A DNA stretch of 64,000 nt from assembly GCA_021018995.1 (NCBI GenBank), contig CM037596.1, forward strand, positions 90,341,184 through 90,405,183. Direction: 5' to 3'. The stretch is from Chloranthus sessilifolius (lineage: Eukaryota > Streptophyta > Magnoliopsida > Chloranthales > Chloranthaceae). Below the pieces are notes generated by a model that was not told the DNA's origin, did no database searches, and saw only the letters and a list, made by a program, of their open reading frames with translations. Shown one piece after another: positions 1 to 64,000 of this stretch (the stretch's first letter is position 1; each line of letters opens with the position of its first letter). Both the position numbers and the translations under genes were made by a program.

Positions 1-102
1 GACCTTCTGTAGAATGTTGCGCACCTAAGTGTGGTGTGTATGCTCAACACCAGAACCAAACTTTCAAAAGTAGATATATCAAGGATATTTCCTGGTTTAA
101 GG

Positions 103-112
103 TTATAAAAGG
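103..112 (+). promoter_or_regulatory. Possible LTR TATA box
   Basis: TTATAAAAGG lies in the LTR about 490 bases upstream of the palindrome tract. It is a plausible U3 TATA box for this LTR, but no transcript start can be seen. Confidence 0.4.
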
Positions 113-604
113 AGGAAGAAAGGTTAGAGTGTCATCTCTCTACTTCTCTCCTTCTAGTTTGCCCTGGTTTTACTGACTGTTAGATCACCTTATGCGCGGC
201 ATATATAGCTCGTGTAACTTGAACCGAGTTCTAGAGAACGCTCTTTGCGAATACAACGTGTAGGTGTCTTCTAAATCCTTGTTGATTTGATCTAAGAGTG
301 TGTGAAATCGATGTTGGTACATCGTGTCTGTCCTGAGGAGAGGTATCCACCTCGGTGTGTTGACGTGGAGCCACGCACCTATTTCTATGGATCGCAAATG
401 GCGACAAATCCTTAATTTCATATTCGAAACCCACTTTGGGTCGCAATCGCCGTAACCACGGAAGCAACCGTAAAGAGGTGAGTTTATATGTGTTTTCCTA
501 CGGTTTTAGAGGTCCTAGCATGAATGTGTATGTGTGTATGTGATTCGATGAAGATCATCGAAGTTCTTATGTAAATGGGTTAAAAATGACGAACCAGAGA
601 CATA

Positions 605-1120
605 ACTGAAACTGTCAAATTCGAACGATCGATTCTGGTATTCGATCGATGGAATCTGACAAAGCCTTATGACTCTTGAGTTCTGAAGTGCTCGAACTAT
701 TCGATTTGAGAAATCGGCAGTTCGAACTATAATTCGAACAATCGAATTTGGAATTCGATCGATCGAATTGAATTCTATATATTTCCTATAGAACAGAAGG
801 TATTTTTATAGAAGTTGAGGCCCGATGAATTCAAACTATCGAATTGGGGATTTGATAGTTCGAACTTTAAATCGATTGATCGAAATTGGAATTCAATCGA
901 TCGGATTGTATAAATAATTATACAAATAGGAGGTCTGAATTTGGAATTGAGTTCTGAAGGATCGAACGGTTCGATTTAGAAATCGAACGTTTGAAATAGA
1001 AATCGAATGATCGAATTGGGGAATTCGATAGTTCGAAATACCCCGAGTCAGTGTACCTATAGAAGCTTGGGAAATTCGATTGATCGAATTTCTCAGCTTA
1101 AGGAATTCGAACGGTTCGAA
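605..1120. repeat. Palindrome tract, core TTCGATCGATCGAA
   Basis: Irregularly spaced full and half copies of TTCGATCGATCGAA and TTCGAACGATCGA type words occur on both strands, about 15-40 bases apart. They are imperfect, with variants such as TTCGAACAATCGAA, and the linkers between them are unrelated. This is not a simple satellite. The tract holds the same relative place in this LTR as the TCGACTAGTCGA tract holds in the TE2 LTR. Confidence 0.85.
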
Positions 1121-2184
1121 TTCCCCTGTTTCTGTCTGCTTTGGCTTTCTGAAAGAAACACTGTGGTACATCGTATCAATTGATTTTGACACCTCTGACA
1201 CTTAGTACAATGTACGTATGGACTAGGACTCTTAAAAGGCTTTGGATTTGCTTAGAAAGACGTGAATTAAGGTAGGGGAAATTTCAACTTAAATTGCATT
1301 TATTCTAATTTCATGGACTATTAAGATTTGTATTCTGACACATGGTTTCTGATTACTGTTTTAAAAGTATTCCTTGCATATAAATGAAAGTTCTGTCATT
1401 TCTGACTCCTGACACCTGATTCTTGACACTTGATTCCTGATATTATGTGATATGCATGTGATTTAAAGTTCATGTGACGAATCCCACCGACGCGGCGGGA
1501 TATTCGTGACTGACACAGCTGGATATCCGTGTATCTGTTCTATGATCTACCTGACACAAGTTGCTCTCATTACACAAAGGCTTGTTGCAATTCCTGAAAT
1601 TATTCATTGAACGACGATGGTCGGGGTTACCCATCGGCAAACATCTGATTATCACGTGCCATATTCACGGGAGTTATTTAAGTATATTTAAGTCATTTAA
1701 ATTAATAATGCATTGCATCTGATCATAAACCTTATTTCAAATTTGTTCTATTTTAAATAAAAATGCATCTGTTTCCTGGTATCCTGTATCTGATCTCTGT
1801 TAAATTGAAACTCAGCAACTGTTTTATGATTCGCCTGTTTATATTTTTGTATCTGTTATGTATTATATTTTTGTAGATACTTTTACTTTATTGTCGTATA
1901 CATCTGGTAGGAACCATTATGGGAACTATTATTTTGAGTGATGGATGGCCATCACTAATGGCTCTTCCTGGTTCCTTTTTGCGATGTATACTTTTATCAT
2001 TATCTTAGTTCTCTTCAATTTTTGCGTCATATATGATAACTCTATCTGCCTCTATAGATGGTGTCTGCTCTAATATCCGCTACATGAGCAGACATATGTA
2101 TATTTTGTTCTTGGGATCATAGGCAACGATGATCCTGATGGCACGGGTTTTCAGGTGAGGAAATCCAGGTTGTCACAGTACACA

Positions 2185-2575
2185 GGACCAAACTGATTTT
2201 TTGATTTTGTGTCATTTTGGCCCAAACCAAATCGGAACTGAAATAGATCAAGTTCAGTTTCGGTTAATTGAATCTGCATACAAGGAATCCGAACCAAATT
2301 AATCCAGTTTCAGTTTCGGTCAGTTCAGTTTGGTTTTCAGGTTATTTTTTACTAATTTATTATTATTATTTTTAAAGATTTTTTTTATGGTTTTCGGTTT
2401 TTTTAGTTTATGGTTTGGTTTTCGTTCCCTACTTAGCGAATTTTCGGTTTTCAGCACCCAAAACTGAACCAAATAGATCAAAAATCGGTTTTGGTTTTCC
2501 AGTCTTGGATGTGTTTCGGTTTGGTTTTGGATCAATTTTTTTTGTTTAAGTTTCAACGGTTTTATATTTTTCCAT
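2185..2575. repeat. Low-complexity region of TTCGGTTTGG-like words
   Basis: The stretch is built from degenerate CGGTTTTCGGTTT and CAGTTTCGGT words with T-runs. Reading frames across it are repetitive and do not resemble a protein. Confidence 0.6.
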
Positions 2576-2794
2576 TTTTTTTCCCATTCCTATGTAGGTG
2601 CCACATGACACTTAAATAGCACCATCGCAGAGTTCAATCCTACGACCAAGTCTTTGTGTAGCCGCTTCCTTAATCCCCATTACTTATAATTAAACATTGA
2701 GCCACACAGTCTCATTTATCAACATATCAAAAGGCCTCCCTATTCTATCTCTTAATTAATCACACTTTTGCGTTTTGCGAAAAAAATGAAATTG

Positions 2795-3045
2795 GAATAT
2801 GACCCGACGACTTGACCGGAATGCCCGATCCATTGACCAAAACTGCCAGACCCGCTGAATCAAATACTTGAAGGCCCGACCCAAAAAAAGTACTCGACCT
2901 TAAACTATCGGGGTCAAGTTAGGAATTGGGCATTTGGGGCAGGCATTTGATTCGGGTCAACCTTGAAATACTTGACCCAAAGGTTGGATCAGGTTGGGTA
3001 GGGAAAGGCCTCACAGAACCCGAAAGTTGGTTCGGGTATGGCATT
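2795..3045. repeat. Region rich in GACCCGAC / GGGTCAAG words
   Basis: Short GACCCGACC-type words and their complements recur. The same word type appears again at about 22575-22705. It is probably a decayed dispersed repeat; no coding content is seen. Confidence 0.45.
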
Positions 3046-3118
3046 TTGTCATTTTTCTATATAAATATTATCTAAAATATATTCTCTAGTTGCTATTATC
3101 TATAATAAATTGTACAAA

Positions 3119-3268
3119 CATTACAAAAATAAGGGGTTTCAGTGGCATTTGCTAAGACATTTTTTGGTTACGGCAAGACTAATAGCAGTAGTTTTTGGTA
3201 GCGACAACACTAATAATAGCAGTTTTTTATTAAAAAAATTGTTGCTAATAATCTTATTTTTTGTAATG
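3119..3268. mobile_element. CACTA-type miniature element, copy 1
   Basis: A 150 bp unit with imperfect terminal inverted repeats (CATTACAAAAATAAG and its complement), flanked by AAA on both sides as a 3 bp target duplication. It shares length and internal AGTAGTTTTTGG-type sequence with the copies at 6213-6364 and 7912-8063, whose ends are the canonical CACTAC. The terminal C to T changes suggest an older copy. Confidence 0.75.
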
Positions 3269-3284
3269 AAAGTATGATGAAACT

Positions 3285-3700
3285 CTCTTGCTCCATAGGC
3301 CAGTCAATGCTCTTAGAAATATTATCCAAAGGGATCCCAACATTGTATGGTTATAACTTGAAGACTATTCGTATACACAAAGCCAAAAGACTAAGCAACA
3401 AAATGGAAGGTATCACCAAAAACCATTATTTCAATGAAAGGGCTCGTTGGAAAAAATGATCGTCTCCATAGGGGCCCCAATATATATTATCTAAAAAATT
3501 CTCTTGCTCAATAAGCTAGTCACTGCGCTCCTAGAAATCTAAGAGCTCATTCCACACCACTAACTGCAAGATATTATAGGATCCCAACATTGTATGGCTA
3601 TAACTTGATATGGCCAAAATACTAAGCAACAAAATGGAACATATCAACAAAACCCATTATTTCAATGAAAGGGTTGGCTCGAAAAAATGATCTTTTACCT
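3285..3700. repeat. Diverged tandem duplication, about 200 bp units
   Basis: 3285-3460 and 3495-3700 share blocks such as GGATCCCAACATTGTATGG, TAAGCAACAAAATGGAA and CATTATTTCAATGAAAGGG, with small indels. Fragments of the same sequence recur at about 8930-8985. Open frames here are interrupted and match nothing I recognise. Confidence 0.7.
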
Positions 3701-3720
3701 TCCCAGGAGGTAAAATTATA

Positions 3721-3860
3721 CCACAATGTTGAAAGGATTATGAATTAATTATCAAGGGATAGTGACAATTGTGATCGTTACCCATATATATATATATAAG
3801 CCACAATGTTGAAAGGATTATGAATTAATTATCAAGGGATAGTGACAATTGTGATCGTTA

Positions 3861-3906
<46 letters not shown>
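3721..3906. repeat. Perfect 60 bp direct repeat in an 80 bp unit, plus (TA)n
   Basis: The 60 bases at 3721-3780 recur without change at 3801-3860, separated by a short TA run. A longer (TA)n microsatellite follows to about 3906. Lack of divergence points to a very recent duplication, or an assembly artefact at the TA run. Confidence 0.85.
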
Positions 3907-3910
3907 TAGG

Positions 3911-4054
3911 GTAATGATCACCTGACTCAAGTCATGCTTAAGTCATGCGTGACTCAAGTGGGTGGCCATCAGATCGCAATCAAATGTTTATCACAACGTT
4001 ATTTGACGGTTACGCATTCCGAGTCATGTGCGACTCGAGTTAGGTGATCATTAC
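3911..4054. mobile_element. Miniature inverted-repeat element (144 bp)
   Basis: The left end GTAATGATCACCTGACTC and the complement of the right end, GTAATGATCACCTAACTC, form terminal inverted repeats of about 20 bases. There is no coding content. I cannot define the target duplication, so the superfamily is open. Confidence 0.65.
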
Positions 4055-4525
4055 AAAATATATATTAAAAAAATTATCTATTTATTGTGAAATACATGTC
4101 AGGATGAGTTGGTATATGATTAACCAAAACTAAATAGAAAAAATAACAAGAGTTACTATCGAGAGCCCATGATACAATTTTTCATTTAGTGTGTCATTTG
4201 CTGCGAATATCATGATCCTTTGATTTGGTGGGTTAAAGATTGCAATGAAAAATATAACTTTTATTTCATTTGAGTAAAAGTAATCAAGCACCAGTAAAGT
4301 GAATAACGTGATAAAAATATTTCAAAAGGTTATTGATTGCCATAGTGACCAAAGACACATTTTTTCCGAAAAAAAAAGCGTTTAAAATTCCAAAAATTAC
4401 AACGCATTTAAAATTTCCGATTTGGTAGGTTAAAATGCGTTTCTAAAAAAAATGCTTTTTAAACCCATTGTTTTAAAAGTACGTTTTAAACCCTTTTTTT
4501 TGCATTTAAAACCCATGCTTGGTCA
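4055..4525. other. AT-rich intergenic sequence, nothing recognised
   Basis: The stretch contains A-runs and repeated CGTTTTAAA / GCATTTAAAA words at about 4370-4515. No gene or complete element is seen. Confidence 0.5.
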
Positions 4526-4529
4526 GAAC

Positions 4530-4920
4530 ATATGTATTTTTATTTTTTTATAATTATTAATATTTTTAAAATTTTTGTAATTTTCCTTCTTTTTTCCCAA
4601 AATTACCAAAATTTACCATTTTTTGTATATTTCCAAAGCCGTTTTATTCCTGTACCTATATGTGGTCATTATCGTGACGGCTATCACTCACATTATAAAA
4701 ATATTTTTTGCAACAAAACGTTCAAACCATCATATGTAAGCATTGTAATTTTCATTTCTAAGTCATACTCCTGATTAAGAAAATAATATGAACAAAAATA
4801 GTGTCATGTGTCCTATTATGTCCGGATATTTGACCAATTTTTAAGTTAATTGCCAAAAACCAACTCTAACTATCTTTCAAACAATGGATCTCACGATCAT
4901 GATCATCATAGGCACAAATA
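4530..4920 (-). repeat. Dispersed repeat D1, inverted copy
   Basis: Read on the minus strand this matches two copies at 22840-23008 + 33619-33830 and at 33839-34250. Shared blocks include the segment around ATTTTTTGCAACAAAACGTT and the segment around GTGTCATGTGTCC. An open frame at 4532-4774 exists only because the repeat is AT-rich; the D1 copy at 33881-34222 gives a similar translated string on the other strand, reflecting repeat homology rather than a gene. Confidence 0.75.
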
Positions 4921-6212
4921 CCACAAAATGGCCCTAAAATCTCATTTGAACGTATTGTGTGTCATGTGATTATAGGGCCGCGTTTTTTGGTTCTGTGCCA
5001 CTTGGAGTAAAAAATTGTTTGTATGATGGCATACTCATGATCCGTTGTGTCAAAGGTTGGTGTGAAAAACGCTTCATATCGTCCTATCTCAAGTGGTCAA
5101 TGGGTTTTAGTGGGTTTCAGACGTAGGGGTGACCGGAGATCGGGTAGGCGCGAAGAGATGTATCAATCCCTCCAAGGCAAACAATTCATGTTGACTCGTA
5201 CCAAAGATGGTGCAAATCCTTCGGGTATAGGCCAATCCTTCATCTTTGTATGTAGATGTCTCTAGATGAGTCTCTTGCCCATTTGAGTTACCATTTTCAA
5301 TGGAATCTTAGACTTATAAAAACAATGTATTTTGCATTTTCCCTATTAAGATATGTCGAATTTACACTCCACCACCAATGTTTCACTTATTTACACTGCA
5401 GCCCTTGCTTTCGTGTATCCTTTACCTATTGCCCTATACATTGATGTACTCTCTAACAAATTAAAATAACCTTTGACTGCTTTGAATCAGATGGAGAACA
5501 TTTTTCGCCCCGATCTTTGACCTAATTGATCTTGAGATCATGGACCTGCAACCAGACAACCAAATTTTGATTCATATGGTTTACATCTTGGAAAGTGATC
5601 TAAGAACCACGTTTGATGTACACCCCATGATCATGGGTTGTCTTCCATGTGGAATCAAAATTTGACAGCCTGATGGTAGGCTTATTATCTCAAGATTTCC
5701 ACTGGATGGAAGCTTGTAGTGAGAAATGATCTCCATCATCTGATTTAGAGCAGTCAAATTTTAGTTATGTTAGTCAACGTTGATCCATATCACTATAAGT
5801 TGATCCATATCACTATTGGTCTAATGAGAGTGATATAATAAGTGAAGGAAACACAAAAGCAAGGGGGCCACATAGAATCTATAAGGGAAATGGGAACGAC
5901 TCTCGTGACCATCATTTAAACCCTAAATGGTGTTTAAACGATCTTACACTATTTATTGCCTTATGATCTTGGAAATCCATACCGCAAAAGTGATAGATCA
6001 TCAATTGAACGGATATGAGTCTAAAAATTACACTTTTTGGGACAGTTTAATCATCTTATTGTGCGCTCTAATGTGAATGGTTGTTCTTAATTTTAAAGGA
6101 TGATATTAAAGTTCACCGATCGGTTGGTTTACATTCAATTAGAAGCACGATCCTTTGGCTGGGGGCATGTTCAAATGATGGATTGCCACTTGAGCAATTT
6201 AGATTGATCATA
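4921..6212. repeat. Dispersed repeat modules, non-coding
   Basis: 5000-5460 shows no recognisable feature beyond short interrupted frames. 5620-5720 matches 9000-9070 joined to 18572-18660: the Mutator-like element interrupted another copy of this repeat. About 6165-6212 resembles about 19415-19440. The parent element is not identifiable. Confidence 0.5.
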
Positions 6213-6364
6213 CACTACAAATCATAAGACTATTAGCGGCAATTTTTTAACAAAAAAATGCAACTATTAGTCCTGTCGCTACAAAAAATTGTCGCTCTTA
6301 GTCCTGCCACTACTAAAAACTGCCTTAACAGCAAGTGCCGCTGAAACACCTTATTTTTGTAGTG
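6213..6364. mobile_element. CACTA-type miniature element, copy 2
   Basis: A 152 bp unit that starts CACTACAAA and ends TTTTTGTAGTG, flanked by ATA on both sides (6210-6212 and 6365-6367). The interior alternates ATTAGCGGCA-type words in both orientations. It is non-coding and must be mobilised in trans by a CACTA transposase, which is not in this window. Confidence 0.9.
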
Positions 6365-6756
6365 ATAGATGTGTGCTACAGGGCACAATGATAACTCACA
6401 CTTTAATGGTGTTAGATAAAAAGTGATATTTTAATGGTATAAGATCATTTAAACACCATTAGGTGTTTAAATATCAGTCAGGAGCCATTATCCCAAGTGA
6501 AATAGGGGGGTGGATGCGGGGGATGGGGTGATCTGTAAATATGAAATATCAAAAGGGCCTAAAGGCCCAAAAACCTTAGAAAGAGAAAATAACAAATAAA
6601 TTTAGACTCAAGTGGAGCTCCCTCAAATGCTCACCATTTGATAACTTGGATCTTTCAATGAGGTGACACTTGTAGATGTATGTTGGACATGACACATTCT
6701 TTAAATGTCAATAATTTCCCATTTTATCCAAAATAGTGTTTAATTGTGTTATATAC

Positions 6757-6766
6757 ATTAGTGTAG

Positions 6767-6810
<44 letters not shown>

Positions 6811-7675
6811 TTTATTATTTCATAATTAAGTTTATAATTATTATTATATATACTGATAATAATTCAGAGGCAAACTTATAAAGATTATTTACTTTTGTGT
6901 GCAAATAAATAAGAAAAATAAATTTTAATATTATAGATATATATATATATATATATATATAAGAAAGAAAGCAAGAAAGAAAGAAAGAAAGAGGGAGACA
7001 GAGAAGCCGAAGAGGCATGGGGCATAAGCCAAACTGTTGCGTCCAATAGGTCTTAAGCCCGATGGTTGCCTCAAATGGCTTTTAAGTCAAAGAGGCGCCA
7101 CAAAACAACTAAAAGATCTTAAACAATCTTTTCGTAGTATCTTTTCACATTTCTTTCAGAAGAATAAGATCTCCGTTAGAAAGACACAACAGAAATAATA
7201 ATCTTTCTCTTATTTTTTTTTATTTAATAATTCTTTTATGTATCACAAAATCTGTGTCGCAGGTTCTTTTTCTAGAAAGTGCAATCTAGAAAATAATCTA
7301 GAAAAGAACATACGGTTCTTGACAAAAACGAGCTCTGTTGTATCCTAAGGGCAGATTCACTACGAACCCAATTGCATCTTTGCTTATCCGACCGAGTGGG
7401 AGCGTCTTTTTCCTTTAAAACAGCGTAGTGCACTATGCGTCTCAGAGCTATTTTAAATACCATTTATATCAACAATTATAATTGTTTAGGGTTTAGGGTT
7501 ACAAAGTTTAGGGTTTAATATTATATTATATATATTAAAATTTATTTTTCTTATTTATTTGCACACAAAGTAAATTATTTTTACAAGTTTGTCATTGAAT
7601 TATTATCAATATATATAATGATAATTACAAACTTAATTTTGAAACAATAAAATATATATTATTACACTAATATAT
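6757..7675. repeat. Inverted repeat, arms about 185 bp
   Basis: 6757-6945 and the complement of about 7515-7675 share a long match including GTGTGCAAATAAATAAGAAA. The left arm is expanded by an (AT)n run at about 6770-6806, and a second (AT)n at 6939-6960 plus a GAAA-rich run at 6961-6993 follow it. The spacer holds part of a direct-repeat pair. Confidence 0.75.
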
Positions 7676-7862
7676 ATAATAAGTTCTTTTTTTAGAAAGT
7701 GCAATCTAGAAAAGAACATACGTTTTTTGGTCAAATCAAGCTTTGTTGTCTCCTGAAGACAGATTCGTTGGAAACGCAATTGCATTTTTTTTTATCTGCC
7801 GGAGTGGGGGCGTCTATTGTCTTTAAGACAACGTAGTGAACTACGTGCCTCAGAGCTATTTG
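7261..7862. repeat. Pair of direct repeats, about 180-200 bp
   Basis: 7261-7460 and 7683-7862 align over their length, sharing GAAAGTGCAATCTAGAAAA, GCAATTGCAT and CTCAGAGCTATTT. They are moderately diverged. The pair straddles the right arm of the inverted repeat, as if two insertions were layered. Confidence 0.75.
7484..7518 (+). repeat. Short interstitial telomere-like TTTAGGG run
   Basis: Four TTTAGGG or near-TTTAGGG units occur in two groups. The run is far too short to be a telomere. A similar short run is at about 26699-26712. Confidence 0.6.
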
Positions 7863-7911
7863 TACCATATTTCTTTAACAAATTGATCACACACCATTAA
7901 ATTACTTTTAA

Positions 7912-8063
7912 CACTACAAAAAATAAGACTATTAGCGGCAATTTTTTATTGTAAAAAACTGCCGCTATTAAAAAGCAAACTATTAAAGATTATTAAGACT
8001 ATTAGCGGTAAGGATATTAGCGGTAGTTTTTAGCTGCCGCTAATATTCTTATTTTTTATAGTG
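7912..8063. mobile_element. CACTA-type miniature element, copy 3
   Basis: A 152 bp unit from CACTACAAAAAATAAG to CTTATTTTTTATAGTG, flanked by TAA on both sides (7909-7911 and 8064-8066). It is inserted in a dispersed repeat whose uninterrupted relative is at about 18790-18830. Both ends are near perfect, so it is probably the youngest of the three copies. Confidence 0.9.
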
Positions 8064-9061
8064 TAAGGTTGTGCCACGTGGTATACTTCTAGGATGAATC
8101 TAAATAGCTCTAGTGGCAATCCATCATTAGAACACGTGTCCACCAAAGATCATATCTATAAGTGGGTGTGATCCATTTAATCGACAGATTTTACTATCAA
8201 AAGTCAAAAAATAAAAACCATAACTAATATTAGAGTGCACAGATCAAATGGATCAAACCACCAAAGTTAACAAACATTAATGTACCAGTGCGATGGGTAA
8301 AATACCACTAATTGTTTTCTTATGAAGTAAAAAATTGGATTGGCTTGGATAAAAGTTGAGTCTTTTATTCTAGGTAACAAAACCGGTATAGGAGTCGGGT
8401 ATCGGTCCTTGGAGGACCGATACGACTCGGTCGATACTGAGAAGCCAATACGTATCGCCAATACGTATCAATATCGACCGATTTTTGATGCCATGCTTTT
8501 ATTAACAAACTAGAGAAAAAGTGAGGCAAAAAAATACCATCAATGAACTTTGTCTTAGTCTCCTATTACAAGGTTGATTCATACTATTAGGATTAAAAAA
8601 ACTAATTAAAAGGATTATTTGCGAAACAAAGTTAACTTTTTTTTTATTGCGTCCAAGTATGAAGATCATCTAAGAATATTAGAGTTGCTAATTGTTGGAA
8701 ATTTATTCTGGTCATTACAAAGTGTAAATGATAATAAGGTGTAGAAAGGTGTAAATGATAAAGGTGAAACAATGTAAGTTCTTTTTACTACCCACAACTA
8801 AGTGACCCTTTTGGAGATCAACTGTGATAGTGGTAGTGGCTAATAGCTAAAAATTCAATGAAGTGATTAGATCGACTATAAAAGGTAACAAGGTGAGAAA
8901 GGTCAAAGCCATTTACTCAATATATAGGCTGGTCAATGCCGTGTAAAGAATTAGGGGTTCATTATTCCACACCACTAAATCCACAAAGACGAATGTGCCG
9001 GTGACAGAGATGGGTACACCCCATGATAATGAGTTGTCTATCACGTGGAGTTAAAATTTGA
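8064..9061. other. Intergenic dispersed repeat sequence
   Basis: 8385-8490 is rich in ATACGTATCG and GGTCCTTGGAGGACCGA words. About 8930-8985 is a fragment of the repeat at 3285-3700. About 9000-9061 is the left flank of the interrupted repeat that received the Mutator-like element. No gene is seen. Confidence 0.45.
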
Positions 9062-9070
9062 CTTAAAATT
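9062..9070. repeat. Left 9 bp target-site duplication of the MULE
   Basis: CTTAAAATT here matches CATAAAATT at 18563-18571 with one difference. Nine bases is the length expected for Mutator-like elements. Confidence 0.8.
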
Positions 9071-9149
9071 GGGAAATTTACCTGACCGGCCCTGTCAGGT
9101 ATGCCTTTTACGTCAGAAGCCCTATAGTTTCATTTTTATCCAGACAAAC
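9071..9149 (+). repeat. MULE left terminal inverted repeat
   Basis: It begins GGGAAATTTACCTGAC and matches the complement of 18484-18562 with few differences, through to CAGACAAAC. Confidence 0.92.
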
Positions 9150-9416
9150 CAGCTCCAAGCCTAGCCGACCCTAAGGAGAGTAAAAGGTCCAAATTACCCC
9201 CTTATATGACCTTCTTTAACTAATAAAGCATCATCTTCTTCCTCATTTTATCCTGCAAAAAAGTTAGAGGTGTAAAACCCTAGACGGAGTGTCCTTACTT
9301 AGTCTGATCTGCTCCGATCTGCTATTTCGAAGAAGAAAACAGAGGCTTGGAAGAAGAAGGCCCTACATTTCTTCATTGTGGCAAAAAGACTCTGAACTTT
9401 GTCCTTGCGACGCGAG

Positions 9417-9762
9417 GTATCCTACTTAACCCCATTTTCAGTTTATTAGTGTTATTTAGTGATGCAGTATCTCATATTCGTCATCGACTCCATATAGAGT
9501 CGATATCGATTGTAAATACAATCGTCATCGACTCTATATAGAGTCGATGCCGATTGTGTATACAATTGATATCGACTCTATATGGAGTCGATGCCGATTG
9601 TATTTGCAATCGATATCGATTGTGTATACAATCGATATCGACTCTATATGGAGTCGATGACGATTGTATTGGCAATCGATATCGATTCTATATGGAGTCG
9701 ATGACGATTGTATTTGCAATCGACTAAGATTTATAGTCGTCTTTTCTCTTTTGTTTCATCAG
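9417..9762 (+). other. Probable 5' UTR intron of MURA, filled by a palindrome array
   Basis: Donor GAG|GTATCC at 9416/9417 and acceptor TTTGTTTCATCAG ending at 9762, with a pyrimidine-rich tract before it. The coding start follows at 9798. Almost the whole intron is the motif array at 9478-9725. Confidence 0.6.
9478..9725. repeat. Palindrome array 1 of the MULE (TCGATATCGA type)
   Basis: Alternating hairpin-like units CGACTCTATATAGAGTCG and CGATTGTATACAATCG types are joined through ATCGATATCGAT or ATCGATGACGAT cores. Spacing is about 26-28 bases. This is the most regular of the arrays. Confidence 0.9.
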
Positions 9763-9797
9763 TCTTATGACCCTTCCTTCTCATTCTTAAACAGACG

Positions 9798-12526
9798 ATG
9801 ACGGACGTGAGGATTCCTCTTCTTTGTCACTATGATGGCCTTCTTGTAAACGATGATGGCTTGTATCAAGGTGGCTGGCGGAGGTTTATTAACATTTCAA
9901 TTGAAATTTCTTATGAACAATTTCATAAGGCGAATGTCTGTTGTCAGTTTTGCGAAGGCGGATGAAACAGTTTCCACAAAGTTTCATATGAAGATAGTGA
10001 ATACGCCTGTGGTTGCCGACATTTTGGACTCTGATGATTTGGCTACATTATTTACGTTTTATAAATCCGGAGTGGACGTCATAAAAGTATTCATCATTAA
10101 GGAACCGTCATCCTTCCCAGTTGAAGCTGAACAAGTAAATCTCGGCGGGACTGATTTTGTGACTCATTCATTTCAGCCATGTAAGTTTGAGGATGAAATT
10201 GTATACGATACCGTCCCGTTAGGCGATGACGGTTATATTGCGGCGAACGATGGCAGAGGGAAAGCAACATTTGATTTAAACGATGCTCCGATTGAATCGT
10301 ATGATGACCCAGTAAAATACATGCATGGGTCACAACAATGTAGTCAATGGTTAGACTATACTTCAGAAAGGGTGGTGGATACCAACGATTTCAGTCATAT
10401 CTTCCCCGGTGGATGGACAACTTGGTTTACTCAAGACTTATGTTCTACCATGCCATCGATGGGAATTACCGGAGTAACTCAACCCCATGTCCATACACAT
10501 GAGCACCCCTTCGGTGAAGGGCCTAGCCAACCACGCCATTATCCATTCTGTGAAGGATCCGGTCAATCACATCAGAACCCCTTCGGTGAAAGATCTAGTC
10601 AACCACCCGAGAACACCGCTAGTGAATGGCGTAGTCATCCTCAAGCCATGAATGAAGATACCTTAGAGGAAGAATATGAAGGCGAACCGGATGGGTTTAT
10701 CAAAGAGGATCCGAAAATTTTTGTGAGAGACATTGACAATCCCCTAGTAGACGGAGATTACGAATGTCGTGAGACATCGCGATTCCTCCGATGAAGGGGT
10801 GGAAACTGAATATCGAAATTGGACGTTTAAAATTGGAGAGATCTTCCGAGACAAACAAACATTTCAAAGAGCATTGAAAGAATACGCGGTGGAGAAAAAC
10901 TTTCAAATTCGGCCTTTGAGGATCGAGTGACAGCCGGATGCTACGAACCCGATTGTTCGTGGCGAATACATGCTTCTAATTTGACTGAGCTCTATTCTTT
11001 CCAAATCAAGACATTCAATAATACTCACACATGCGGAGCCACTAAGATCGGACCGCACGGTCACCGTAATGCAACAATCTCCTTCGTAGCGAACTATGTA
11101 CGGGATAAACTTATGGAAGGATTCGACTACACACCGGCGTCGATAATGTTTGATATTGCAAAAGCTTATAATGTGAAAATCTCATATGCAAAAGCTTGGA
11201 GGGGAAAAGAGCTTGCCCTTAATGATATAAGAGGAAGTTGGGAAGGACAATTTGTTGATCTACCGGCCTACGTGAAGGAGATGGAGAGGGTAGATCCTAA
11301 TGTACAAACATCCTTTCAACTTACTCTTGACGGTAAGTTTCAAAGATTTTTTTGGAGTTTTGGCCCATGCATCGGAAGCTACCGCAATACACTTCGTCGC
11401 ATATTGCTTGTAGACGGCACACACCTACGATGACGTTTCGAAGGGATCCTACTTATCGCCTCTGGGCAAGACGGTAATGGGCATATATTACCGTTAGCAT
11501 TTTTGTGTCGAGTTAGAAGAAGAGGATACGTGGATGTGGTTTCTTGAACGGGTAGGTGCGTTCGTGATCGGTGGGTTTAACGAAGATCTCGTAATTATCA
11601 CGGACAGGTCGAAGGGTTTAATAAATGCGGTGAAACGTATCTTCCCTAACGCATATCACAACTACTGCATGCGGCATATGACACAAAATTTGCAGCACAA
11701 GTATCCCAGGAACAATGTGAAGGGTCTATGGTGGTGCGCCGCGCGTGCATATTCGAAAGAGAAATTTGATTATTTTATTAACGAAATGAAGAAAGATCCT
11801 GCTGATTCTCAGGCCGTAGAATATATTTTGAAAATAGATCCGAAGCATTGGGCACGCGCACATATGGAAGGAAGGCAGTACGATTCCCTGACTACGAATA
11901 TTGCCGAAAGTTTAAACAGCGTGCTAAAGATAGCTCGAGAGAGACCAATTATCGACTTAATCAGAACTACTAGAGAGAAAGTCGCCGATCATTTTCAAAA
12001 ACGCAGAGAGATATCTGAGAAATGGACCACCCTTCTCTGCCCGAAAGCAGACGCTCACATGAAGAAGGTGTTGCAATGGGCCGGTAGAAAGAGAGCTCAA
12101 CCATACGGGCGCGATCAATTCCAAGTCAATTCCGGAAATTTCATTCATCACGTCGACTTGGAACACAAGACAGAAGTTGCCATTCATGGCACATTCTTGC
12201 CTTGCTCCCATGCCGTGGCGGCCATCAATCGAAGAAGTTACGACTATCATAAATTTTGTGAGAACTGATTTTTCACCGCTTGCTTTAGACAAACATATGA
12301 CGAGAAATGGGTTCCCACCCTCGATAAAAGTCAATGGGAGTTCCAAACAGAGCAACTCCCTGAAAATATGAAAGTGAGACCACCCTATTATTGCCGAAAG
12401 CAAGTCGGCCGTCCGAGGAAGAGAAGGATAAGGTCTAAGGGTGGGGTTAGGGCACTACAGTGTAGCAGGTACAGTGAATATGGTCACAACCGCAGGAGCT
12501 GCACGGCAGTGGGACCGATGGGCTGA
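9798..12526 (+). pseudogene. MURA-type MULE transposase, frameshifted
   Basis: The start is ATG at 9798, reading MTDVRIPLLCHYDG, followed by the usual MURA N-terminal YQGG segment. The frame shifts near 9940, near 10755, near 10925, and twice around 11430-11520; an in-frame TGA is at 12266. Parts in order: N-terminal domain (to about 10200), a hydrophilic insert with three imperfect repeats around HPFGEGP / NPFGERS (10500-10600), the MuDR-type DNA-binding region (10850-11080, with CYEPDCSW and HTCG), the MULE transposase core (11380-11700, with DGTHL, TDRSKGL and CMRHM), a SWIM finger remnant (PCSHAVAAI at about 12200; its CxC half is not readable in frame), and a C-terminal CCHC-type knuckle GHNRRSC (about 12481-12501). 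The protein would excise and insert the element via the terminal repeats. Confidence 0.88.
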
Positions 12527-12619
12527 CAGTATATGTTTTTAATAATGATAGATTGAATGTAAATGAGAAATTCAGAATCCATATTTTTTTACTGTAATAT
12601 AATCTTTACCGATGTATCA
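12527..12619. other. MURA 3' region
   Basis: AT-rich sequence after the MURA stop, before array 2. No clear polyadenylation signal was singled out. Confidence 0.4.
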
Positions 12620-12895
12620 TAGAGTCGTCATCGACTATATCCATAATCGATATCGACTATATCAATAATCGATATCGACTCTATATAGAGTCGCCATCGA
12701 CTATTTATAAAGTCGATATCGATTCATTTAAGAATCGGTATCGATTATGGATACCGTCGATGATGACTCTATATAGAGTCGATATCTATTACCTAAAGAG
12801 TTATTACCGATTATTTATATAGTTGGTAGCGATTACATACAGAGTCGTCACCGATTATTTATATAGTCGATGACGACTATATATGTAGTCGCTAA
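12620..12895. repeat. Palindrome array 2 of the MULE
   Basis: TCGATATCGA, ATCGACTATATC and GACTCTATATAGAGTC words lie between the convergent 3' ends of the two genes. The right half is more degenerate (GTAGCGATTAC and GTCACCGATTA variants). Confidence 0.88.
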
Positions 12896-12899
12896 TGGC

Positions 12900-13096
12900 T
12901 GCTATTTCTACTTTTTAACTACAACTACATAAAAATAGTGCAATTATATTCAAAATAATTCATTAAGAAAAAATATTTCATTTACAATTACAAAAATATT
13001 CAAATACAACCACACTATTGCTGCTCCCCCTCCTTTTTATCGTGCTTCGCATCGCCATCATGTATGTAGCGATATGGCCAATTTCGCCGATCCTAT
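12900..13096. other. 3' flank of the Ulp1-like gene
   Basis: AT-rich sequence and a 3' untranslated region read on the minus strand. No other feature is seen. Confidence 0.4.
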
Positions 13097-13927
13097 CTAT
13101 ATCTCGATTATGAAGTCAAATTTCTTCCCCATCATAAAGTATTCGACATACTTCACAACAAACACTCCACAATCACAAGAGTTGGTCTGTCGGGGGACGG
13201 CTTTGATCCGGCAGTCAGTAGATGACCAAGGATAGCTCTTCTTCATTAGTGCAGCGGAGTCACCGTACGAATATAAAATCACGGGAAGGTATTGGGTCTG
13301 TTTCGAAATAATAGAGAGGAGTGTCAGATATGTTAAGCTAACAATGATAAAAGATATGCTAAGCAAAATATCTTACTAGCGCCTGCAATTGGGACACATA
13401 TCTTTCCTTAGAGGGCCTATTAAATATAGGGTCGACGATCATTATCGATCATTCGACTACTTTTACGATCGCAAGCGCCCAGTATAGTGGTTGTTCTGAA
13501 TGTATTGGCATAAATATCTATAAAAAAGTAATATAATCTCAAAGGGTATAATAGAAAAAATAAAAAGAATAATTATAAAGAGGATAAAAGCATACTATGT
13601 TGCATTCGTGAGCCCACAGATTCCGAAGCTCATTGAAGAAGAAAGGTTCCATCAGCTTCTTCCCTCCGGTCTCTCTTTGTCTATAGGCAGCCCACCTTTG
13701 AACTTGAACCTCGATCGACTGGTCGTATAATTTTTCAGCAAGCAGGAACTTGTTGAAATCTCTCAGTTCATAGCCCATGTACGTCAGCGCGGCAGGGTCC
13801 ATAAGAAAGTTTTTGACCTCTTTCTCAGGATGAATTTTATCATCAATTACTTCCAAATGTCTTAGGTAGGCGCCCATAACCTGAAACCAATGCAGTTAGA
13901 TTAAAATATGCAGTTAGAGTTAAATAC

Positions 13928-14185
13928 ATAATCGTTATCGACTCTATAAGTCATCGATATTGATTAATTTGAGAGTCGATAACGATTATTTAAGTCATCG
14001 AAATCGTTATCGACTCTCTAATGAATCGATATCGATGATGTACAGAGTCGCTAACGATTACATAAGCCATCGTTAGCGACTCTAAAAGCCATCGATCTCG
14101 ATTAATTTGAGAGTCGATAACGATTATGTAAGTCATCGTTATCGACTCTATAAGCAATCGATATCGACTCTTTTTCAAGTTGTTG
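13928..14185. repeat. Palindrome array 3 of the MULE (inside an intron)
   Basis: Located in the intron between exons 14317-14233 and 13880-13596. Words such as ATCGTTATCGACTC and ATCGATATCGA recur about every 25 bases. Confidence 0.88.
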
Positions 14186-14881
14186 ACAGCTTTAACCAAT
14201 CAAGGATTTTGCCTACAGTATGTTAAACTTACAAAGTTATCCAGGTACTGAGTTCCCGCCAGACATTTGAAGGATTGCACCACCAGCTTATACTTGCCGA
14301 CAGTGTTAACATATTCTCTGCATAAAAAATGGCCAACTTAACTAATCTTCACGATAAATATATAATAATAAAGTTAAGTATTCAGGGTAGAATAACTTAC
14401 TCGTCCTCCTTCAGAGGCTTGTTCCATATGTCTAGCATATATTTTTGCTCCGCTGTCAGCTCAGCAGGAGCATCTTCATCCGTAGACCCAGGACCAGCGG
14501 TAATGACTGCCACCGGTCCAGGCTCAGCAGTTGGTCCTTCGCTGGCCTTCTCGGTAGGCTTCTTTTCAGCCGCTACCCTTCGCTGTGCCTTAGGTTTGAC
14601 GGCAATTACTTTGCTGACTTTCGCTTGCCTAGGTCTTAAAATTGGGAAGAGGTTTCTCTTCACCGAGACCCTTATCAATTTGGGTCTCAGTGCTTGTCGG
14701 TGCTTACCTCATCAACGGGAGGAGGAGGAGGAACCTGATGCGCAGGAGCTGATGGTTCCTTATCGAAGGCTGTGTCGCACACCTTCGATATCAGCTCCTC
14801 CATAGCCACATCCTGTACATCGTAATAATGATGTAAAATAAGAATTAATTTTTGGTCCACATTTTAAAAAGTCCAAATCGA

Positions 14882-15112
14882 TTTTAAATATAATCGTTAT
14901 CGACTGTACTTATAGTCGCTATCGATTTTATATATGATCGTTATCGGTTATATATATAGTCGCTATCGATTTTATATATGATCGTTATCGATTATATATA
15001 TAGTCGCTATCGATTGTAAATATAATCGATATCGACTGTATATAGAGTCGATAACGATTGCATATATAATCGATATCGACTGTATATATAATCGATATCG
15101 ATTTATGTTAAC
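14882..15112. repeat. Palindrome array 4 of the MULE (inside an intron)
   Basis: In the intron between exons 15721-15149 and 14812-14708. A locally regular subrepeat GTCGCTATCGATTTTATAT alternates with ATCGTTATCG words. Confidence 0.88.
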
Positions 15113-15764
15113 AAAACTGAACATCTAAAATCAGATTTCAACACATACCTTAGGTCTCGCCTCCAATAAATTTTCAAGGAGTTCTTTTATATTCGTCAAT
15201 AGTAAATAGTTGTAGTGATTTAACTTCTGCCACTCCGCATCCCTTGAATTCAGCCTCTCATTGAAGGAGTTGCATAGTTTCTCTAAAGAAGCGCAACGTT
15301 TAGCCAGGGCCTTATTCTCTCCCTCCAAATCGCTCACTCTTTGGGTGAGCTTCAAGTTATCCAGCGTCAAATGATCGACCCTCCTCAACAAAGAATCATT
15401 GGAGGTGGACGGTTCAGCTGGGCTATCTTTCGCTGCCAGGCTCTCCTTGGTGGCCCCCCTAGTTCTTGGCCGACCCTCTCCCACATGGACGGGGCCCTTT
15501 TTCGAGAGGGGTTCTTCTTCAGACGTCGATGCGTCATCCTATTCTTCCTCTCCAATATTCTCGACTGGAATGTAATTTCTTTTCTTCTTCGACCGTATCT
15601 CTTTCACAGCTTTCTTGACCGATTCTTTCCTCTTCCCCCCAACCTCCTTTTGAACCCGTAGATATTCTCTTAACACGGGTATCTCTAATTCAAAGCCCTG
15701 AGGCATGAGGGGAGCGCGAACCTTTTGAAAGAAAATGAAACATGTAAACAACAGAATAAAATGA

Positions 15765-15962
15765 TCGTTATATATAATAAATCACTCTCGATTATGTAAA
15801 GAATCGGTACCGACTATTTAATAAATCGTTATCGATTCGTTAAAAAATCGCTATCGATTATTTAATGAATCGTTATCGACTACTTAGTAAGTCGTTATCG
15901 ACTCTGTACGGAATCGCTATCGATTGTTAAGGAATCGTTATCGATTCTAGAATGAATCGGTA
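15765..15962. repeat. Palindrome array 5 of the MULE (inside an intron)
   Basis: In the intron between exons 16812-16001 and 15721-15149. AATCGTTATCGATT and AATCGCTATCGATT words recur. Confidence 0.88.
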
Positions 15963-16894
15963 AGTTGCTTTTTTTTGAATAGGCAATAGACCTCATACCT
16001 TGCTGTCTAACATCTGCCCGCGAGTGTAACCTTTGATCCTTGACTGCGCCCTGTCCGACCATTTCAGCAGCCGTAGGAAAGGGTCCTTGAGGCCTAGCTG
16101 GGATGGCGATATATCGGGCAGGATCTCATAAGCCCACCATTGAAGTACACATATGCATCCATATGTGTTGTACGTCTTCAGGGCTTTATCCATCTCGACG
16201 GTTTTTCTATTCGCCGCGCCCTTTATTATATACTCGATCAAGTCTTGGTAGACGTGCAGACCCCACAGAGTTCGATTAAAGGTCTCCACATCATCGATGA
16301 GGTCGATGTGGTCTTCCGAAATTTGATGGTGGGACCCGGGGAAGAGAAATATGCACAGCACAAACAGAAGGGACAACTTTAAGAAGTCCTCATCACTTTC
16401 CGCTCTCCAAATTGCAGCATCTATATGAGACCGGAGAATTTTTCCAGGAGGCGTTCCACGAAAGTATTTGTATCTAATGGTTTGTTCTTCCGATGGTTTA
16501 ACGGATGGGGTATACTTTTCTGGGCTAACTACGGCAAGGCCCAGTATCAATGCAATGTCTATCTTCCGAAGATAGATATCAGTCTTCCCAATTCGGAAGT
16601 GGTTTTTTTCAACCCAAAATATCAACATCGCATCCACCACATCGGAAAGAAATCCCACACCTTTGGGCATTTGAAATATTCCACCAAAAACTGAATCTCT
16701 CAGTAACTTTTTCCGAGCTGGGGTAGCATTTTCGTAGAGATTCGAAATGGCACTGGGCGAACACTTGGCAACAACTCAGTGTATAACCATCTTGACAGCC
16801 TTTTGAAATGAACTGTAATAAAAAAGAAAGGACTGAGCATCATACTAACAAGGATAGTTAAAAATGTTGATGAAATGTATATATAAAACCTGTA

Positions 16895-17075
16895 TCGATT
16901 ACATATAGAGTCGTTATCGATTACATATGTAATTGATACCGACTATATATATAATCGATATCAAGTCTATATATAATCGATACCGATTCTATATGTAAGC
17001 GATAACGACTCTATATGTAATCGATATCGATTACCTATGAAATCGCCAACGACTCAATATAAATTCGCAATGACC
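16895..17075. repeat. Palindrome array 6 of the MULE
   Basis: Upstream of the acceptor of exon 16812-16001 on the minus strand. Words such as ATCGATATCGATTAC and AATCGATACCGATT recur. Confidence 0.85.
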
Positions 17076-17079
17076 TCAA

Positions 17080-17400
17080 AATGTTTATTTATATAGAAAT
17101 TACTTAATTTACTGACTCTTAAGTTTCTTTTTCTTTCTTTTGTTCTATTTCTTTTCTTCCTTCTTCTTTACCTACATCGATTACATATATAATCGATATC
17201 GACCCTATCTGTAATCGATATCGACTCTAAATATAATCGATATCGATTACTTATGAAATTGCCATCAATTCAATATAAGACTACAATGATCTCAAAATGT
17301 TTAATTTACCTGTCAGGTAAATTTCCCTTATTTATATAGAAAATATTTAATTTACTGACTCAAAAGATTTCATGAAGTCGCCATTGCATCAAAAAGTTTC
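17080..17400. repeat. Internal duplication with palindrome array 7
   Basis: 17085-17130 and 17330-17365 are partial copies of each other (TTTATATAGAAA...TTTACTGACTC). Between them lie array 7 (about 17175-17265) and, at 17310-17333, a copy of the MULE end motif TACCTGTCAGGTAAATTTCC. Confidence 0.7.
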
Positions 17401-17997
17401 ATTTATTTGCAAAATTTTTCAATTACATTCAAAAATTTTCACTTATAATTAAAAATGAGAAGAAAATTTAGGAAGATGGATGAAGAGCAGTTGGTGGATG
17501 GGGTGGAGAGGCGGGTGGTTCCGTCTTAAGTTTCTTTTTCTTTTCTTCCTTCTTCTTTTTCTTTTCTTCCTTCCTCTTCTTCTTTTCTTCCTTCGCCAAA
17601 ATCTCCATTACTTCATCGTACTCGTCCCACATGAACTGCAGAGGATCTGGTTCTGGTGGTGGTGGTGGGTCCTCCCATGCAGGCTCGAACTTAATTGGGT
17701 TATAGAAGGTTTTTTCTTCGTCGTCAGACATTGAAAAAAATATGGGCTGGTAGGGATGATAGGTGGTTTACTAAGGACGAACTAAACCTGTATTTAAAGC
17801 TCCTAGATTGTGGAATACGAATCTTTGTATTAAATTTTTTCATTCTTCCAACCTAACTTGCCATAATGGTTTTACAAAAGGGTAGTTGGCAATAAATTGA
17901 ACGTCAGCTAAGATAAATATAAAACCTCGTATGATTTATTATGGCATCGAGGGTAATAACTATAGAGAAATTAATTCATATGATGGGTATTAATTAC

Positions 17998-18200
17998 ATT
18001 CATAGAGAGTCGATATCAATTTGTTATAGAGTCGTCATCCACAATTTATATAGTCGATTACGACTACATATATAATCGTTATCGACTCTAAATGTAATCG
18101 ATAGCGACTCTATATATAATCGATAGCGACTCAATATGTAATCGGTAACGATTACATATAGGATCGATATCGATTACATCGAAGATCGATATTGATTACA
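17998..18200. repeat. Palindrome array 8 of the MULE
   Basis: Lies between a minus-strand donor GTAAGTTAG (about 18297) and the acceptor before ATG 17731, so probably in a 5' UTR intron of the Ulp1-like gene. Words such as AATCGATAGCGACTC and ATCGATATCGATTAC recur. Confidence 0.85.
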
Positions 18201-18483
18201 TATGGGAAAACCTAAAAAAATTATGTCAAAATGTGCACCAAAGAGAGGAGAAAAAAAAATCTATAGCGATGGAAGCTAATTTTAATTCTAACTTACAGAT
18301 TTGGTAGCTTGAAGGTTGTAGATTTGAACGCGATCGTCCACGAAGCGTCAACGACTCTCCACCGACTTCGAACAAAAAAATAAAATGAAAACAGTAAATG
18401 ATTTGAAAAGAGGACGGTTATTTATTACTGTGGGGGTACTTTGGATATTTCCTACAGGCGTGCCTTAGCTAGACGCGCAGCGA

Positions 18484-18562
18484 GTTTGTCTGGGTAAAAG
18501 TGAAACTATAGGGCTTCTGACGTAAAAGGTGTATTTGACAGGGCCTGTCAGGTAAATTTCCC
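18484..18562 (-). repeat. MULE right terminal inverted repeat
   Basis: Complement of 9071-9149, ending GGTAAATTTCCC. The right 9 bp target duplication CATAAAATT follows at 18563-18571. Confidence 0.92.
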
Positions 18563-18571
18563 CATAAAATT

Positions 18572-20907
18572 TGACTGCGTGATGGGAGTCTTTTGGTCTC
18601 AAGATTCCTTTAAGAGGAGGATTATGATGAAAAAAGACTTCTGTCGTCTGAATCAGAGCAGCCAAATGCTAGTGTTTAATCATTCCTCATATAGCTGTCG
18701 ATTAGAGCAGGTGCCACTTGGCGTAGAAGTGTTGCGGACAAGACATGAGCTCAATGTCAATTATTTCCTTTTTACCCAATATGGTGTTTAATTATTCACA
18801 CACCATTAAATTACATTTTAACGTTATGCCACGTGGGTCAAGCACCAAATGATGTAAATATCCAAATTTTATTATCAGCCGTAAAAAAAAAAAAAAACTA
18901 ATATTAAAGTGTCCATACCAAATTATTCAAACGCCAAAATACCAAAATAAAGAAAGGGTAATTTATAAAATACCAGGCCACCATTAACACATGTCTCAAT
19001 CAAAGGACAACTCTATAAGATATTATGAACCATTTGAAGCACTTAATGCTTATTGTTAAAATAAATAAGGCACAATCATCCATGTTTAGGAATTATAGAT
19101 GAGACGGTTTCAATGAGCATGGTCTGGAGCTAGACTTTGATAACTTGCATCCCTTTAAACAGAATGATTTATTGGCGATAAAGATCTTATGCCATCAATA
19201 GTTTAAGAGGTGGGTGATTTAAACTATCACAGTGATAGATCATAGATTGAAGTGCAATAGGTGTAAGGAGTATAAAACTAGTCTGATCCATTGGTATACT
19301 ATCAATCATTTTTTTTAGTTTTAATAGATGATGCTAATATTCACAAAATAGAATACTTCAAACTCGCTTATAGGAATATTTTCTTTGACTGACATATGTT
19401 CCAATGGTGGATTGTTACTTGGATAAATTTGATTGGTCACAAGTATGCACCGTATAGCATATCAGGTCAAGTGGTCCACATCATATAGTCAAATTTTTCC
19501 GAAATTCTCCAAAATTACTCCGCAAGTCACCGACCTAAGGGTAGGATGAAACTTTCGGCGAAATTTTGGTCATTTCCCTGAAGTTGCTGAAATTTCATAA
19601 TTTTGTCAAAAGTTAACAAAATTCTGTCGTAATTAATGAAACTTTCATAATTTTAACTATTATTAAACAATAAATAATATATTTTTTAAATACTAAATAT
19701 AATATTTAATATATATTTTTGGTACTCGAAAATTTATCGAACTTTTTTAAATTTGTCAGTTTTTAATATCAAGCAGTTTTGCTGATATATACGTATCTGA
19801 AATATCAGATATCAGTTAGATAACATGATATAGACAACAAAGTAAAATTGTAAGTAACCCATAGTATACCAAATAATTTTAGGCCAAACTTAATTAATGG
19901 AGATCTAATAAGATATTAAATTAAGTTTAGAAAAAATTTAGCCCCAAAAAGAAATGTTAGGCGCTTCACATGGTGATTCTCAAATAATACTTCTCAAAAA
20001 GTTGATTAAATGCTTAAAATTGTGTTGTATGAGATGCAGCATGTGTCAACTTCTCAATACAATACTATTTTTAATTACTAGTGAAAAGTGGATTTTGCCA
20101 TCATTTTTCCCTTAAAAGTGCCTTCTTAGAGAAGTGTTTACCAGATTGGGCATTGGACAATAGATTTCTTGAGAACTTTTTTTAATGATGGGGTGAGAGA
20201 AGGTGGGAATGGTGACTTGAACTGTCCAATGTCAGGCAATTAGTTTAATAAATTATAGACAATAAAATTTTTCAAAACGTACGGATGCCAAATTTAGTGA
20301 ACTTAGTGAACTTAGTGATGGACCATTTTAACTTTACATATTTTAACTCAACATCTATAGATCTAAGGGTATAGTTATTTATACCTACGAAAATGGTAAC
20401 CTAAATCATATCTTTCCGCCAGAATGCGTAAACAACTTTGAATTAGACCATGAAGATTCTTTTCTTGGCCCCAATTTTACACACAATGGATTTTGAGATC
20501 ATGGCGTAATACCAGACGGCTAAAATTTTATTCCACTTGACACACATCCCTAAAAATAATCCTAAAATCACTTTGAGGGTGATGTGTATCACGAAATTTT
20601 TGAGTCACTTTTTGAAATATGTTTCAAGTGGAATAAACATTATCAGCTGCCCGTTTGATGCATGGTATACCCATGTCTATAGTTTCAAGTTTCAACACAG
20701 GCAATTAATGGAAAGAGATGGTATAAATGGTTAAAAACAAACACCATTGGTGGAAAGAGATGGTGGGCACCAACATTCAAATGATGACCTTCAAAGGCCA
20801 TTAGGTCCACTATTTTGATGACCTATCCAAAGATGTACCATTTCGATGGGACTGGTCATTGCCAAAACCTATTCGTATCCAAATATTGAAGTTAGGCTTG
20901 TATTTGA
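18572..20907. other. Dispersed repeat sequence without recognisable genes
   Basis: 18572-18660 continues the repeat split by the MULE. 18720-18835 resembles 6660-6760 and 7870-7911 + 8064-8080. 19410-19440 resembles about 6165-6210. 20440-20530 resembles about 5510-5570. These are fragments of the same repeat family in both orientations; the parent element is not identifiable. Confidence 0.5.
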
Positions 20908-22219
20908 TCTACCCTCCCAGCACCCAATAAGCGAGACAAACATTTGGTAATTGACATTTGTGGAAAAAAGGTTAAATATCATTTGTAATATTACTGATTT
21001 CACAGCTCATTGGCTAAGATGAGTTTTTAAATTATTTAAAAAAAAAAATATGATCTAACCAATGCACATATATTCTATGCAGGGTGTCAACTTGATAATC
21101 ATTAACGGGTATTAATCCATAAAAGACCGACACAAATTGGCCGATACCAATAAGGAGGATATCTTTTTCAACTTTTAAAAGGTGTGAACTTAAAACCGAG
21201 CGAGTCAGTCTGGATATACGGGGATTATGCTAGATTGGAATCTCCCCCAATCAAAACTTGATTAAATGCATGAGTAACATTAAATGTTGAGTCAAATCGA
21301 GGGAAATGGCGTGCCTTACCAAACCATAAAACAAAGAAAAAAACAAAACCAGCTGCCTTCTTTGACTCTAAGTTAGGAGTGATGTTAATGTCACACCTTG
21401 GTTTATTAGTTAGACACCGATTCCTTCACTATTGTTGTGTTTTTTCATGTTGGGCAAACTTTGAGTTTCATTAATAGCAAACTAGCATTTATTTTTTCCT
21501 AATACTGAGAATTTTTGAATTCTGCTTTTAGTGGAAATTTAGAATAGCTTCAGTCTTGAGGCATAAGCATTGGGAAGTGTGAAATCATACACATGGCTCG
21601 ATTAGTGGGCCAAAAGAGTGATACCGATACGTATCGATTAGCCCTCTCAGCACCCAATAAGCGAGACAAACATTTGGTAATTGACATTTGTGAGGAAAAA
21701 GGTTAAGTATCATTTGTAATATTACTGATTTTCACAGCTCAATGGCTAAGATGAGTTTTTAAATTATTTAAAAAAAAAATATGATCTAACCAATGCACAT
21801 ATATTCTATGCAAGGTGTCAACTTGAGTATCGGTAACGGGTATTAATCCATAGAAGACCGACACAAATCGGCCGATACCAATAAGGAGGATATCTGTTTC
21901 AACTTTTAAAATGTGTGAACTTAAAACCGGGTGAGTCAGTCAAAAGCGTGATTTTTACCTTTCGAAATAAGATTGGAAGAGCAGATGAGGGTTGGATATA
22001 AGGGGATTATGCTAGATTGGAATCTCCCCCAATCAAAACTTGATTAAATACATGAGTAACATTAAATGTTGAGTCTAATTGAGGGAAATGGCGTGCCTTA
22101 CCAAACCATAAAACAAAGAAAAAAACAAAACCAGCTGCCTTCTATGAGTATAAGTTAGGATTGATGTTAATGTCACACCTTGGTTTATTAGTTAGACACT
22201 AATTTCATCACTATTATTG
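20908..22219. repeat. Large direct duplication, units about 530 and 580 bp
   Basis: 20908-21434 and 21639-22219 align over almost their whole length, separated by 204 bp. The second copy has about 50 extra bases at about 21940-21992 that the first lacks. No tRNA primer site or polypurine tract lies between them, so a segmental duplication is more likely than an LTR pair. Confidence 0.8.
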
Positions 22220-22839
22220 GTACGAGAATAAAGTAGCTTTGAAATTATACGGGAAGAAAGAACAAATTTCTGCAATCTCAGGAAAATCTCAAAAATTAAA
22301 AAAAAAGATTAATAGTTTTTATTTGTTATGATCAAACTCAGGTTTTAAGCGGAAAAAAATGTTTTCCGGAAAAAAAAAGTCTAGAACACATTTTTTCAGA
22401 AAGAACATGAATTTTTCTAAAATAACATTTTTTTGAAGTTATTTTAAAAAAAAAAAACATGTTTTTTGTCACTATGCATACAACTAATAGAATGGGTTAG
22501 AAAGAGGTTTCCCTCGAGTAAGGGCTACGTTTCCGTTAGAGTTTCACTTAGTTTCCTTTTCATCTCCTTATATATAGGGTTGCCAACGGGCCGGGCGCCC
22601 CAAAAATCTAGCCTCGCCCTACCTTCTAAGGCTTTGACCCAACCCGACCCTAACTTAAGCGGATTTTGATATGCCCAGCCCTAACCTTACACTCGGCGGG
22701 TCAAGCGTTGTGATATGTTGTATACGATTTGTTCTTTTTAATTCTTGTAAGAATTCACTGAAATTTTTATTTTTTTTCCACTTATCGCTAGTGCTTGTAA
22801 AATTTCTAAATTAAAATGCAAATAAAAACAGAAATTTAT
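22220..22839. other. AT-rich sequence, nothing recognised
   Basis: Contains A- and T-runs around 22300-22460 and GACCC-type words at 22575-22705. An open frame at 22466-22669 has no recognisable product. Confidence 0.4.
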
Positions 22840-23008
22840 ACATTATATATTGATCATGATTGTGAGATCCCTTGTGTGGAAGATCGTTAGAGTTCGATTA
22901 TGGCAAATAACTTAAAAAAATTGGTCACATACCCGAACATAACCGGACATGTGACACTATTTTTGTTCATATTATTTTTGTAATCAGGAGTACAGCTTGA
23001 AGACTTGA
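22840..23008 (+). repeat. Dispersed repeat D1, copy 2, left part
   Basis: The same sequence as 33845-33990. It continues at 33619 beyond TE1, so TE1 split this copy. The last five bases, CTTGA (23004-23008), are the left target duplication of TE1. Confidence 0.85.
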
Positions 23009-23239
23009 TGTAACAGCCGCCATATTTTGAACCCGCAATCTCGAGGATGGATATGGGTCAGGACAGACATGTGCCTACCACGCAACACAATGGTCTAGTT
23101 CAATTTAAACTAGGTACCATATACACTACAAACAGTGTGTATACAAACCATAAATACAAGTTGTAATTGTACATTCTATAACACCCATACATCTAAGAAC
23201 AGGTAATGGATTGCCAACCATGGCCTGATGGTTGGACTC

Positions 23240-24560
23240 GTCAAAGAATAGACTAGCCAAGACAAGCAGTTAGGGGGTTGCCTCGACACCTGAGGCAAGC
23301 CCAGTAGGTTGCCTCAGCCCCTGAGGGAAGTAAAGTGTGTTGCCTTAGCACTTGAGGCAACTCAATTAATTTATTTTTCAGTTGGTTTATACACGTAACT
23401 CGTGTATTAGCTTTATATCTAATCCAAAGCCTTTTCTTTTGACTTATATGCATATACAGGTTCAACCAAATATAGGCTTTATACAAAATTTCAGCCTAAA
23501 CAGCTTGTAAGTTGTTTTGTTTGCTTATTGCCTCCACGCATATGCATGAGTCATTCTCGACTCTCATGCACGCAAGGTACACATTGCTATAAGAGCTCGC
23601 CAACCCATCTCTTCCTTTTCCTTCTCCAAACCTTTAGCAAACATACCTTTCAAATGCTGTAAAAACCATAGCCAGCCATTCACGTAACAGCTCTGCTAGA
23701 ATTCAAACCCACGGTCCTCTTCTAGCTTCAACCAGTTCTCCTTTAAGTTCTTCTCAAACTCTTAGTTTCCAACCCAGGAATTCAAAACCATAGATCACAC
23801 GGTGACTTGCGACTCGAGTAAAAGGATTGCGAAGGCAATTGCTGGTCTTGGGGAGTTCTTGCAGCCCTAGTTCTTACTAGCTCGATGAACTCGACAATGA
23901 CACACGTTCGACGTCATCTAGTCGTAATCCCAAGCACACCAAAAAGGTATACCGTAAACGAGCCAAGTACTAGACTAAGTTCATTAGTTAATTTAGATCG
24001 AATATAAATCTGAGGTGTCGATTCCATGCGAACGAATCAACAGCTCAGAAATCAAGTCATGTGTGAGGGTTTCGGAGTGTAAATTTCAAACAAAACATTC
24101 TGGAACTTTCATGCAAAATTAATCAAAATTAAATTAGGTTTCCTGTGCAAATTATATAGGAAAAATGCAATAAATATATAGGGTAAAAGACCCAGCCAAT
24201 TGCTTGAGTCAAAATAAGCCAGAGTGGAGCAGAAAATACCCTGACAAGCCAGCCTGACAGGCTTGCCATGGCAAGGCTTAAGTTGCCGCGGCAAGGTGTT
24301 GGTTGAGTGGTTTGCCGTGACAAGCATGTCCTTGCCGCGGCAACCCTATGATTTGACCACGGTACGGTATTTTAGTCATAACGTTTGACCCCAAACTCCG
24401 ATTGGCACGACTCATGATGCGTTGGAAAGGGGACAACGAGCCCTATAACTTTCATGCATTAAATAATTCATGAATCTAACGATTAAAGGGTCAAAATGTC
24501 ATGACAAGTTGAGGCAAGCTGAGAGACTTGCCTCTGCAAGAGGCAACCCTGTGTCTAAGA
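23240..24560. repeat. TE1 LTR palindrome words, core TTGCCGCGGCAA
   Basis: Two clusters, about 23260-23360 (TTGCCTC...GAGGCAA arms) and about 24245-24550 (TTGCCATGGCAA, TTGCCGCGGCAA, TTGCCTCTGCAAGAGGCAA). The same clusters recur in the 3' LTR at about 30395-30515 and 31400-31695. Confidence 0.75.
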
Positions 24561-25244
24561 CAGTTTGAAGCCATATCTGTCATGGGTTTGGAGTGATGTT
24601 CGATGAATGTTTAGGTATGCATATGCTGGTCCAAGATTGATGTAGAAGTGATGTATGATTTTAATAAGATCCGTTTGACATATAGGCTATGAATGATTAG
24701 ATATGTATGCTAAGACCATGCTAAGTGCAGCTCGACATATGCGTTCATGTGACAAACATGTCAGACCAGTTTAGATATAAGAAGGATGCTAGATCAGTTT
24801 AGATAAACATTTATGAATCATAATGCAAGTTTAGATTTGACGTGTGATTAATGAATGAATAAGATAGACCAGTTTTGATGCATAGTTAGCTTAGTTCGAT
24901 AGATGAATATTCATGATTATGCTAATTTCAATTTAAATGAATGCTTTTGCATGACTATGCTCGTGTCAAGTTTGATGAATAGATATGTATGATAAGGATC
25001 TAAGCAGTTGCGACGTAGGGCTGTTATGCTAATTAAATTAGATGTGTGATTATAAATGATGATACGATCAGTTATGCTAACTCATATCTATTCATGATAT
25101 GAATAGTTATGCTAACTCAGTTATACTAGTTCAGTTTTGCTATATCATATCTGTTCATGATGTTCTTGCATACATGTTAGCATGCCTTGTTCATGTACTG
25201 TTATCCTTGATGTCATGTATGCATCTTTGTTCTCATCTTGAAAT

Positions 25245-25392
25245 AAGTGATCTCGCTAACTCGGAAACTTGATATCTTGTCCAAGTGATCCCGCTAACTC
25301 GAGAGCTTGATTTTCTCGGTTCAAGTGATCCCGCTAACTCGGGAGCTTATTTTTTCGGTCCAAGTGATCCCTCTAACTCGGGAGCTTGATTT
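25245..25392 (+). repeat. Tandem repeat in TE1 5' LTR with CCCGCTAACTCGGG stem
   Basis: About four units of 35-45 bases, each with AAGTGATC then a self-complementary CCCGCTAACTCGGG and GAGCTT. The corresponding array in the 3' LTR is 32700-32835, with different unit decay. Confidence 0.8.
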
Positions 25393-26174
25393 TCTTGTTT
25401 CTTGTATATGTCTTGTTTTAGTATAATTTCTGTAATTATCCAGCATAGTTCCTTGTCAGTATGATTTCTCGTATTTATTCAGCATGACTCTGTCAGCATG
25501 ATACAATATTTGCATGATTTACTGCTTGTTATGCTATATGTTGCTAGAATAGATACGATGTTAGAATAGAGAGAAGAGGATATATAATGTGCTTTATTTT
25601 ATTATGCATCTAAAAGTGAATTTGATAATCTAACATATAACTTAACACTTGAAATTTCCCTGCTGAGCTTCAATGATAGCTCATCCTACGACTTCATGTC
25701 TTAGCTGCAGATATTGACACGAGAGTGACCCAACATACCAGCCTGAGGAGGGAGAGGAAAAAGAGGACGAGGAGGACGAGAAGGAGGATTCTGCAGCAGA
25801 ATTCTTTCCTAAATAGGTGAGAGAGAGTGATAGATAGATTTGTTTTAAAACATGTATAATTCAGCAGAATGATGTGTTTTGAGATATTGGTATACGTCAT
25901 GTATAGGTTTCGTTCCATTGTTTAGATGACGTGTGACCGTCATCGGTGGAAGGCTATACATGACTTTTGTTTATATTTTGCATATTTTCCTGCTTTTGGA
26001 TAGATGAATGAATATCGGTTGCTGCCATATTTCTTCGTATCAGAGTTAATTAAATTCGCTTTTGCAATTGTAACACTTTGTACACGATGCCCTTGTATGA
26101 TAGGATCATGTTAGGTGATCCGACGGCGCGACCTTTCCCATATACAATAAGGGGAAAAGTCGAGTTGTCACAGG

Positions 26175-26186
26175 TGGTATCAGAGC
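26175..26186 (+). promoter_or_regulatory. TE1 primer-binding site (tRNA-iMet)
   Basis: TGGTATCAGAGC starts two bases after the 5' LTR end. This is the standard initiator-tRNA-Met complement of plant LTR retrotransposons and fixes the element as plus-strand. Confidence 0.95.
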
Positions 26187-26485
26187 CTGGCGTTAAGTCT
26201 TTGGAGACTTAACTCTGGCGCAGATATATGGCACGACTTCTGATATTTGTTCCGTTGTAGAGCCTAGGCTTTAGGTCTTCTAGGGACTTAAGGATATAGT
26301 AGTAGGTTCTGTTTAGAGCATAGATTGTGGATCTTTACGACCACGTTTGACTGAAGTACTCAGTCAATAGTGATCGAAGTATGCCGTTAGGATCCGAGTT
26401 AGGAGGTAAATTTTGTCAAGTCATGGGCTCATGATGATCACGATCATTGTTAATTGGAATATTTGTTTCATTTTGACAGATCAAT

Positions 26486-27130
26486 ATGGCAAATTGCAAA
26501 AGAGCTAGAACCACGCATGCTGGGAAGAATGATCATGAACAAACTAGGCAACTACTGGAGACAATGGTCAGAACGATGGCCCAGCAGACTGAGTTACTTA
26601 CAGTAATAGTACAGCCCACTGCACGCACTTCTTTGCATACACTCATTGAGCCATGCACACGGTGCGAAATACAACACAAGACGGGGAAATGTAGATGGGT
26701 TTAGGGTTTAGGACATTTGACAAAAGATATGGCAGACTAGGGTTTAGGGTTCAGGTGAGTGTTTTAGATATGGCATACTAGGATATTTGACAAAAGATTT
26801 CCCTACGAAAAAAATGAAAAAGACGACACCCGAATCTTAGCAACCTGCTCAAGGTGTTTATCCGAAACTGACTATATCTACACCTTCAGGATCACTCGAA
26901 CCCTACTATAACGGGAGCGTTCAGAGTTTCACAAACTTCGTGCACCTCTTCATCCATTCCGTTAGCATTCTGTGGAAAATGTGGGAAGACACATAAGATG
27001 GACGAATGCCGTAGAGCATCTGGGGCGTGCTTTCATTGTGGTATGATGGGACATCGGATTAAGGAGTGCCCAGAGATGGTGGGAATGACATCAAAGGCAG
27101 CACAAGATGCCCAAACCAGCAATGCTATTA
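26486..27130 (+). pseudogene. TE1 gag remnant with zinc knuckles
   Basis: The opening frame from 26486 (MANCKRARTTHAG) carries a helical segment and a CTRCEIQHKTGKC partial knuckle, and stops at 26702-26704. It resembles the TE2 gag start (TMAQ and CTRCGKRHKT). Downstream, in an interrupted frame, 26968-27075 encodes CGKCGKTHKMDEC followed by CFHCGMMGHRIKEC, a CCHC knuckle of Ty3/gypsy nucleocapsid. A short TTTAGGG-like insertion lies between them at about 26699-26750. The first two-thirds of a typical gag (matrix/capsid) are missing. Confidence 0.75.
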
Positions 27131-27287
27131 TCTAAGGTGTGTGAACGATTTAGTTATAAGTTATTTAAATTATTTATGAGAAAGGTGCATCTAGGTAAAT
27201 AATGCATATCTGTATGTATGCATCTAGTATGTTGTTTCTTTCATTAATAATAACTTTATATTTTTAAGTACTTTACAATTATATCAA

Positions 27288-27480
27288 GAGGATGCATACT
27301 TGTTGTATGAGGCACATGTTTTGGTAGATCCTGGATCGACACATTCTTTTGTTACACTCAATTTTCTGAAAAGTTGAGAAAGTTGGGAGCCACCCCAGAA
27401 CCTCTCGACTTTATTGTGACGTGTCAGTCCCGACTAGATAGTCTGTCACTACTAACATGGTATGTCGATCAATCATCGTC
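27288..27480 (+). pseudogene. TE1 retropepsin remnant
   Basis: Encodes YEAHVLVDPGSTHSFV, the retropepsin active-site loop (D-x-G-[ST]), followed by a frame break near 27375. The neighbouring LLDMQGFDVILGMDWL segment at about 27530-27580 is the usual protease C-terminal strand. Confidence 0.75.
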
Positions 27481-27518
27481 GTAATCCAAGGTCACGATGA
27501 ATATGAAGTAGTAGCCGA

Positions 27519-28065
27519 GTGATCTTACTTAATTTACTCGATATGCAAGGATTCGATGTAATCCTTGGCATGGATTGGCTATCCAATCATCATACGAGCA
27601 TTGATTATAGAAGTAGATTGCCAATAGCCTGTGACTTCCCTAATGTATTTTCTGCTGAGTTGTCAGGATTTTTGCCTGACAGGGAAGTGGAATTCGCCAG
27701 TGATTTAGCCCCGGGCACCGAGGAGGTATCAAAGGCGCCTTATCGAATGACACTAGCGGAGTTGAAAGAACTCAAGGAGTAGTTGCAAGAGCTTATTGAC
27801 AAAGGGTTTATTTGACCGAGCGTGATATTTCGAAGACAGCTTTCTAAACATGCTATGGTCACTACAAGTTTCTCGTCATTCCCTTTAGATTGGACCATTC
27901 CTAGTTTTGGGCATATTTGGCAAGGTAGCATACCGAGTTGCGTTACCTCCACATCTATCCAGCGTACACGATGTCTTCCACGTGTCTATGCTAGGAAGTA
28001 TGGTAGAGATCCAACCCACGTGTTGGATTATCACCTACTCGATGTCCAGGAAGATTTAGCAGAGA
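27519..28065 (+). pseudogene. TE1 pol remnant: RT start fused to integrase C-terminus
   Basis: 27520-27600 is the protease end; 27640-27820 is the RT N-terminal leader (DFPNVFSAELSGF, REVEF, APYRM, ELKELKE). After about 27830 the RT catalytic core never appears. At about 27928-27990 the frame reads AYRVALPPHLSSVHDVFHVSML, here cited as its two halves AYRVALPPHLSS and VHDVFHVSML, the hallmark of the Ty3/gypsy integrase C-terminal region. About 3 kb of a standard pol is missing, joined by deletion. Confidence 0.8.
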
Positions 28066-28164
28066 CCAAATTTTATGAACGACACGTATTTTACTCGTAT
28101 TTGTCCAATGGAAGCATCACTGTTCACATGAGGCTACCTGGGAATGCGAAGCTACCTAGGTAAG

Positions 28165-28680
28165 TCGTTTATTTTATTGTAGAATCAGTTAATACATATG
28201 ATCTAAAAATTTTCGTATGAATTTCCAGTATAGATATGTATACAGTTCTATATGCATTAAATGGAAAATAATTTTTCCCATACCTTATATGCACTCTTAC
28301 TATATATCATATATATAAATATCACTACTTAAAGTAAAACAGCAAAACTATATTCAAATATGGGCTTAAACGCTAACTAATAAGTTAGTTAAACAAATTG
28401 AGTATGGATTTAGTAGAAACTAAAATATTTGGAGCATGTAAAAACATAAAAGTTATTCTCTGTGGTAGGGTCTCTGGTTCTCTTTCCCTCCCGAGCTACA
28501 CACCCATGGTTTGAGTTCAACACTTTCATGATTTCGCACCAAGTTTGTTGACTGTTGGAGATTCAAGTTTAGCTTCGCTCCTTTATCTTAGTTTCAGCAT
28601 TTTATTCCTCATTTTGGCACATTGGAGGTAAAACCCTCCTTCCTTCTTTTATCACTATTCTTTTCAAATCTTTGAAATAC
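28165..28680. other. TE1 spacer before the accessory ORF
   Basis: AT-rich sequence with no coding signal. Unlike the matching positions in TE2 and TE3, no palindrome tract is visible here. Confidence 0.5.
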
Positions 28681-28681
28681 C

Positions 28682-29740
28682 ATGCCTCCAAAAAAGACCA
28701 TGGAACCAGATTGGCTTATAAAAGAATCATGACTCCTACCTAATGACCGGACTGTATGGTCATTACGGTATCTTGAACAGGCGGGTTTAGACGCCTTATT
28801 CCAGCTCATCCACACACACTTTTATCCACGCCTTGTTCGTTTATTTTACCAAAAGTTAAAAAAAAAATAAAAAATGAGTTCTTTGGCCAATTAGATACTG
28901 AAATCGATGGCCGAAAGTTTCATTTTGAATTGCAAGACATAGCTACGACTATGGATTGCAGTCATATATATGACGAGAGCCGACGTCTACAAACCCCTCG
29001 CCCCACTGAAATTCCATCACATCATAGCCAAGCTGACTAGGGGGACAGCCCGCTCTCAGTCTCGCTGTTTGGCGCAACTAATTATCACAACATATGTGGT
29101 TTCTCGATTGTGTTTTTATTGTAATTTGTACCCCATGCAACACAAGCACGAAAGACGTGACTCTCTATTGCAAGCTTTGTTTGTCGTACATGTGAATCAT
29201 TGGGTTAATGCCCCAAAGGTTGTTTGGGAGGGCATTGAATATGCCAACATCCACCTTCTTAATCTGGTACCTACCCCCATGATCGCATGCCCTTCTCCCC
29301 GTTTAATTTCCCGACTCCTTGAGGGTCATCAAGATGTTCCTAATCAGGAGTCGTATCAAGTGCCTCCTGGTGAGGAGTTACGCACCGACAATATTTGGGT
29401 ATTTACCCCGCCACCTGGAAGCAAATATACCAACGCTCTCAGCTTGCAGTGCAAACTTGTAACGCACGACAAGCCATTCCTTTCCCCCCACAACAGTCCC
29501 GTGCCACACCATCGGCACCAACTCAAGAAGCCCCAACTCCGTCTCAACCTGAACCGATTCCCTTGAGTGAAGAGGTTGTTCCCTTTGCCAACCTTGCTCG
29601 GCAACTGCGCGAGAATCATCAAGAAACCCTCCAACAGTTCGACAACCTCCACCGAAATAATTACATGCTTCACCAACGTGTCGATTTGATTAAGGAGGCT
29701 ACTACCTTCCTCATGGCGCATACTTTCTGATCCACCTCTA
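28682..29740 (+). pseudogene. TE1 accessory ORF, PRLVRLFYQ family
   Basis: Starts with ATG at 28682 (MPPKKTMEPDWL), has a TGA at 28730, and shifts frame in an A-run at about 28858-28868 and near 29430. Readable parts: TVWSLRYLEQAGL, YPRLVRLFYQKLK (about 28823-28860), a variable linker, CFYCNLYPMQHKHERRDSLL (about 29113-29170), NHWVNAPKVVWEGIEY, a proline-rich stretch (29490-29570) and a C-terminal helical segment with LARQLRENHQETLQQF. TE2 has the same order, with NYLNNAGL, PRLVRLFYQ, FHANLYPMRH and a proline-rich linker. This resembles the plant family usually labelled putative plant transposon protein. Function is unknown; position corresponds to the env-like or aORF slot. Confidence 0.75.
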
Positions 29741-30132
29741 CTCCTTACGTTGGTTGAGCACACAACTACAAGTCAGTATACACTAGAGATGCAGCGACTT
29801 TCATACCAGAGGTTGCTCCGAGGGATGCCAGACCATCCTCAGCTGGCGTGAGTCAGCAGCGATCATGGCCTGGTGAGTATTACACTCACCTTTATATAAT
29901 ACTACTGCACTTAATTTAGTGTCCTTTATAGTATTCTAAATTTGTTCCATGTGTATCCATCAGTTTCTCGAATATATTTTTACCTATGTATGAGTTCCCC
30001 TGCCTTGCTTTCCTATTGAGGTTTGCCTTGTCATCAGTTATGCTTTCAATCTCCTCGTATGACAACAGTGTATACATTGTGCCTTAGTTCCTTTCCCCCG
30101 TCTTCGTTTATTTTCGAGGACGAAAATCCCTT
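29741..30132. other. TE1 3' untranslated spacer
   Basis: No coding signal. It includes TTCGAGGACGAAAATC (about 30112), a conserved segment before the polypurine tract of this group that is also found, complemented, in TE2 at about 37425-37440. Confidence 0.6.
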
Positions 30133-30145
30133 AAGTAGGGGAGGG
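30133..30145 (+). promoter_or_regulatory. TE1 polypurine tract
   Basis: AAGTAGGGGAGGG lies directly before the 3' LTR start TGTAACA; it primes plus-strand synthesis. Confidence 0.9.
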
Positions 30146-33100
30146 TGTAACAACCGCCATATTTTGAACCCGCAGTCTCGAGGATGGATATGGGTCAGGA
30201 CAGACATGTGCCTACCACACAACACAATGGTCTAGTTCAATTTAAACTAGGTACCATATACACCACAAACAGTGTGTATACAAACCATAAATACAAGTTA
30301 TAATTGTACATTCTATAACACCCATACATCTAAGAACAGGTAATGGATTGCCAACCATGGCCTGATGGTTGGACTCGTCAAAGAATAGACTGGCCAAGGC
30401 AAGCAGTTTGCCTCGCAAGCACTAGGGGGTTGCCTCGACACCTGAGGCAAGCCCAGTAGGTTGCTTCAGTCCCTGAGGGAAGTAAAGTGTGTTGCCTCAG
30501 TGCTTGAGGCAACTCAATTAATTTATTTTTCAGTTGGCTTATACATGTACTCTTGTATTAGCTTTATATCTAGTCCAAAGCCTTTTCTTTTGACTTATAT
30601 GCATATACAGGTTCAACCAAATATAGGTTTTATACAAAATTTCAGCCCAAATAGCTTGTAAGCTGTTTTGTTTGCTTATTGCCTCCACGCATATGCATGA
30701 GTCATTCTCGACTCTCATGCACGCAAGGTACACAGCGCTATAAGAGCTCGCCAACCCATCTCTTCCTTTTCCTTTTCCAAACCTTTAGCAAACAGACCTT
30801 TCAAATGTTGTAAAAACCACAGCCAGCCATTCACGTTACAGCTCTGCTAGAATTCAAACCCACGGTCCTCTTCTAGCTTCAACCAGTTCTTCTTTAAGTT
30901 CTTCTCAAACTCTTAGTTTCCAACCCAAGAATTCAGAACCATAGATCACACGGTGACCTACAACTCGAGTAAAAGGATTGCAAAGGCAATTGCTGGTCTC
31001 GGGGAGTTCTTGCAGCCCTAGTTCTTACTAGCTCGGTGAACTCGACACTGACACACGTTTGGCGTCATCTACTTGTAATCCCAAGCACACCAAAAAGGCA
31101 TACCGTAAACGAGCCAAGTACTAGACTAGGTTCATTAGTTAATTTAGATCGAATATAAATCTGAGGTGTCGATTCCATGCGAACGGATCAACAGCTCAGA
31201 AATCAAGTCATGTGTGAGGGTTTCAGAGTCTAAATTTCAAATAAAACATTCTGGAACTTTCATGCAAAATTAATCAAAATTAAACTAGGTTTCCTGTCCA
31301 AATTATATAGGAAAAATGCAATAAATATATAGGGTAAAAGACCTAGCCAATTGCTTGAGTCAAAATAAGCCAGAGTGGAGCAGAAAACACCCTAGCAAGC
31401 CAGCCTGACAGGCTTGCCGTGGCAAGGCTTAAGTTACCGCAACAAGGTGTTGTCTGAGTGGCTTGCCGCGGCAAGCATGTCCTTGCAGCGGCAACCCTAT
31501 GCTTTGACCACGGTTCGGTATTTTGGTCATAACATTTGACCCCAAACTCCGATTGGCACGATTCTTAGTGCGTTGGAAAGGGAACAACGAGCCCTATAAC
31601 TTTTATGAATTAACAAATCATGAATCTTATAGTTAAAGGGTCAAAATATCATGACAAGTTGAGGCAAGCTGAGAGACTTTCCTCGGCAAGAGGCAACAAC
31701 CCTGTTTCTGAGACAGGTTGAAGCCATATCTGTCATGGGTTTGGAGTGACCCATAAAACCATAAAACCATAGATTTATATACTAAAATGATACATGTAAA
31801 TGTTAGGTTTTGCACACGAGGAGCTCATACCGAGGAATCTAGTTTGAGTGCGTGCATGCATATGTACCAAGCCGTGTGTGACCTAAGGTAGGGAGTTTAC
31901 CTTGTTGAATTATGTCTTGTTTTCTTATTCATCTCTGCTTAGCAAATAAATATATGTACATAAAAGCATGCTATGTTCACGACAATTTTTGATGTATGGA
32001 TACGTAGGCGTAGGATAGTTTCCATTCGATGAATCCCTATGCTATTAATAATTTCGGTTCGATGAATGTTTAGGTATGCATATGCTAGTCCAAGATTGAT
32101 GTAGAAGTGATATATGATTTTAATAAGATCTGTTCGACATATAGGCTATGAATGATTAGATATGCATGCTAGGACCATGCTAAGTGCAGCTTGACATATG
32201 TGGTCATGTGACAAACATGTCAGACCAGTTTAGATATAAGAAGGATGCTAGATCAGTTTAGATAAATATTTATGAATCATGATGCAAGTTTAGATTTGAC
32301 GTGTGATTAATGAATGAATATGCTAGACCAGTTTTGATGAATAGTTAGCTCAGTTCAATAGATGAATATTCATGATTATGCTAATTTCAATTTAAATGAA
32401 TGCCTTTGAATGACTATGCTCGTGTCAAGTTTGATGAATAGATATGCATGATAAGGATCCAAGCAGTTGTGACTTAGGAATATTACGCTAATTAAGTTAG
32501 ATGTGTGATTATAAATGATGATACGATCAGTTATGCTAACTCATATCTGTGATATGAATAGTTATGCTAACTCAGTTATACTAGTTCAGTTTTGCTATAT
32601 CATATCTTTTCATGATATTCTTGCATACATGTTAGCATGCCTTGTTCATGTACCGTTATCCTTGATGTCATGTACACGTCTTTGTTCTCATCTTGAAATA
32701 AGTGATCCCGCTAACTCGGGAGCTTGGTATCTCGTCCAAGTGATACCGCTAACTCGGGAGCTTGACAAGTGATCTCGCTAACTCGAGAGCTTAATTTTTT
32801 CGGTCCAAGTGATCCCGCTAACTTGGGATCTTGATTTTCTTGTTTCTTGTATATGTCTTATTTCAGTATGATTTCTATAATTGTCCAGCATGATTCCTTG
32901 TCAGTATGATTCCTCGTATTTATTCAGCATGACTCTGTCAGCATGATACAATATTTGCATGATTTATTGCTTGTTATGCTATATATTGTTAGAATAGATA
33001 CGATGCTAGAATTGAGACAAGAGGAGATATCATGTGCTTCATTTTATTATGCATTTAGAAGTGAATTTGATAATCTAACATATAACTTAGCACTTGAAAT

Positions 33101-33618
33101 TTCCCTGCTGAACTTCAATGATAGCTCATCCTACGACTTCATGTTTTGGCTGCAGATATTGATATGAGGGTGACCCGACATACTAGCCTGAGGAGGAAGA
33201 GGAAAAAGAAGACGAGGAGGATGAGGAGGAGGATTCTGCAGTAGAATTCTTTCCTAAATAAGTGAGAGAGAGTGATAGATAGATTTGTTTTAAAACATGT
33301 ATAATTCAACAGAATGATGTGTTTTGAGATATTGGCATACGTCATGTATAGGTTTCATTCCATTGTTTGGATGAAGTGTGGCTATCATCGGTGGAAGGCT
33401 ATACATGACTTTTGTTTATATTTTGTATATTTTCTTGCTTTTGGATAGATGAATGAATATCGTTTGTTGCCATATTTCTTCGTATTAGAGTTAATTAAAT
33501 TCGCTTCCGCAAATGTAACACGTTGTACACAATGCCCTTGTATGATAGGATCATGTTAGGTGATCCGACGGCGCGACCTTTCCCATATACAATAAGGGGA
33601 AAAGTCGGGCTGTCACAC
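30146..33618 (+). repeat. TE1 3' LTR (3473 bp)
   Basis: Ends GGCTGTCACA, then the target duplication CTTGA. It is about 310 bases longer than the 5' LTR owing to segment 31749-32057. Confidence 0.93.
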
Positions 33619-34260
33619 TTGAAATGAAAATTACAGTGCTTATATATGATGGGTTGAACATTTTGTTGCAAAATATATTTCTATAATGTGAGTCTTAGCT
33701 GTCAACATAGTGACCAATATAATTACGGGAATAAAATGGCTCTGGAAATATACAAAAAAGGGTAATTTTTTATAATTTTGGGAAAAAAGCAGGAAAATTA
33801 CATATCCAACATGCATGCGGTCGCCATATTATGGCCTACGATGGTATGATCATGATCGTGAGATCCAGTGTGGAAGATAGTTACAGTTGGTTTCTAGCAA
33901 TTAACTTAAAAAAATTGGTCACATACCCGAACATAACTGGACATGTGACACTATTTTTGTTCATATTATTTTCGTAATCAAGAGTACGACTTGAAATGAA
34001 AATTACAATGCTTACATATGATGGGTTGAACATTTTGTCGCAAAAAATATTTCTATAATGTGAGCCATAGAAGTCAGTATAGTTACCAATATAATTACGG
34101 GAATAAAACGGCTCTAGAAATATACGAAAAAAGGGTAAATTTTGATAATTTTGAAAAAAAAGCAGGAAAATTACATATCCAGCATGCATGTGGTCCCCAC
34201 AATATATCCAAAATTTCCCCACATTATATACTCCATAAGGGCCACATTGTCAATTGAAAA
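33619..34260 (+). repeat. Dispersed repeat D1: right part of copy 2 and whole copy 3
   Basis: 33619-33830 continues 22840-23008. 33839-34250 is a second tandem copy of the whole unit: GGTCACATACCCGAACATAA and GATGGGTTGAACATTTTGT occur in both. The inverted copy is at 4530-4920. No terminal inverted repeats or coding content were recognised. Confidence 0.8.
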
Positions 34261-34307
34261 TTACATATCCAGCATGCATGTGGTCCATATATAAGGGGAG
34301 AATTATA

Positions 34308-34375
34308 TATGCAAATAACCTTTCAGGTTCAATACCTCCAAAAATTGAGAATTTGAAAGCTTTGGTCATTCTACA
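34308..34375 (+). pseudogene. LRR receptor-kinase pseudogene, fragment left of TE2
   Basis: Encodes NNLSGSIPPKIENLKALVIL, one plant-type leucine-rich repeat (LxxNxLSGxIPxxIxNLxxL). Reading continues in register across the TE2 insertion into the LRRs at 45916. The left edge abuts the D1 repeat, so the N-terminal part of the gene is not in this position. Confidence 0.85.
34371..34375. repeat. Left target-site duplication of TE2
   Basis: CTACA here and at 45916-45920; perfect 5 bp duplication inside the LRR coding sequence. Confidence 0.9.
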
Positions 34376-37300
34376 TGTGACAGCCCGAATTTCGGCCTCC
34401 CCGAAACCCGTGCCATCAACATGATCATCTTGACCATGCCCCTCAACTCTACTTGGAACACTGGTATATGAAGCACAATAAACTGAAGTCATATAATTAA
34501 AATGCGGAATTGTACAATATATCAAAAGACAGTTCTAACTTCACGCCTCTGCATGAATGTAGAACCGATCTGAACCATCGATGATAGCCAATCATCACAG
34601 ATGGTTCGTCACAAAAGAATGATATCCTCCATTAACTACATTGTTCTCAAAAATAAGGCCTGACATGCCCAGCCATACCTATCAAGCTCACAAATCTAAC
34701 TCTACACGTCTGCACAGCAGAGTCCTCTAGAAGAAGTCTTCGGTAGGTGGATCTAACTGGTCTCCAGTGCTGGATCTGACTCACCAGGGTCAACGTCCCC
34801 TGAAGTCTCTGCACCTGCTAGTAAAGGTCCTGTGACATATAGTCAAGAGGGTGAACTATATCCTAGCTCAATAGGGAACAACACACAACTGAACATATAA
34901 ATTATAACTCACATATATTCCATGATATTCATGCATGATGTGACTATGCAAAAGCTGATGAAAAACAGTTTTAAAAGAAACGCATTTTTCTGTTAATTTA
35001 CACGTGTCTTTTAGTTATCATGAATAACACTGAATAGGCCTAAAGCAAAGGAAAACTTAACCTTTCAACTTAAGTAGTCCCCGAGCAATATAGCATCGAG
35101 CCCCGACGAGATACCCTTCATCGTCATCTATATAGACAATTGTAAAAGTATTCCCTGGGAATACAAAATATAGTACCCAGGCCCCTCTCCCCTGGGGATT
35201 GGTGGCGGGGTTTCAATAGTCTCGACATCCCTGGGATGTCCTGTACGGATAAGCCTCCGCACTGGCCTACGGATTCGCCGCCGTATCGGTCACGGATATT
35301 CTGCCGCGTCAGTCGTGGTTATCCCGCCACGTCGGTGGGGTACCCTATCAAACCTCAAATAACAAAAATATCGTGTGCTTTACATATAGTTATTCACCGT
35401 GTAAGAGTGCTATCTTATATCGCTTAGGCCTTATCGCTTTATTCAATCTTGGACACATCCCTGGGATGTATCCATGTGTTTGCATCACACTTGATGCTCT
35501 TATTACTTCCTCATCCCCTGGGGATCTTTCCATTTTCATATAACTACTTGTTCTCAATTGCTTGCATCGCACCGATGCCCTTATCATTTTCTCATCCCCT
35601 GGGGATGTCTCACCCTTACATGCTTACTTGGTATCACACACACCCATATCTGATAAAAGTTTTTATGATTTAACACACTTGCATTTTACTGGTGTATTTC
35701 TCACACACACACACATTTGGATCTTGTAGGGTTTTCACGAGGTTTTGTACAACTAAAACAATTTTCACTTTAAATCTTATATCACTATTCACATTTTTCA
35801 AACTCCTCAACTTACATTTTTTAAACACACCTCTTTTTCCCCAAGTTTTAGAAATAACACGTTTAAATTAGATCTTGAGCAATGAAATACTTGAATAGAA
35901 TTGAGTTCTAAAACATTGAATATCATTTGAGCAATAACATGGAATCAAATTTAATTCTAAAAACATTTGAAATGAAGTCTATATCACTACATACATGCTC
36001 TTGTAAAATAAAGTACATGTTCAAGGTGTTCCCTACCTTAGGTCTCTATCGATTCAATGCATCAAGGTCCCACTCGGCTCCTTGTGCCCACTTTCATACG
36101 TATCACCTATGATACCATTAAACACACTCGAAACATCACAAAAGATGTAATGAAAAAGTCTCAAGACCCCCTTAGAGTCTTGAAGTAAGAATCAAAAGTC
36201 AACAAAAACTAGGTCAGTCGACTAGTCGAGTTCCTGGTTCGACTAGTCGAAATCCAACTCGACTAGTCGATTCTCAAAATCGATTAGTCGAGGTCCAATT
36301 TCGATTAATCGATTCTCAAAATCGATTAGTCGAGGTCCAATTTCGATTCAGTCGACTAGTCGAGTTCCTGGTTCGACTAGTCGAAATCCAACTCGACTAG
36401 TCGATTCTCAAAATGATTAGTCGAGGTCCAATTTCGATTAATCGATTCTCAAAATCGATTAGTCGAGGTCCAATTTCGATTAATCGATTCTCAAAATCGA
36501 TTAGTCGAAATCCCCTGTTCTAACTGTCCAATTTTCACTTAAATAATTGAACATCCAAAATCGACTAATCGAGTCCAATTCGATTAGTCGAAATCCTTAC
36601 TCGACTAGTCGAAATCCAATTTCGACTGGTCGATTTCCCTCAACCCATTTTTACTCCTCACTGGAGGCTCTCAGTCGACTAGTCGACACCCAACTCGACT
36701 AATCGAAATTCAAAGTCGACTAATCGAAATTCAATTCGATTAGTCGAATTCGTGGTCATCTGACTTTTCAATTTCTTGGCGAATTTCGACTAATCGAATC
36801 CCAATTTCGATTAGTCGAAATCCCCAGATTCAGCCTTCTTTGGCTGTTCTTCCCCAATCCTTTCTCAGTTATTTTCTAAGCAATATCCTTACAATTTCCA
36901 CCCATTTTAACCACAATTTACTCTATAAATCTACACCATTTATTTACAAGAATCTCACCTTAAATCAACCTCAATTTGATTTAAATGTAGGGTTGGAAGG
37001 TTAGGGTTTCCAGCTTTTGTCTGAACAGATCCTCCGCGTCGAATCCGGCGCTTTGATCGCAAGAAATCCCCTTCCAACCACTTGCAATAATTTCTCACTA
37101 GCTCCCTTACTCCTCTCTTTCTCTCTCTCTCTCTTCTTTACTCCTCTCAACAACCAAAATATGAAAATTAGGGTTTTCAACCCTTTTTATCTTATCTCTT
37201 TTCTCGGTGTGGAGCACATACACACCCATTGGTGTATGTTACTCTACACACTCCTCTATCTCCCCACTCTTCTACACTGGTTCACACATCACATCCGCTC

Positions 37301-37404
37301 ATCTCACCTTAAGTTCATCAATGAACTATCTCATGGTCAGACCTAAGACCAATCGGGCACGGATCCCGAGGTCCTCGTTTGACGTGATTTTTCAGGTTAT
37401 TACA
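34376..37404 (-). repeat. TE2 3' LTR (3029 bp)
   Basis: Plus-strand view starts TGTGACAGCCCG and ends GGTTATTACA. It contains a pyrimidine-rich CTCTCTCT run at about 37118-37132 and a palindrome tract at 36211-36830. Open frames within it simply repeat between the two LTRs and have no recognisable product. Confidence 0.93.
36211..36830. repeat. TE2 LTR palindrome tract, core TCGACTAGTCGA
   Basis: Dense, irregular copies of TTCGACTAGTCGAA, TTCGATTAGTCGA and TCGATTAATCGA. An internal segment around TCAAAATCGATTAGTCGAGG is itself duplicated. The counterpart in the other LTR is 44737-45345. Confidence 0.95.
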
Positions 37405-37417
37405 TCCTCCCCACCTT
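37405..37417 (-). promoter_or_regulatory. TE2 polypurine tract
   Basis: On the minus strand AAGGTGGGGAGGA lies directly before the 3' LTR start TGTAATAACC, fixing the orientation. Confidence 0.9.
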
Positions 37418-37782
37418 GGGAATTTTCGTCCTCGAAAATCACCCAAAGGTGTGGTGGTTCAGACTTCTCACACTCTCGGAGGTGAGGTGGTCTACCACTT
37501 AGCACACAAGCAAGGACAGTTACATAGACAATTAATGAAACATATATAACAGTAACAAAAATTGTATATTATAAAATAAAAGTTACAATAGTTACTGAAA
37601 TGGGGACCACAACAGAAAAATGGTTCACCCCTATACAAAAAGATGTACAATGCACAAAAACAAAAACAAAACTACGGCAGTAGCCGACTGCACTGTGGAT
37701 CTCAAGTCGAGCAGTGTTGACGGAGTCATGGATTTGCCACGGTGGCTGGATGGTCAGTGGCGTAGCGGATGAGAAGTCTCTG

Positions 37783-39277
37783 TCACGGCGGCCGTGGGAA
37801 TGGTAGTGGAAGTAGATGGTGGCTGCGCTGCGTGTCCATCGGTGGTGGTGGCGCGGTGGAAGTAGAAGCACCGGCATCATGTAATCCCGTCATAAAGACC
37901 GGGCCCTGATGAAAGGCTGTGGTGCCGACGGTCCATTCCTCCTCTCGGGCCAGCATGCCCTGGTAGGTGTGAGGGTAGATAAACTTGAGGGTGTGAAACA
38001 TGAGGAAATCAATCCTCCTGTTCATCCTCTCGTTATTCGCTTCCATTCTGGCCTCGAAGCGGGCCAGAGCCTCCTCAATGGTGGTGGTGGTGGCTGGGGC
38101 GGGTCGGCGACGTGAAGTAGAGGGGGTCGCCGGTGTAGGTCGAGGTGGTGGTGGTGTAGCTGCTGGTGGTGGTGGTGGAATGACTGGCTGCGGTGCAGCT
38201 GGTGGAATGACTGGGGGTGGTACTGCGCCATCTACGGGCACATGTGGCTGTGGCTGTGGTGGAGGGGGTGGTGGTGGGATTGCAGCTGCGCCCTCGGCTG
38301 CGCCAGCTGGTGGTGGTAAAGTCTTCTTCAGGAGATTGTAACTCCTGTTCCATTCGGTGTGGGAGAATGGTTTCACCGGATCGGTGGCCGTCACCTCGTG
38401 GGGTGAGACAAAGATAGGCGGGTCGGATGAATATGCCTCTAGAATGCTAGAGATGATGACGTGGGCATCCCATCCCTAGCTCAAGGTTGCCCTTCATGAG
38501 CTTCCCTTGATGTACCTCATCCCTTCGAGGATGACCATGGTAACATCAAACCATCGGCCGTTATAGGCCGCATAGAGGGCCTAACTGCACCAACTCAACA
38601 CGCCGTGTCAGTGGCGCATGGGGTAGAGGTTGGCGTGAAAAAATAGAATCGAGCATCCACATATAATGTGGAAGGTCAACCCTCTTAGACGAGGTGCCCG
38701 ATCCCCTTTTTCCCCTTGGTCATGTCGGCAAGGATATCATCGACATTGACCGGCCCTGGGAAGGGTGGTAGTAATGTGGTCTCGGGTATATAGTCCAAGT
38801 AGCACTCGACTGCTTCTTGGACATGACGACGTGTGATGAGGTATTCACGACCCTCAATCGTGGTCTTCACCACGTCGTCAGTAGGGCCATCCTTGAGGCC
38901 CTGGTAAAATAACCTAACCAATCGCGGATAGTAGGACTTCCGGATTGGTTTGAGGAGGAAGGTGAGACCGGCGTTGTTGAGGTAGTTTAGGGCCCAAATG
39001 GTCTCACCTTGGACCACATCCTTGTCAAAAAGGGTCTTGTCGAAAATATGTTCGACTTCAAAGATCTTGGCTGCCCACCACTCAAAGGTTGCCTGTGGTT
39101 GACGGGTGGTGATGGAATAGGGCTTGCGTCTTGTGAAGATGCTTTCGACCCGGACGTAGTGTCCGATGTCGATGGTGAGGTGTCCTCACGTGAAGGGGTT
39201 GGTGGTGCGGCATTCTTGCGCCGTATCGGCAGTTTTGAAGCTGCCTTCTTCGATGATAATCGAGTTTTAGGCGGCAT
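37783..39277 (-). pseudogene. TE2 accessory ORF, PRLVRLFYQ family
   Basis: The N-terminus from 39277 is basic and Ser/Pro-rich (MPPKTRLSSKKAASK). A frameshift near 39020-39060 leads into IFDK, ETIWALNYLNNAGL, YPRLVRLFYQGLK and a REYLITRRHVQEAVECYL helix (to 38685). Interrupted sequence follows with FHANLYPMRH and a segment matching the WVNAP...WEGI block of TE1. From 38394 comes PFSHTEWNRSYNLLKK, then a long proline-rich linker and a helical ALARFEARMEANNERMNRR stretch. The domain order equals TE1 and TE3. No catalytic motif is visible; the basic start and helical end suit a nucleic-acid-binding oligomer, which is inference. Confidence 0.78.
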
Positions 39278-39510
39278 TTTCGCTAAAATGCAAGGAACTG
39301 GGGTTTCTTATATTGAAAATAATGAAGAAGAACAAAGATTAGGGTTTACCCAATCTTGAGAAGGTGCGTGAAGTCAAATCCGGTCGAGAATGGCCGGAAA
39401 TGGTGCAAACCCTAGGTGGTTGAATCGCCGAAGAAGAGGAAGAACCGGATGCCCAAAAACTCAAAAGTCGAATGGTTTGAAAAAACCCCTTTTCACATAT
39501 ATATATTGGT

Positions 39511-40620
39511 TGGCTCGACTAGTCGAATTTCTCAGTTCGACTAGTCGAATTTCAAACCGAAAGGAACTCCCCGAATTCGATTAGTCGATTTTCCTAATTC
39601 GACTAGTCGGCTTCGATTTCGACCAGTCGAAATCCCATTTCGATTAGTCGAAATGATTAGGGTTCAAATTTCAAACTTTGGAGCCCACTGGAAGGACTCA
39701 GTCGACTAGTCGAAATCCGTTTCGATTAGTCGAAATTTTAACTTCGACTAGTCGAAATCTAATTCGACTAGTCGAAATCGTGTGCCCTTTTTAAACTTCT
39801 ACAACTCCCTCCATAACTCGATTAGTCGAATTCAACTTTCGACTAATCGATTTTCCCTTTATGTCCAATTCGATTAGTCGATTTCCCTATTTCGACTAGT
39901 CGAATTGCCTACTTTCAGAAATTACTTTTAGACTCTTTCAGTAATTCGACTAGTCAAAATCAATTTTTGACTAGTCGAAATTGCAATTTCAACCGCGCGA
40001 CCGCTCTCGCGGGGTTAAATTTCTCTGTGGTTTCGAAGCTCGCGGGGTTGTGTCTTCAGTGCCTCGCGAGGTTCAATTTGACACCGGGTTGAAATGTCTC
40101 TAGCTCATGAGGTTCACTTTAAACGCTTCATGGTTGGATTTACCCTTCAGTTTCAAAAATACTCCTCGCCAGGTGAAAAATCTACGCATTGCTAGGTTAA
40201 AAATCTACGCCTCGCCTCTACGCCTCGCTAGGTTAAAATTGCACTTCGCGAGTTTGGAGTTTACACATCGCGAGGTTGGTTTTCGATTAGTCGAATTCAC
40301 ATTTCGACTAGTCGAAATTCCAAATTCGATTAGTCGAACCCTAGTTCGACTAGTCGAAATTTTCTAACTTATTCTTTTTGAACTCTGGCTCACTGGCATA
40401 GCCAGTTGATTAATCGATTTTGACTTTCAATTAGTCGAATTGTCAATTCGACTAGTCGAAATGTCTCAATTAATCGAATTTTCAAAATTTTATTTTCTCT
40501 AACTTCTCCTTCACTGGTTGATACCAGTCGACCAGTCGGGCAAAACTCGACTAATCGGATCCTCAAATCGATTAAATCGATTTGGGAAATTCGATTAATC
40601 GGTTTCATTCCGACTCCTCG
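39511..40620. repeat. TE2 internal palindrome tract (TCGACTAGTCGA and CTCGCGAG)
   Basis: The same TTCGACTAGTCGAA words as in the TE2 LTRs, interrupted at about 39990-40280 by a sub-tract of CTCGCGAGG and CTCGCTAGG words. It lies immediately upstream (minus strand) of the accessory ORF, in the position a promoter or leader would take. Confidence 0.92.
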
Positions 40621-42039
40621 AATTGGCTATCTTCCTTTATACTTGATTTCTATTTGAAATTTTAAACTATGAAACTGTCCGAATTCTCATTAAAGACCTT
40701 TGGCCAATAGGTCATCATTAATCACCTGGACAGTTGAGAGTCCGCAAACAAGCTTGCGGTGTTACGACCTATACTATCTATACTATCCAAGTAACAAACA
40801 ACATACAACAACAACATATACTATCCATAAGGTTGTCAACCCACAACAGTTTAATTCATGACTCGAAATAGGTGTCACTTGTCTAGGAACGAGATTTCAC
40901 AGACACTCATTGTCTGATTAAAGGCGGTAAGAGAAATAATCAAAGCGAGACAAAGCCATCACCAAGATGAGATAAAGCCATGATCAACATGAGGCAAAGC
41001 CATCAACAGATGAGATAAAGCCATCACCAAACAAGGTAAAGCCATCAGCAAATGAGATAAAGCCATCACCAACATGTGATAAAGCCATCACCAAAATGAG
41101 ATAAAGCCATCATCACATGAGTACTTCTAAACCTTTCGTAACGAATCTTGAAATCCTCAAACTTTATGCCCTTAACCAGTTTTACGGTACACAAATTGCG
41201 TTCCGATCCTACAGGAAGGGCAAAAGTGGGACACATTTCGGCGTTCATTTCAAGGAAATGATTACCAGTGATTTCTCTCGAGTTCTTACCATTTGGGTGC
41301 ACCAGGATGGGGTCGTACATAACTTCCTAGGCATACTTATTAGACTCTTCATGTGTACTGCTCTCAACACACTCCCAATACTAACTAAGTCTCCATATAG
41401 TGCCTGTACATTGATAATGAAAACGGCGCAATTTACTGTAACAGCATCCAATTCTGCTCTCCCATGATATCCAAAATTTAAATTTTTTCTATCCTCTGTC
41501 AATTTCTTACCTGATTATCCTAGGTTATCCTAGATTCTCGGAAATACTTCCAGAGTAGAGCATGTGTGATTAACAACCGAACCGAGCTTGAAAAATGTAT
41601 TTAGATACACCATAATCATGACTCCTGACCAATGAGTTACTTCAACTTCGTTACCCTCATTACTCATAATGTCAATTTAATTTCAATTGTGTACCACCTA
41701 TCCGTAAGTAATTTCACCTACCCTACTGTGAAGATTTATTCTTGTCTAGTCTTTATATTGTCAGCTATTCAATTTATCCTTTGAAATTTAACTTCGTTTA
41801 TGTCATAGAGGTGATTTAATCGGATGCACGTATGACGGTATTATGATATTCCTCAAGTGTCAAGAACAACTAAAATTTCTAATAGCATTCACCATCTAGA
41901 ACTTTTAGGAAACATCTCGTTAATTGAAAATAAATCTATACCTTGGGAAACTTCATAAGTCATCTGGCATTGTGCATTGTTGTTTCACTTGTAGGACCTT
42001 GATTCGTAGGGAGGGTCGGCTCAGAAGTAGACGTCAAAG
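40621..42039. other. TE2 internal region without recognised protein
   Basis: Contains the minisatellite at 40935-41115 and two overlapping minus-strand open frames at 41066-41502 that I do not recognise. The pol genes expected here are absent. Confidence 0.5.
40935..41115. repeat. Minisatellite, about 22-24 bp unit with AAAGCCATCACC
   Basis: About eight units of GATAAAGCCATCACCAAAAT type, with small indels between units. Confidence 0.88.
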
Positions 42040-42437
42040 TTAATCGCTTTCACGCTTCACCGGACAATCCTTGATGTAGTGCCCTTTCTCACCGCACTTA
42101 AAACATGTTCGCAAAACTACCCGACACTCCTCCGTCTGGTGGTGTTTCCCACAATGTGCACAGATATTCCTCGATGTAGATGTCGTTGCACCTTTTCCCA
42201 AAGGTCGACAATGTTTTATGAGGTGTCCCATTCTCCACACTTGAAACATCCTCTCATGCCTCCTACATGATTCGATGTCTTGTGTCGTTTTCCACATCTT
42301 GTGCATGACTCAACCTGTGTCGATGGAGAGATGTGAGTCGGGTCTCTCAACCTTGTCGTGAGTAATGAGGTCAACTGAGCCATTGTGTTGATCACCGTCT
42401 CTAGGAAATGCCTATTCGCCATCTTCTCTGCATTCAC
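42040..42437 (-). pseudogene. TE2 gag remnant with duplicated zinc knuckles
   Basis: Begins MNAEKMANRHFLETV, similar to the TE1 gag start, then CTRCGKRHKTSNH, CFKCGEW and, after a frameshift at about 42230, GHLIKHC, followed by a second pair CAHCGKHHQTEEC and CFKCGEKGHYIKDC. Two successive pairs of CCHC-like knuckles are thus encoded, where TE1 shows one pair plus a fragment. The capsid part is missing. It would bind element RNA if intact. Confidence 0.8.
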
Positions 42438-42899
42438 CTTGCTCTTTTATGGTGCCATTTCATCACAAAATGAAACAGGGTCCCAATTAATAATGATCGT
42501 GGTCACCACGACCCTAACTTCCAACAAAATCTAAAACTTCACTTCGTGCACTAGCCAACTTCTTTCACTATTCGTCACAATCATCCACTGTATCCTCGAT
42601 AAGTAATCATTGAAATTCCATTGCCCAAATCCCAAAACAAAACCTACGATCACGACTTGGGACTTCATGAACCTAAAGCCTAACGTTTCCACTCACTGAG
42701 ATAAGGTCCTAATTGACTCTCCTACACCCTAACAAAATTTACTGTAATAATCTTTGGTCCCAACAAGTTCTAAACTTTGATATTGGCGCCTAGGTCGGCC
42801 TCTCCTCTAGAAGACACTAACTACGCATTTGAAATTTAAATTTTATTAGCAGAGGTCCTATGATCCGACAAAGTGATTGTCGAATTGCTAAAGAAAATA
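42438..42899. other. TE2 leader between primer site and gag
   Basis: Non-coding leader read on the minus strand; nothing else is recognised. Confidence 0.5.
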
Positions 42900-42911
42900 G
42901 CTTTGATACCA
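42900..42911 (-). promoter_or_regulatory. TE2 primer-binding site (tRNA-iMet)
   Basis: On the minus strand TGGTATCAAAGC follows the 5' LTR end after three bases. It differs from the tRNA complement TGGTATCAGAGC at one base. Confidence 0.92.
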
Positions 42912-42914
42912 ATC

Positions 42915-45900
42915 AGTGACAGCCAATTTCGCCTCCCCAAAACCGTGCCATCAAGATGATCATCTTGACCATGCCCTCAACTCTACTTGGAACACCGTAT
43001 ATGAAGCACAATAAACAAGTCATATAATTAAAATGCGGAATTGTACAATATATCAAAGACAGTTCTAACTTCACGCCTCGCATGAATGTAGAACTGATCC
43101 AACCATCGATGATAGCCAATCATCACAGATGGTTCGTCACAAAAGAATGATATCCTCCATTAACTACATTGTTCTAAAAAATAAGGCCTGACATGCCCAG
43201 CCATACCTATCAAGCTCACAAATCTAACTCTACACGTCTGCACAGCAGAGTCCTCTAGAAGAAGTCTTCTAGGTGGATCTAATCGTCTCCAAAGGTCGGA
43301 TCTCGACTCACCGTGGTCAACGCCCCTTGAAGTCTCTCGCACTGCTAGTAAAGGTCCCGTGACATATAGTCAAGAGGGTGAGCTACATCCTAGCTCAATA
43401 GGAACAACACACAACCGAACATATAAATTATAACTCACATATATTCCATGATATTCATGCATGATGTGACTATGCAAAAGCTGATGAAAAACAGTTTTAA
43501 AAGAAACGCATTTTTCTGTTAATTTACACGTGTCTTTTAGTTATCATGAATAACACTGAATAGGCCTAAAGCAAAGGAAAACTTAACCTTTCAACTTAAG
43601 TAGTCCCCGAGCAATATAGCATCGAGCCCCCACGAGATACCCTTCATCATCTATATAGACAATTGTAAAAGTATTCCCTGGGAATACAAAATATAGTACC
43701 CAGGCCCCTCTCCCCTGGGGATTGGTGGCGGGGTTTCAATAGTCTCGACATCCCTGGGATGTCCTGTACGGATAAGCCTCCGCACTGGCCTACGGATTCG
43801 CCGCCGTATCGGTCACGGATATTCTGCCGCGTCAGTCGTGGTTATCCCGCCACGTCGGTGGGGTACCCTATCAAACCTCAAATAACAAAAATATCGTGTG
43901 CTTTACATATAGTTATTCACCGTGTAAGAGTGCTATCTTATATCAGTTAGGCCTTATCAGACTTTATTCAATCTTGGACACATCCCTGGGATGTATCCAT
44001 GTGTTTGCATCACACTTGATGCTCTTATTACTTCCTCATCCCCTGGGGATCTTTCCATTTTCATATAACTACTTGTTCTCAATTGCTTGCATCGCACCGA
44101 TGCCCTTATCATTTTCTCATCCCCTGGGGATGTCTCACCCTTACATGCTTACTTGGTATCACACACACCCATATCTGATAAAAGTTTTTATGATTTAACA
44201 CACTTGCATTTTACTGGTGTATTTCTCACACACACACACACATTTGGATCTTGTAGGGTTTTCACGAGGTTTTGTACAACTAAAACAGTTTTCACTTTAA
44301 ATCTTATATCACTATTCACATTTTTCAAACACCTCAACTTACATTTTTAAACACACCTCTTTTTCCCCAAGTTTTAGAAATAACACGTTTAAATTGGATC
44401 TTGAGCAATGAAATACTTGAATAGAATTGAGTTCTAAAACATTGAATATCATTTGAGCAATAACATGGAATCAAATTTAATTCTAAAAACATTTGAAATG
44501 AAGTCTATATCACTACATACATGCTCTTGTAAAATAAAGTACATGTTCAAGGTGTTCCCTACCTTAGGTCTCTATCGATTCAATGCATCAAGGTCCCACT
44601 CGGCTCCTTGTGCCCACTTTCATACGTATCACCTATGATACCATTAAACACACTCGAAACATCACAAAAGATGTAATGAAAAAGTCTCAAGACCCCCTTA
44701 GAGTCTTGAAGTAAGAATCAAAAGTCAACAAAAACTAGGTCAGTCGACTAGTCGAGTTCCTGGTTCGACTAGTCGAAATCCAACTCGACTAGTCGATTCT
44801 CAAAATCGATTAGTCGAGGTCCAATTTCGATTAATCGATTCTCAAAATCGATTAGTCGAGGTCCACCGATTCGATTCGACTAGTCGAGTTCCTGGTTCGA
44901 CTAGTCGAAATCCAACTCGACTAGTCGATTCTCAAAATGATTAGTTGAGGTCCAATTTCGATTAATCGATTCTCAAAATCGATTAGTCAAGGTCCAATTT
45001 CGATTAATCGATTCTCAAAATCGATTAGTCGAAATCCCCTGTTCTAACTGTCCAATTTTCACTTAAATAATTGAACATCCAAAATCGACTAATCGAGTCC
45101 AATTCGATTAGTCGAATCTTACTTACTAGTCGAAATCCAATTTCAATCGGTCGATTTCCTCAACCCATTTTTACTCCTCACCGAGGCTCTCTCAAATGAC
45201 TAGTCGACACCCAACTCGACTAGTCGAAATTCAAAATCGACTAATCGAAATTCAATTCGATTAGTCAATTCGTGGTCATCTCGACTTTTCAATTTCTTGG
45301 CAAATTTCACTAATCGAATCCCAATTTTGATTAGTCGAATCCCCATTCGACCTTCTTTGGTTTCTTCATCCTTTCTCGCTTATTTTCTAAGCAATATCCT
45401 TACAATTTCCACCCATTTTAACCACAATTTACTCTATAAATCTACACCATTTATTTACAAGAATCTCACCTTAAATCAACCTCAATTTGATTTAAATGTA
45501 GGGTTGGAAGGTTAGGGTTTCCAGCTTTTGTCTAAACAGATCCTCCGCGTCGAATCCGGCGCTTTGATCGCAAGAAATCCCCTTCCAACCACTTGCAATA
45601 ATTTCTCACTAGCTCCCTTACTCCTCTCTTTCTCTCTCTCTCTCTTCTTTACTCCTCTCAACAACCAAAATATGAAAATTAGGGTTTTCAACCCTTTTTA
45701 TCTTATCTCTTTTCTCGGTGTGGAGCACATACACACCCATCGGTGTATGTTACTCTACACACTCCTCTATCTCCCCACTCTTCTACACTGGTTCACACAT
45801 CACATCCGCTCATCTCACCTTAAGTTCATCAATGAACTATCTCATGGTCAGACCTAAGACCAATCGGGCACGGATCCCGAGGTCCTCGTTTGACGTGATT

Positions 45901-45915
45901 TTTCGGGTTATTACA
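42915..45915 (-). repeat. TE2 5' LTR (3001 bp)
   Basis: Aligns with 34376-37404 end to end. Divergence is patchy: 42915-43400 and 44860-45360 carry many small indels, whereas 43440-44740 and 45400-45915 are almost unchanged. The terminal TG of the plus-strand view is AG here. Palindrome tract at 44737-45345. Confidence 0.93.
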
Positions 45916-46766
45916 CTACAGCTCTCAAGGAACATGCTCACAGGTTCGATACCACCAAAGATCAGGCAACTCACAAATCTTATGACACTCTACCTGTATA
46001 GAAATAACCTTTTAGGTTTGATACCTCCAGAGATTGGGAATTTGAAAGATTTGGTCAATCTATAGCTGTCCAAGAACATGCTTACGGGTTCGATACTGGG
46101 AGAAATTGGGAATTTGAAAGGTTTAGAATTTTTATTTCTATGGTACAACAGGCTTTTAGGCTCAATCCCTCATACAATAAGCAACCAAACAAAAATTAAG
46201 AAGTTGCTCCTTTTCAACGATAATCATATTGGCTCGTTTCCACCTCTACGAAATTTCCTGAATTTACTATAGGTACGGCTAGACTCAAACATATTTCCTG
46301 GAGACTTGTCGCAGGTATTTGGAGTGCATCCTAAACTTACGTACATTGACCTCTTTGGGAATCAGTTTTCGGGCAAACTTTCATCAGAATTTGGTGAATG
46401 TAAGGCACTCACTTTGCTAAATATATTTGGAAATAAAGTTTTTGGGGCAATTCCATCTCAACTTGGGAACTAGCTCCAATTACGTGACCTAAGCTTGGCT
46501 TCCAATGATTTAACTGGAAAGATTCCAATGGAGTTGGGGCGATTTGAGCTCTTTATATAAGCTTAATTTGAGTAACAATCATTTATCTGGTGAGATTCCT
46601 TCAAAGATCGGTGATCTATCTTGGCTCGTAGTACTGGATTTCTCACAGAATGCACTCACTAGAAACATACCACCTACACTAGGAAATTGCAAAAGATTGT
46701 CGAGTTTGAATTTAAGCAATAACAAATTGACTGGAGAAATACCATATTGTTGGTTTATTATCTAGG
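45916..46766 (+). pseudogene. LRR receptor-kinase pseudogene, fragment between TE2 and TE3
   Basis: About ten consecutive leucine-rich repeats of the plant extracellular type (NMLTGSIPPKIRQLTNL, LLGLIPPEIGNLKDL, HLSGEIPSKIGDLSWL, LTGEIP). Stops at about 46063, 46270 and 46473 and a frameshift at about 46535 show it is dead. The repeat order (GSIPP, SGKLSSEFGECKALTLL, then GEIP) is that of LRR receptor kinases of the At1g35710/MIK2-like type. Transmembrane and kinase parts would lie beyond TE3, outside the window. Intact relatives act at the plasma membrane in ligand perception. Confidence 0.88.
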
Positions 46767-49370
46767 TGCTGATTATTGTTATGTGTGTGGGAATAAAATC
46801 AAATAAAAGGAATTTATGAAGAAGATGGTTATGACAACAACAACCTAAAAATACACACAGACTGCAAGATACAGGGCTGCTGTAGCAAGTTTTGAGTAAG
46901 AGTTTGTCCCACAAATAAATTGATCTAGAACCCAAAATGGGTTATATTAGTAGGCCTCCAGATCTGGCTACAAATCTGACAATCCTAGAGAAAGGGAGTT
47001 GGGGTGTCACAACTACACTAAATTATCACTAAGAGAAGGGAAATGAAGTGCAGTCCTATCCTAAAGAAATGGTTATGAAGAAGGTGGTGATAGTGTGTGT
47101 TAAAATAAAGATAAAAGGATGGGAAGTAATCAGTTAAGCTAGAGTTACATCAGCTATGTAACTCAGACTTAGGATTGTCTCTGTAGCAATCCCTCATATG
47201 GCTACAAGCACATCTGCAAGGAAGATGTATCCAACTCAACCCTTATGATTTGACCTGGTCTCTTAAGGCTATATCCTGTCCACTTTAATGGTCATTATCT
47301 ATCCAATAGAGAGGATCAAATCACATGAATTAAATCAGAAAACCAATTTGATCAAATAGAATAGACTGATCTTAGGGCTATAATCTGTCCACTTAAATGG
47401 TCACAGATTATCCAATAGATGCCCTCCACCCAACTGATCAAATCAAAACATTAAACTATTACAGACACCATGTATGCCAAGCTACAAGCACAGACATCCA
47501 TGGGAGTAAATAGCTCTTGAAAAACCAGTGGAAACCACAGTAGTTCAAAGGCTATTTGGAGGCTTTAAATGCAGCTGGTCATTGCTAAAAAAAGGCTTGC
47601 AATGACTCAGCTTACAAGTCTGCATTCTCTACAGAGAAATCAGAGCTAATATCTGATATTGGTCAAGTAAAATAAAGGGGAGCTTGTTCCTGCAACAACC
47701 TCTCATAAGGCTACAACCTCAATTGTAGAGGAGAAGAATCCTTCTTAGAGCTGTGGCTTGGAATCACCCTAGGGCTATAGTCTGTCCACTTAAATGGTCA
47801 TAGGCTATCCACAGAGGTTATCAACACCACAGAGAACTCAGTTGGAATATGTAAATTGTTGCTGCCACCATGGTCCCAGGGCTACAAGCTCAAGCTCCCA
47901 TGGGTATTTCAAATTAGTTCAAATCCTAAATGCATGGCATAGATTGAACAAAACTATGGGCAAATAGAAGAATAACAGATTGAATAAATAATTAAAATAC
48001 AAATTTCATTGATCAAGACAATACTTACAATGAGATTTCTCAAGGCAGCAACCTTGTGTGAAATAACTCATCAACTAATCCCAATGTGCCCAAAACCCAT
48101 TACAAAACTAATGAAACTAAACCTAATTGCTTATAGAGAATCTAGCCAACAATTGCTGGGCTAAGAGAGAAGAAAAAAATGGAAAAAGAGGTGATCAAAC
48201 CCTAACCCTAGTCTGCTCGAGCTCATAGTTGACAGAGGTGAAGGAGAGATAAATTTCTAAGTAAAAATTATAGCTTAAATACTCAGTCCAAACGCCTTAG
48301 CTAAGAGAAGATTAAACCCTAATTTTTAGGCAGATGTCGCACTATTACAACCCTTGGATGCCTTGGGATGTGTGCCTCGAGATCAGGGCCTCGAGATGTG
48401 TGCCCTAGACCTGAGGAAATCTCCAAAAGGTCCTTGGATATGGAATGAGAAGTGGAGAGCCCGAGCTTTGCGGGATAGACTTTTGCCCTTTTGTTCATTC
48501 GCGCAATTACTGAGTGCTTTGCGAGGTGGAATTTGTCTTGGAAGTTTCCTTTTTCATGTAGAAGGTCTTTGAAAGGTCGCGTAGCTGCTCTGGCCTTTAA
48601 TGCACTCGTGAGGAAGGAATTTCAGTGCTTGGCTTTGCTCGCGCAGCAGAGCTTTAGTATTTTCTGTCGCGAGGTTGTCGCGTGGAAGGTCTTCAATCTC
48701 ACTCATCTTCTTATCAAATGAATGACAGCTCGCTCGGTAGAGGGTATAGCTTTTAAATGCGCGAGAATTGCGTGAGAAAATTTCTGGAGCTCTCTCCTCT
48801 TGAGCAACGCGAGAACTACGCGAGTTTGTTTATGTTCTTCATGCAAAGTGGCCTCGCGAGACTGTGCGTGTGGTTAATATAAGCCTTGATCCTCGCAAAA
48901 ACTTTGCGAGTTAGATTTCTGAAAGTTTAGTGTGCGACTGCTTCACGAGTTCTCCTATGTTGCATGTAGCAGCTGACGAGGAAGCTTTGCTATGGATTCA
49001 GACACGCGAGGCAACACCTCTAACTGTGCGAGAAAATGGTTCTGCTACTTTGCAGTAATGCATATGTTGTTGTTGTAGCTTCCTCCACTCTCATCTATAC
49101 TTCTCTCATCTGTTGGACTTCTGGGTCCACTTTGACATGCATACTAGTCACCATAGTGTGTACCACCATGGTGTTCCATTGATCTTTGGCCCAACAGTCT
49201 TCTTTGACTTAAATTTTTTCTCTTTTTAGCACCTAAAGCAGGGACTTTGTACTAAGCTACATAATTATTACTAACTACAAAATAAGCTAAACAAAGGGTT
49301 ATTAGTCAGCTTCAAGGTCCAGCAAAGGCTAGGTTAAGAGGTGAAAGTTGATACTTTTCAGTGAATAACA
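46767..49370 (-). repeat. TE3 3' LTR (about 2.6 kb)
   Basis: The right edge is set by the polypurine tract at 49371-49386 (minus strand ATTAGGTTTAGGGGTG before TGTTATTC). The left edge, TGCTGATT at 46767, is the first TG after LRR homology ends; it may be off by a few bases. It aligns with about 61560-64000 at clearly lower identity than the TE1 or TE2 LTR pairs. Confidence 0.75.
48470..49030. repeat. TE3 LTR tract, core CTCGCGAG
   Basis: Repeated CGCGAG, CTCGCG, TCGCGAGG and TGCGAG words with irregular spacing and unrelated linkers. Confidence 0.85.
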
Positions 49371-49386
49371 CACCCCTAAACCTAAT
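49371..49386 (-). promoter_or_regulatory. TE3 polypurine tract
   Basis: Minus strand ATTAGGTTTAGGGGTG, preceded by GCTTGAGGACTAGCAAAG, a segment typical of the pre-LTR region of this group. Confidence 0.75.
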
Positions 49387-51284
49387 CTTTGCTAGTCCTC
49401 AAGCAAAGCAAAATTTAAACAACTACTCTAGGAATGTAAATGTCACTTTTATAGGGAGCACAGATGCATTTAGCTTATGCATCAAGCCTTTTAAACCCCT
49501 AGGTGATCCCTAGTGGAGGAGTGAAGTCTCCTGAGGGTTTTCAGTGAAGGTACCCACAAACTTCTCTATGAAAATAGTTAACAAAATTGCAACATTACCA
49601 AATCACTATTCAACAATCAGAGCATTAGTCCACCCTTAATTCTTTTCAACATGTGAGGAATTTAAACATATGAAATGCACAGACCTTTTAACATTAGAGC
49701 TCTTACATGTATGCACATCATTTCCAATCAGCTCACAACAAGAAAAAAAAAAAAAGACCAGCAAGTATATGTTAGTACTGAGCTCACCATCAATTCAAAA
49801 ATTAGGTTTAGGCAGTGCCTAAAACATTCAATATCAGACCCAATGCTTACCAGGGAAGTCAACACAAAGAATTTTGAGGGTTTTCGTTTTCACACAAGCT
49901 CAAGAACAGTTACAGCCCCCAAATGGGTATGCAAGTATGAGCATAGGTAAGGCTTCTAAATTTTGGCATCATTGGCTATTCCTCACAATAGATTGGACAA
50001 CTCCTCATCTCCACATAACAGCTCACTCTATTTAGGATCACAAGGTCTTATGACTGGGTTGTAATGTGGCTTATGAGTGCAGGTTACAAAGAATGGAAGG
50101 ATGAAAAGATTGCAAAATTAAGAAATCAGCAAGTGAAGGAGGTGATTCATGACTTCACCTTCTTTTAATTTTACCATATTTCAACTTCTTTGACATTTTT
50201 CAGACTTGAAGTGGCCAGCCTCTCCTCTTATTTTTACTTTTTCCAATGAAATTCCCTCTTGACTCCTCTCTATCCCCTTTCATTAATTTGTTTTTTCTGT
50301 TTTTCTTTTGAATTCATTTTTTTGTTCTTTTTGTTTTTATTTTCCTACAATGCCACCCTCTTCTTAGCTGCTACACTGTCGTCTTTCTTTCTATTTCTTC
50401 TCCATTCACCAAATGTTGACCCTAGCTTGTCCATCTTCAACTCCTTCTCCTTTACCTTTTGAATTCTCAGAGTGGGGGTAGGTTTGAATCAGGTCCACAG
50501 GTTTAGGTGCAAATACTCAGGTGTATTTTGAAGAAAACTGGAAATTAAGACTCAAAAGGTGCATGCACAAGGGCAACTTATTGGGTTTGATAATTTTAAG
50601 CTCAAACTGTCTAAGAGAAGGCCTTGATCCTTTCCTAAATGTCACGGGTATTGTCAGTTGTTTCAACTCTGAGATGCCTAACTTCTAGTGGGGAAAAGAC
50701 TCAGCCAGTCCCTAGATAAAAAAGAGTTGCCAAAGACATTCCTCAAAGAGAAAAAATAAAAAATAAAAAATTGTAGGCCCAAATCTCACTGGGTATGGTC
50801 TCTCTTTAAAGGTTCACTAAGTGCTGACACAAGTGAGTTTTCTGGGTGTCCACCTCATGGAAATGTTAAAATTAAAAGCTTTTAATGCCTAAAAGTTTGT
50901 AAAAAGTTTTAAATTTCCTCATTTTTAAAGTTCCTTAGGTGAACTTAACTCTATTTCTATCTTACTTCCCTAGTTCTGCTGCACTTAGGTTAACTACATC
51001 ATTGGCAAACCTTGCCACACCCCCAAACCTATGAGGAGTAGTGTCCTCACTGATTCAAAGATAAAGGACATGTGCAGCAGGGTATAATTATAACAACACC
51101 ACACAAATAAGGGAAGAAAAATTAACAATGAAACACTCACACAAACAAATAGCAAAAATAAAGTAGACGAAATAAATTGCACATAAAAGCTACCAAAGAG
51201 ATTTTTCATTTATAACATGGGAATTTGTACAAGGCAATTGAAAATAACTACAACAGAGATTCTAGCTAAAGACATGTACACAAT
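49387..51284. other. TE3 long 3' untranslated region
   Basis: 1.9 kb without a recognisable frame. A GTTTGGGGGTGTGG motif (minus strand, about 51008-51030) and pyrimidine-rich sequence at 50220-50460 stand out. Short open frames here look fortuitous. Confidence 0.55.
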
Positions 51285-54200
51285 CTAATCATCTGAATTT
51301 TCAGCTGCTTCGGCTATGTATTAGACTCCTTTGCCTTTGGCCTTCTTTATAGTTGTAGCAAAGGATTGGTATCTTTTTGAAGTGACTTTCCTCTTCTTGG
51401 TGCTGCTTCTTTTTCTTGGAGTGGGTGCAGTCTTTGGGTAGGCTTTTGTGAAGGTTCCTTTATGTTGATCCCAAGTTTAATCTTTTTGGGCTCTTGGGAT
51501 TTAGGAGTAGTTGCCTTTGGAGGGGCTTTAGTAGTGAAGAGTTTGGCTGCTGCTTTCGCTAAGTCCCTATCACCAATATTTGCTAAGGTCTACTGCAATG
51601 CATGTGCAGTCCTAGCATACTCATTTGCTCTAACTTTCACCAATCTCAAGGCTGCCTACAAGTTCTTGATCACATCCTCCATTCCATCAGCTCTATTCTT
51701 CTCTTGATTGTATTGGATCATTATCTCCCTTGACCCCCTGCTTGATCTTCTTCTTCTCTAACTTGTGGGCTAGCTGCAGGAATTTTATTTTATCCAGGAG
51801 GGGCTGCCTAACTGAAGTTCTGAGGTCAGCCATGCCCCTAACCACATCCCTTTTTATGTAAGCATTTTCCTTCATGACTTGAAGGAGGGTGTAGTATGGA
51901 GGCATATGATTGAAAGAGGCTGATAATATGGGCTACTCAGCAGTTGGAGAAGGACCAACCAGTAATGATGAAGGGATGGATGATGGCATGGGTAAGGTGG
52001 ATGTAGAGGGTAAAGGCTGAGGGACTTCAAGCTCAAGTTCTGTGAGGTCTATTACCTCTGGGTCCATTTGGGAGGCTTTGGAGGAGGTGGGGATTAGGGT
52101 TTCAACATCTGTGGTAGCATTAGATGTTGTTACTACAGGTGGGGTTGGAGGTTGGGGTTCTGGGTAAGGGAGTACTAGAGGTGGGGAAATAATGGGTATA
52201 AGGTCAGGTTGGGGTTCTGTTTCAGGGCCTGTTTGTGTGGAAGCATTGGTAAGTTTTATTGGGGAGATTTCAAGAATAGGTTCAATGGATGTAGCAGCAA
52301 CAAGTGTTACTGCTATGGTTAAGGGCTGGGGAGATGGGGGTGGGGTAGGTAAATGGGTAGGTAAGGGGACAAATGGCTGTTGGGAAGGTTGGGTTAAAGT
52401 TGACAAAGTGGATTGGATGGCTTGTAAACTGGTTTGAATGGAGGCCTGGTTTTGGAGGGTGGAGTTCATGGCTTGAAGGTTGACCTCTATGGATGTTTGG
52501 GTTTGGGTGTTGGTCATCACTTGGGGTTGAAGGGAGAGGAGGAGGTTGAGGATTTGGGGTAGAAGATCAGGGGTGATAGGGGTTGTGGGATGGATGGGTG
52601 GAATTGGTTGAAATGGGGAGGTGGGTGCATGAGTGAAGTTGGTGGACTCTGGGGAAGTAGGGGGAGTAAAATGATGGGGATGTGGTGATTCTGGAGGAGG
52701 GGTGAAATGAGGAGGATGAGGTGAATCTAGAAGAGGGGTGAACTGAGGAGGATGAGGTGAATCTGGATGAGGAGTGAACTCATAATTGATGTCCCCTATG
52801 ATAGAGGACATCATAGCTGAGTACTCCTCAGTTTGGAAGGGGTCTTGGTCATGAGAAGGGGAGAATGGAATGGATTGGCCCAAAGTTGCAAGAATGATAG
52901 GTTCAGTATGTGTAGAGGTTTCAATGGGCTAAGGTGAGGCTTCAAAGGAGTTGTGTGGGATGGTAGGGATTTGAGGCTCAGTTTCAGCATAGTGAACTAA
53001 AGAGGCTTTGGTTGGTGAGGGTGGTTGGATATCAATGGTTGGGTCTGGTATGGCTATGGTTTTTGGGGTAGGGATGGTTTGGGAGACATAGGTGGGTTGT
53101 GGCTCGGTGGGGGCTTTGGTAAGCTTCCTTTTCTTTTTATAAGTTACTTTAACAGGTAGGCTGGGATGGGCTGTGGATGTAGGCACATGTGAGGTTGTGG
53201 TGACTGTGGTAGTGGGTAAAATTGGCTCAGCTGTAGAGGGTTGTAGGATGGGTGTGATGGTAGTAGGTGTAGATGTTGGGAATGCTGAGGTTGCAGTGGT
53301 GATGGGAGTGGTTATAGGTGAGGGTATGGTAGGGCTGACTGGCAATGGAATGGAGGTGGGGCTTGCTGGCACTATAGGAGCCAAGTAGTTATCGCTACAG
53401 AGGTGACTGACGTAAGTAGCAAGAAGAGAGGTAGCAAGAATGATCTAGCATTGTTGGGGCTGCCTGAGCTAGGAGCTCCTCCTCCTTCTTCTTTTCTATC
53501 AGAGTGTCACTGATACCTCATTGTTTTTTTCCACACTTGCTGGGGTTCAAAGTGAGGGTCTCCTCATTCATCTGAAATTGGTATCCCCCTAGCTTTAGCA
53601 AGACTGTAATGAGCCTACAATAGGGAAAAGCATGGGGCTTCTGCTCCTTCTTCGCTTTCTTATGTATATCTTTCATTCCATCAAAAATTAGTTTGGCTGC
53701 ATCAATGTAGTGGTTCAGGTGGAAGGAGTAGAGGGCATCAGCAATGAGAGACCTCCTATCCTGCTAGTGTCCAGAGCAATAAACATTCTTTCTTAGCACT
53801 TCATCTATAAACCTCAGGCCTGGGTGCAGGTCTCTCTTCCTAATTGACAACCCTGAGGCTGTGATCCCCCCAGGGAGTTCTTTTGCAATTTCGAGGATAG
53901 TGGCTATCAAAGGCGCACCCAAACCACTCTCAGCAGTGTAAGTGGCTGGTATCCCAAGAATCCTAGTAATTGCTATTTGGTTAAACAACATCTCAAAATT
54001 ATCTATTAGCACCAACAATGTTGGGTTTTCATCATCCCCAGTCTTCACCCTGATGTTTTGGTAAAATAACTGCACTAGTCTAGGGAAGACTAGTTACAGT
54101 GGGGGCCTTAACAGGGGCAGTAGAGAGGCTTTAATCAGGTACTCAATTGAAGTGACAGTTTCAGGTAGTTCCTCAAAGAATGCCTTATCAAAGGCAGTTT

Positions 54201-54618
54201 TAGCTTCCAGCTTAATTGCAAACACCCACTCAGAGGGGGTTCTGAGGTACTCATTATTTTCCTCCTCCTTAGGGGCACCCTCATGGACCTCAGGGGCCAC
54301 TCCCTTGCCCTTCTTTTATTTTTTCTTTGGTTTCCTAGGGCTTTTGGAAGGTGGGTGGTCCCTAGCTCTTTTCTTTGGAGCAGACTTTTTCTTTGCAATA
54401 GAGGCATCAGAGGCCACACCCTTGGCCTTCTTCACAGGGGCTGCCTTCTTCTTGGTTTGCTCCACTTGGGGCTCAACAACTTGAGTAGGTACCTCAGAGG
54501 TCTCCACTATGGAGGCCTCTGCAATCCTCACAGATTTTCGAGTTGCCACAAGGCTACCAGTAGGTATAGGGGTCACCAAGGCAGCTAAAGTGTCAGTGAA
54601 CTTTGAACCCGGGGCCAT
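51285..54618 (-). pseudogene. TE3 accessory ORF, about 1,100 codons, PRLVQLFYQ family
   Basis: From MAPGSKFTDTLAALV (54618): a Lys/Ala-rich basic region (KKKAAPVKKAKG, KKSAPKKRARD), EWVFAIKLEAKTAFDKAFF, IEYLIKASLLPLL, FPRLVQLFYQNIRV (about 54050-54090), ILGIPATY, then RRSLIADALYSFHLNHYIDA (about 53700-53757) matching the TE1 block. The second half (53384-51940) is Pro/Thr/Ser-rich with LQPQVMTNTQTQTSIEVNLQ-type helices; the end (51905 to 51285) is helical and basic, closing AEAAENSDD. Stops at about 54313, 54094, 53764, 52929 and 51933 and frameshifts near 53450 and 51690 break it. Family length elsewhere is shorter; the second half is an expansion. Function unknown. Confidence 0.78.
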
Positions 54619-54989
54619 GGCTATACCAATTCCTCAAAATTAGGGATTTAAAAGAAAAATGTGGGTGGTTCTCAGTTCAATGGAGGTAATGCCCACAAAT
54701 TCCTCACTACTCAACACAATAGTAGCAGCTGAATCAAACTAAAGGAAGGACAGAGAACACTTACCACAAGAGAGCTAGGTTTCCACTTCAAAGATTGCAT
54801 AGTGGCTCAAATCTTTCCAAATCACATGCAAAATAACCTGGAGGTGTTATGGAACACAATGGTAGGAGGTAGGTGGTTGAGTTGTAGTGGTTTAGGTAGG
54901 AGAGAAGAAAGATGGGAGAAAGGAGCTTGGGAGTGCTCAGTGAGACTTAGGGCAAAGAGAAAGAGTATGGGGAAAAGAGGAAATTCGCA

Positions 54990-55390
54990 TGGTTTAAATG
55001 GAGGAACTCGTGCCTCACACAGTTCGCGCCAGGTACTCCTGGGGCTACATCTTCTCGCTCACTAAAAAGGCAGTCTCGCGAGGAATACTTTTTAAGGTAC
55101 AGAAAAGTCTCGTGAGGTCACTTCATAGAGTTGAATCAAAGCCTCACGAGATATTGAACATTGCAGGCTTTAGAATCTTTGCTCGCGACGCTCTCGCGAA
55201 GTACAAAATGTGTGATTGCCAATTTGCACGCAGCTCAATGTCGTGGAGAATAGCTAGCCTCGCGAAGCTCATTTGCTGGTGTTCTTCATATATTTAGTTT
55301 GCAAGGCTCTCACGAAGTAACAATTCTTTATCCGAGCCCCGCAAGAAAGCTTACCAATAACTCGTGAAAATGAAATTAAGGCCATTCAGC
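54990..55390. repeat. TE3 internal tract, core CTCGCGAG
   Basis: TCTCGCGAGG, CTCTCGCGAAG, CCTCGCGAAGCTC and CTCACGAAG words between the integrase gene and the accessory ORF. The same word type is in the TE3/TE4 LTRs and, in the same position before the accessory ORF, in TE2. Confidence 0.88.
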
Positions 55391-55837
55391 ATCGCAAGAA
55401 AATAAAAATCACTCTTTCTCCATGCTTGCACAGTGACCTGTGCATCCATACTGACATGCACCTAGCTATTGTGCACCAACACCAGCTATCTTCAAATTTA
55501 ATCCATTTCACCATGATAATTGTATGCCCATTACCCACATATGCACAATAAAAATTTTAGATGACAGCAGATTCATGAACATTTAATCCACTTCAAATGA
55601 TTTTCAATTATAATAGATTCATGAACATTTACAAGACAACAAGTCAACCACTCAATCAACATATGTTTCTCCACATGCACCTTAAATTAGATGACAAGAC
55701 TTATACATCACATCAACAACAAGACAAAACAACATTTTCATATCAACAACAAAACTCAAACAACACATGACAAATTTTTAAACAAACAATACACAAAGTA
55801 ACAAAGTATGGTACACTGTGTGCAGAGCTATGGTTCA
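55391..55837. other. TE3 spacer after integrase
   Basis: AT-rich sequence with short internal repeats (ATAGATTCATGAACATTTA type at about 55565-55630); no coding signal. Confidence 0.5.
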
Positions 55838-57240
55838 CTAATCAGTGGGAGGTTCATGCAGGTGAATGGTCTGAGGATGCTCCACTGAATTTTCTACACA
55901 AATTTTTAGCCTTTGACCATTCACTTTCATGATTTTCCCAGATATGGGATCCAAGATCTTCACAGCACTAGATGGGGAGGCATGGATGACAGTGAAAGGT
56001 CCATCCCATATGGATTTTAACTTCCTTGAAAAGAATTTTAATTTGGAGTTGAAAAGCCAAACCTTGGTACCAACATTGAAGTCTTTCCTCATGAGTTTCT
56101 TGTCAAAGAATGCCTTGGCTCTTTCCTTGTAAATTTTTGCATTTGTATAGGCTTCCATTCTCAGCTCATCAAGCTCTAACAGTTCCAATTTCCTGTGAGA
56201 ACCAGCAGCAGTTAGATCAAAGTTTAGTGTTTTAATAGCCCAGTAGGCTCTATGCTCTAGCTCCACTGGCAAGTGACAGGCCTTGCCATAGACCAGCCTA
56301 AAAGGGTACATACCAATAGGGGCCTTATAGGCAGTCCTATAAGCCCATAAAGCATCATTCAGTTTCTGTGCCCAATCCTTTCTATCTGTCCTCACAGTTT
56401 TCTCCAAGATATGTTTGATCTCCCTATTAGAAATTTCAACTTGCCCACTGGTCTGTGGGTGGTAGGGAGTTGCAATGCTGTGTGTAATAGAATACTTTTT
56501 GAGCAAGTTCTCAAAAGGCCTGTTACAGAAATGACTGCCCCCATCACTAATGATAGCTCTGGGGGTACCAAATCTGGAGAAGATATTGTCCTTTAAAAAT
56601 TTAAGGACAACTGTATGGTCATTTGTCCTTGTGGCAATGACTTCCACCCATTTGGACACATAGTCTACTGCCACAAGTATAAAATTGAAACCCATAGGAG
56701 AAAAGGGTCCCATAAAATCAATCCCTCAGATGTCAAACAGTTCTACAACAAGGATGGGTTGCAATGACATTGAAACTTTCTTAGAAATGCCTCCCAACCT
56801 TTGACATCTTTCACAGGCTTTGCAATGTATGTATCCATCTTTGAACAAAGAAGGCCAATAAAACCCACATTATAAAACTTCTACAGCTGTCTTTTTGCCA
56901 CTAAAGTAACCTCGAGAGGCTTGCTCATGGCACATAGAAAGAATGCTGTGAAACTCACTTTCAGGCACACATCTCCTGACAATCTGATCTGCACAATGAT
57001 TGTATAGGTATGGATCTTCCCACAGAAAATATTTGGCCTGCGATAAAAATAGGTCTTTGTCCATCTTGGACCAGTGAGGGGGATCCTACCAACAACAGGA
57101 AAATTTACAATGTGTGCAAACCATGGCACACTAGACTGCATAGCAAATAACTGCTTATCAAGGAACAATTCATTGATAGGTGTTGTTGCACATTCTTTCA
57201 AAATAATTCTAGAGAGGTGGTCAGCCACCACATTCTCAAC
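55838..57240 (-). pseudogene. TE3 integrase
   Basis: Zinc-binding H2C2 module at about 56960-56800 (HSILSMCHEQA ... CKACERC), core with Asp in GIDF (about 56718), Asp in IISDGG (56545) and Glu in QVEIS (56437), i.e. D-57-D-35-E, all three catalytic residues present. The C-terminal domain reads [18 protein letters not shown] and KVNGQRLK. Breaks: TGA for the conserved Trp before GIDF, a stop near 56875, and a frameshift near 57070. The longest open part is 291 codons (56713-55838). Confidence 0.93.
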
Positions 57241-57530
57241 TCATTTCTTATCCTTGATTTCAAGATCAAACTCCTGCAACAGGAGGATCCATCTGATCAG
57301 CCTTGGTTTGGCATCCTTCTTGGCCAATAGGTATTTCAGGGTTGAGTGATCAGTAAATATAATAATTTTAGACCCAAGCAAGTAGGGTCTAAACTTGTTT
57401 ACAGCAAACACCACAGCAAGTAGCTCCTTCTCAGTGGTGGTGTAATTGAGCTGAGCTTCAGCTAGTCTTTTGCTGGCATAATAAATCACTGCAGGTAGCT
57501 TATCTTTTCTGTCCTAAGAAAGCACCTATG
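57241..57530 (-). pseudogene. TE3 RNase H
   Basis: [15 protein letters not shown] (catalytic Asp), [13 protein letters not shown] (Glu) and [10 protein letters not shown] (Asp) are all readable. A frame break sits between GQK and MIYYASKRL at about 57495, and a TGA follows EIKDKK at about 57240, before ENVVADHLSR. Confidence 0.9.
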
Positions 57531-59100
57531 GTCAAGTCTGATGCATCACACATCAGTTTAAAGGGGAGTGAGTAATCTGGGGCTTGGATTACAGGAGCAG
57601 TGATAAGGCACTTTTTTAAGATCTCAAAGGCCTCAAGGCACTCAGCAGAAAATTCAAATGGCATATCCTGACACAGCAGGTGGCACAATGGCTTTACAAT
57701 TTTGCTGAAGTCCTTAATGAACCTCTTGTAAAATCCAACATGCCCTAAGAAGGATCTGATTTGCTTGACAGTCTTGGGTGGGGGCAGGTGCGAAATCAGG
57801 TCCACTTTAGCATTGTCAACCTCTATTCCTCTTTGGGAGACCACATGGCCTAGCACAATTCCTTGTGTTACCATAAAGTGGCACTTTTCCCAGCTTAAGA
57901 CCAAATTGGTCTCTTCACATCTTTGTAAAACCAGGTCAAGGTGACTCAAGCATTGGCTAAAGCTATTCCCATAAATTGAGAAATTATCCATGAAGATTTC
58001 TAAGAACTTGTCAATCATATCAGAAAAAGTTGCATACATGTACCTCTGAAATGTGGCTCGGGCATTGCACAGTCCAAAAGGCATCCTCCTGTAAGCAAAG
58101 GTGCCAAAGGGACATGTGAAAGTAGTTTTTTCTTGATCTTAAGGATACACAAGGATTTGGTTATACCCTGATTATCCATCAAGAAAGCAGTAAAATGCCT
58201 TCCCAGCCAGCTTATCTAGATTTTGGTCTATGAAAGGGAGAGGGAAGTGGTCTTTCCTAGTCTTAGAGTTGAGTTTTCTGTAATCAATGCAAACTCTCTA
58301 GCCAGTGGTCTCTCTGGCTGGCATCAACTCCCCAAAATCAGAAGTAATAACTGTTATGCCTGACTTTTTGGGTACCACTTGGATTGGTGACACCCACTCT
58401 GAATCTGAAATGGGGTAAATTACCCCTACATCTAACAGTTTTACTATCTCTTTCAAAACTACCTCTTGCATGTGAGGATTAATGTAAAATCCCACATCGA
58501 GTAAATAGTTGTCCTGACCCTGGGAGATAAGTAACGGCCCACTCTTACTTGCAAGATGCATTTTGAGTGGGTATGGCAGCCCATGTGACAGGTCGGCCCA
58601 TACCAAAAATAAAACCTTGAAGGGAAAGGGCTACTGGTGGGACCAGGGACGGCTGGTGAGACTAAGTGGAGTCACCCAAAGAGGACAATATCTTGGCACG
58701 TGGCGTCGGGGCATTACAAAATGATATCAGAGCCGAGGACGGCTCTATTACTAGATGGGGAGATTGTAAAATCCCACATCGAGTAAATAGTTGTCCTGAC
58801 CCTAGGAGCTAAGTAACGGCCCACTCTTACTTGCAAGACGCATTTTGGGTGGGTACGGCAGCCCATGTGATGGGTCGGCCCATACCAAAAATAAAACCTT
58901 GAAGGGAAAGTGCTACTGGTGGGACCAGGGACGACTGGTGGGACCAAGTGGAGCCACCCAAAGAGGACAATATCTTGGCACGTGGCGTCGGGACGTTACA
59001 ATTAAGCTTCCTATGCATCTCCCTTGAGGGTTTTGCACCCTCTTCCAAGTGAATTTTGTGCATGCAAACTGAGGCATCAATGCATCCTAAATCAGCAATT
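57500..59100 (-). pseudogene. TE3 reverse transcriptase, split by a TRIM
   Basis: The RT leader CMHKIHLEEGAKPSREMH (about 59080-59025) is separated from its continuation PHMQEVVLKEIVKLLDVGV (58484-58420) by the TRIM at 58485-59000. Then VCIDYRKLN (stop for the preceding Trp), PFGTFAYRRMPFGLCNA and the active-site motif FMDNFSIYG, where family members have a second Asp (FMDDF): the catalytic residue is changed to Asn. RSFLGHVGFYKRFIKDF and CHLLC follow. The enzyme is inactive by three independent defects. Confidence 0.93.
58485..59000 (+). mobile_element. TRIM (terminal-repeat retrotransposon in miniature), 516 bp
   Basis: Terminal direct repeats 58485-58718 and 58765-59000 (TGTAAAATCCCACATCG ... 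TTACA), primer site TGATATCAGAGCC at 58722-58734 (one mismatch to the tRNA-iMet complement), polypurine tract AGATGGGGAGAT at 58753-58764 and a perfect target duplication ATTAA (58480-58484 and 59001-59005). Only 46 bases separate the repeats and no protein is encoded, so it needs enzymes from another element. It is inserted antisense in TE3 pol. Confidence 0.96.
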
Positions 59101-59242
59101 GTCTACCCCATTGCTTTTGTATGCTTCTTAAGAACACTCAATAATTCCTCCTCCTGCTCACTAGTGAGAGAGGAAGAGATAATCACTGGAAGCTTTTTGT
59201 TTTTCCCCAAGAAGGCATACTTTAACGTGTTTGGGAGCTGTT

Positions 59243-60052
59243 TCAGCTCCAACTCAGGGAGACTTTCAATGGAAAGCAGCAAAGTGCCTTAGTGGTTTGA
59301 GGAAGGGGCAGCAATATAGGTTTCCAGCTGGAATGCTGCACTAGGCCCACAGAAGACTCTATTTTGGTGATATCTTCTGTCATGAGAACTTGGGCCTCCC
59401 CCTCAACCATACTCCAAATACTCTCCAGATTTTCAGCAATATTATCCCAATCCAGCAGATTGGATAATTCTTCTTTCACAAGGCCATCAAGTACATTTAT
59501 TGCACAACAGTCCTCAATGTCCATCTGAGGATGCCTAGCAGCATTGTACACATTTAATTGGGCCTTCATGTTCCCAAAGGTCACCTCCACCACCCTTGAC
59601 CTGTATTTAATCCAAGCATTGGCAGTGGCCAAGAATGGTTTTCCAAGGATGACAAGAATTGGGGTTTTACTTTTGCAAGGGTCCATGTCCAAAACTAGGA
59701 AATCAACAGGATAGTAGAACTTGTTCACCCCCACTAAAACATCCTCCAGTACACCCACGGGTCTCCTCTCAGACCTATCAGCCAGTTGGAGCACAACTGA
59801 TGTAGATTTTAGCTCTCTGAAACTCAGCTCCTCATATACAGAAAATGGGAGCAGGTTCACACTGGCCCCTAAGTGCAAGAGGGCTCTACCAATGGTATGG
59901 TTTCCAATTATGTAGGGGATAGTAGGTATCCTTGGATCCTGTAATTTCTCAAGTGTGGCAATGGACAGAACTGACTCAACATGCTCAACAGCAAAGACCT
60001 TTTTGGACAACTGCACCCTTGCCTTTCTTTTCTGTGTGCAGAGGTCCTTCAA
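59243..60052 (-). pseudogene. TE3 retropepsin
   Basis: Open for 269 codons. ALLHLGASVNLLPFSVYEEL is the active-site loop, with His where the catalytic Asp should be (LDLGAS in relatives). VGVLEDVLVGVNKFYYPVDF and ILGKPFLATANAWI are the usual later strands. Upstream KILKDLCTQKRK is the conserved gag-pro linker of Athila/Tat elements. Confidence 0.92.
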
Positions 60053-60440
60053 AATTTTAGCATAGGCAGGGACCTATTTTATAGCATCAAGCAAGGGCAA
60101 ATTGATCTTGACCTACTTGAAGGTCTCCATCATTTCCCTTATCATAGGCAGGGACCTATTTTATAGCATCTGAGTATTTCCCTTATCAAAAGGAGATGGG
60201 CCAACAAGTGCATGAGGAAATGGCAGCTATGGGATTGCTGGTGCCACAACTCATGCCTAACCATATCATGGTCAAATTTTTTTTTTTTTTTCTTCATTTA
60301 TTGTTTGCTGTTGGGGCTCAACAGCAGCCCCTTTATTTTGCCCTTACTGATCCACAGCAAGGGATGAATTCCTTGGTTCTTTAACACTCACAATTCATTG
60401 ATTTTCACTCTCTATGACCTCCTCAGTTGCTCTGCCCATT
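60053..60440. repeat. Short duplication and T-run in the gag-pro region of TE3
   Basis: AGGCAGGGACCTATTTTATA occurs at about 60065 and again at about 60145. A T-run at about 60278-60289 lies downstream. Coding across here is broken. Confidence 0.65.
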
Positions 60441-61540
60441 AAGTTGTCAACCACCTTGCCACTCCTTAGGGTAGTGATTGCATTAGCCTCCTCATGGGTA
60501 GAGGAGCCTTCTCCAATCATGTATTGCCCTTTAAGATTGGCCAAGGGTTAACTAGGCAATTTGCCCTCCTCTCTTATGTTCAAGCATTACAGATTTGACC
60601 TAGTTGGTCCTCTATTTTTTTAATACTTTGCCCATGAGAGTTCACAATTTGGACCAAGTTTCCCAGATTTTGCATTGAAGACAGCATTTGCTCTTCAAAG
60701 GACGAGGATCTGGGTTGTTGTGGGGGCAAGACCAACTGATTGGGCTATGGGGCAGGCAACTAAAAATTCTGCCTTAGTGCATATTCTTGATTAAATTGGT
60801 GTTGAGGTCTGTATGGAGCTGCCAACTGCTGCTGTTAGGGTTGGTGGTATGTATCTTGTCTCTACCTCAAATTTGGGTGGTTTCTCCATGTGTACCCACC
60901 AGGTTGCTGCCCATATGCTTGGGCGGCATTGGCATGATCCAACACTAACTCAGGGAATTGGTTGGCTGATGGACAATCTTGGAGTAAATGTGTGAGAGAT
61001 TGGCATATCAGACATGCCTCTTCCACTTGTGCAACCATCCTAGGCTGCATCACATTCATTAATTTCTCAAACTTTAAACTCTAATTGTCCACCTTCCTTT
61101 CTAAATCACTTTGCACCTTAACTTCATACATTCTACCTCTAGGGGTGGACTCTTTCTCCAATTTGGCTGAGGTCTGGCTGTCATTGCGAGAGAGTGACTC
61201 CTGCTGTAGGAATTCTCACTTATAATGTCAAACAACTCCTATGCCTCATCAGCTGTCTTGTGGAGGTAATTGCCCCCACATGAAGCATCCACCATGTCCC
61301 TACTTTTGGGATTAATTCCTTGGTAAAAGACTTGCACAAGTTGCCACTGTGGAATTTGGTTGTGGGGACATTATTTTAATATTTTTGGAACCTCTCCCAT
61401 GCTTCATAAAAATCATTAGTTGAGGATTGAGTGAATGACAATATGTTTGTCCTCATCTAACTAGTTTTATTCATGGGAAAGAACTTTACAAAAAATTGTC
61501 TTTGGAGATCACTCCATGACTAGATGCTACTGTTGTCTGG
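60441..61540 (-). pseudogene. TE3 gag, N-terminus missing
   Basis: Readable with many stops: SWSDLQRQFFVKFFPMNKTS (61524-61465), TNDFYEAWERFQK, LVQVFYQGINPKSRDMVD (about 61340-61290), a CCHC knuckle CLICQSLTHLLQDC (61014-60973), WRNHPN (about 60890), and TLRSGKVVDN (about 60485-60450). This is the Athila/Tat gag order. The sequence before SWSDL, including most of the capsid N-terminal half, is absent because LTR-like DNA begins at about 61540-61560. Confidence 0.85.
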
Positions 61541-61559
61541 TTTTTGTATTTCGATTGAG

Positions 61560-64000
61560 TGCTATTAGGTTATTAGAAAACAGTGGAGAAAATGAATCAA
61601 TAGTGGAGATATGGAGATGGGTTAGCACAGCAAATTTTAAATATACAATCCTGTAAGATACAGGGTCCATTATAGCAAATTTTGATAAGAGTTTGTCCCA
61701 CAAAGAAATTGATCTAGAACCCAGAATGGGCTATAATAGTAGGCCTCCAGATCTGGCTACAAATATGACAATCCTAAAGAAAGGGAGTTGGTGTCACGAC
61801 TACACTAAATTAATACTAATAATAGAGAAATAAAATGTAGCCCTATCCTAAAAAAAGGGTGAAGAAGAAAATGGTGGTAGTGTGTGCCAAAATAAAATAG
61901 AAAAATTGTGAGAAGTAAGGAGGTTGAGCTAGAGTTAATAATGCAATAATGTAACTCAGATTTAGTCTATCTCTGCAGTGGTCCTTGCTAAGACGCTATT
62001 GATAGCCTCAACAAGGTATAAGCTCCCAGTTTAACCCATGCCATTTGGGGCGCTCTTAGGGCTATACTCTGCCCACTATAATGGTCACAGAGTATCTGAT
62101 AGAGTATGTCAAATCCCATTAGTTAAACCAGAAATTCGCTAGTCTAATCTAGAAGAGTGGACTGATCATTTCCCCAACCATTGGACCAACTCTAGCCATG
62201 AATACTATTGCAGCATTATGTAATGCCAGTGCTACAAGCTCCCCAGACCTGAGCACAGATTTGGCTGACATCCATAGGTATTCCAACCCATAAATCCTAA
62301 GTACTTTGCCAATGCCAACGGCTCACTGTGCCCACAAAGAGGACCATATACAGGTTGGATAAGGCTCTAGACTCAGATGGTCATTGCTACAAAAGGCCTG
62401 CAATGAATCAGCCTCAAATTGCAATTACCACAGAGAAATCAGATCTAACATCTGATATCGATTAGGTAAGACAAAGGGGAGCCAGTTACTGTACAACCTC
62501 CTCACAAGGCTCTAGAAGCTCATGTGCAGGGGAGAAGAATCCTCCTCAAACATGGGACTGGACACAATCTTAGGGTTATACTCTATCCACTACAATGGCC
62601 ATAGGATATCCCATTGATCTATCCATACCTCAGAGGTCTGAGAAAGAACATGTAAACTGTTGCAACCACCATGGTCTACAGGTCTCCGAGCTCCCCAGAT
62701 CTCTCTATTGATCCAACATTACTTTTCATGTGTCTATCAAACCAAGGGAAATCAGATGGTAAACAATAGATCTACTAAAAATTGAGTGGGCTAATCCCAT
62801 TTACATGAATCCTATAGACATCTAAAGAAACCATAAGATCTATAGATTTGATTAAGCATTAAAATAGCAGTTCATTGATAAAAGCAAAACTTACAATGAA
62901 CTGTCTCCTGGCTGCAGCCTATATACAACTACTCATCCACAATCCCAATGTATATAAAATCTATTACAAGACTAAAACAAAAATAAACCTAGCTGCTTAC
63001 AGGGAGATTAGCTAGCAAGTGCTGAGCTAAGAGAGAAGAAAAATAAGAAAAAGAAGTGATTAAACCCTAACCTTGGCCTACTGGAGCTCTCAGCCGACAG
63101 AGGATGAAGGAAAGATGAAAATAATAAACTCTATGTACAGCTCTTATACTTTATCCAAAAGGCTTTGGCTCAAAAGTGATTAACCCTAATTTTTCCAGCA
63201 GACGTGGCACTATTTCAACCCTTGGATGCCTGAAGATATGCGCCTCAAAATCTGTGCCTCAGAAAGTGTGCCCTAGCCTTGGGAAATTCCCAAAAGGTCC
63301 TTGAGTTAAAACTGAGAAGTGGAGAGCCCGCACTTCGCGGGGCTGGTATTTGCTTTTAGCTCATTTGCACAGCTACTTTGCCTTCGTGGAGTTGCCTTTC
63401 ACTGATGGGAAGAGCTCATTCGCGTAGTAAACCTTTAGTGAATTGCGCAGTTGCCTCGCGTCGCAGTGCTATCGCGGGGATGATTTGGAGAGCCAGGGTG
63501 TCTCACACAGTAGAGCTTCAGGAGCTCTCTCTCTCGCTAAGTACTCGCACAGTTATGCTCCTGCGCTCGCGTAGTAACTTGTAAAGCTCCAGAGTGCATG
63601 AGATCTGCGCGAGGGAAATTCTGGGTGTCTCTCTCTTCCAGGGCTATGCTAGAACTCCGCGAGGTGACTTTTTGTTCTCTATGCATATGGGCTCGTTGTG
63701 TTCCTCGCGCGATTGCGTTGAGGCTTGATCTCTGCGAGAGCTTCGCGACCACTAATTCTGAAGGTTTTACACCGCGAGATCTTCGCGATATCTTTACATC
63801 TTTCCTCTTGACTGTGCGGCCTATCTGCGTGAGGGCTTCTTCCACTGCATCTTTAGCTTCATGAGAAGGCTCCTCAACTCTGCGAGGTATATTTCTTGAT
63901 ACTCTGCTGCACTACACTTGTTGCTATTGCAGCATCCTTCCTTCTCAGCTGACTTCAGTCATCTGCTAGACTTTCAGTCAATGATGATCAACAATAATGA
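61560..64000 (-). mobile_element. TE4: LTR related to the TE3 LTR, cut by window end
   Basis: Aligns with 46767-49030 in the same orientation (shared GAGTTTGTCCCACAAA, TAGGCCTCCAGATCTGGCTA, AACCCTTGGATGCC blocks), but with many substitutions and indels. The start is placed at 61560 by alignment and could be as early as 61531. By comparison with the 2.6 kb TE3 LTR, its far end should lie some 200 bases past the window. It may be a separate sibling insertion, or the 5' LTR of TE3 after loss of the primer site and gag N-terminus. Confidence 0.7.
63320..63900. repeat. TE4 LTR tract, core CTCGCGAG
   Basis: CTTCGCGGGG, CCTCGCG, CTCCGCGAGG, CCGCGAGATCTTCGCGA and TGCGAGAGC words, irregularly spaced; same position as 48470-49030 in the TE3 LTR. 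Confidence 0.85.

Follow-up and report, generated by a model that had tools for sequence, protein, structure and literature searches.

The locus analysed here raises the question of what purpose is served by short palindromes that are repeated through the non-coding DNA of several neighbouring mobile elements. The window is a stretch of 64,000 nt of Chloranthus sessilifolius DNA (GCA_021018995.1, contig CM037596.1, 90,341,184-90,405,183, forward strand), and its elements, genes and arrays are listed in Table 1. TE34 denotes the Athila-like complex (TE3+TE4).

Table 1. Elements, coding pieces and palindromic arrays by position in the window
Feature	Position	Strand	Remarks
LTR_A tract	605-1125		core TTCGANCGNTCGAA, near sites 20-22 bp apart
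TIR-type MULE	9063-18565		98-nt terminal inverted repeats, 86% identical
MULE array, left TIR to transposase ORF	9478-9735		core TCGNNNNCGA, 22-bp phase
MURA-type transposase, three open pieces	9850-12268	+	PF03108 just under cut-off, PF10551 over
MULE array, downstream of transposase	12611-12900		22-bp phase
Second MULE gene, open pieces	13097-17767	-	PMD/weak DUF1985, coiled-coil-type and Ulp1 pieces
Ulp1 peptidase C48 piece, second MULE gene	13097-13372	-	PF02902 over cut-off
MULE array, between second-gene open pieces	13930-14172		phased sites
MULE array, between second-gene open pieces	14877-15104		phased sites
Coiled-coil-type piece, second MULE gene	15131-15538	-	weak bZIP zipper match, under cut-off
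MULE array, between second-gene open pieces	15793-15946		phased sites
PMD/weak DUF1985 piece, second MULE gene	15993-16775	-	both matches under Pfam cut-off
Two MULE arrays, upstream of PMD piece	16888-17060, 17176-17252		phased sites
MULE array near right TIR	18005-18200		phased sites, upstream of second gene's first open piece
TE1	23009-33617	+	LTRs 23009-26172, 30146-33617 (about 93%), 5-bp TSD CTTGA
TE1 tract	24255-24345		TTGCCNNGGCAA, paired sites 20 bp apart; other-LTR counterpart 31405-31500
TE1 gag zinc knuckle	26872	+	within TE1
TE1 accessory ORF pieces	28777-29563	+	28943-29563 matches T32 profile built in this analysis, E 2.5e-8
TE2	34376-45915	-	LTRs 34377-37404, 42916-45915 (96.7%), 5-bp TSD CTACA
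TE2 LTR array	36210-36825; other LTR 44740-45345		core TCGAYTARTCGA, mostly 20-22 bp apart
TE2 accessory ORF pieces	38685-39307	-	basic N-terminus; weak PF20167, E 0.079, under cut-off
TE2 internal array	39510-40610		directly upstream of accessory ORF
TE2 gag zinc knuckle	42040-42309	-	within TE2
Athila-like complex (TE3+TE4)	46747-64000	-	LTR 46747-48911, pol ORFs 55838-60073, LTR-type block 61639-63960
CTCGCGAG-type CpG-rich tract, left LTR	48380-49040		Athila-like complex
Athila-like accessory ORF pieces	53518-54633	-	Transposase_32 (PF20167); Lys-rich piece 54316-54633
CTCGCGAG-type CpG-rich tract, between pol and accessory ORF	54980-55420		Athila-like complex
CTCGCGAG-type CpG-rich tract, right LTR-type block	63320-63900		Athila-like complex

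Cores, spacing and recurrence of the arrays

In the window the exact words TCGATATCGA (17 occurrences), TCGACTAGTCGA (24) and TTGCCGCGGCAA (3) were found exclusively inside the MULE, TE2 and TE1, respectively, while CTCGCGAG was found three times (at 40063, 48853 and 55075) and TTCGATCGATCGAA once. Exact words of TTGCCGCGGCAA, CTCGCGAG and TTCGATCGATCGAA were thus few, yet these motifs were clear once mismatches were allowed. Degenerate cores were counted in seven window regions with 100 dinucleotide shuffles of each region as control, and together with the exact words these counts place the palindromic tracts far above chance, as the original prediction had held. With at most one mismatch, TCGAYTARTCGA had 68 sites in TE2 (shuffle mean 0.16), two in LTR_A and none in the remaining five regions, TCGATATCGA had 47 in the MULE (0.75) and no more than one in each other region, TTGCCNNGGCAA had 12 in TE1 (0.25) and none in the others, and TTCGANCGNTCGAA had six in LTR_A (0.00), one in TE2 and none in the others. 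CTCGCGAG is not private to one element, because its sites occurred in TE34 (12, shuffle mean 0.86), TE2 (8, 1.85) and TE1 (8, 1.25), with two in the MULE (2.17). The prediction of a different core in each element is accordingly right for four of the five cores, each heavily over-represented in its own element and almost missing outside it, and wrong for CTCGCGAG, which is common to several.

The recurrence of one motif in separate non-coding parts of the same element was borne out and is family-preferring; the MULE alone has eight phased arrays of its motif. A CTCGCGAG-type tract at 39990-40275 splits the internal array of TE2. The tract predicted for TE1 is upheld only in that its 12 TTGCCNNGGCAA sites are confined to this element; it is weak, with few sites, none of them internal (no array was found in the TE1 internal region), and a tract CpG O/E of 0.65. 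The palindromy of the cores was confirmed and would suit putative dimeric binders.

The spacing, described earlier as irregular, is mostly regular at 19-23 bp overall (22 bp in the MULE, 20-22 bp in TE2, LTR_A and TE1), and only for the CTCGCGAG-type tracts, alone among the window cores, was regular spacing not found. Genome-wide, pairs of the MULE core at exactly 22 bp with varied linkers numbered 2950, against 125 for the spacings 23-40 summed, as the tool counts them. These pair counts and the tract-spacing figures were made without filled-in units, whereas among the MULE array units the anchoring of 57 of 70 on a word containing both CpGs biases the retention of the left and right CpG (65/70 and 64/70) and necessarily produces some of the spacing regularity and some of the 0.99 self-complementarity. 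In the 13 units filled in on the 22-bp phase the left CpG was kept in eight and the right in seven.

TCGACTAGTCGA occurred 5483 times in the genome against 82 for TCGAAGCTTCGA, a palindrome matched in CpG and composition that was used because the backwards-read control holds no CpG, as is also true of the backwards-read controls for the TTCGATCGATCGAA (14269 occurrences) and 22-bp-spacing counts. Of 18 arbitrarily chosen 10-kb stretches of the genome, six contained palindrome arrays, mostly of other cores, and in four of these six the core bears a CpG. The mirror-word control reached only a floor of 5 hits and the strongest palindromes 10-23, and none of 290 shuffled sequences rose above 4. 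Two scans of viral contigs revealed neither an array pattern nor any integrase relative.

CpG content and the Athila-like complex

TE3 and TE4 had been taken for two simple elements. This is contradicted by the minus-strand order of LTR-type block, pol, tract, accessory ORF and LTR; immediately beyond the window lies a third LTR block. The block at 61639-63960 was considered as partner of the left LTR and dropped when a closer partner was found in L006, and the pair was left out of dating.

Outside its tracts the complex has a CpG O/E of 0.08, and in six Athila-like copies the values were 0.9-1.3 in the tracts and 0-0.2 in the rest; the tract limits were hand-drawn around the motifs, so the tract figures are partly given by construction, and an unbiased 500-bp profile gives the same peaks. 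In LTR_A the tract has a CpG O/E of 2.13 against 0.80 in the remainder of the same LTR piece. The predicted retention of CpG in otherwise mutated elements is striking in the six Athila-like copies. In other parts of the genome some of the palindromes that form arrays contain no CpG. Low methylation of the present copies, offered as a possible cause, was rejected when CpG decay was compared inside and outside the tracts of five LTR-type pairs: it was equal or higher in the tracts of four, and in the fifth, where sites outside the tract are very few, it was slightly lower, so that tract CpGs decay about like the others after insertion. The retention of CpG is more readily understood as belonging to the active lineage.

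Arrays beside Transposase_32 genes

Transposase_32 (T32) gave 13856 first-look candidates in the genome and 150 scored matches over the PF20167 cut-off. Arrays were predicted upstream of T32 accessory genes and were present at 14 of 20 such loci, which form only four sequence clusters with 13 loci in one, against 11 of 90 windows; mirror words at the same threshold gave 0/20 and 0/90. A PF20167 accessory gene downstream of pol in sense was found in the TE34 pieces, and the order pol, array, T32-like ORF was found in L020 and L024-L025, the T32 assignments in TE1, TE2, L020 and L025 being only weak or relative-based matches. Two of the Athila-like accessory pieces (53767-54093 and 53521-53763) are each alone under the PF20167 cut-off, but L062, with which this stretch shares 75% identity over 167 aa, passes it. 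The TE1 accessory pieces had no Pfam match. For TE2, in which no pol domain was identified, protein database searches returned no relatives of the accessory ORF at E <= 0.001; the ORF is 79% identical over 48 aa to that of its relative L020, which has LTR arrays and, between pol and this homologous ORF, a further array.

The array motif tracks the T32 sequence cluster, and the LTR elements have a family-matched array in the control regions near the accessory gene, with the exceptions of L028, L032 and L044. L028 and L032 have no arrays, even though array-bearing copies possess a nearly identical T32, and the T32 adjoining the L044 array is in the GGACGTCC group. The T32 tree, in which the long branches L020 and TE2 are misplaced and which was used only for GGACGTCC-group placement, puts L064 and both array-less copies within this group. 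Arrays on the LTR side were seen in TE2, L020, TE34, L015, L024-L025 and L042-L071, and in L024 an array follows pol, and the same core forms another array in the next 6 kb, where a T32-like ORF also lies. Of four downstream stretches taken to reach the LTR, only L071 had a matching tract; L068 had one site, L069 none, and L070 three of GGACGTCC, which is the motif of the T32 group that L070 belongs to but differs from that of its upstream array. L005 and L016 have T32-like ORFs without a clear upstream array, L005 with five weak odd-centred sites farther away.

Possible function of the arrays

The arrays are best explained, with a probability that we put at roughly 55%, as clustered binding sites of dimeric, family-specific and most likely element-encoded proteins, VANC-like in logic and extending to LTR retrotransposons; binding and anti-silencing are what we infer. 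Each element family would have its own sequence-specific, probably dimeric DNA-binding protein, most likely encoded by the element, the candidates being the KIU/VANC-like PMD/DUF1985-Ulp1 gene in the MULE and the Transposase_32 accessory ORF in the Ty3 LTR elements. The proteins would lie side by side on one face of the DNA, every two helical turns, over the LTR and the region upstream of the accessory gene, and would open these regions and oppose the silencing of their own family only, like VANC for VANDAL.

It is unlikely that the arrays serve host transcription factors, each family having captured or evolved its own palindromic enhancer for LTR and accessory promoter with no element-encoded binder. 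The positions in LTRs and upstream of ORFs are enhancer-like, and arrays are also present where no accessory gene was seen, with stretches L006, L008, L009, L012 and L013 lacking a T32 match and some of these arrays lacking CpG, but one host would be required to supply many different palindromic factors. Moreover, the array centre TTAA leads in L020 (32 of 40 sites) and L026 (12 of 15) and CTAG in all three TE2 arrays, so that the centre differs between TE2 and its relative yet one centre leads throughout each element's arrays, and MULE arrays lie not only upstream of the second gene but also between its pieces and downstream of the transposase.

Neutral minisatellites with no binding role, made by slippage or hairpin-assisted duplication and kept alike through recombination of LTR arrays with internal ones, are a quite improbable source. 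Their tandem structure would fit, tract identity was below that of the rest of the LTR in all five LTR-type pairs, and linkers, earlier called unrelated, resemble each other more between the LTR and internal arrays of one element than shuffled linkers do, which leaves recombination between arrays possible. However, a whole unit conserved with its linker, as in satellites and minisatellites, was not found, linkers varying widely at exactly 22 bp though non-random within an element; the excess of such 22-bp pairs, the lack of comparable mirror-word arrays, the concentration of CpG in tracts of a CpG-poor lineage and the enrichment upstream of one gene family all speak against this origin. In hAT and CACTA elements the subterminal repeats are bound by the transposase, and transposase or integrase sites serving mobility rather than silencing control would be plausible in DNA elements such as the L013 stretch or the MULE, with arrays close to both ends, but this is very unlikely to account for the arrays at large, since those of the MULE continue through its middle and LTR elements, to our knowledge, need no internal integrase-type sites of this kind, their arrays adjoining the accessory ORF.

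Within the preferred reading of family-specific, element-encoded binders, a narrower version is tentative and seems possible rather than probable: several Ty3 LTR lineages, in addition to MULEs, may run a VANC-like self-recognition in which each family's T32 protein binds a private palindrome, in most cases recurring at two helical turns, in the LTR and in its own upstream region, the CpG-poor Athila-like lineage keeping CpG mainly at the sites. Since the CpGs in the sites of these families are symmetric, CG methylation could gate the putative binding as a self-reinforcing on/off switch. If true, the genome would contain numerous element codes, each excluding the others. A matching family-private DNA code beside T32 genes would give the many accessory genes of unknown function in plant LTR retrotransposons a testable role, and sequence-specific anti-silencing would reach beyond one MULE group to the element class that dominates large plant genomes. 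It would also account for the coexistence of families without cross-activation, and the many protein-palindrome pairs occurring in nature could serve locus-specific control of methylation.

The Arabidopsis VANDAL protein VANC is described as carrying DUF1985 and binding short motifs tandemly repeated in non-coding DNA (PMC5735166), those of VANC21 and VANC6 being given as YAGTATTAY and AGTTGTCC/AGTTGTAC, respectively (PMC5735166, PMC10398659). As far as these two sources describe them, the systems share with the present arrays short family-specific repeated non-coding motifs that differ between related families and fast tandem-array turnover, and differ in that the named VANC21 and VANC6 motifs are non-palindromic and CpG-free. 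DUF1985 in a gene of the element would be a further likeness, the MULE match here being under cut-off. Several array families here are in addition LTR retrotransposons, whose systems would work like VANC without being its members; when 13 T32 domains were compared by hhalign with the PMD piece of the MULE (not VANC itself), no homology emerged (probability 0.2%). The accessory gene is of the same kind as the sunflower Athila accessory ORF, reported with a partial PF20167 match and predicted to be nuclear, and Tekay aORFs are also known (PMC11728184). In Retand, family-specific TRP28 tandem arrays likewise share a region with an accessory gene predicted to bind DNA (PMC11963269). The relevant passages of the accessory-ORF papers call the functions unknown and describe no palindromic CpG arrays common to LTR and accessory upstream region (PMC11728184, PMC11963269, PMC7264820), and in a further paper whether such ORFs modulate methylation is posed only as a question (PMC12844716).

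VANDALs are described as non-TIR MULEs, whereas the window MULE has TIRs, and KIU VANC genes carry Ulp1 and are reviewed as acting on KIU-carrying VANDALs (PMC13317346). As in KIU and KAONASHI elements, a gene with an Ulp1 peptidase domain lies opposite to the transposase (PMC13317346, PMC2528002); the likeness here is at the level of gene content, and the TIRs and the palindromic CpG motif with its 22-bp phase set the window MULE apart. A VANC-like second gene of KIU type is supported by its predicted domains, PMD (E 1.5e-7, 31.4 bits, under the cut-off of 34.9), DUF1985 (E 0.0011, 19.4 bits, under 35.1) and Ulp1 (PF02902, E 7.7e-9, 36.1 bits against 20.7, over profile positions 157-190 of 217 only), and the PMD and Ulp1 pieces probably belong to one gene with introns. 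Protein database searches returned no relatives of the PMD piece at E <= 0.001 and PDB sequence searches nothing better than E 0.71; AlphaFold2 single-sequence models of this piece and of the TE2 accessory domain were discarded (mean pLDDT 37.8 and 39.3). The transposase is of Mutator type (PF10551, 47.1 bits against a cut-off of 27.6), and a word of 9-11 nt common to both MULE flanks, AAAATTTGACT, is the probable target duplication.

Arrays of palindromic cores in the window and in the genome

The window is plant DNA, judging by its genes and elements, and each mobile element in it had been predicted to carry its own core, a short palindrome repeated as an array in its non-coding DNA. Counts and shuffled sequences bore this out for each element and four of the five cores were private, but CTCGCGAG was not. 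A scan for 10-mer palindromes, with mirror words as control, covered the window (C13:90341184-90405183 of a 2.17 Gb genome) and 20 fetched 10-kb stretches, and arrays were found in the window and in seven of the 20 (six of 18 arbitrary stretches and the window's right flank). The array in stretch L008 reached only the floor of five sites, and mirror words reached this floor at most, in four of the 20 stretches. The scan undercounts because CTCGCGAG-type tracts and TE1 escape detection. CpG-bearing palindromic 10-mers were confined to 4 of these 18 stretches; palindromy is therefore the more general feature and CpG the narrower one. The phenomenon is a property of the genome and not of the window alone; the pattern is real, strong and genome-wide, and the placement of the arrays is suggestive.

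Elements and repeats of the window, and array cores in further stretches (L handles) of the same genome
Feature	Location	Core or motif	Remarks
Partial LTR (LTR_A)	window 1-2177		
MULE	window 9063-18565	TCGNNNNCGA	TIRs and flanking duplications found
TE1, TE2 (LTR elements)			LTRs of about 3 kb each; LTRs and flanking duplications found
Tandem repeat of 39-40 bp in TE1 LTRs	window 25245-25395, 32700-32834	CCCGCTAACTCGGG	second dyad of these LTRs, distinct from TTGCCNNGGCAA
Tract breaking the TE2 TCGAYTARTCGA array	window 39990-40275	CTCGCGAG-type	two codes in one element
ORF pieces	window 45916-46765		between TE2 and Athila-like complex
Athila-like complex	window 46747 to beyond 64000		Pfam matches
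Pair of 237-nt direct repeats (94%)	window 58483-59001		19 CpG; between Athila-like protease and reverse transcriptase ORFs
Array	L006	TGATCGATCA	
Array	L008	TTTGATCAAA	
Arrays	L009	GATACGTATC, GTATCGnnCGATAC; also TGCTATAGCA	
Two arrays	L012:3547-5832, 7341-7926	ATCGGCCGAT, GACTCTGTACAGAGTC	at 20 bp and 22 bp, respectively
Array	L013:7047-8552	TAGGTACCTA	spacing 21 and 29 bp; few CpG
Array	L020 (TE2 relative)	TTCGATTAATCGAA	
Array	L024	ATCGATCGAT	similar to LTR_A core

The best reading of the arrays is a putative family-private protein-DNA recognition system, which we hold to be slightly better than an even bet (about 0.55); its effect may be anti-silencing. The literature search turned up no account of LTR-element accessory genes with matching palindromic CpG arrays, and novelty is provisional because this search was mostly without subscription papers. 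The closest precedents include Retand elements, which have both family-specific tandem arrays and TRP28 ORFs (PMC11963269), a Transposase_32 ORF in an Athila element, for which nuclear localisation is predicted (PMC11728184), and a paper posing the question whether such accessory ORFs relate to methylation (PMC12844716).

Among the places listed for contig C1, neighbouring TTCGATCGATCGAA clusters are frequently separated by some 5.6-6.1 kb, a distance that would fit the two LTRs of an element or its LTR and internal array. The GACTCTGTACAGAGTC core is similar to the dyad in the linkers of the MULE arrays in the window, and an ORF in the L013 array stretch resembles, as we take it, a hAT transposase. 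The CTCGCGAG-type tract inside the TE2 array perhaps has its source in an Athila-like family; CTCGCGAG is also the core of the Athila-like complex in the window.

Spacing, linkers and core centres

Irregular spacing and unrelated linkers had also been part of the original prediction, and neither was borne out. The MULE holds 57 full cores in eight arrays. With few exceptions these keep to a 22-bp phase while their linkers vary, a further 13 units having been filled in on this phase. Genome-wide, 2950 pairs of the MULE core were spaced at 22 bp and 125 at all spacings of 23-40 bp together, and at the places listed in the genome search the linkers of the 22-bp pairs were of many kinds. Among spacings up to 35 bp, 19-23 bp predominated in 10 of 15 arrays or array sets; this majority was absent in L013, L024, L009 and both CTCGCGAG sets. 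Spacing by two helical turns would seat dimers on one face of the DNA. The linkers of LTR and internal arrays of one element exceeded shuffled similarity (observed/shuffled 0.70/0.62, 0.78/0.66 and 0.80/0.57), and array exchange within an element may therefore contribute.

TE2 was compared with its relative L020 (with L026), in which pol is followed by an array at 8682-9325 and an accessory ORF with 79% identity to that of TE2 over 48 residues, and in which both LTRs carry arrays too. The centre of TCGA[4]TCGA sites was TTAA in 32 of 40 sites in L020 and 12 of 15 in L026, and CTAG in none of either. The 57 centres in TE2 were CTAG (24), TTAG (18), CTAA (7), TTAA (6) and two others, CTAG being the top centre in all three arrays (8/23, 9/18 and 7/16, with TTAA at 3, 0 and 3). 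The leading centre is common to the arrays of one element and different between TE2 and L020.

Accessory genes beside the arrays

An array lies directly upstream of the accessory ORF in TE2, L020 and the Athila-like complex, which predicts arrays upstream of Transposase_32 (T32, PF20167) genes generally. The best 150 of 13856 first-look candidates in the genome were scored, all 150 being above the Pfam cut-off, and the 2 kb upstream of 20 of them, picked by eye for spread of contig and ORF length, were sampled. Arrays of at least six sites were present in 14 of these 20 regions versus 11 of 90 windows from 18 arbitrary stretches (Fisher p 4.7e-7, a value that is too small because the loci fall into four sequence clusters and are not independent). 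Mirror words reached six in none of the 20 regions or 90 windows, and none of 290 shuffles gave above four. The GGACGTCC cluster comprised 13 loci (at least six sites in nine, 4-5 in two, none in two), the CGATTAATCG cluster two and the CTCGCGAG cluster four, two of these solely by CTCGCGAG with at most one mismatch and a CpG peak. The exception was the single TGATCGATCA locus: its T32 is nearly identical to those of the GGACGTCC group, and its array may therefore belong to another element; three GGACGTCC sites were found downstream of it (L070). Downstream fetches aimed at the LTR gave a matching tract in one of four (L071, CTCGCGAG), one site and a CpG peak in L068, and no matching sites in L069. 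L024, where an array immediately follows pol, served as a single-case check: the next 6 kb hold a T32-like ORF (37% identity to that of TE2 over 131 aa) and another array with an identical core. No clear array was found in L005 and L016, where T32-like ORFs are present. Facing pairs of T32 hits about 4 kb apart occur at G000:C10:127909086-127913895 and G000:C14:20323441-20328302, a repeated convergent arrangement.

On the strand opposite its transposase the MULE has an Ulp1 piece above the cut-off (E 7.7e-9), a PMD piece (E 1.5e-7) with weak DUF1985 (E 0.0011), both below it, and a piece with coiled-coil-type matches, among them a sub-threshold one to part of a leucine zipper (bZIP_1, E 0.0005). 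DUF1985 is abundant in the genome (best 150 of 4046 candidates scored). DUF1985 is present in VANC proteins (PMC5735166) and Ulp1 in KIU VANC genes, and VANDALs carrying KIU are reported to recognise motifs of their own kind (review, PMC13317346); a 2025 meeting report mentions unpublished work on a VANC-DNA structure (PMC12859917). A VANC-type system would be the natural reading for the MULE, which differs from classical VANDALs by having TIRs. The LTR elements resemble VANC systems in layout only, and hhalign gave no homology between T32 and the MULE PMD piece.

CpG inside and outside the tracts

The tracts of the Athila-like complex contain 94 CpGs in 1.7 kb (O/E 0.99) and the DNA outside them 57 in 15.5 kb (O/E 0.08), 19 of which are in the nested duplication. 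Five other Athila-like copies (L042, L045, L046, L047 and L015) had O/E 0.9-1.3 in the tract and 0-0.2 in the rest, and L071, a presumed LTR, 0.81 versus 0.05. Tract limits were drawn around motifs, and 500-bp and 250-bp profiles gave the same CpG peaks. Coding DNA at four Athila-like T32 loci had 0-6 CpG per approximately 500 bp, with open frames in three of the four. The lineage-wide loss of CpG outside the tracts and its retention inside argue for the importance of the sites to the active lineage. The predicted CpG retention held at lineage level but not within single copies, where nothing protects the tract CpGs and the tract was less identical than the rest in five of five LTR-type pairs.

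CpG decay in the five pairs; repeat alignment is uncertain, and the left Athila-like LTR and L006 may not form the LTR pair of a single insertion
Pair	Inside tract	Outside tract	Remarks
TE2	0.18	0.17	
TE1	0.50	0.33	inside, 3/6 sites
Left Athila-like LTR vs L006	0.45	0.50	outside, 2/4 sites
L015	0.44	0.42	
L020	0.24	0.14	

The complex is presumably Athila-like by its protein features, in addition to its Pfam matches. From window 46747-64000 into L006:1-3104 it shows three consecutive LTR-type blocks and a single inner remnant, either a tandem or a recombinant arrangement, and the 237-nt repeat pair in this CpG-poor DNA is probably a nested insertion. The ORF pieces to its left, which we take to resemble a leucine-rich-repeat kinase, are apparently an interrupted copy of a host gene.
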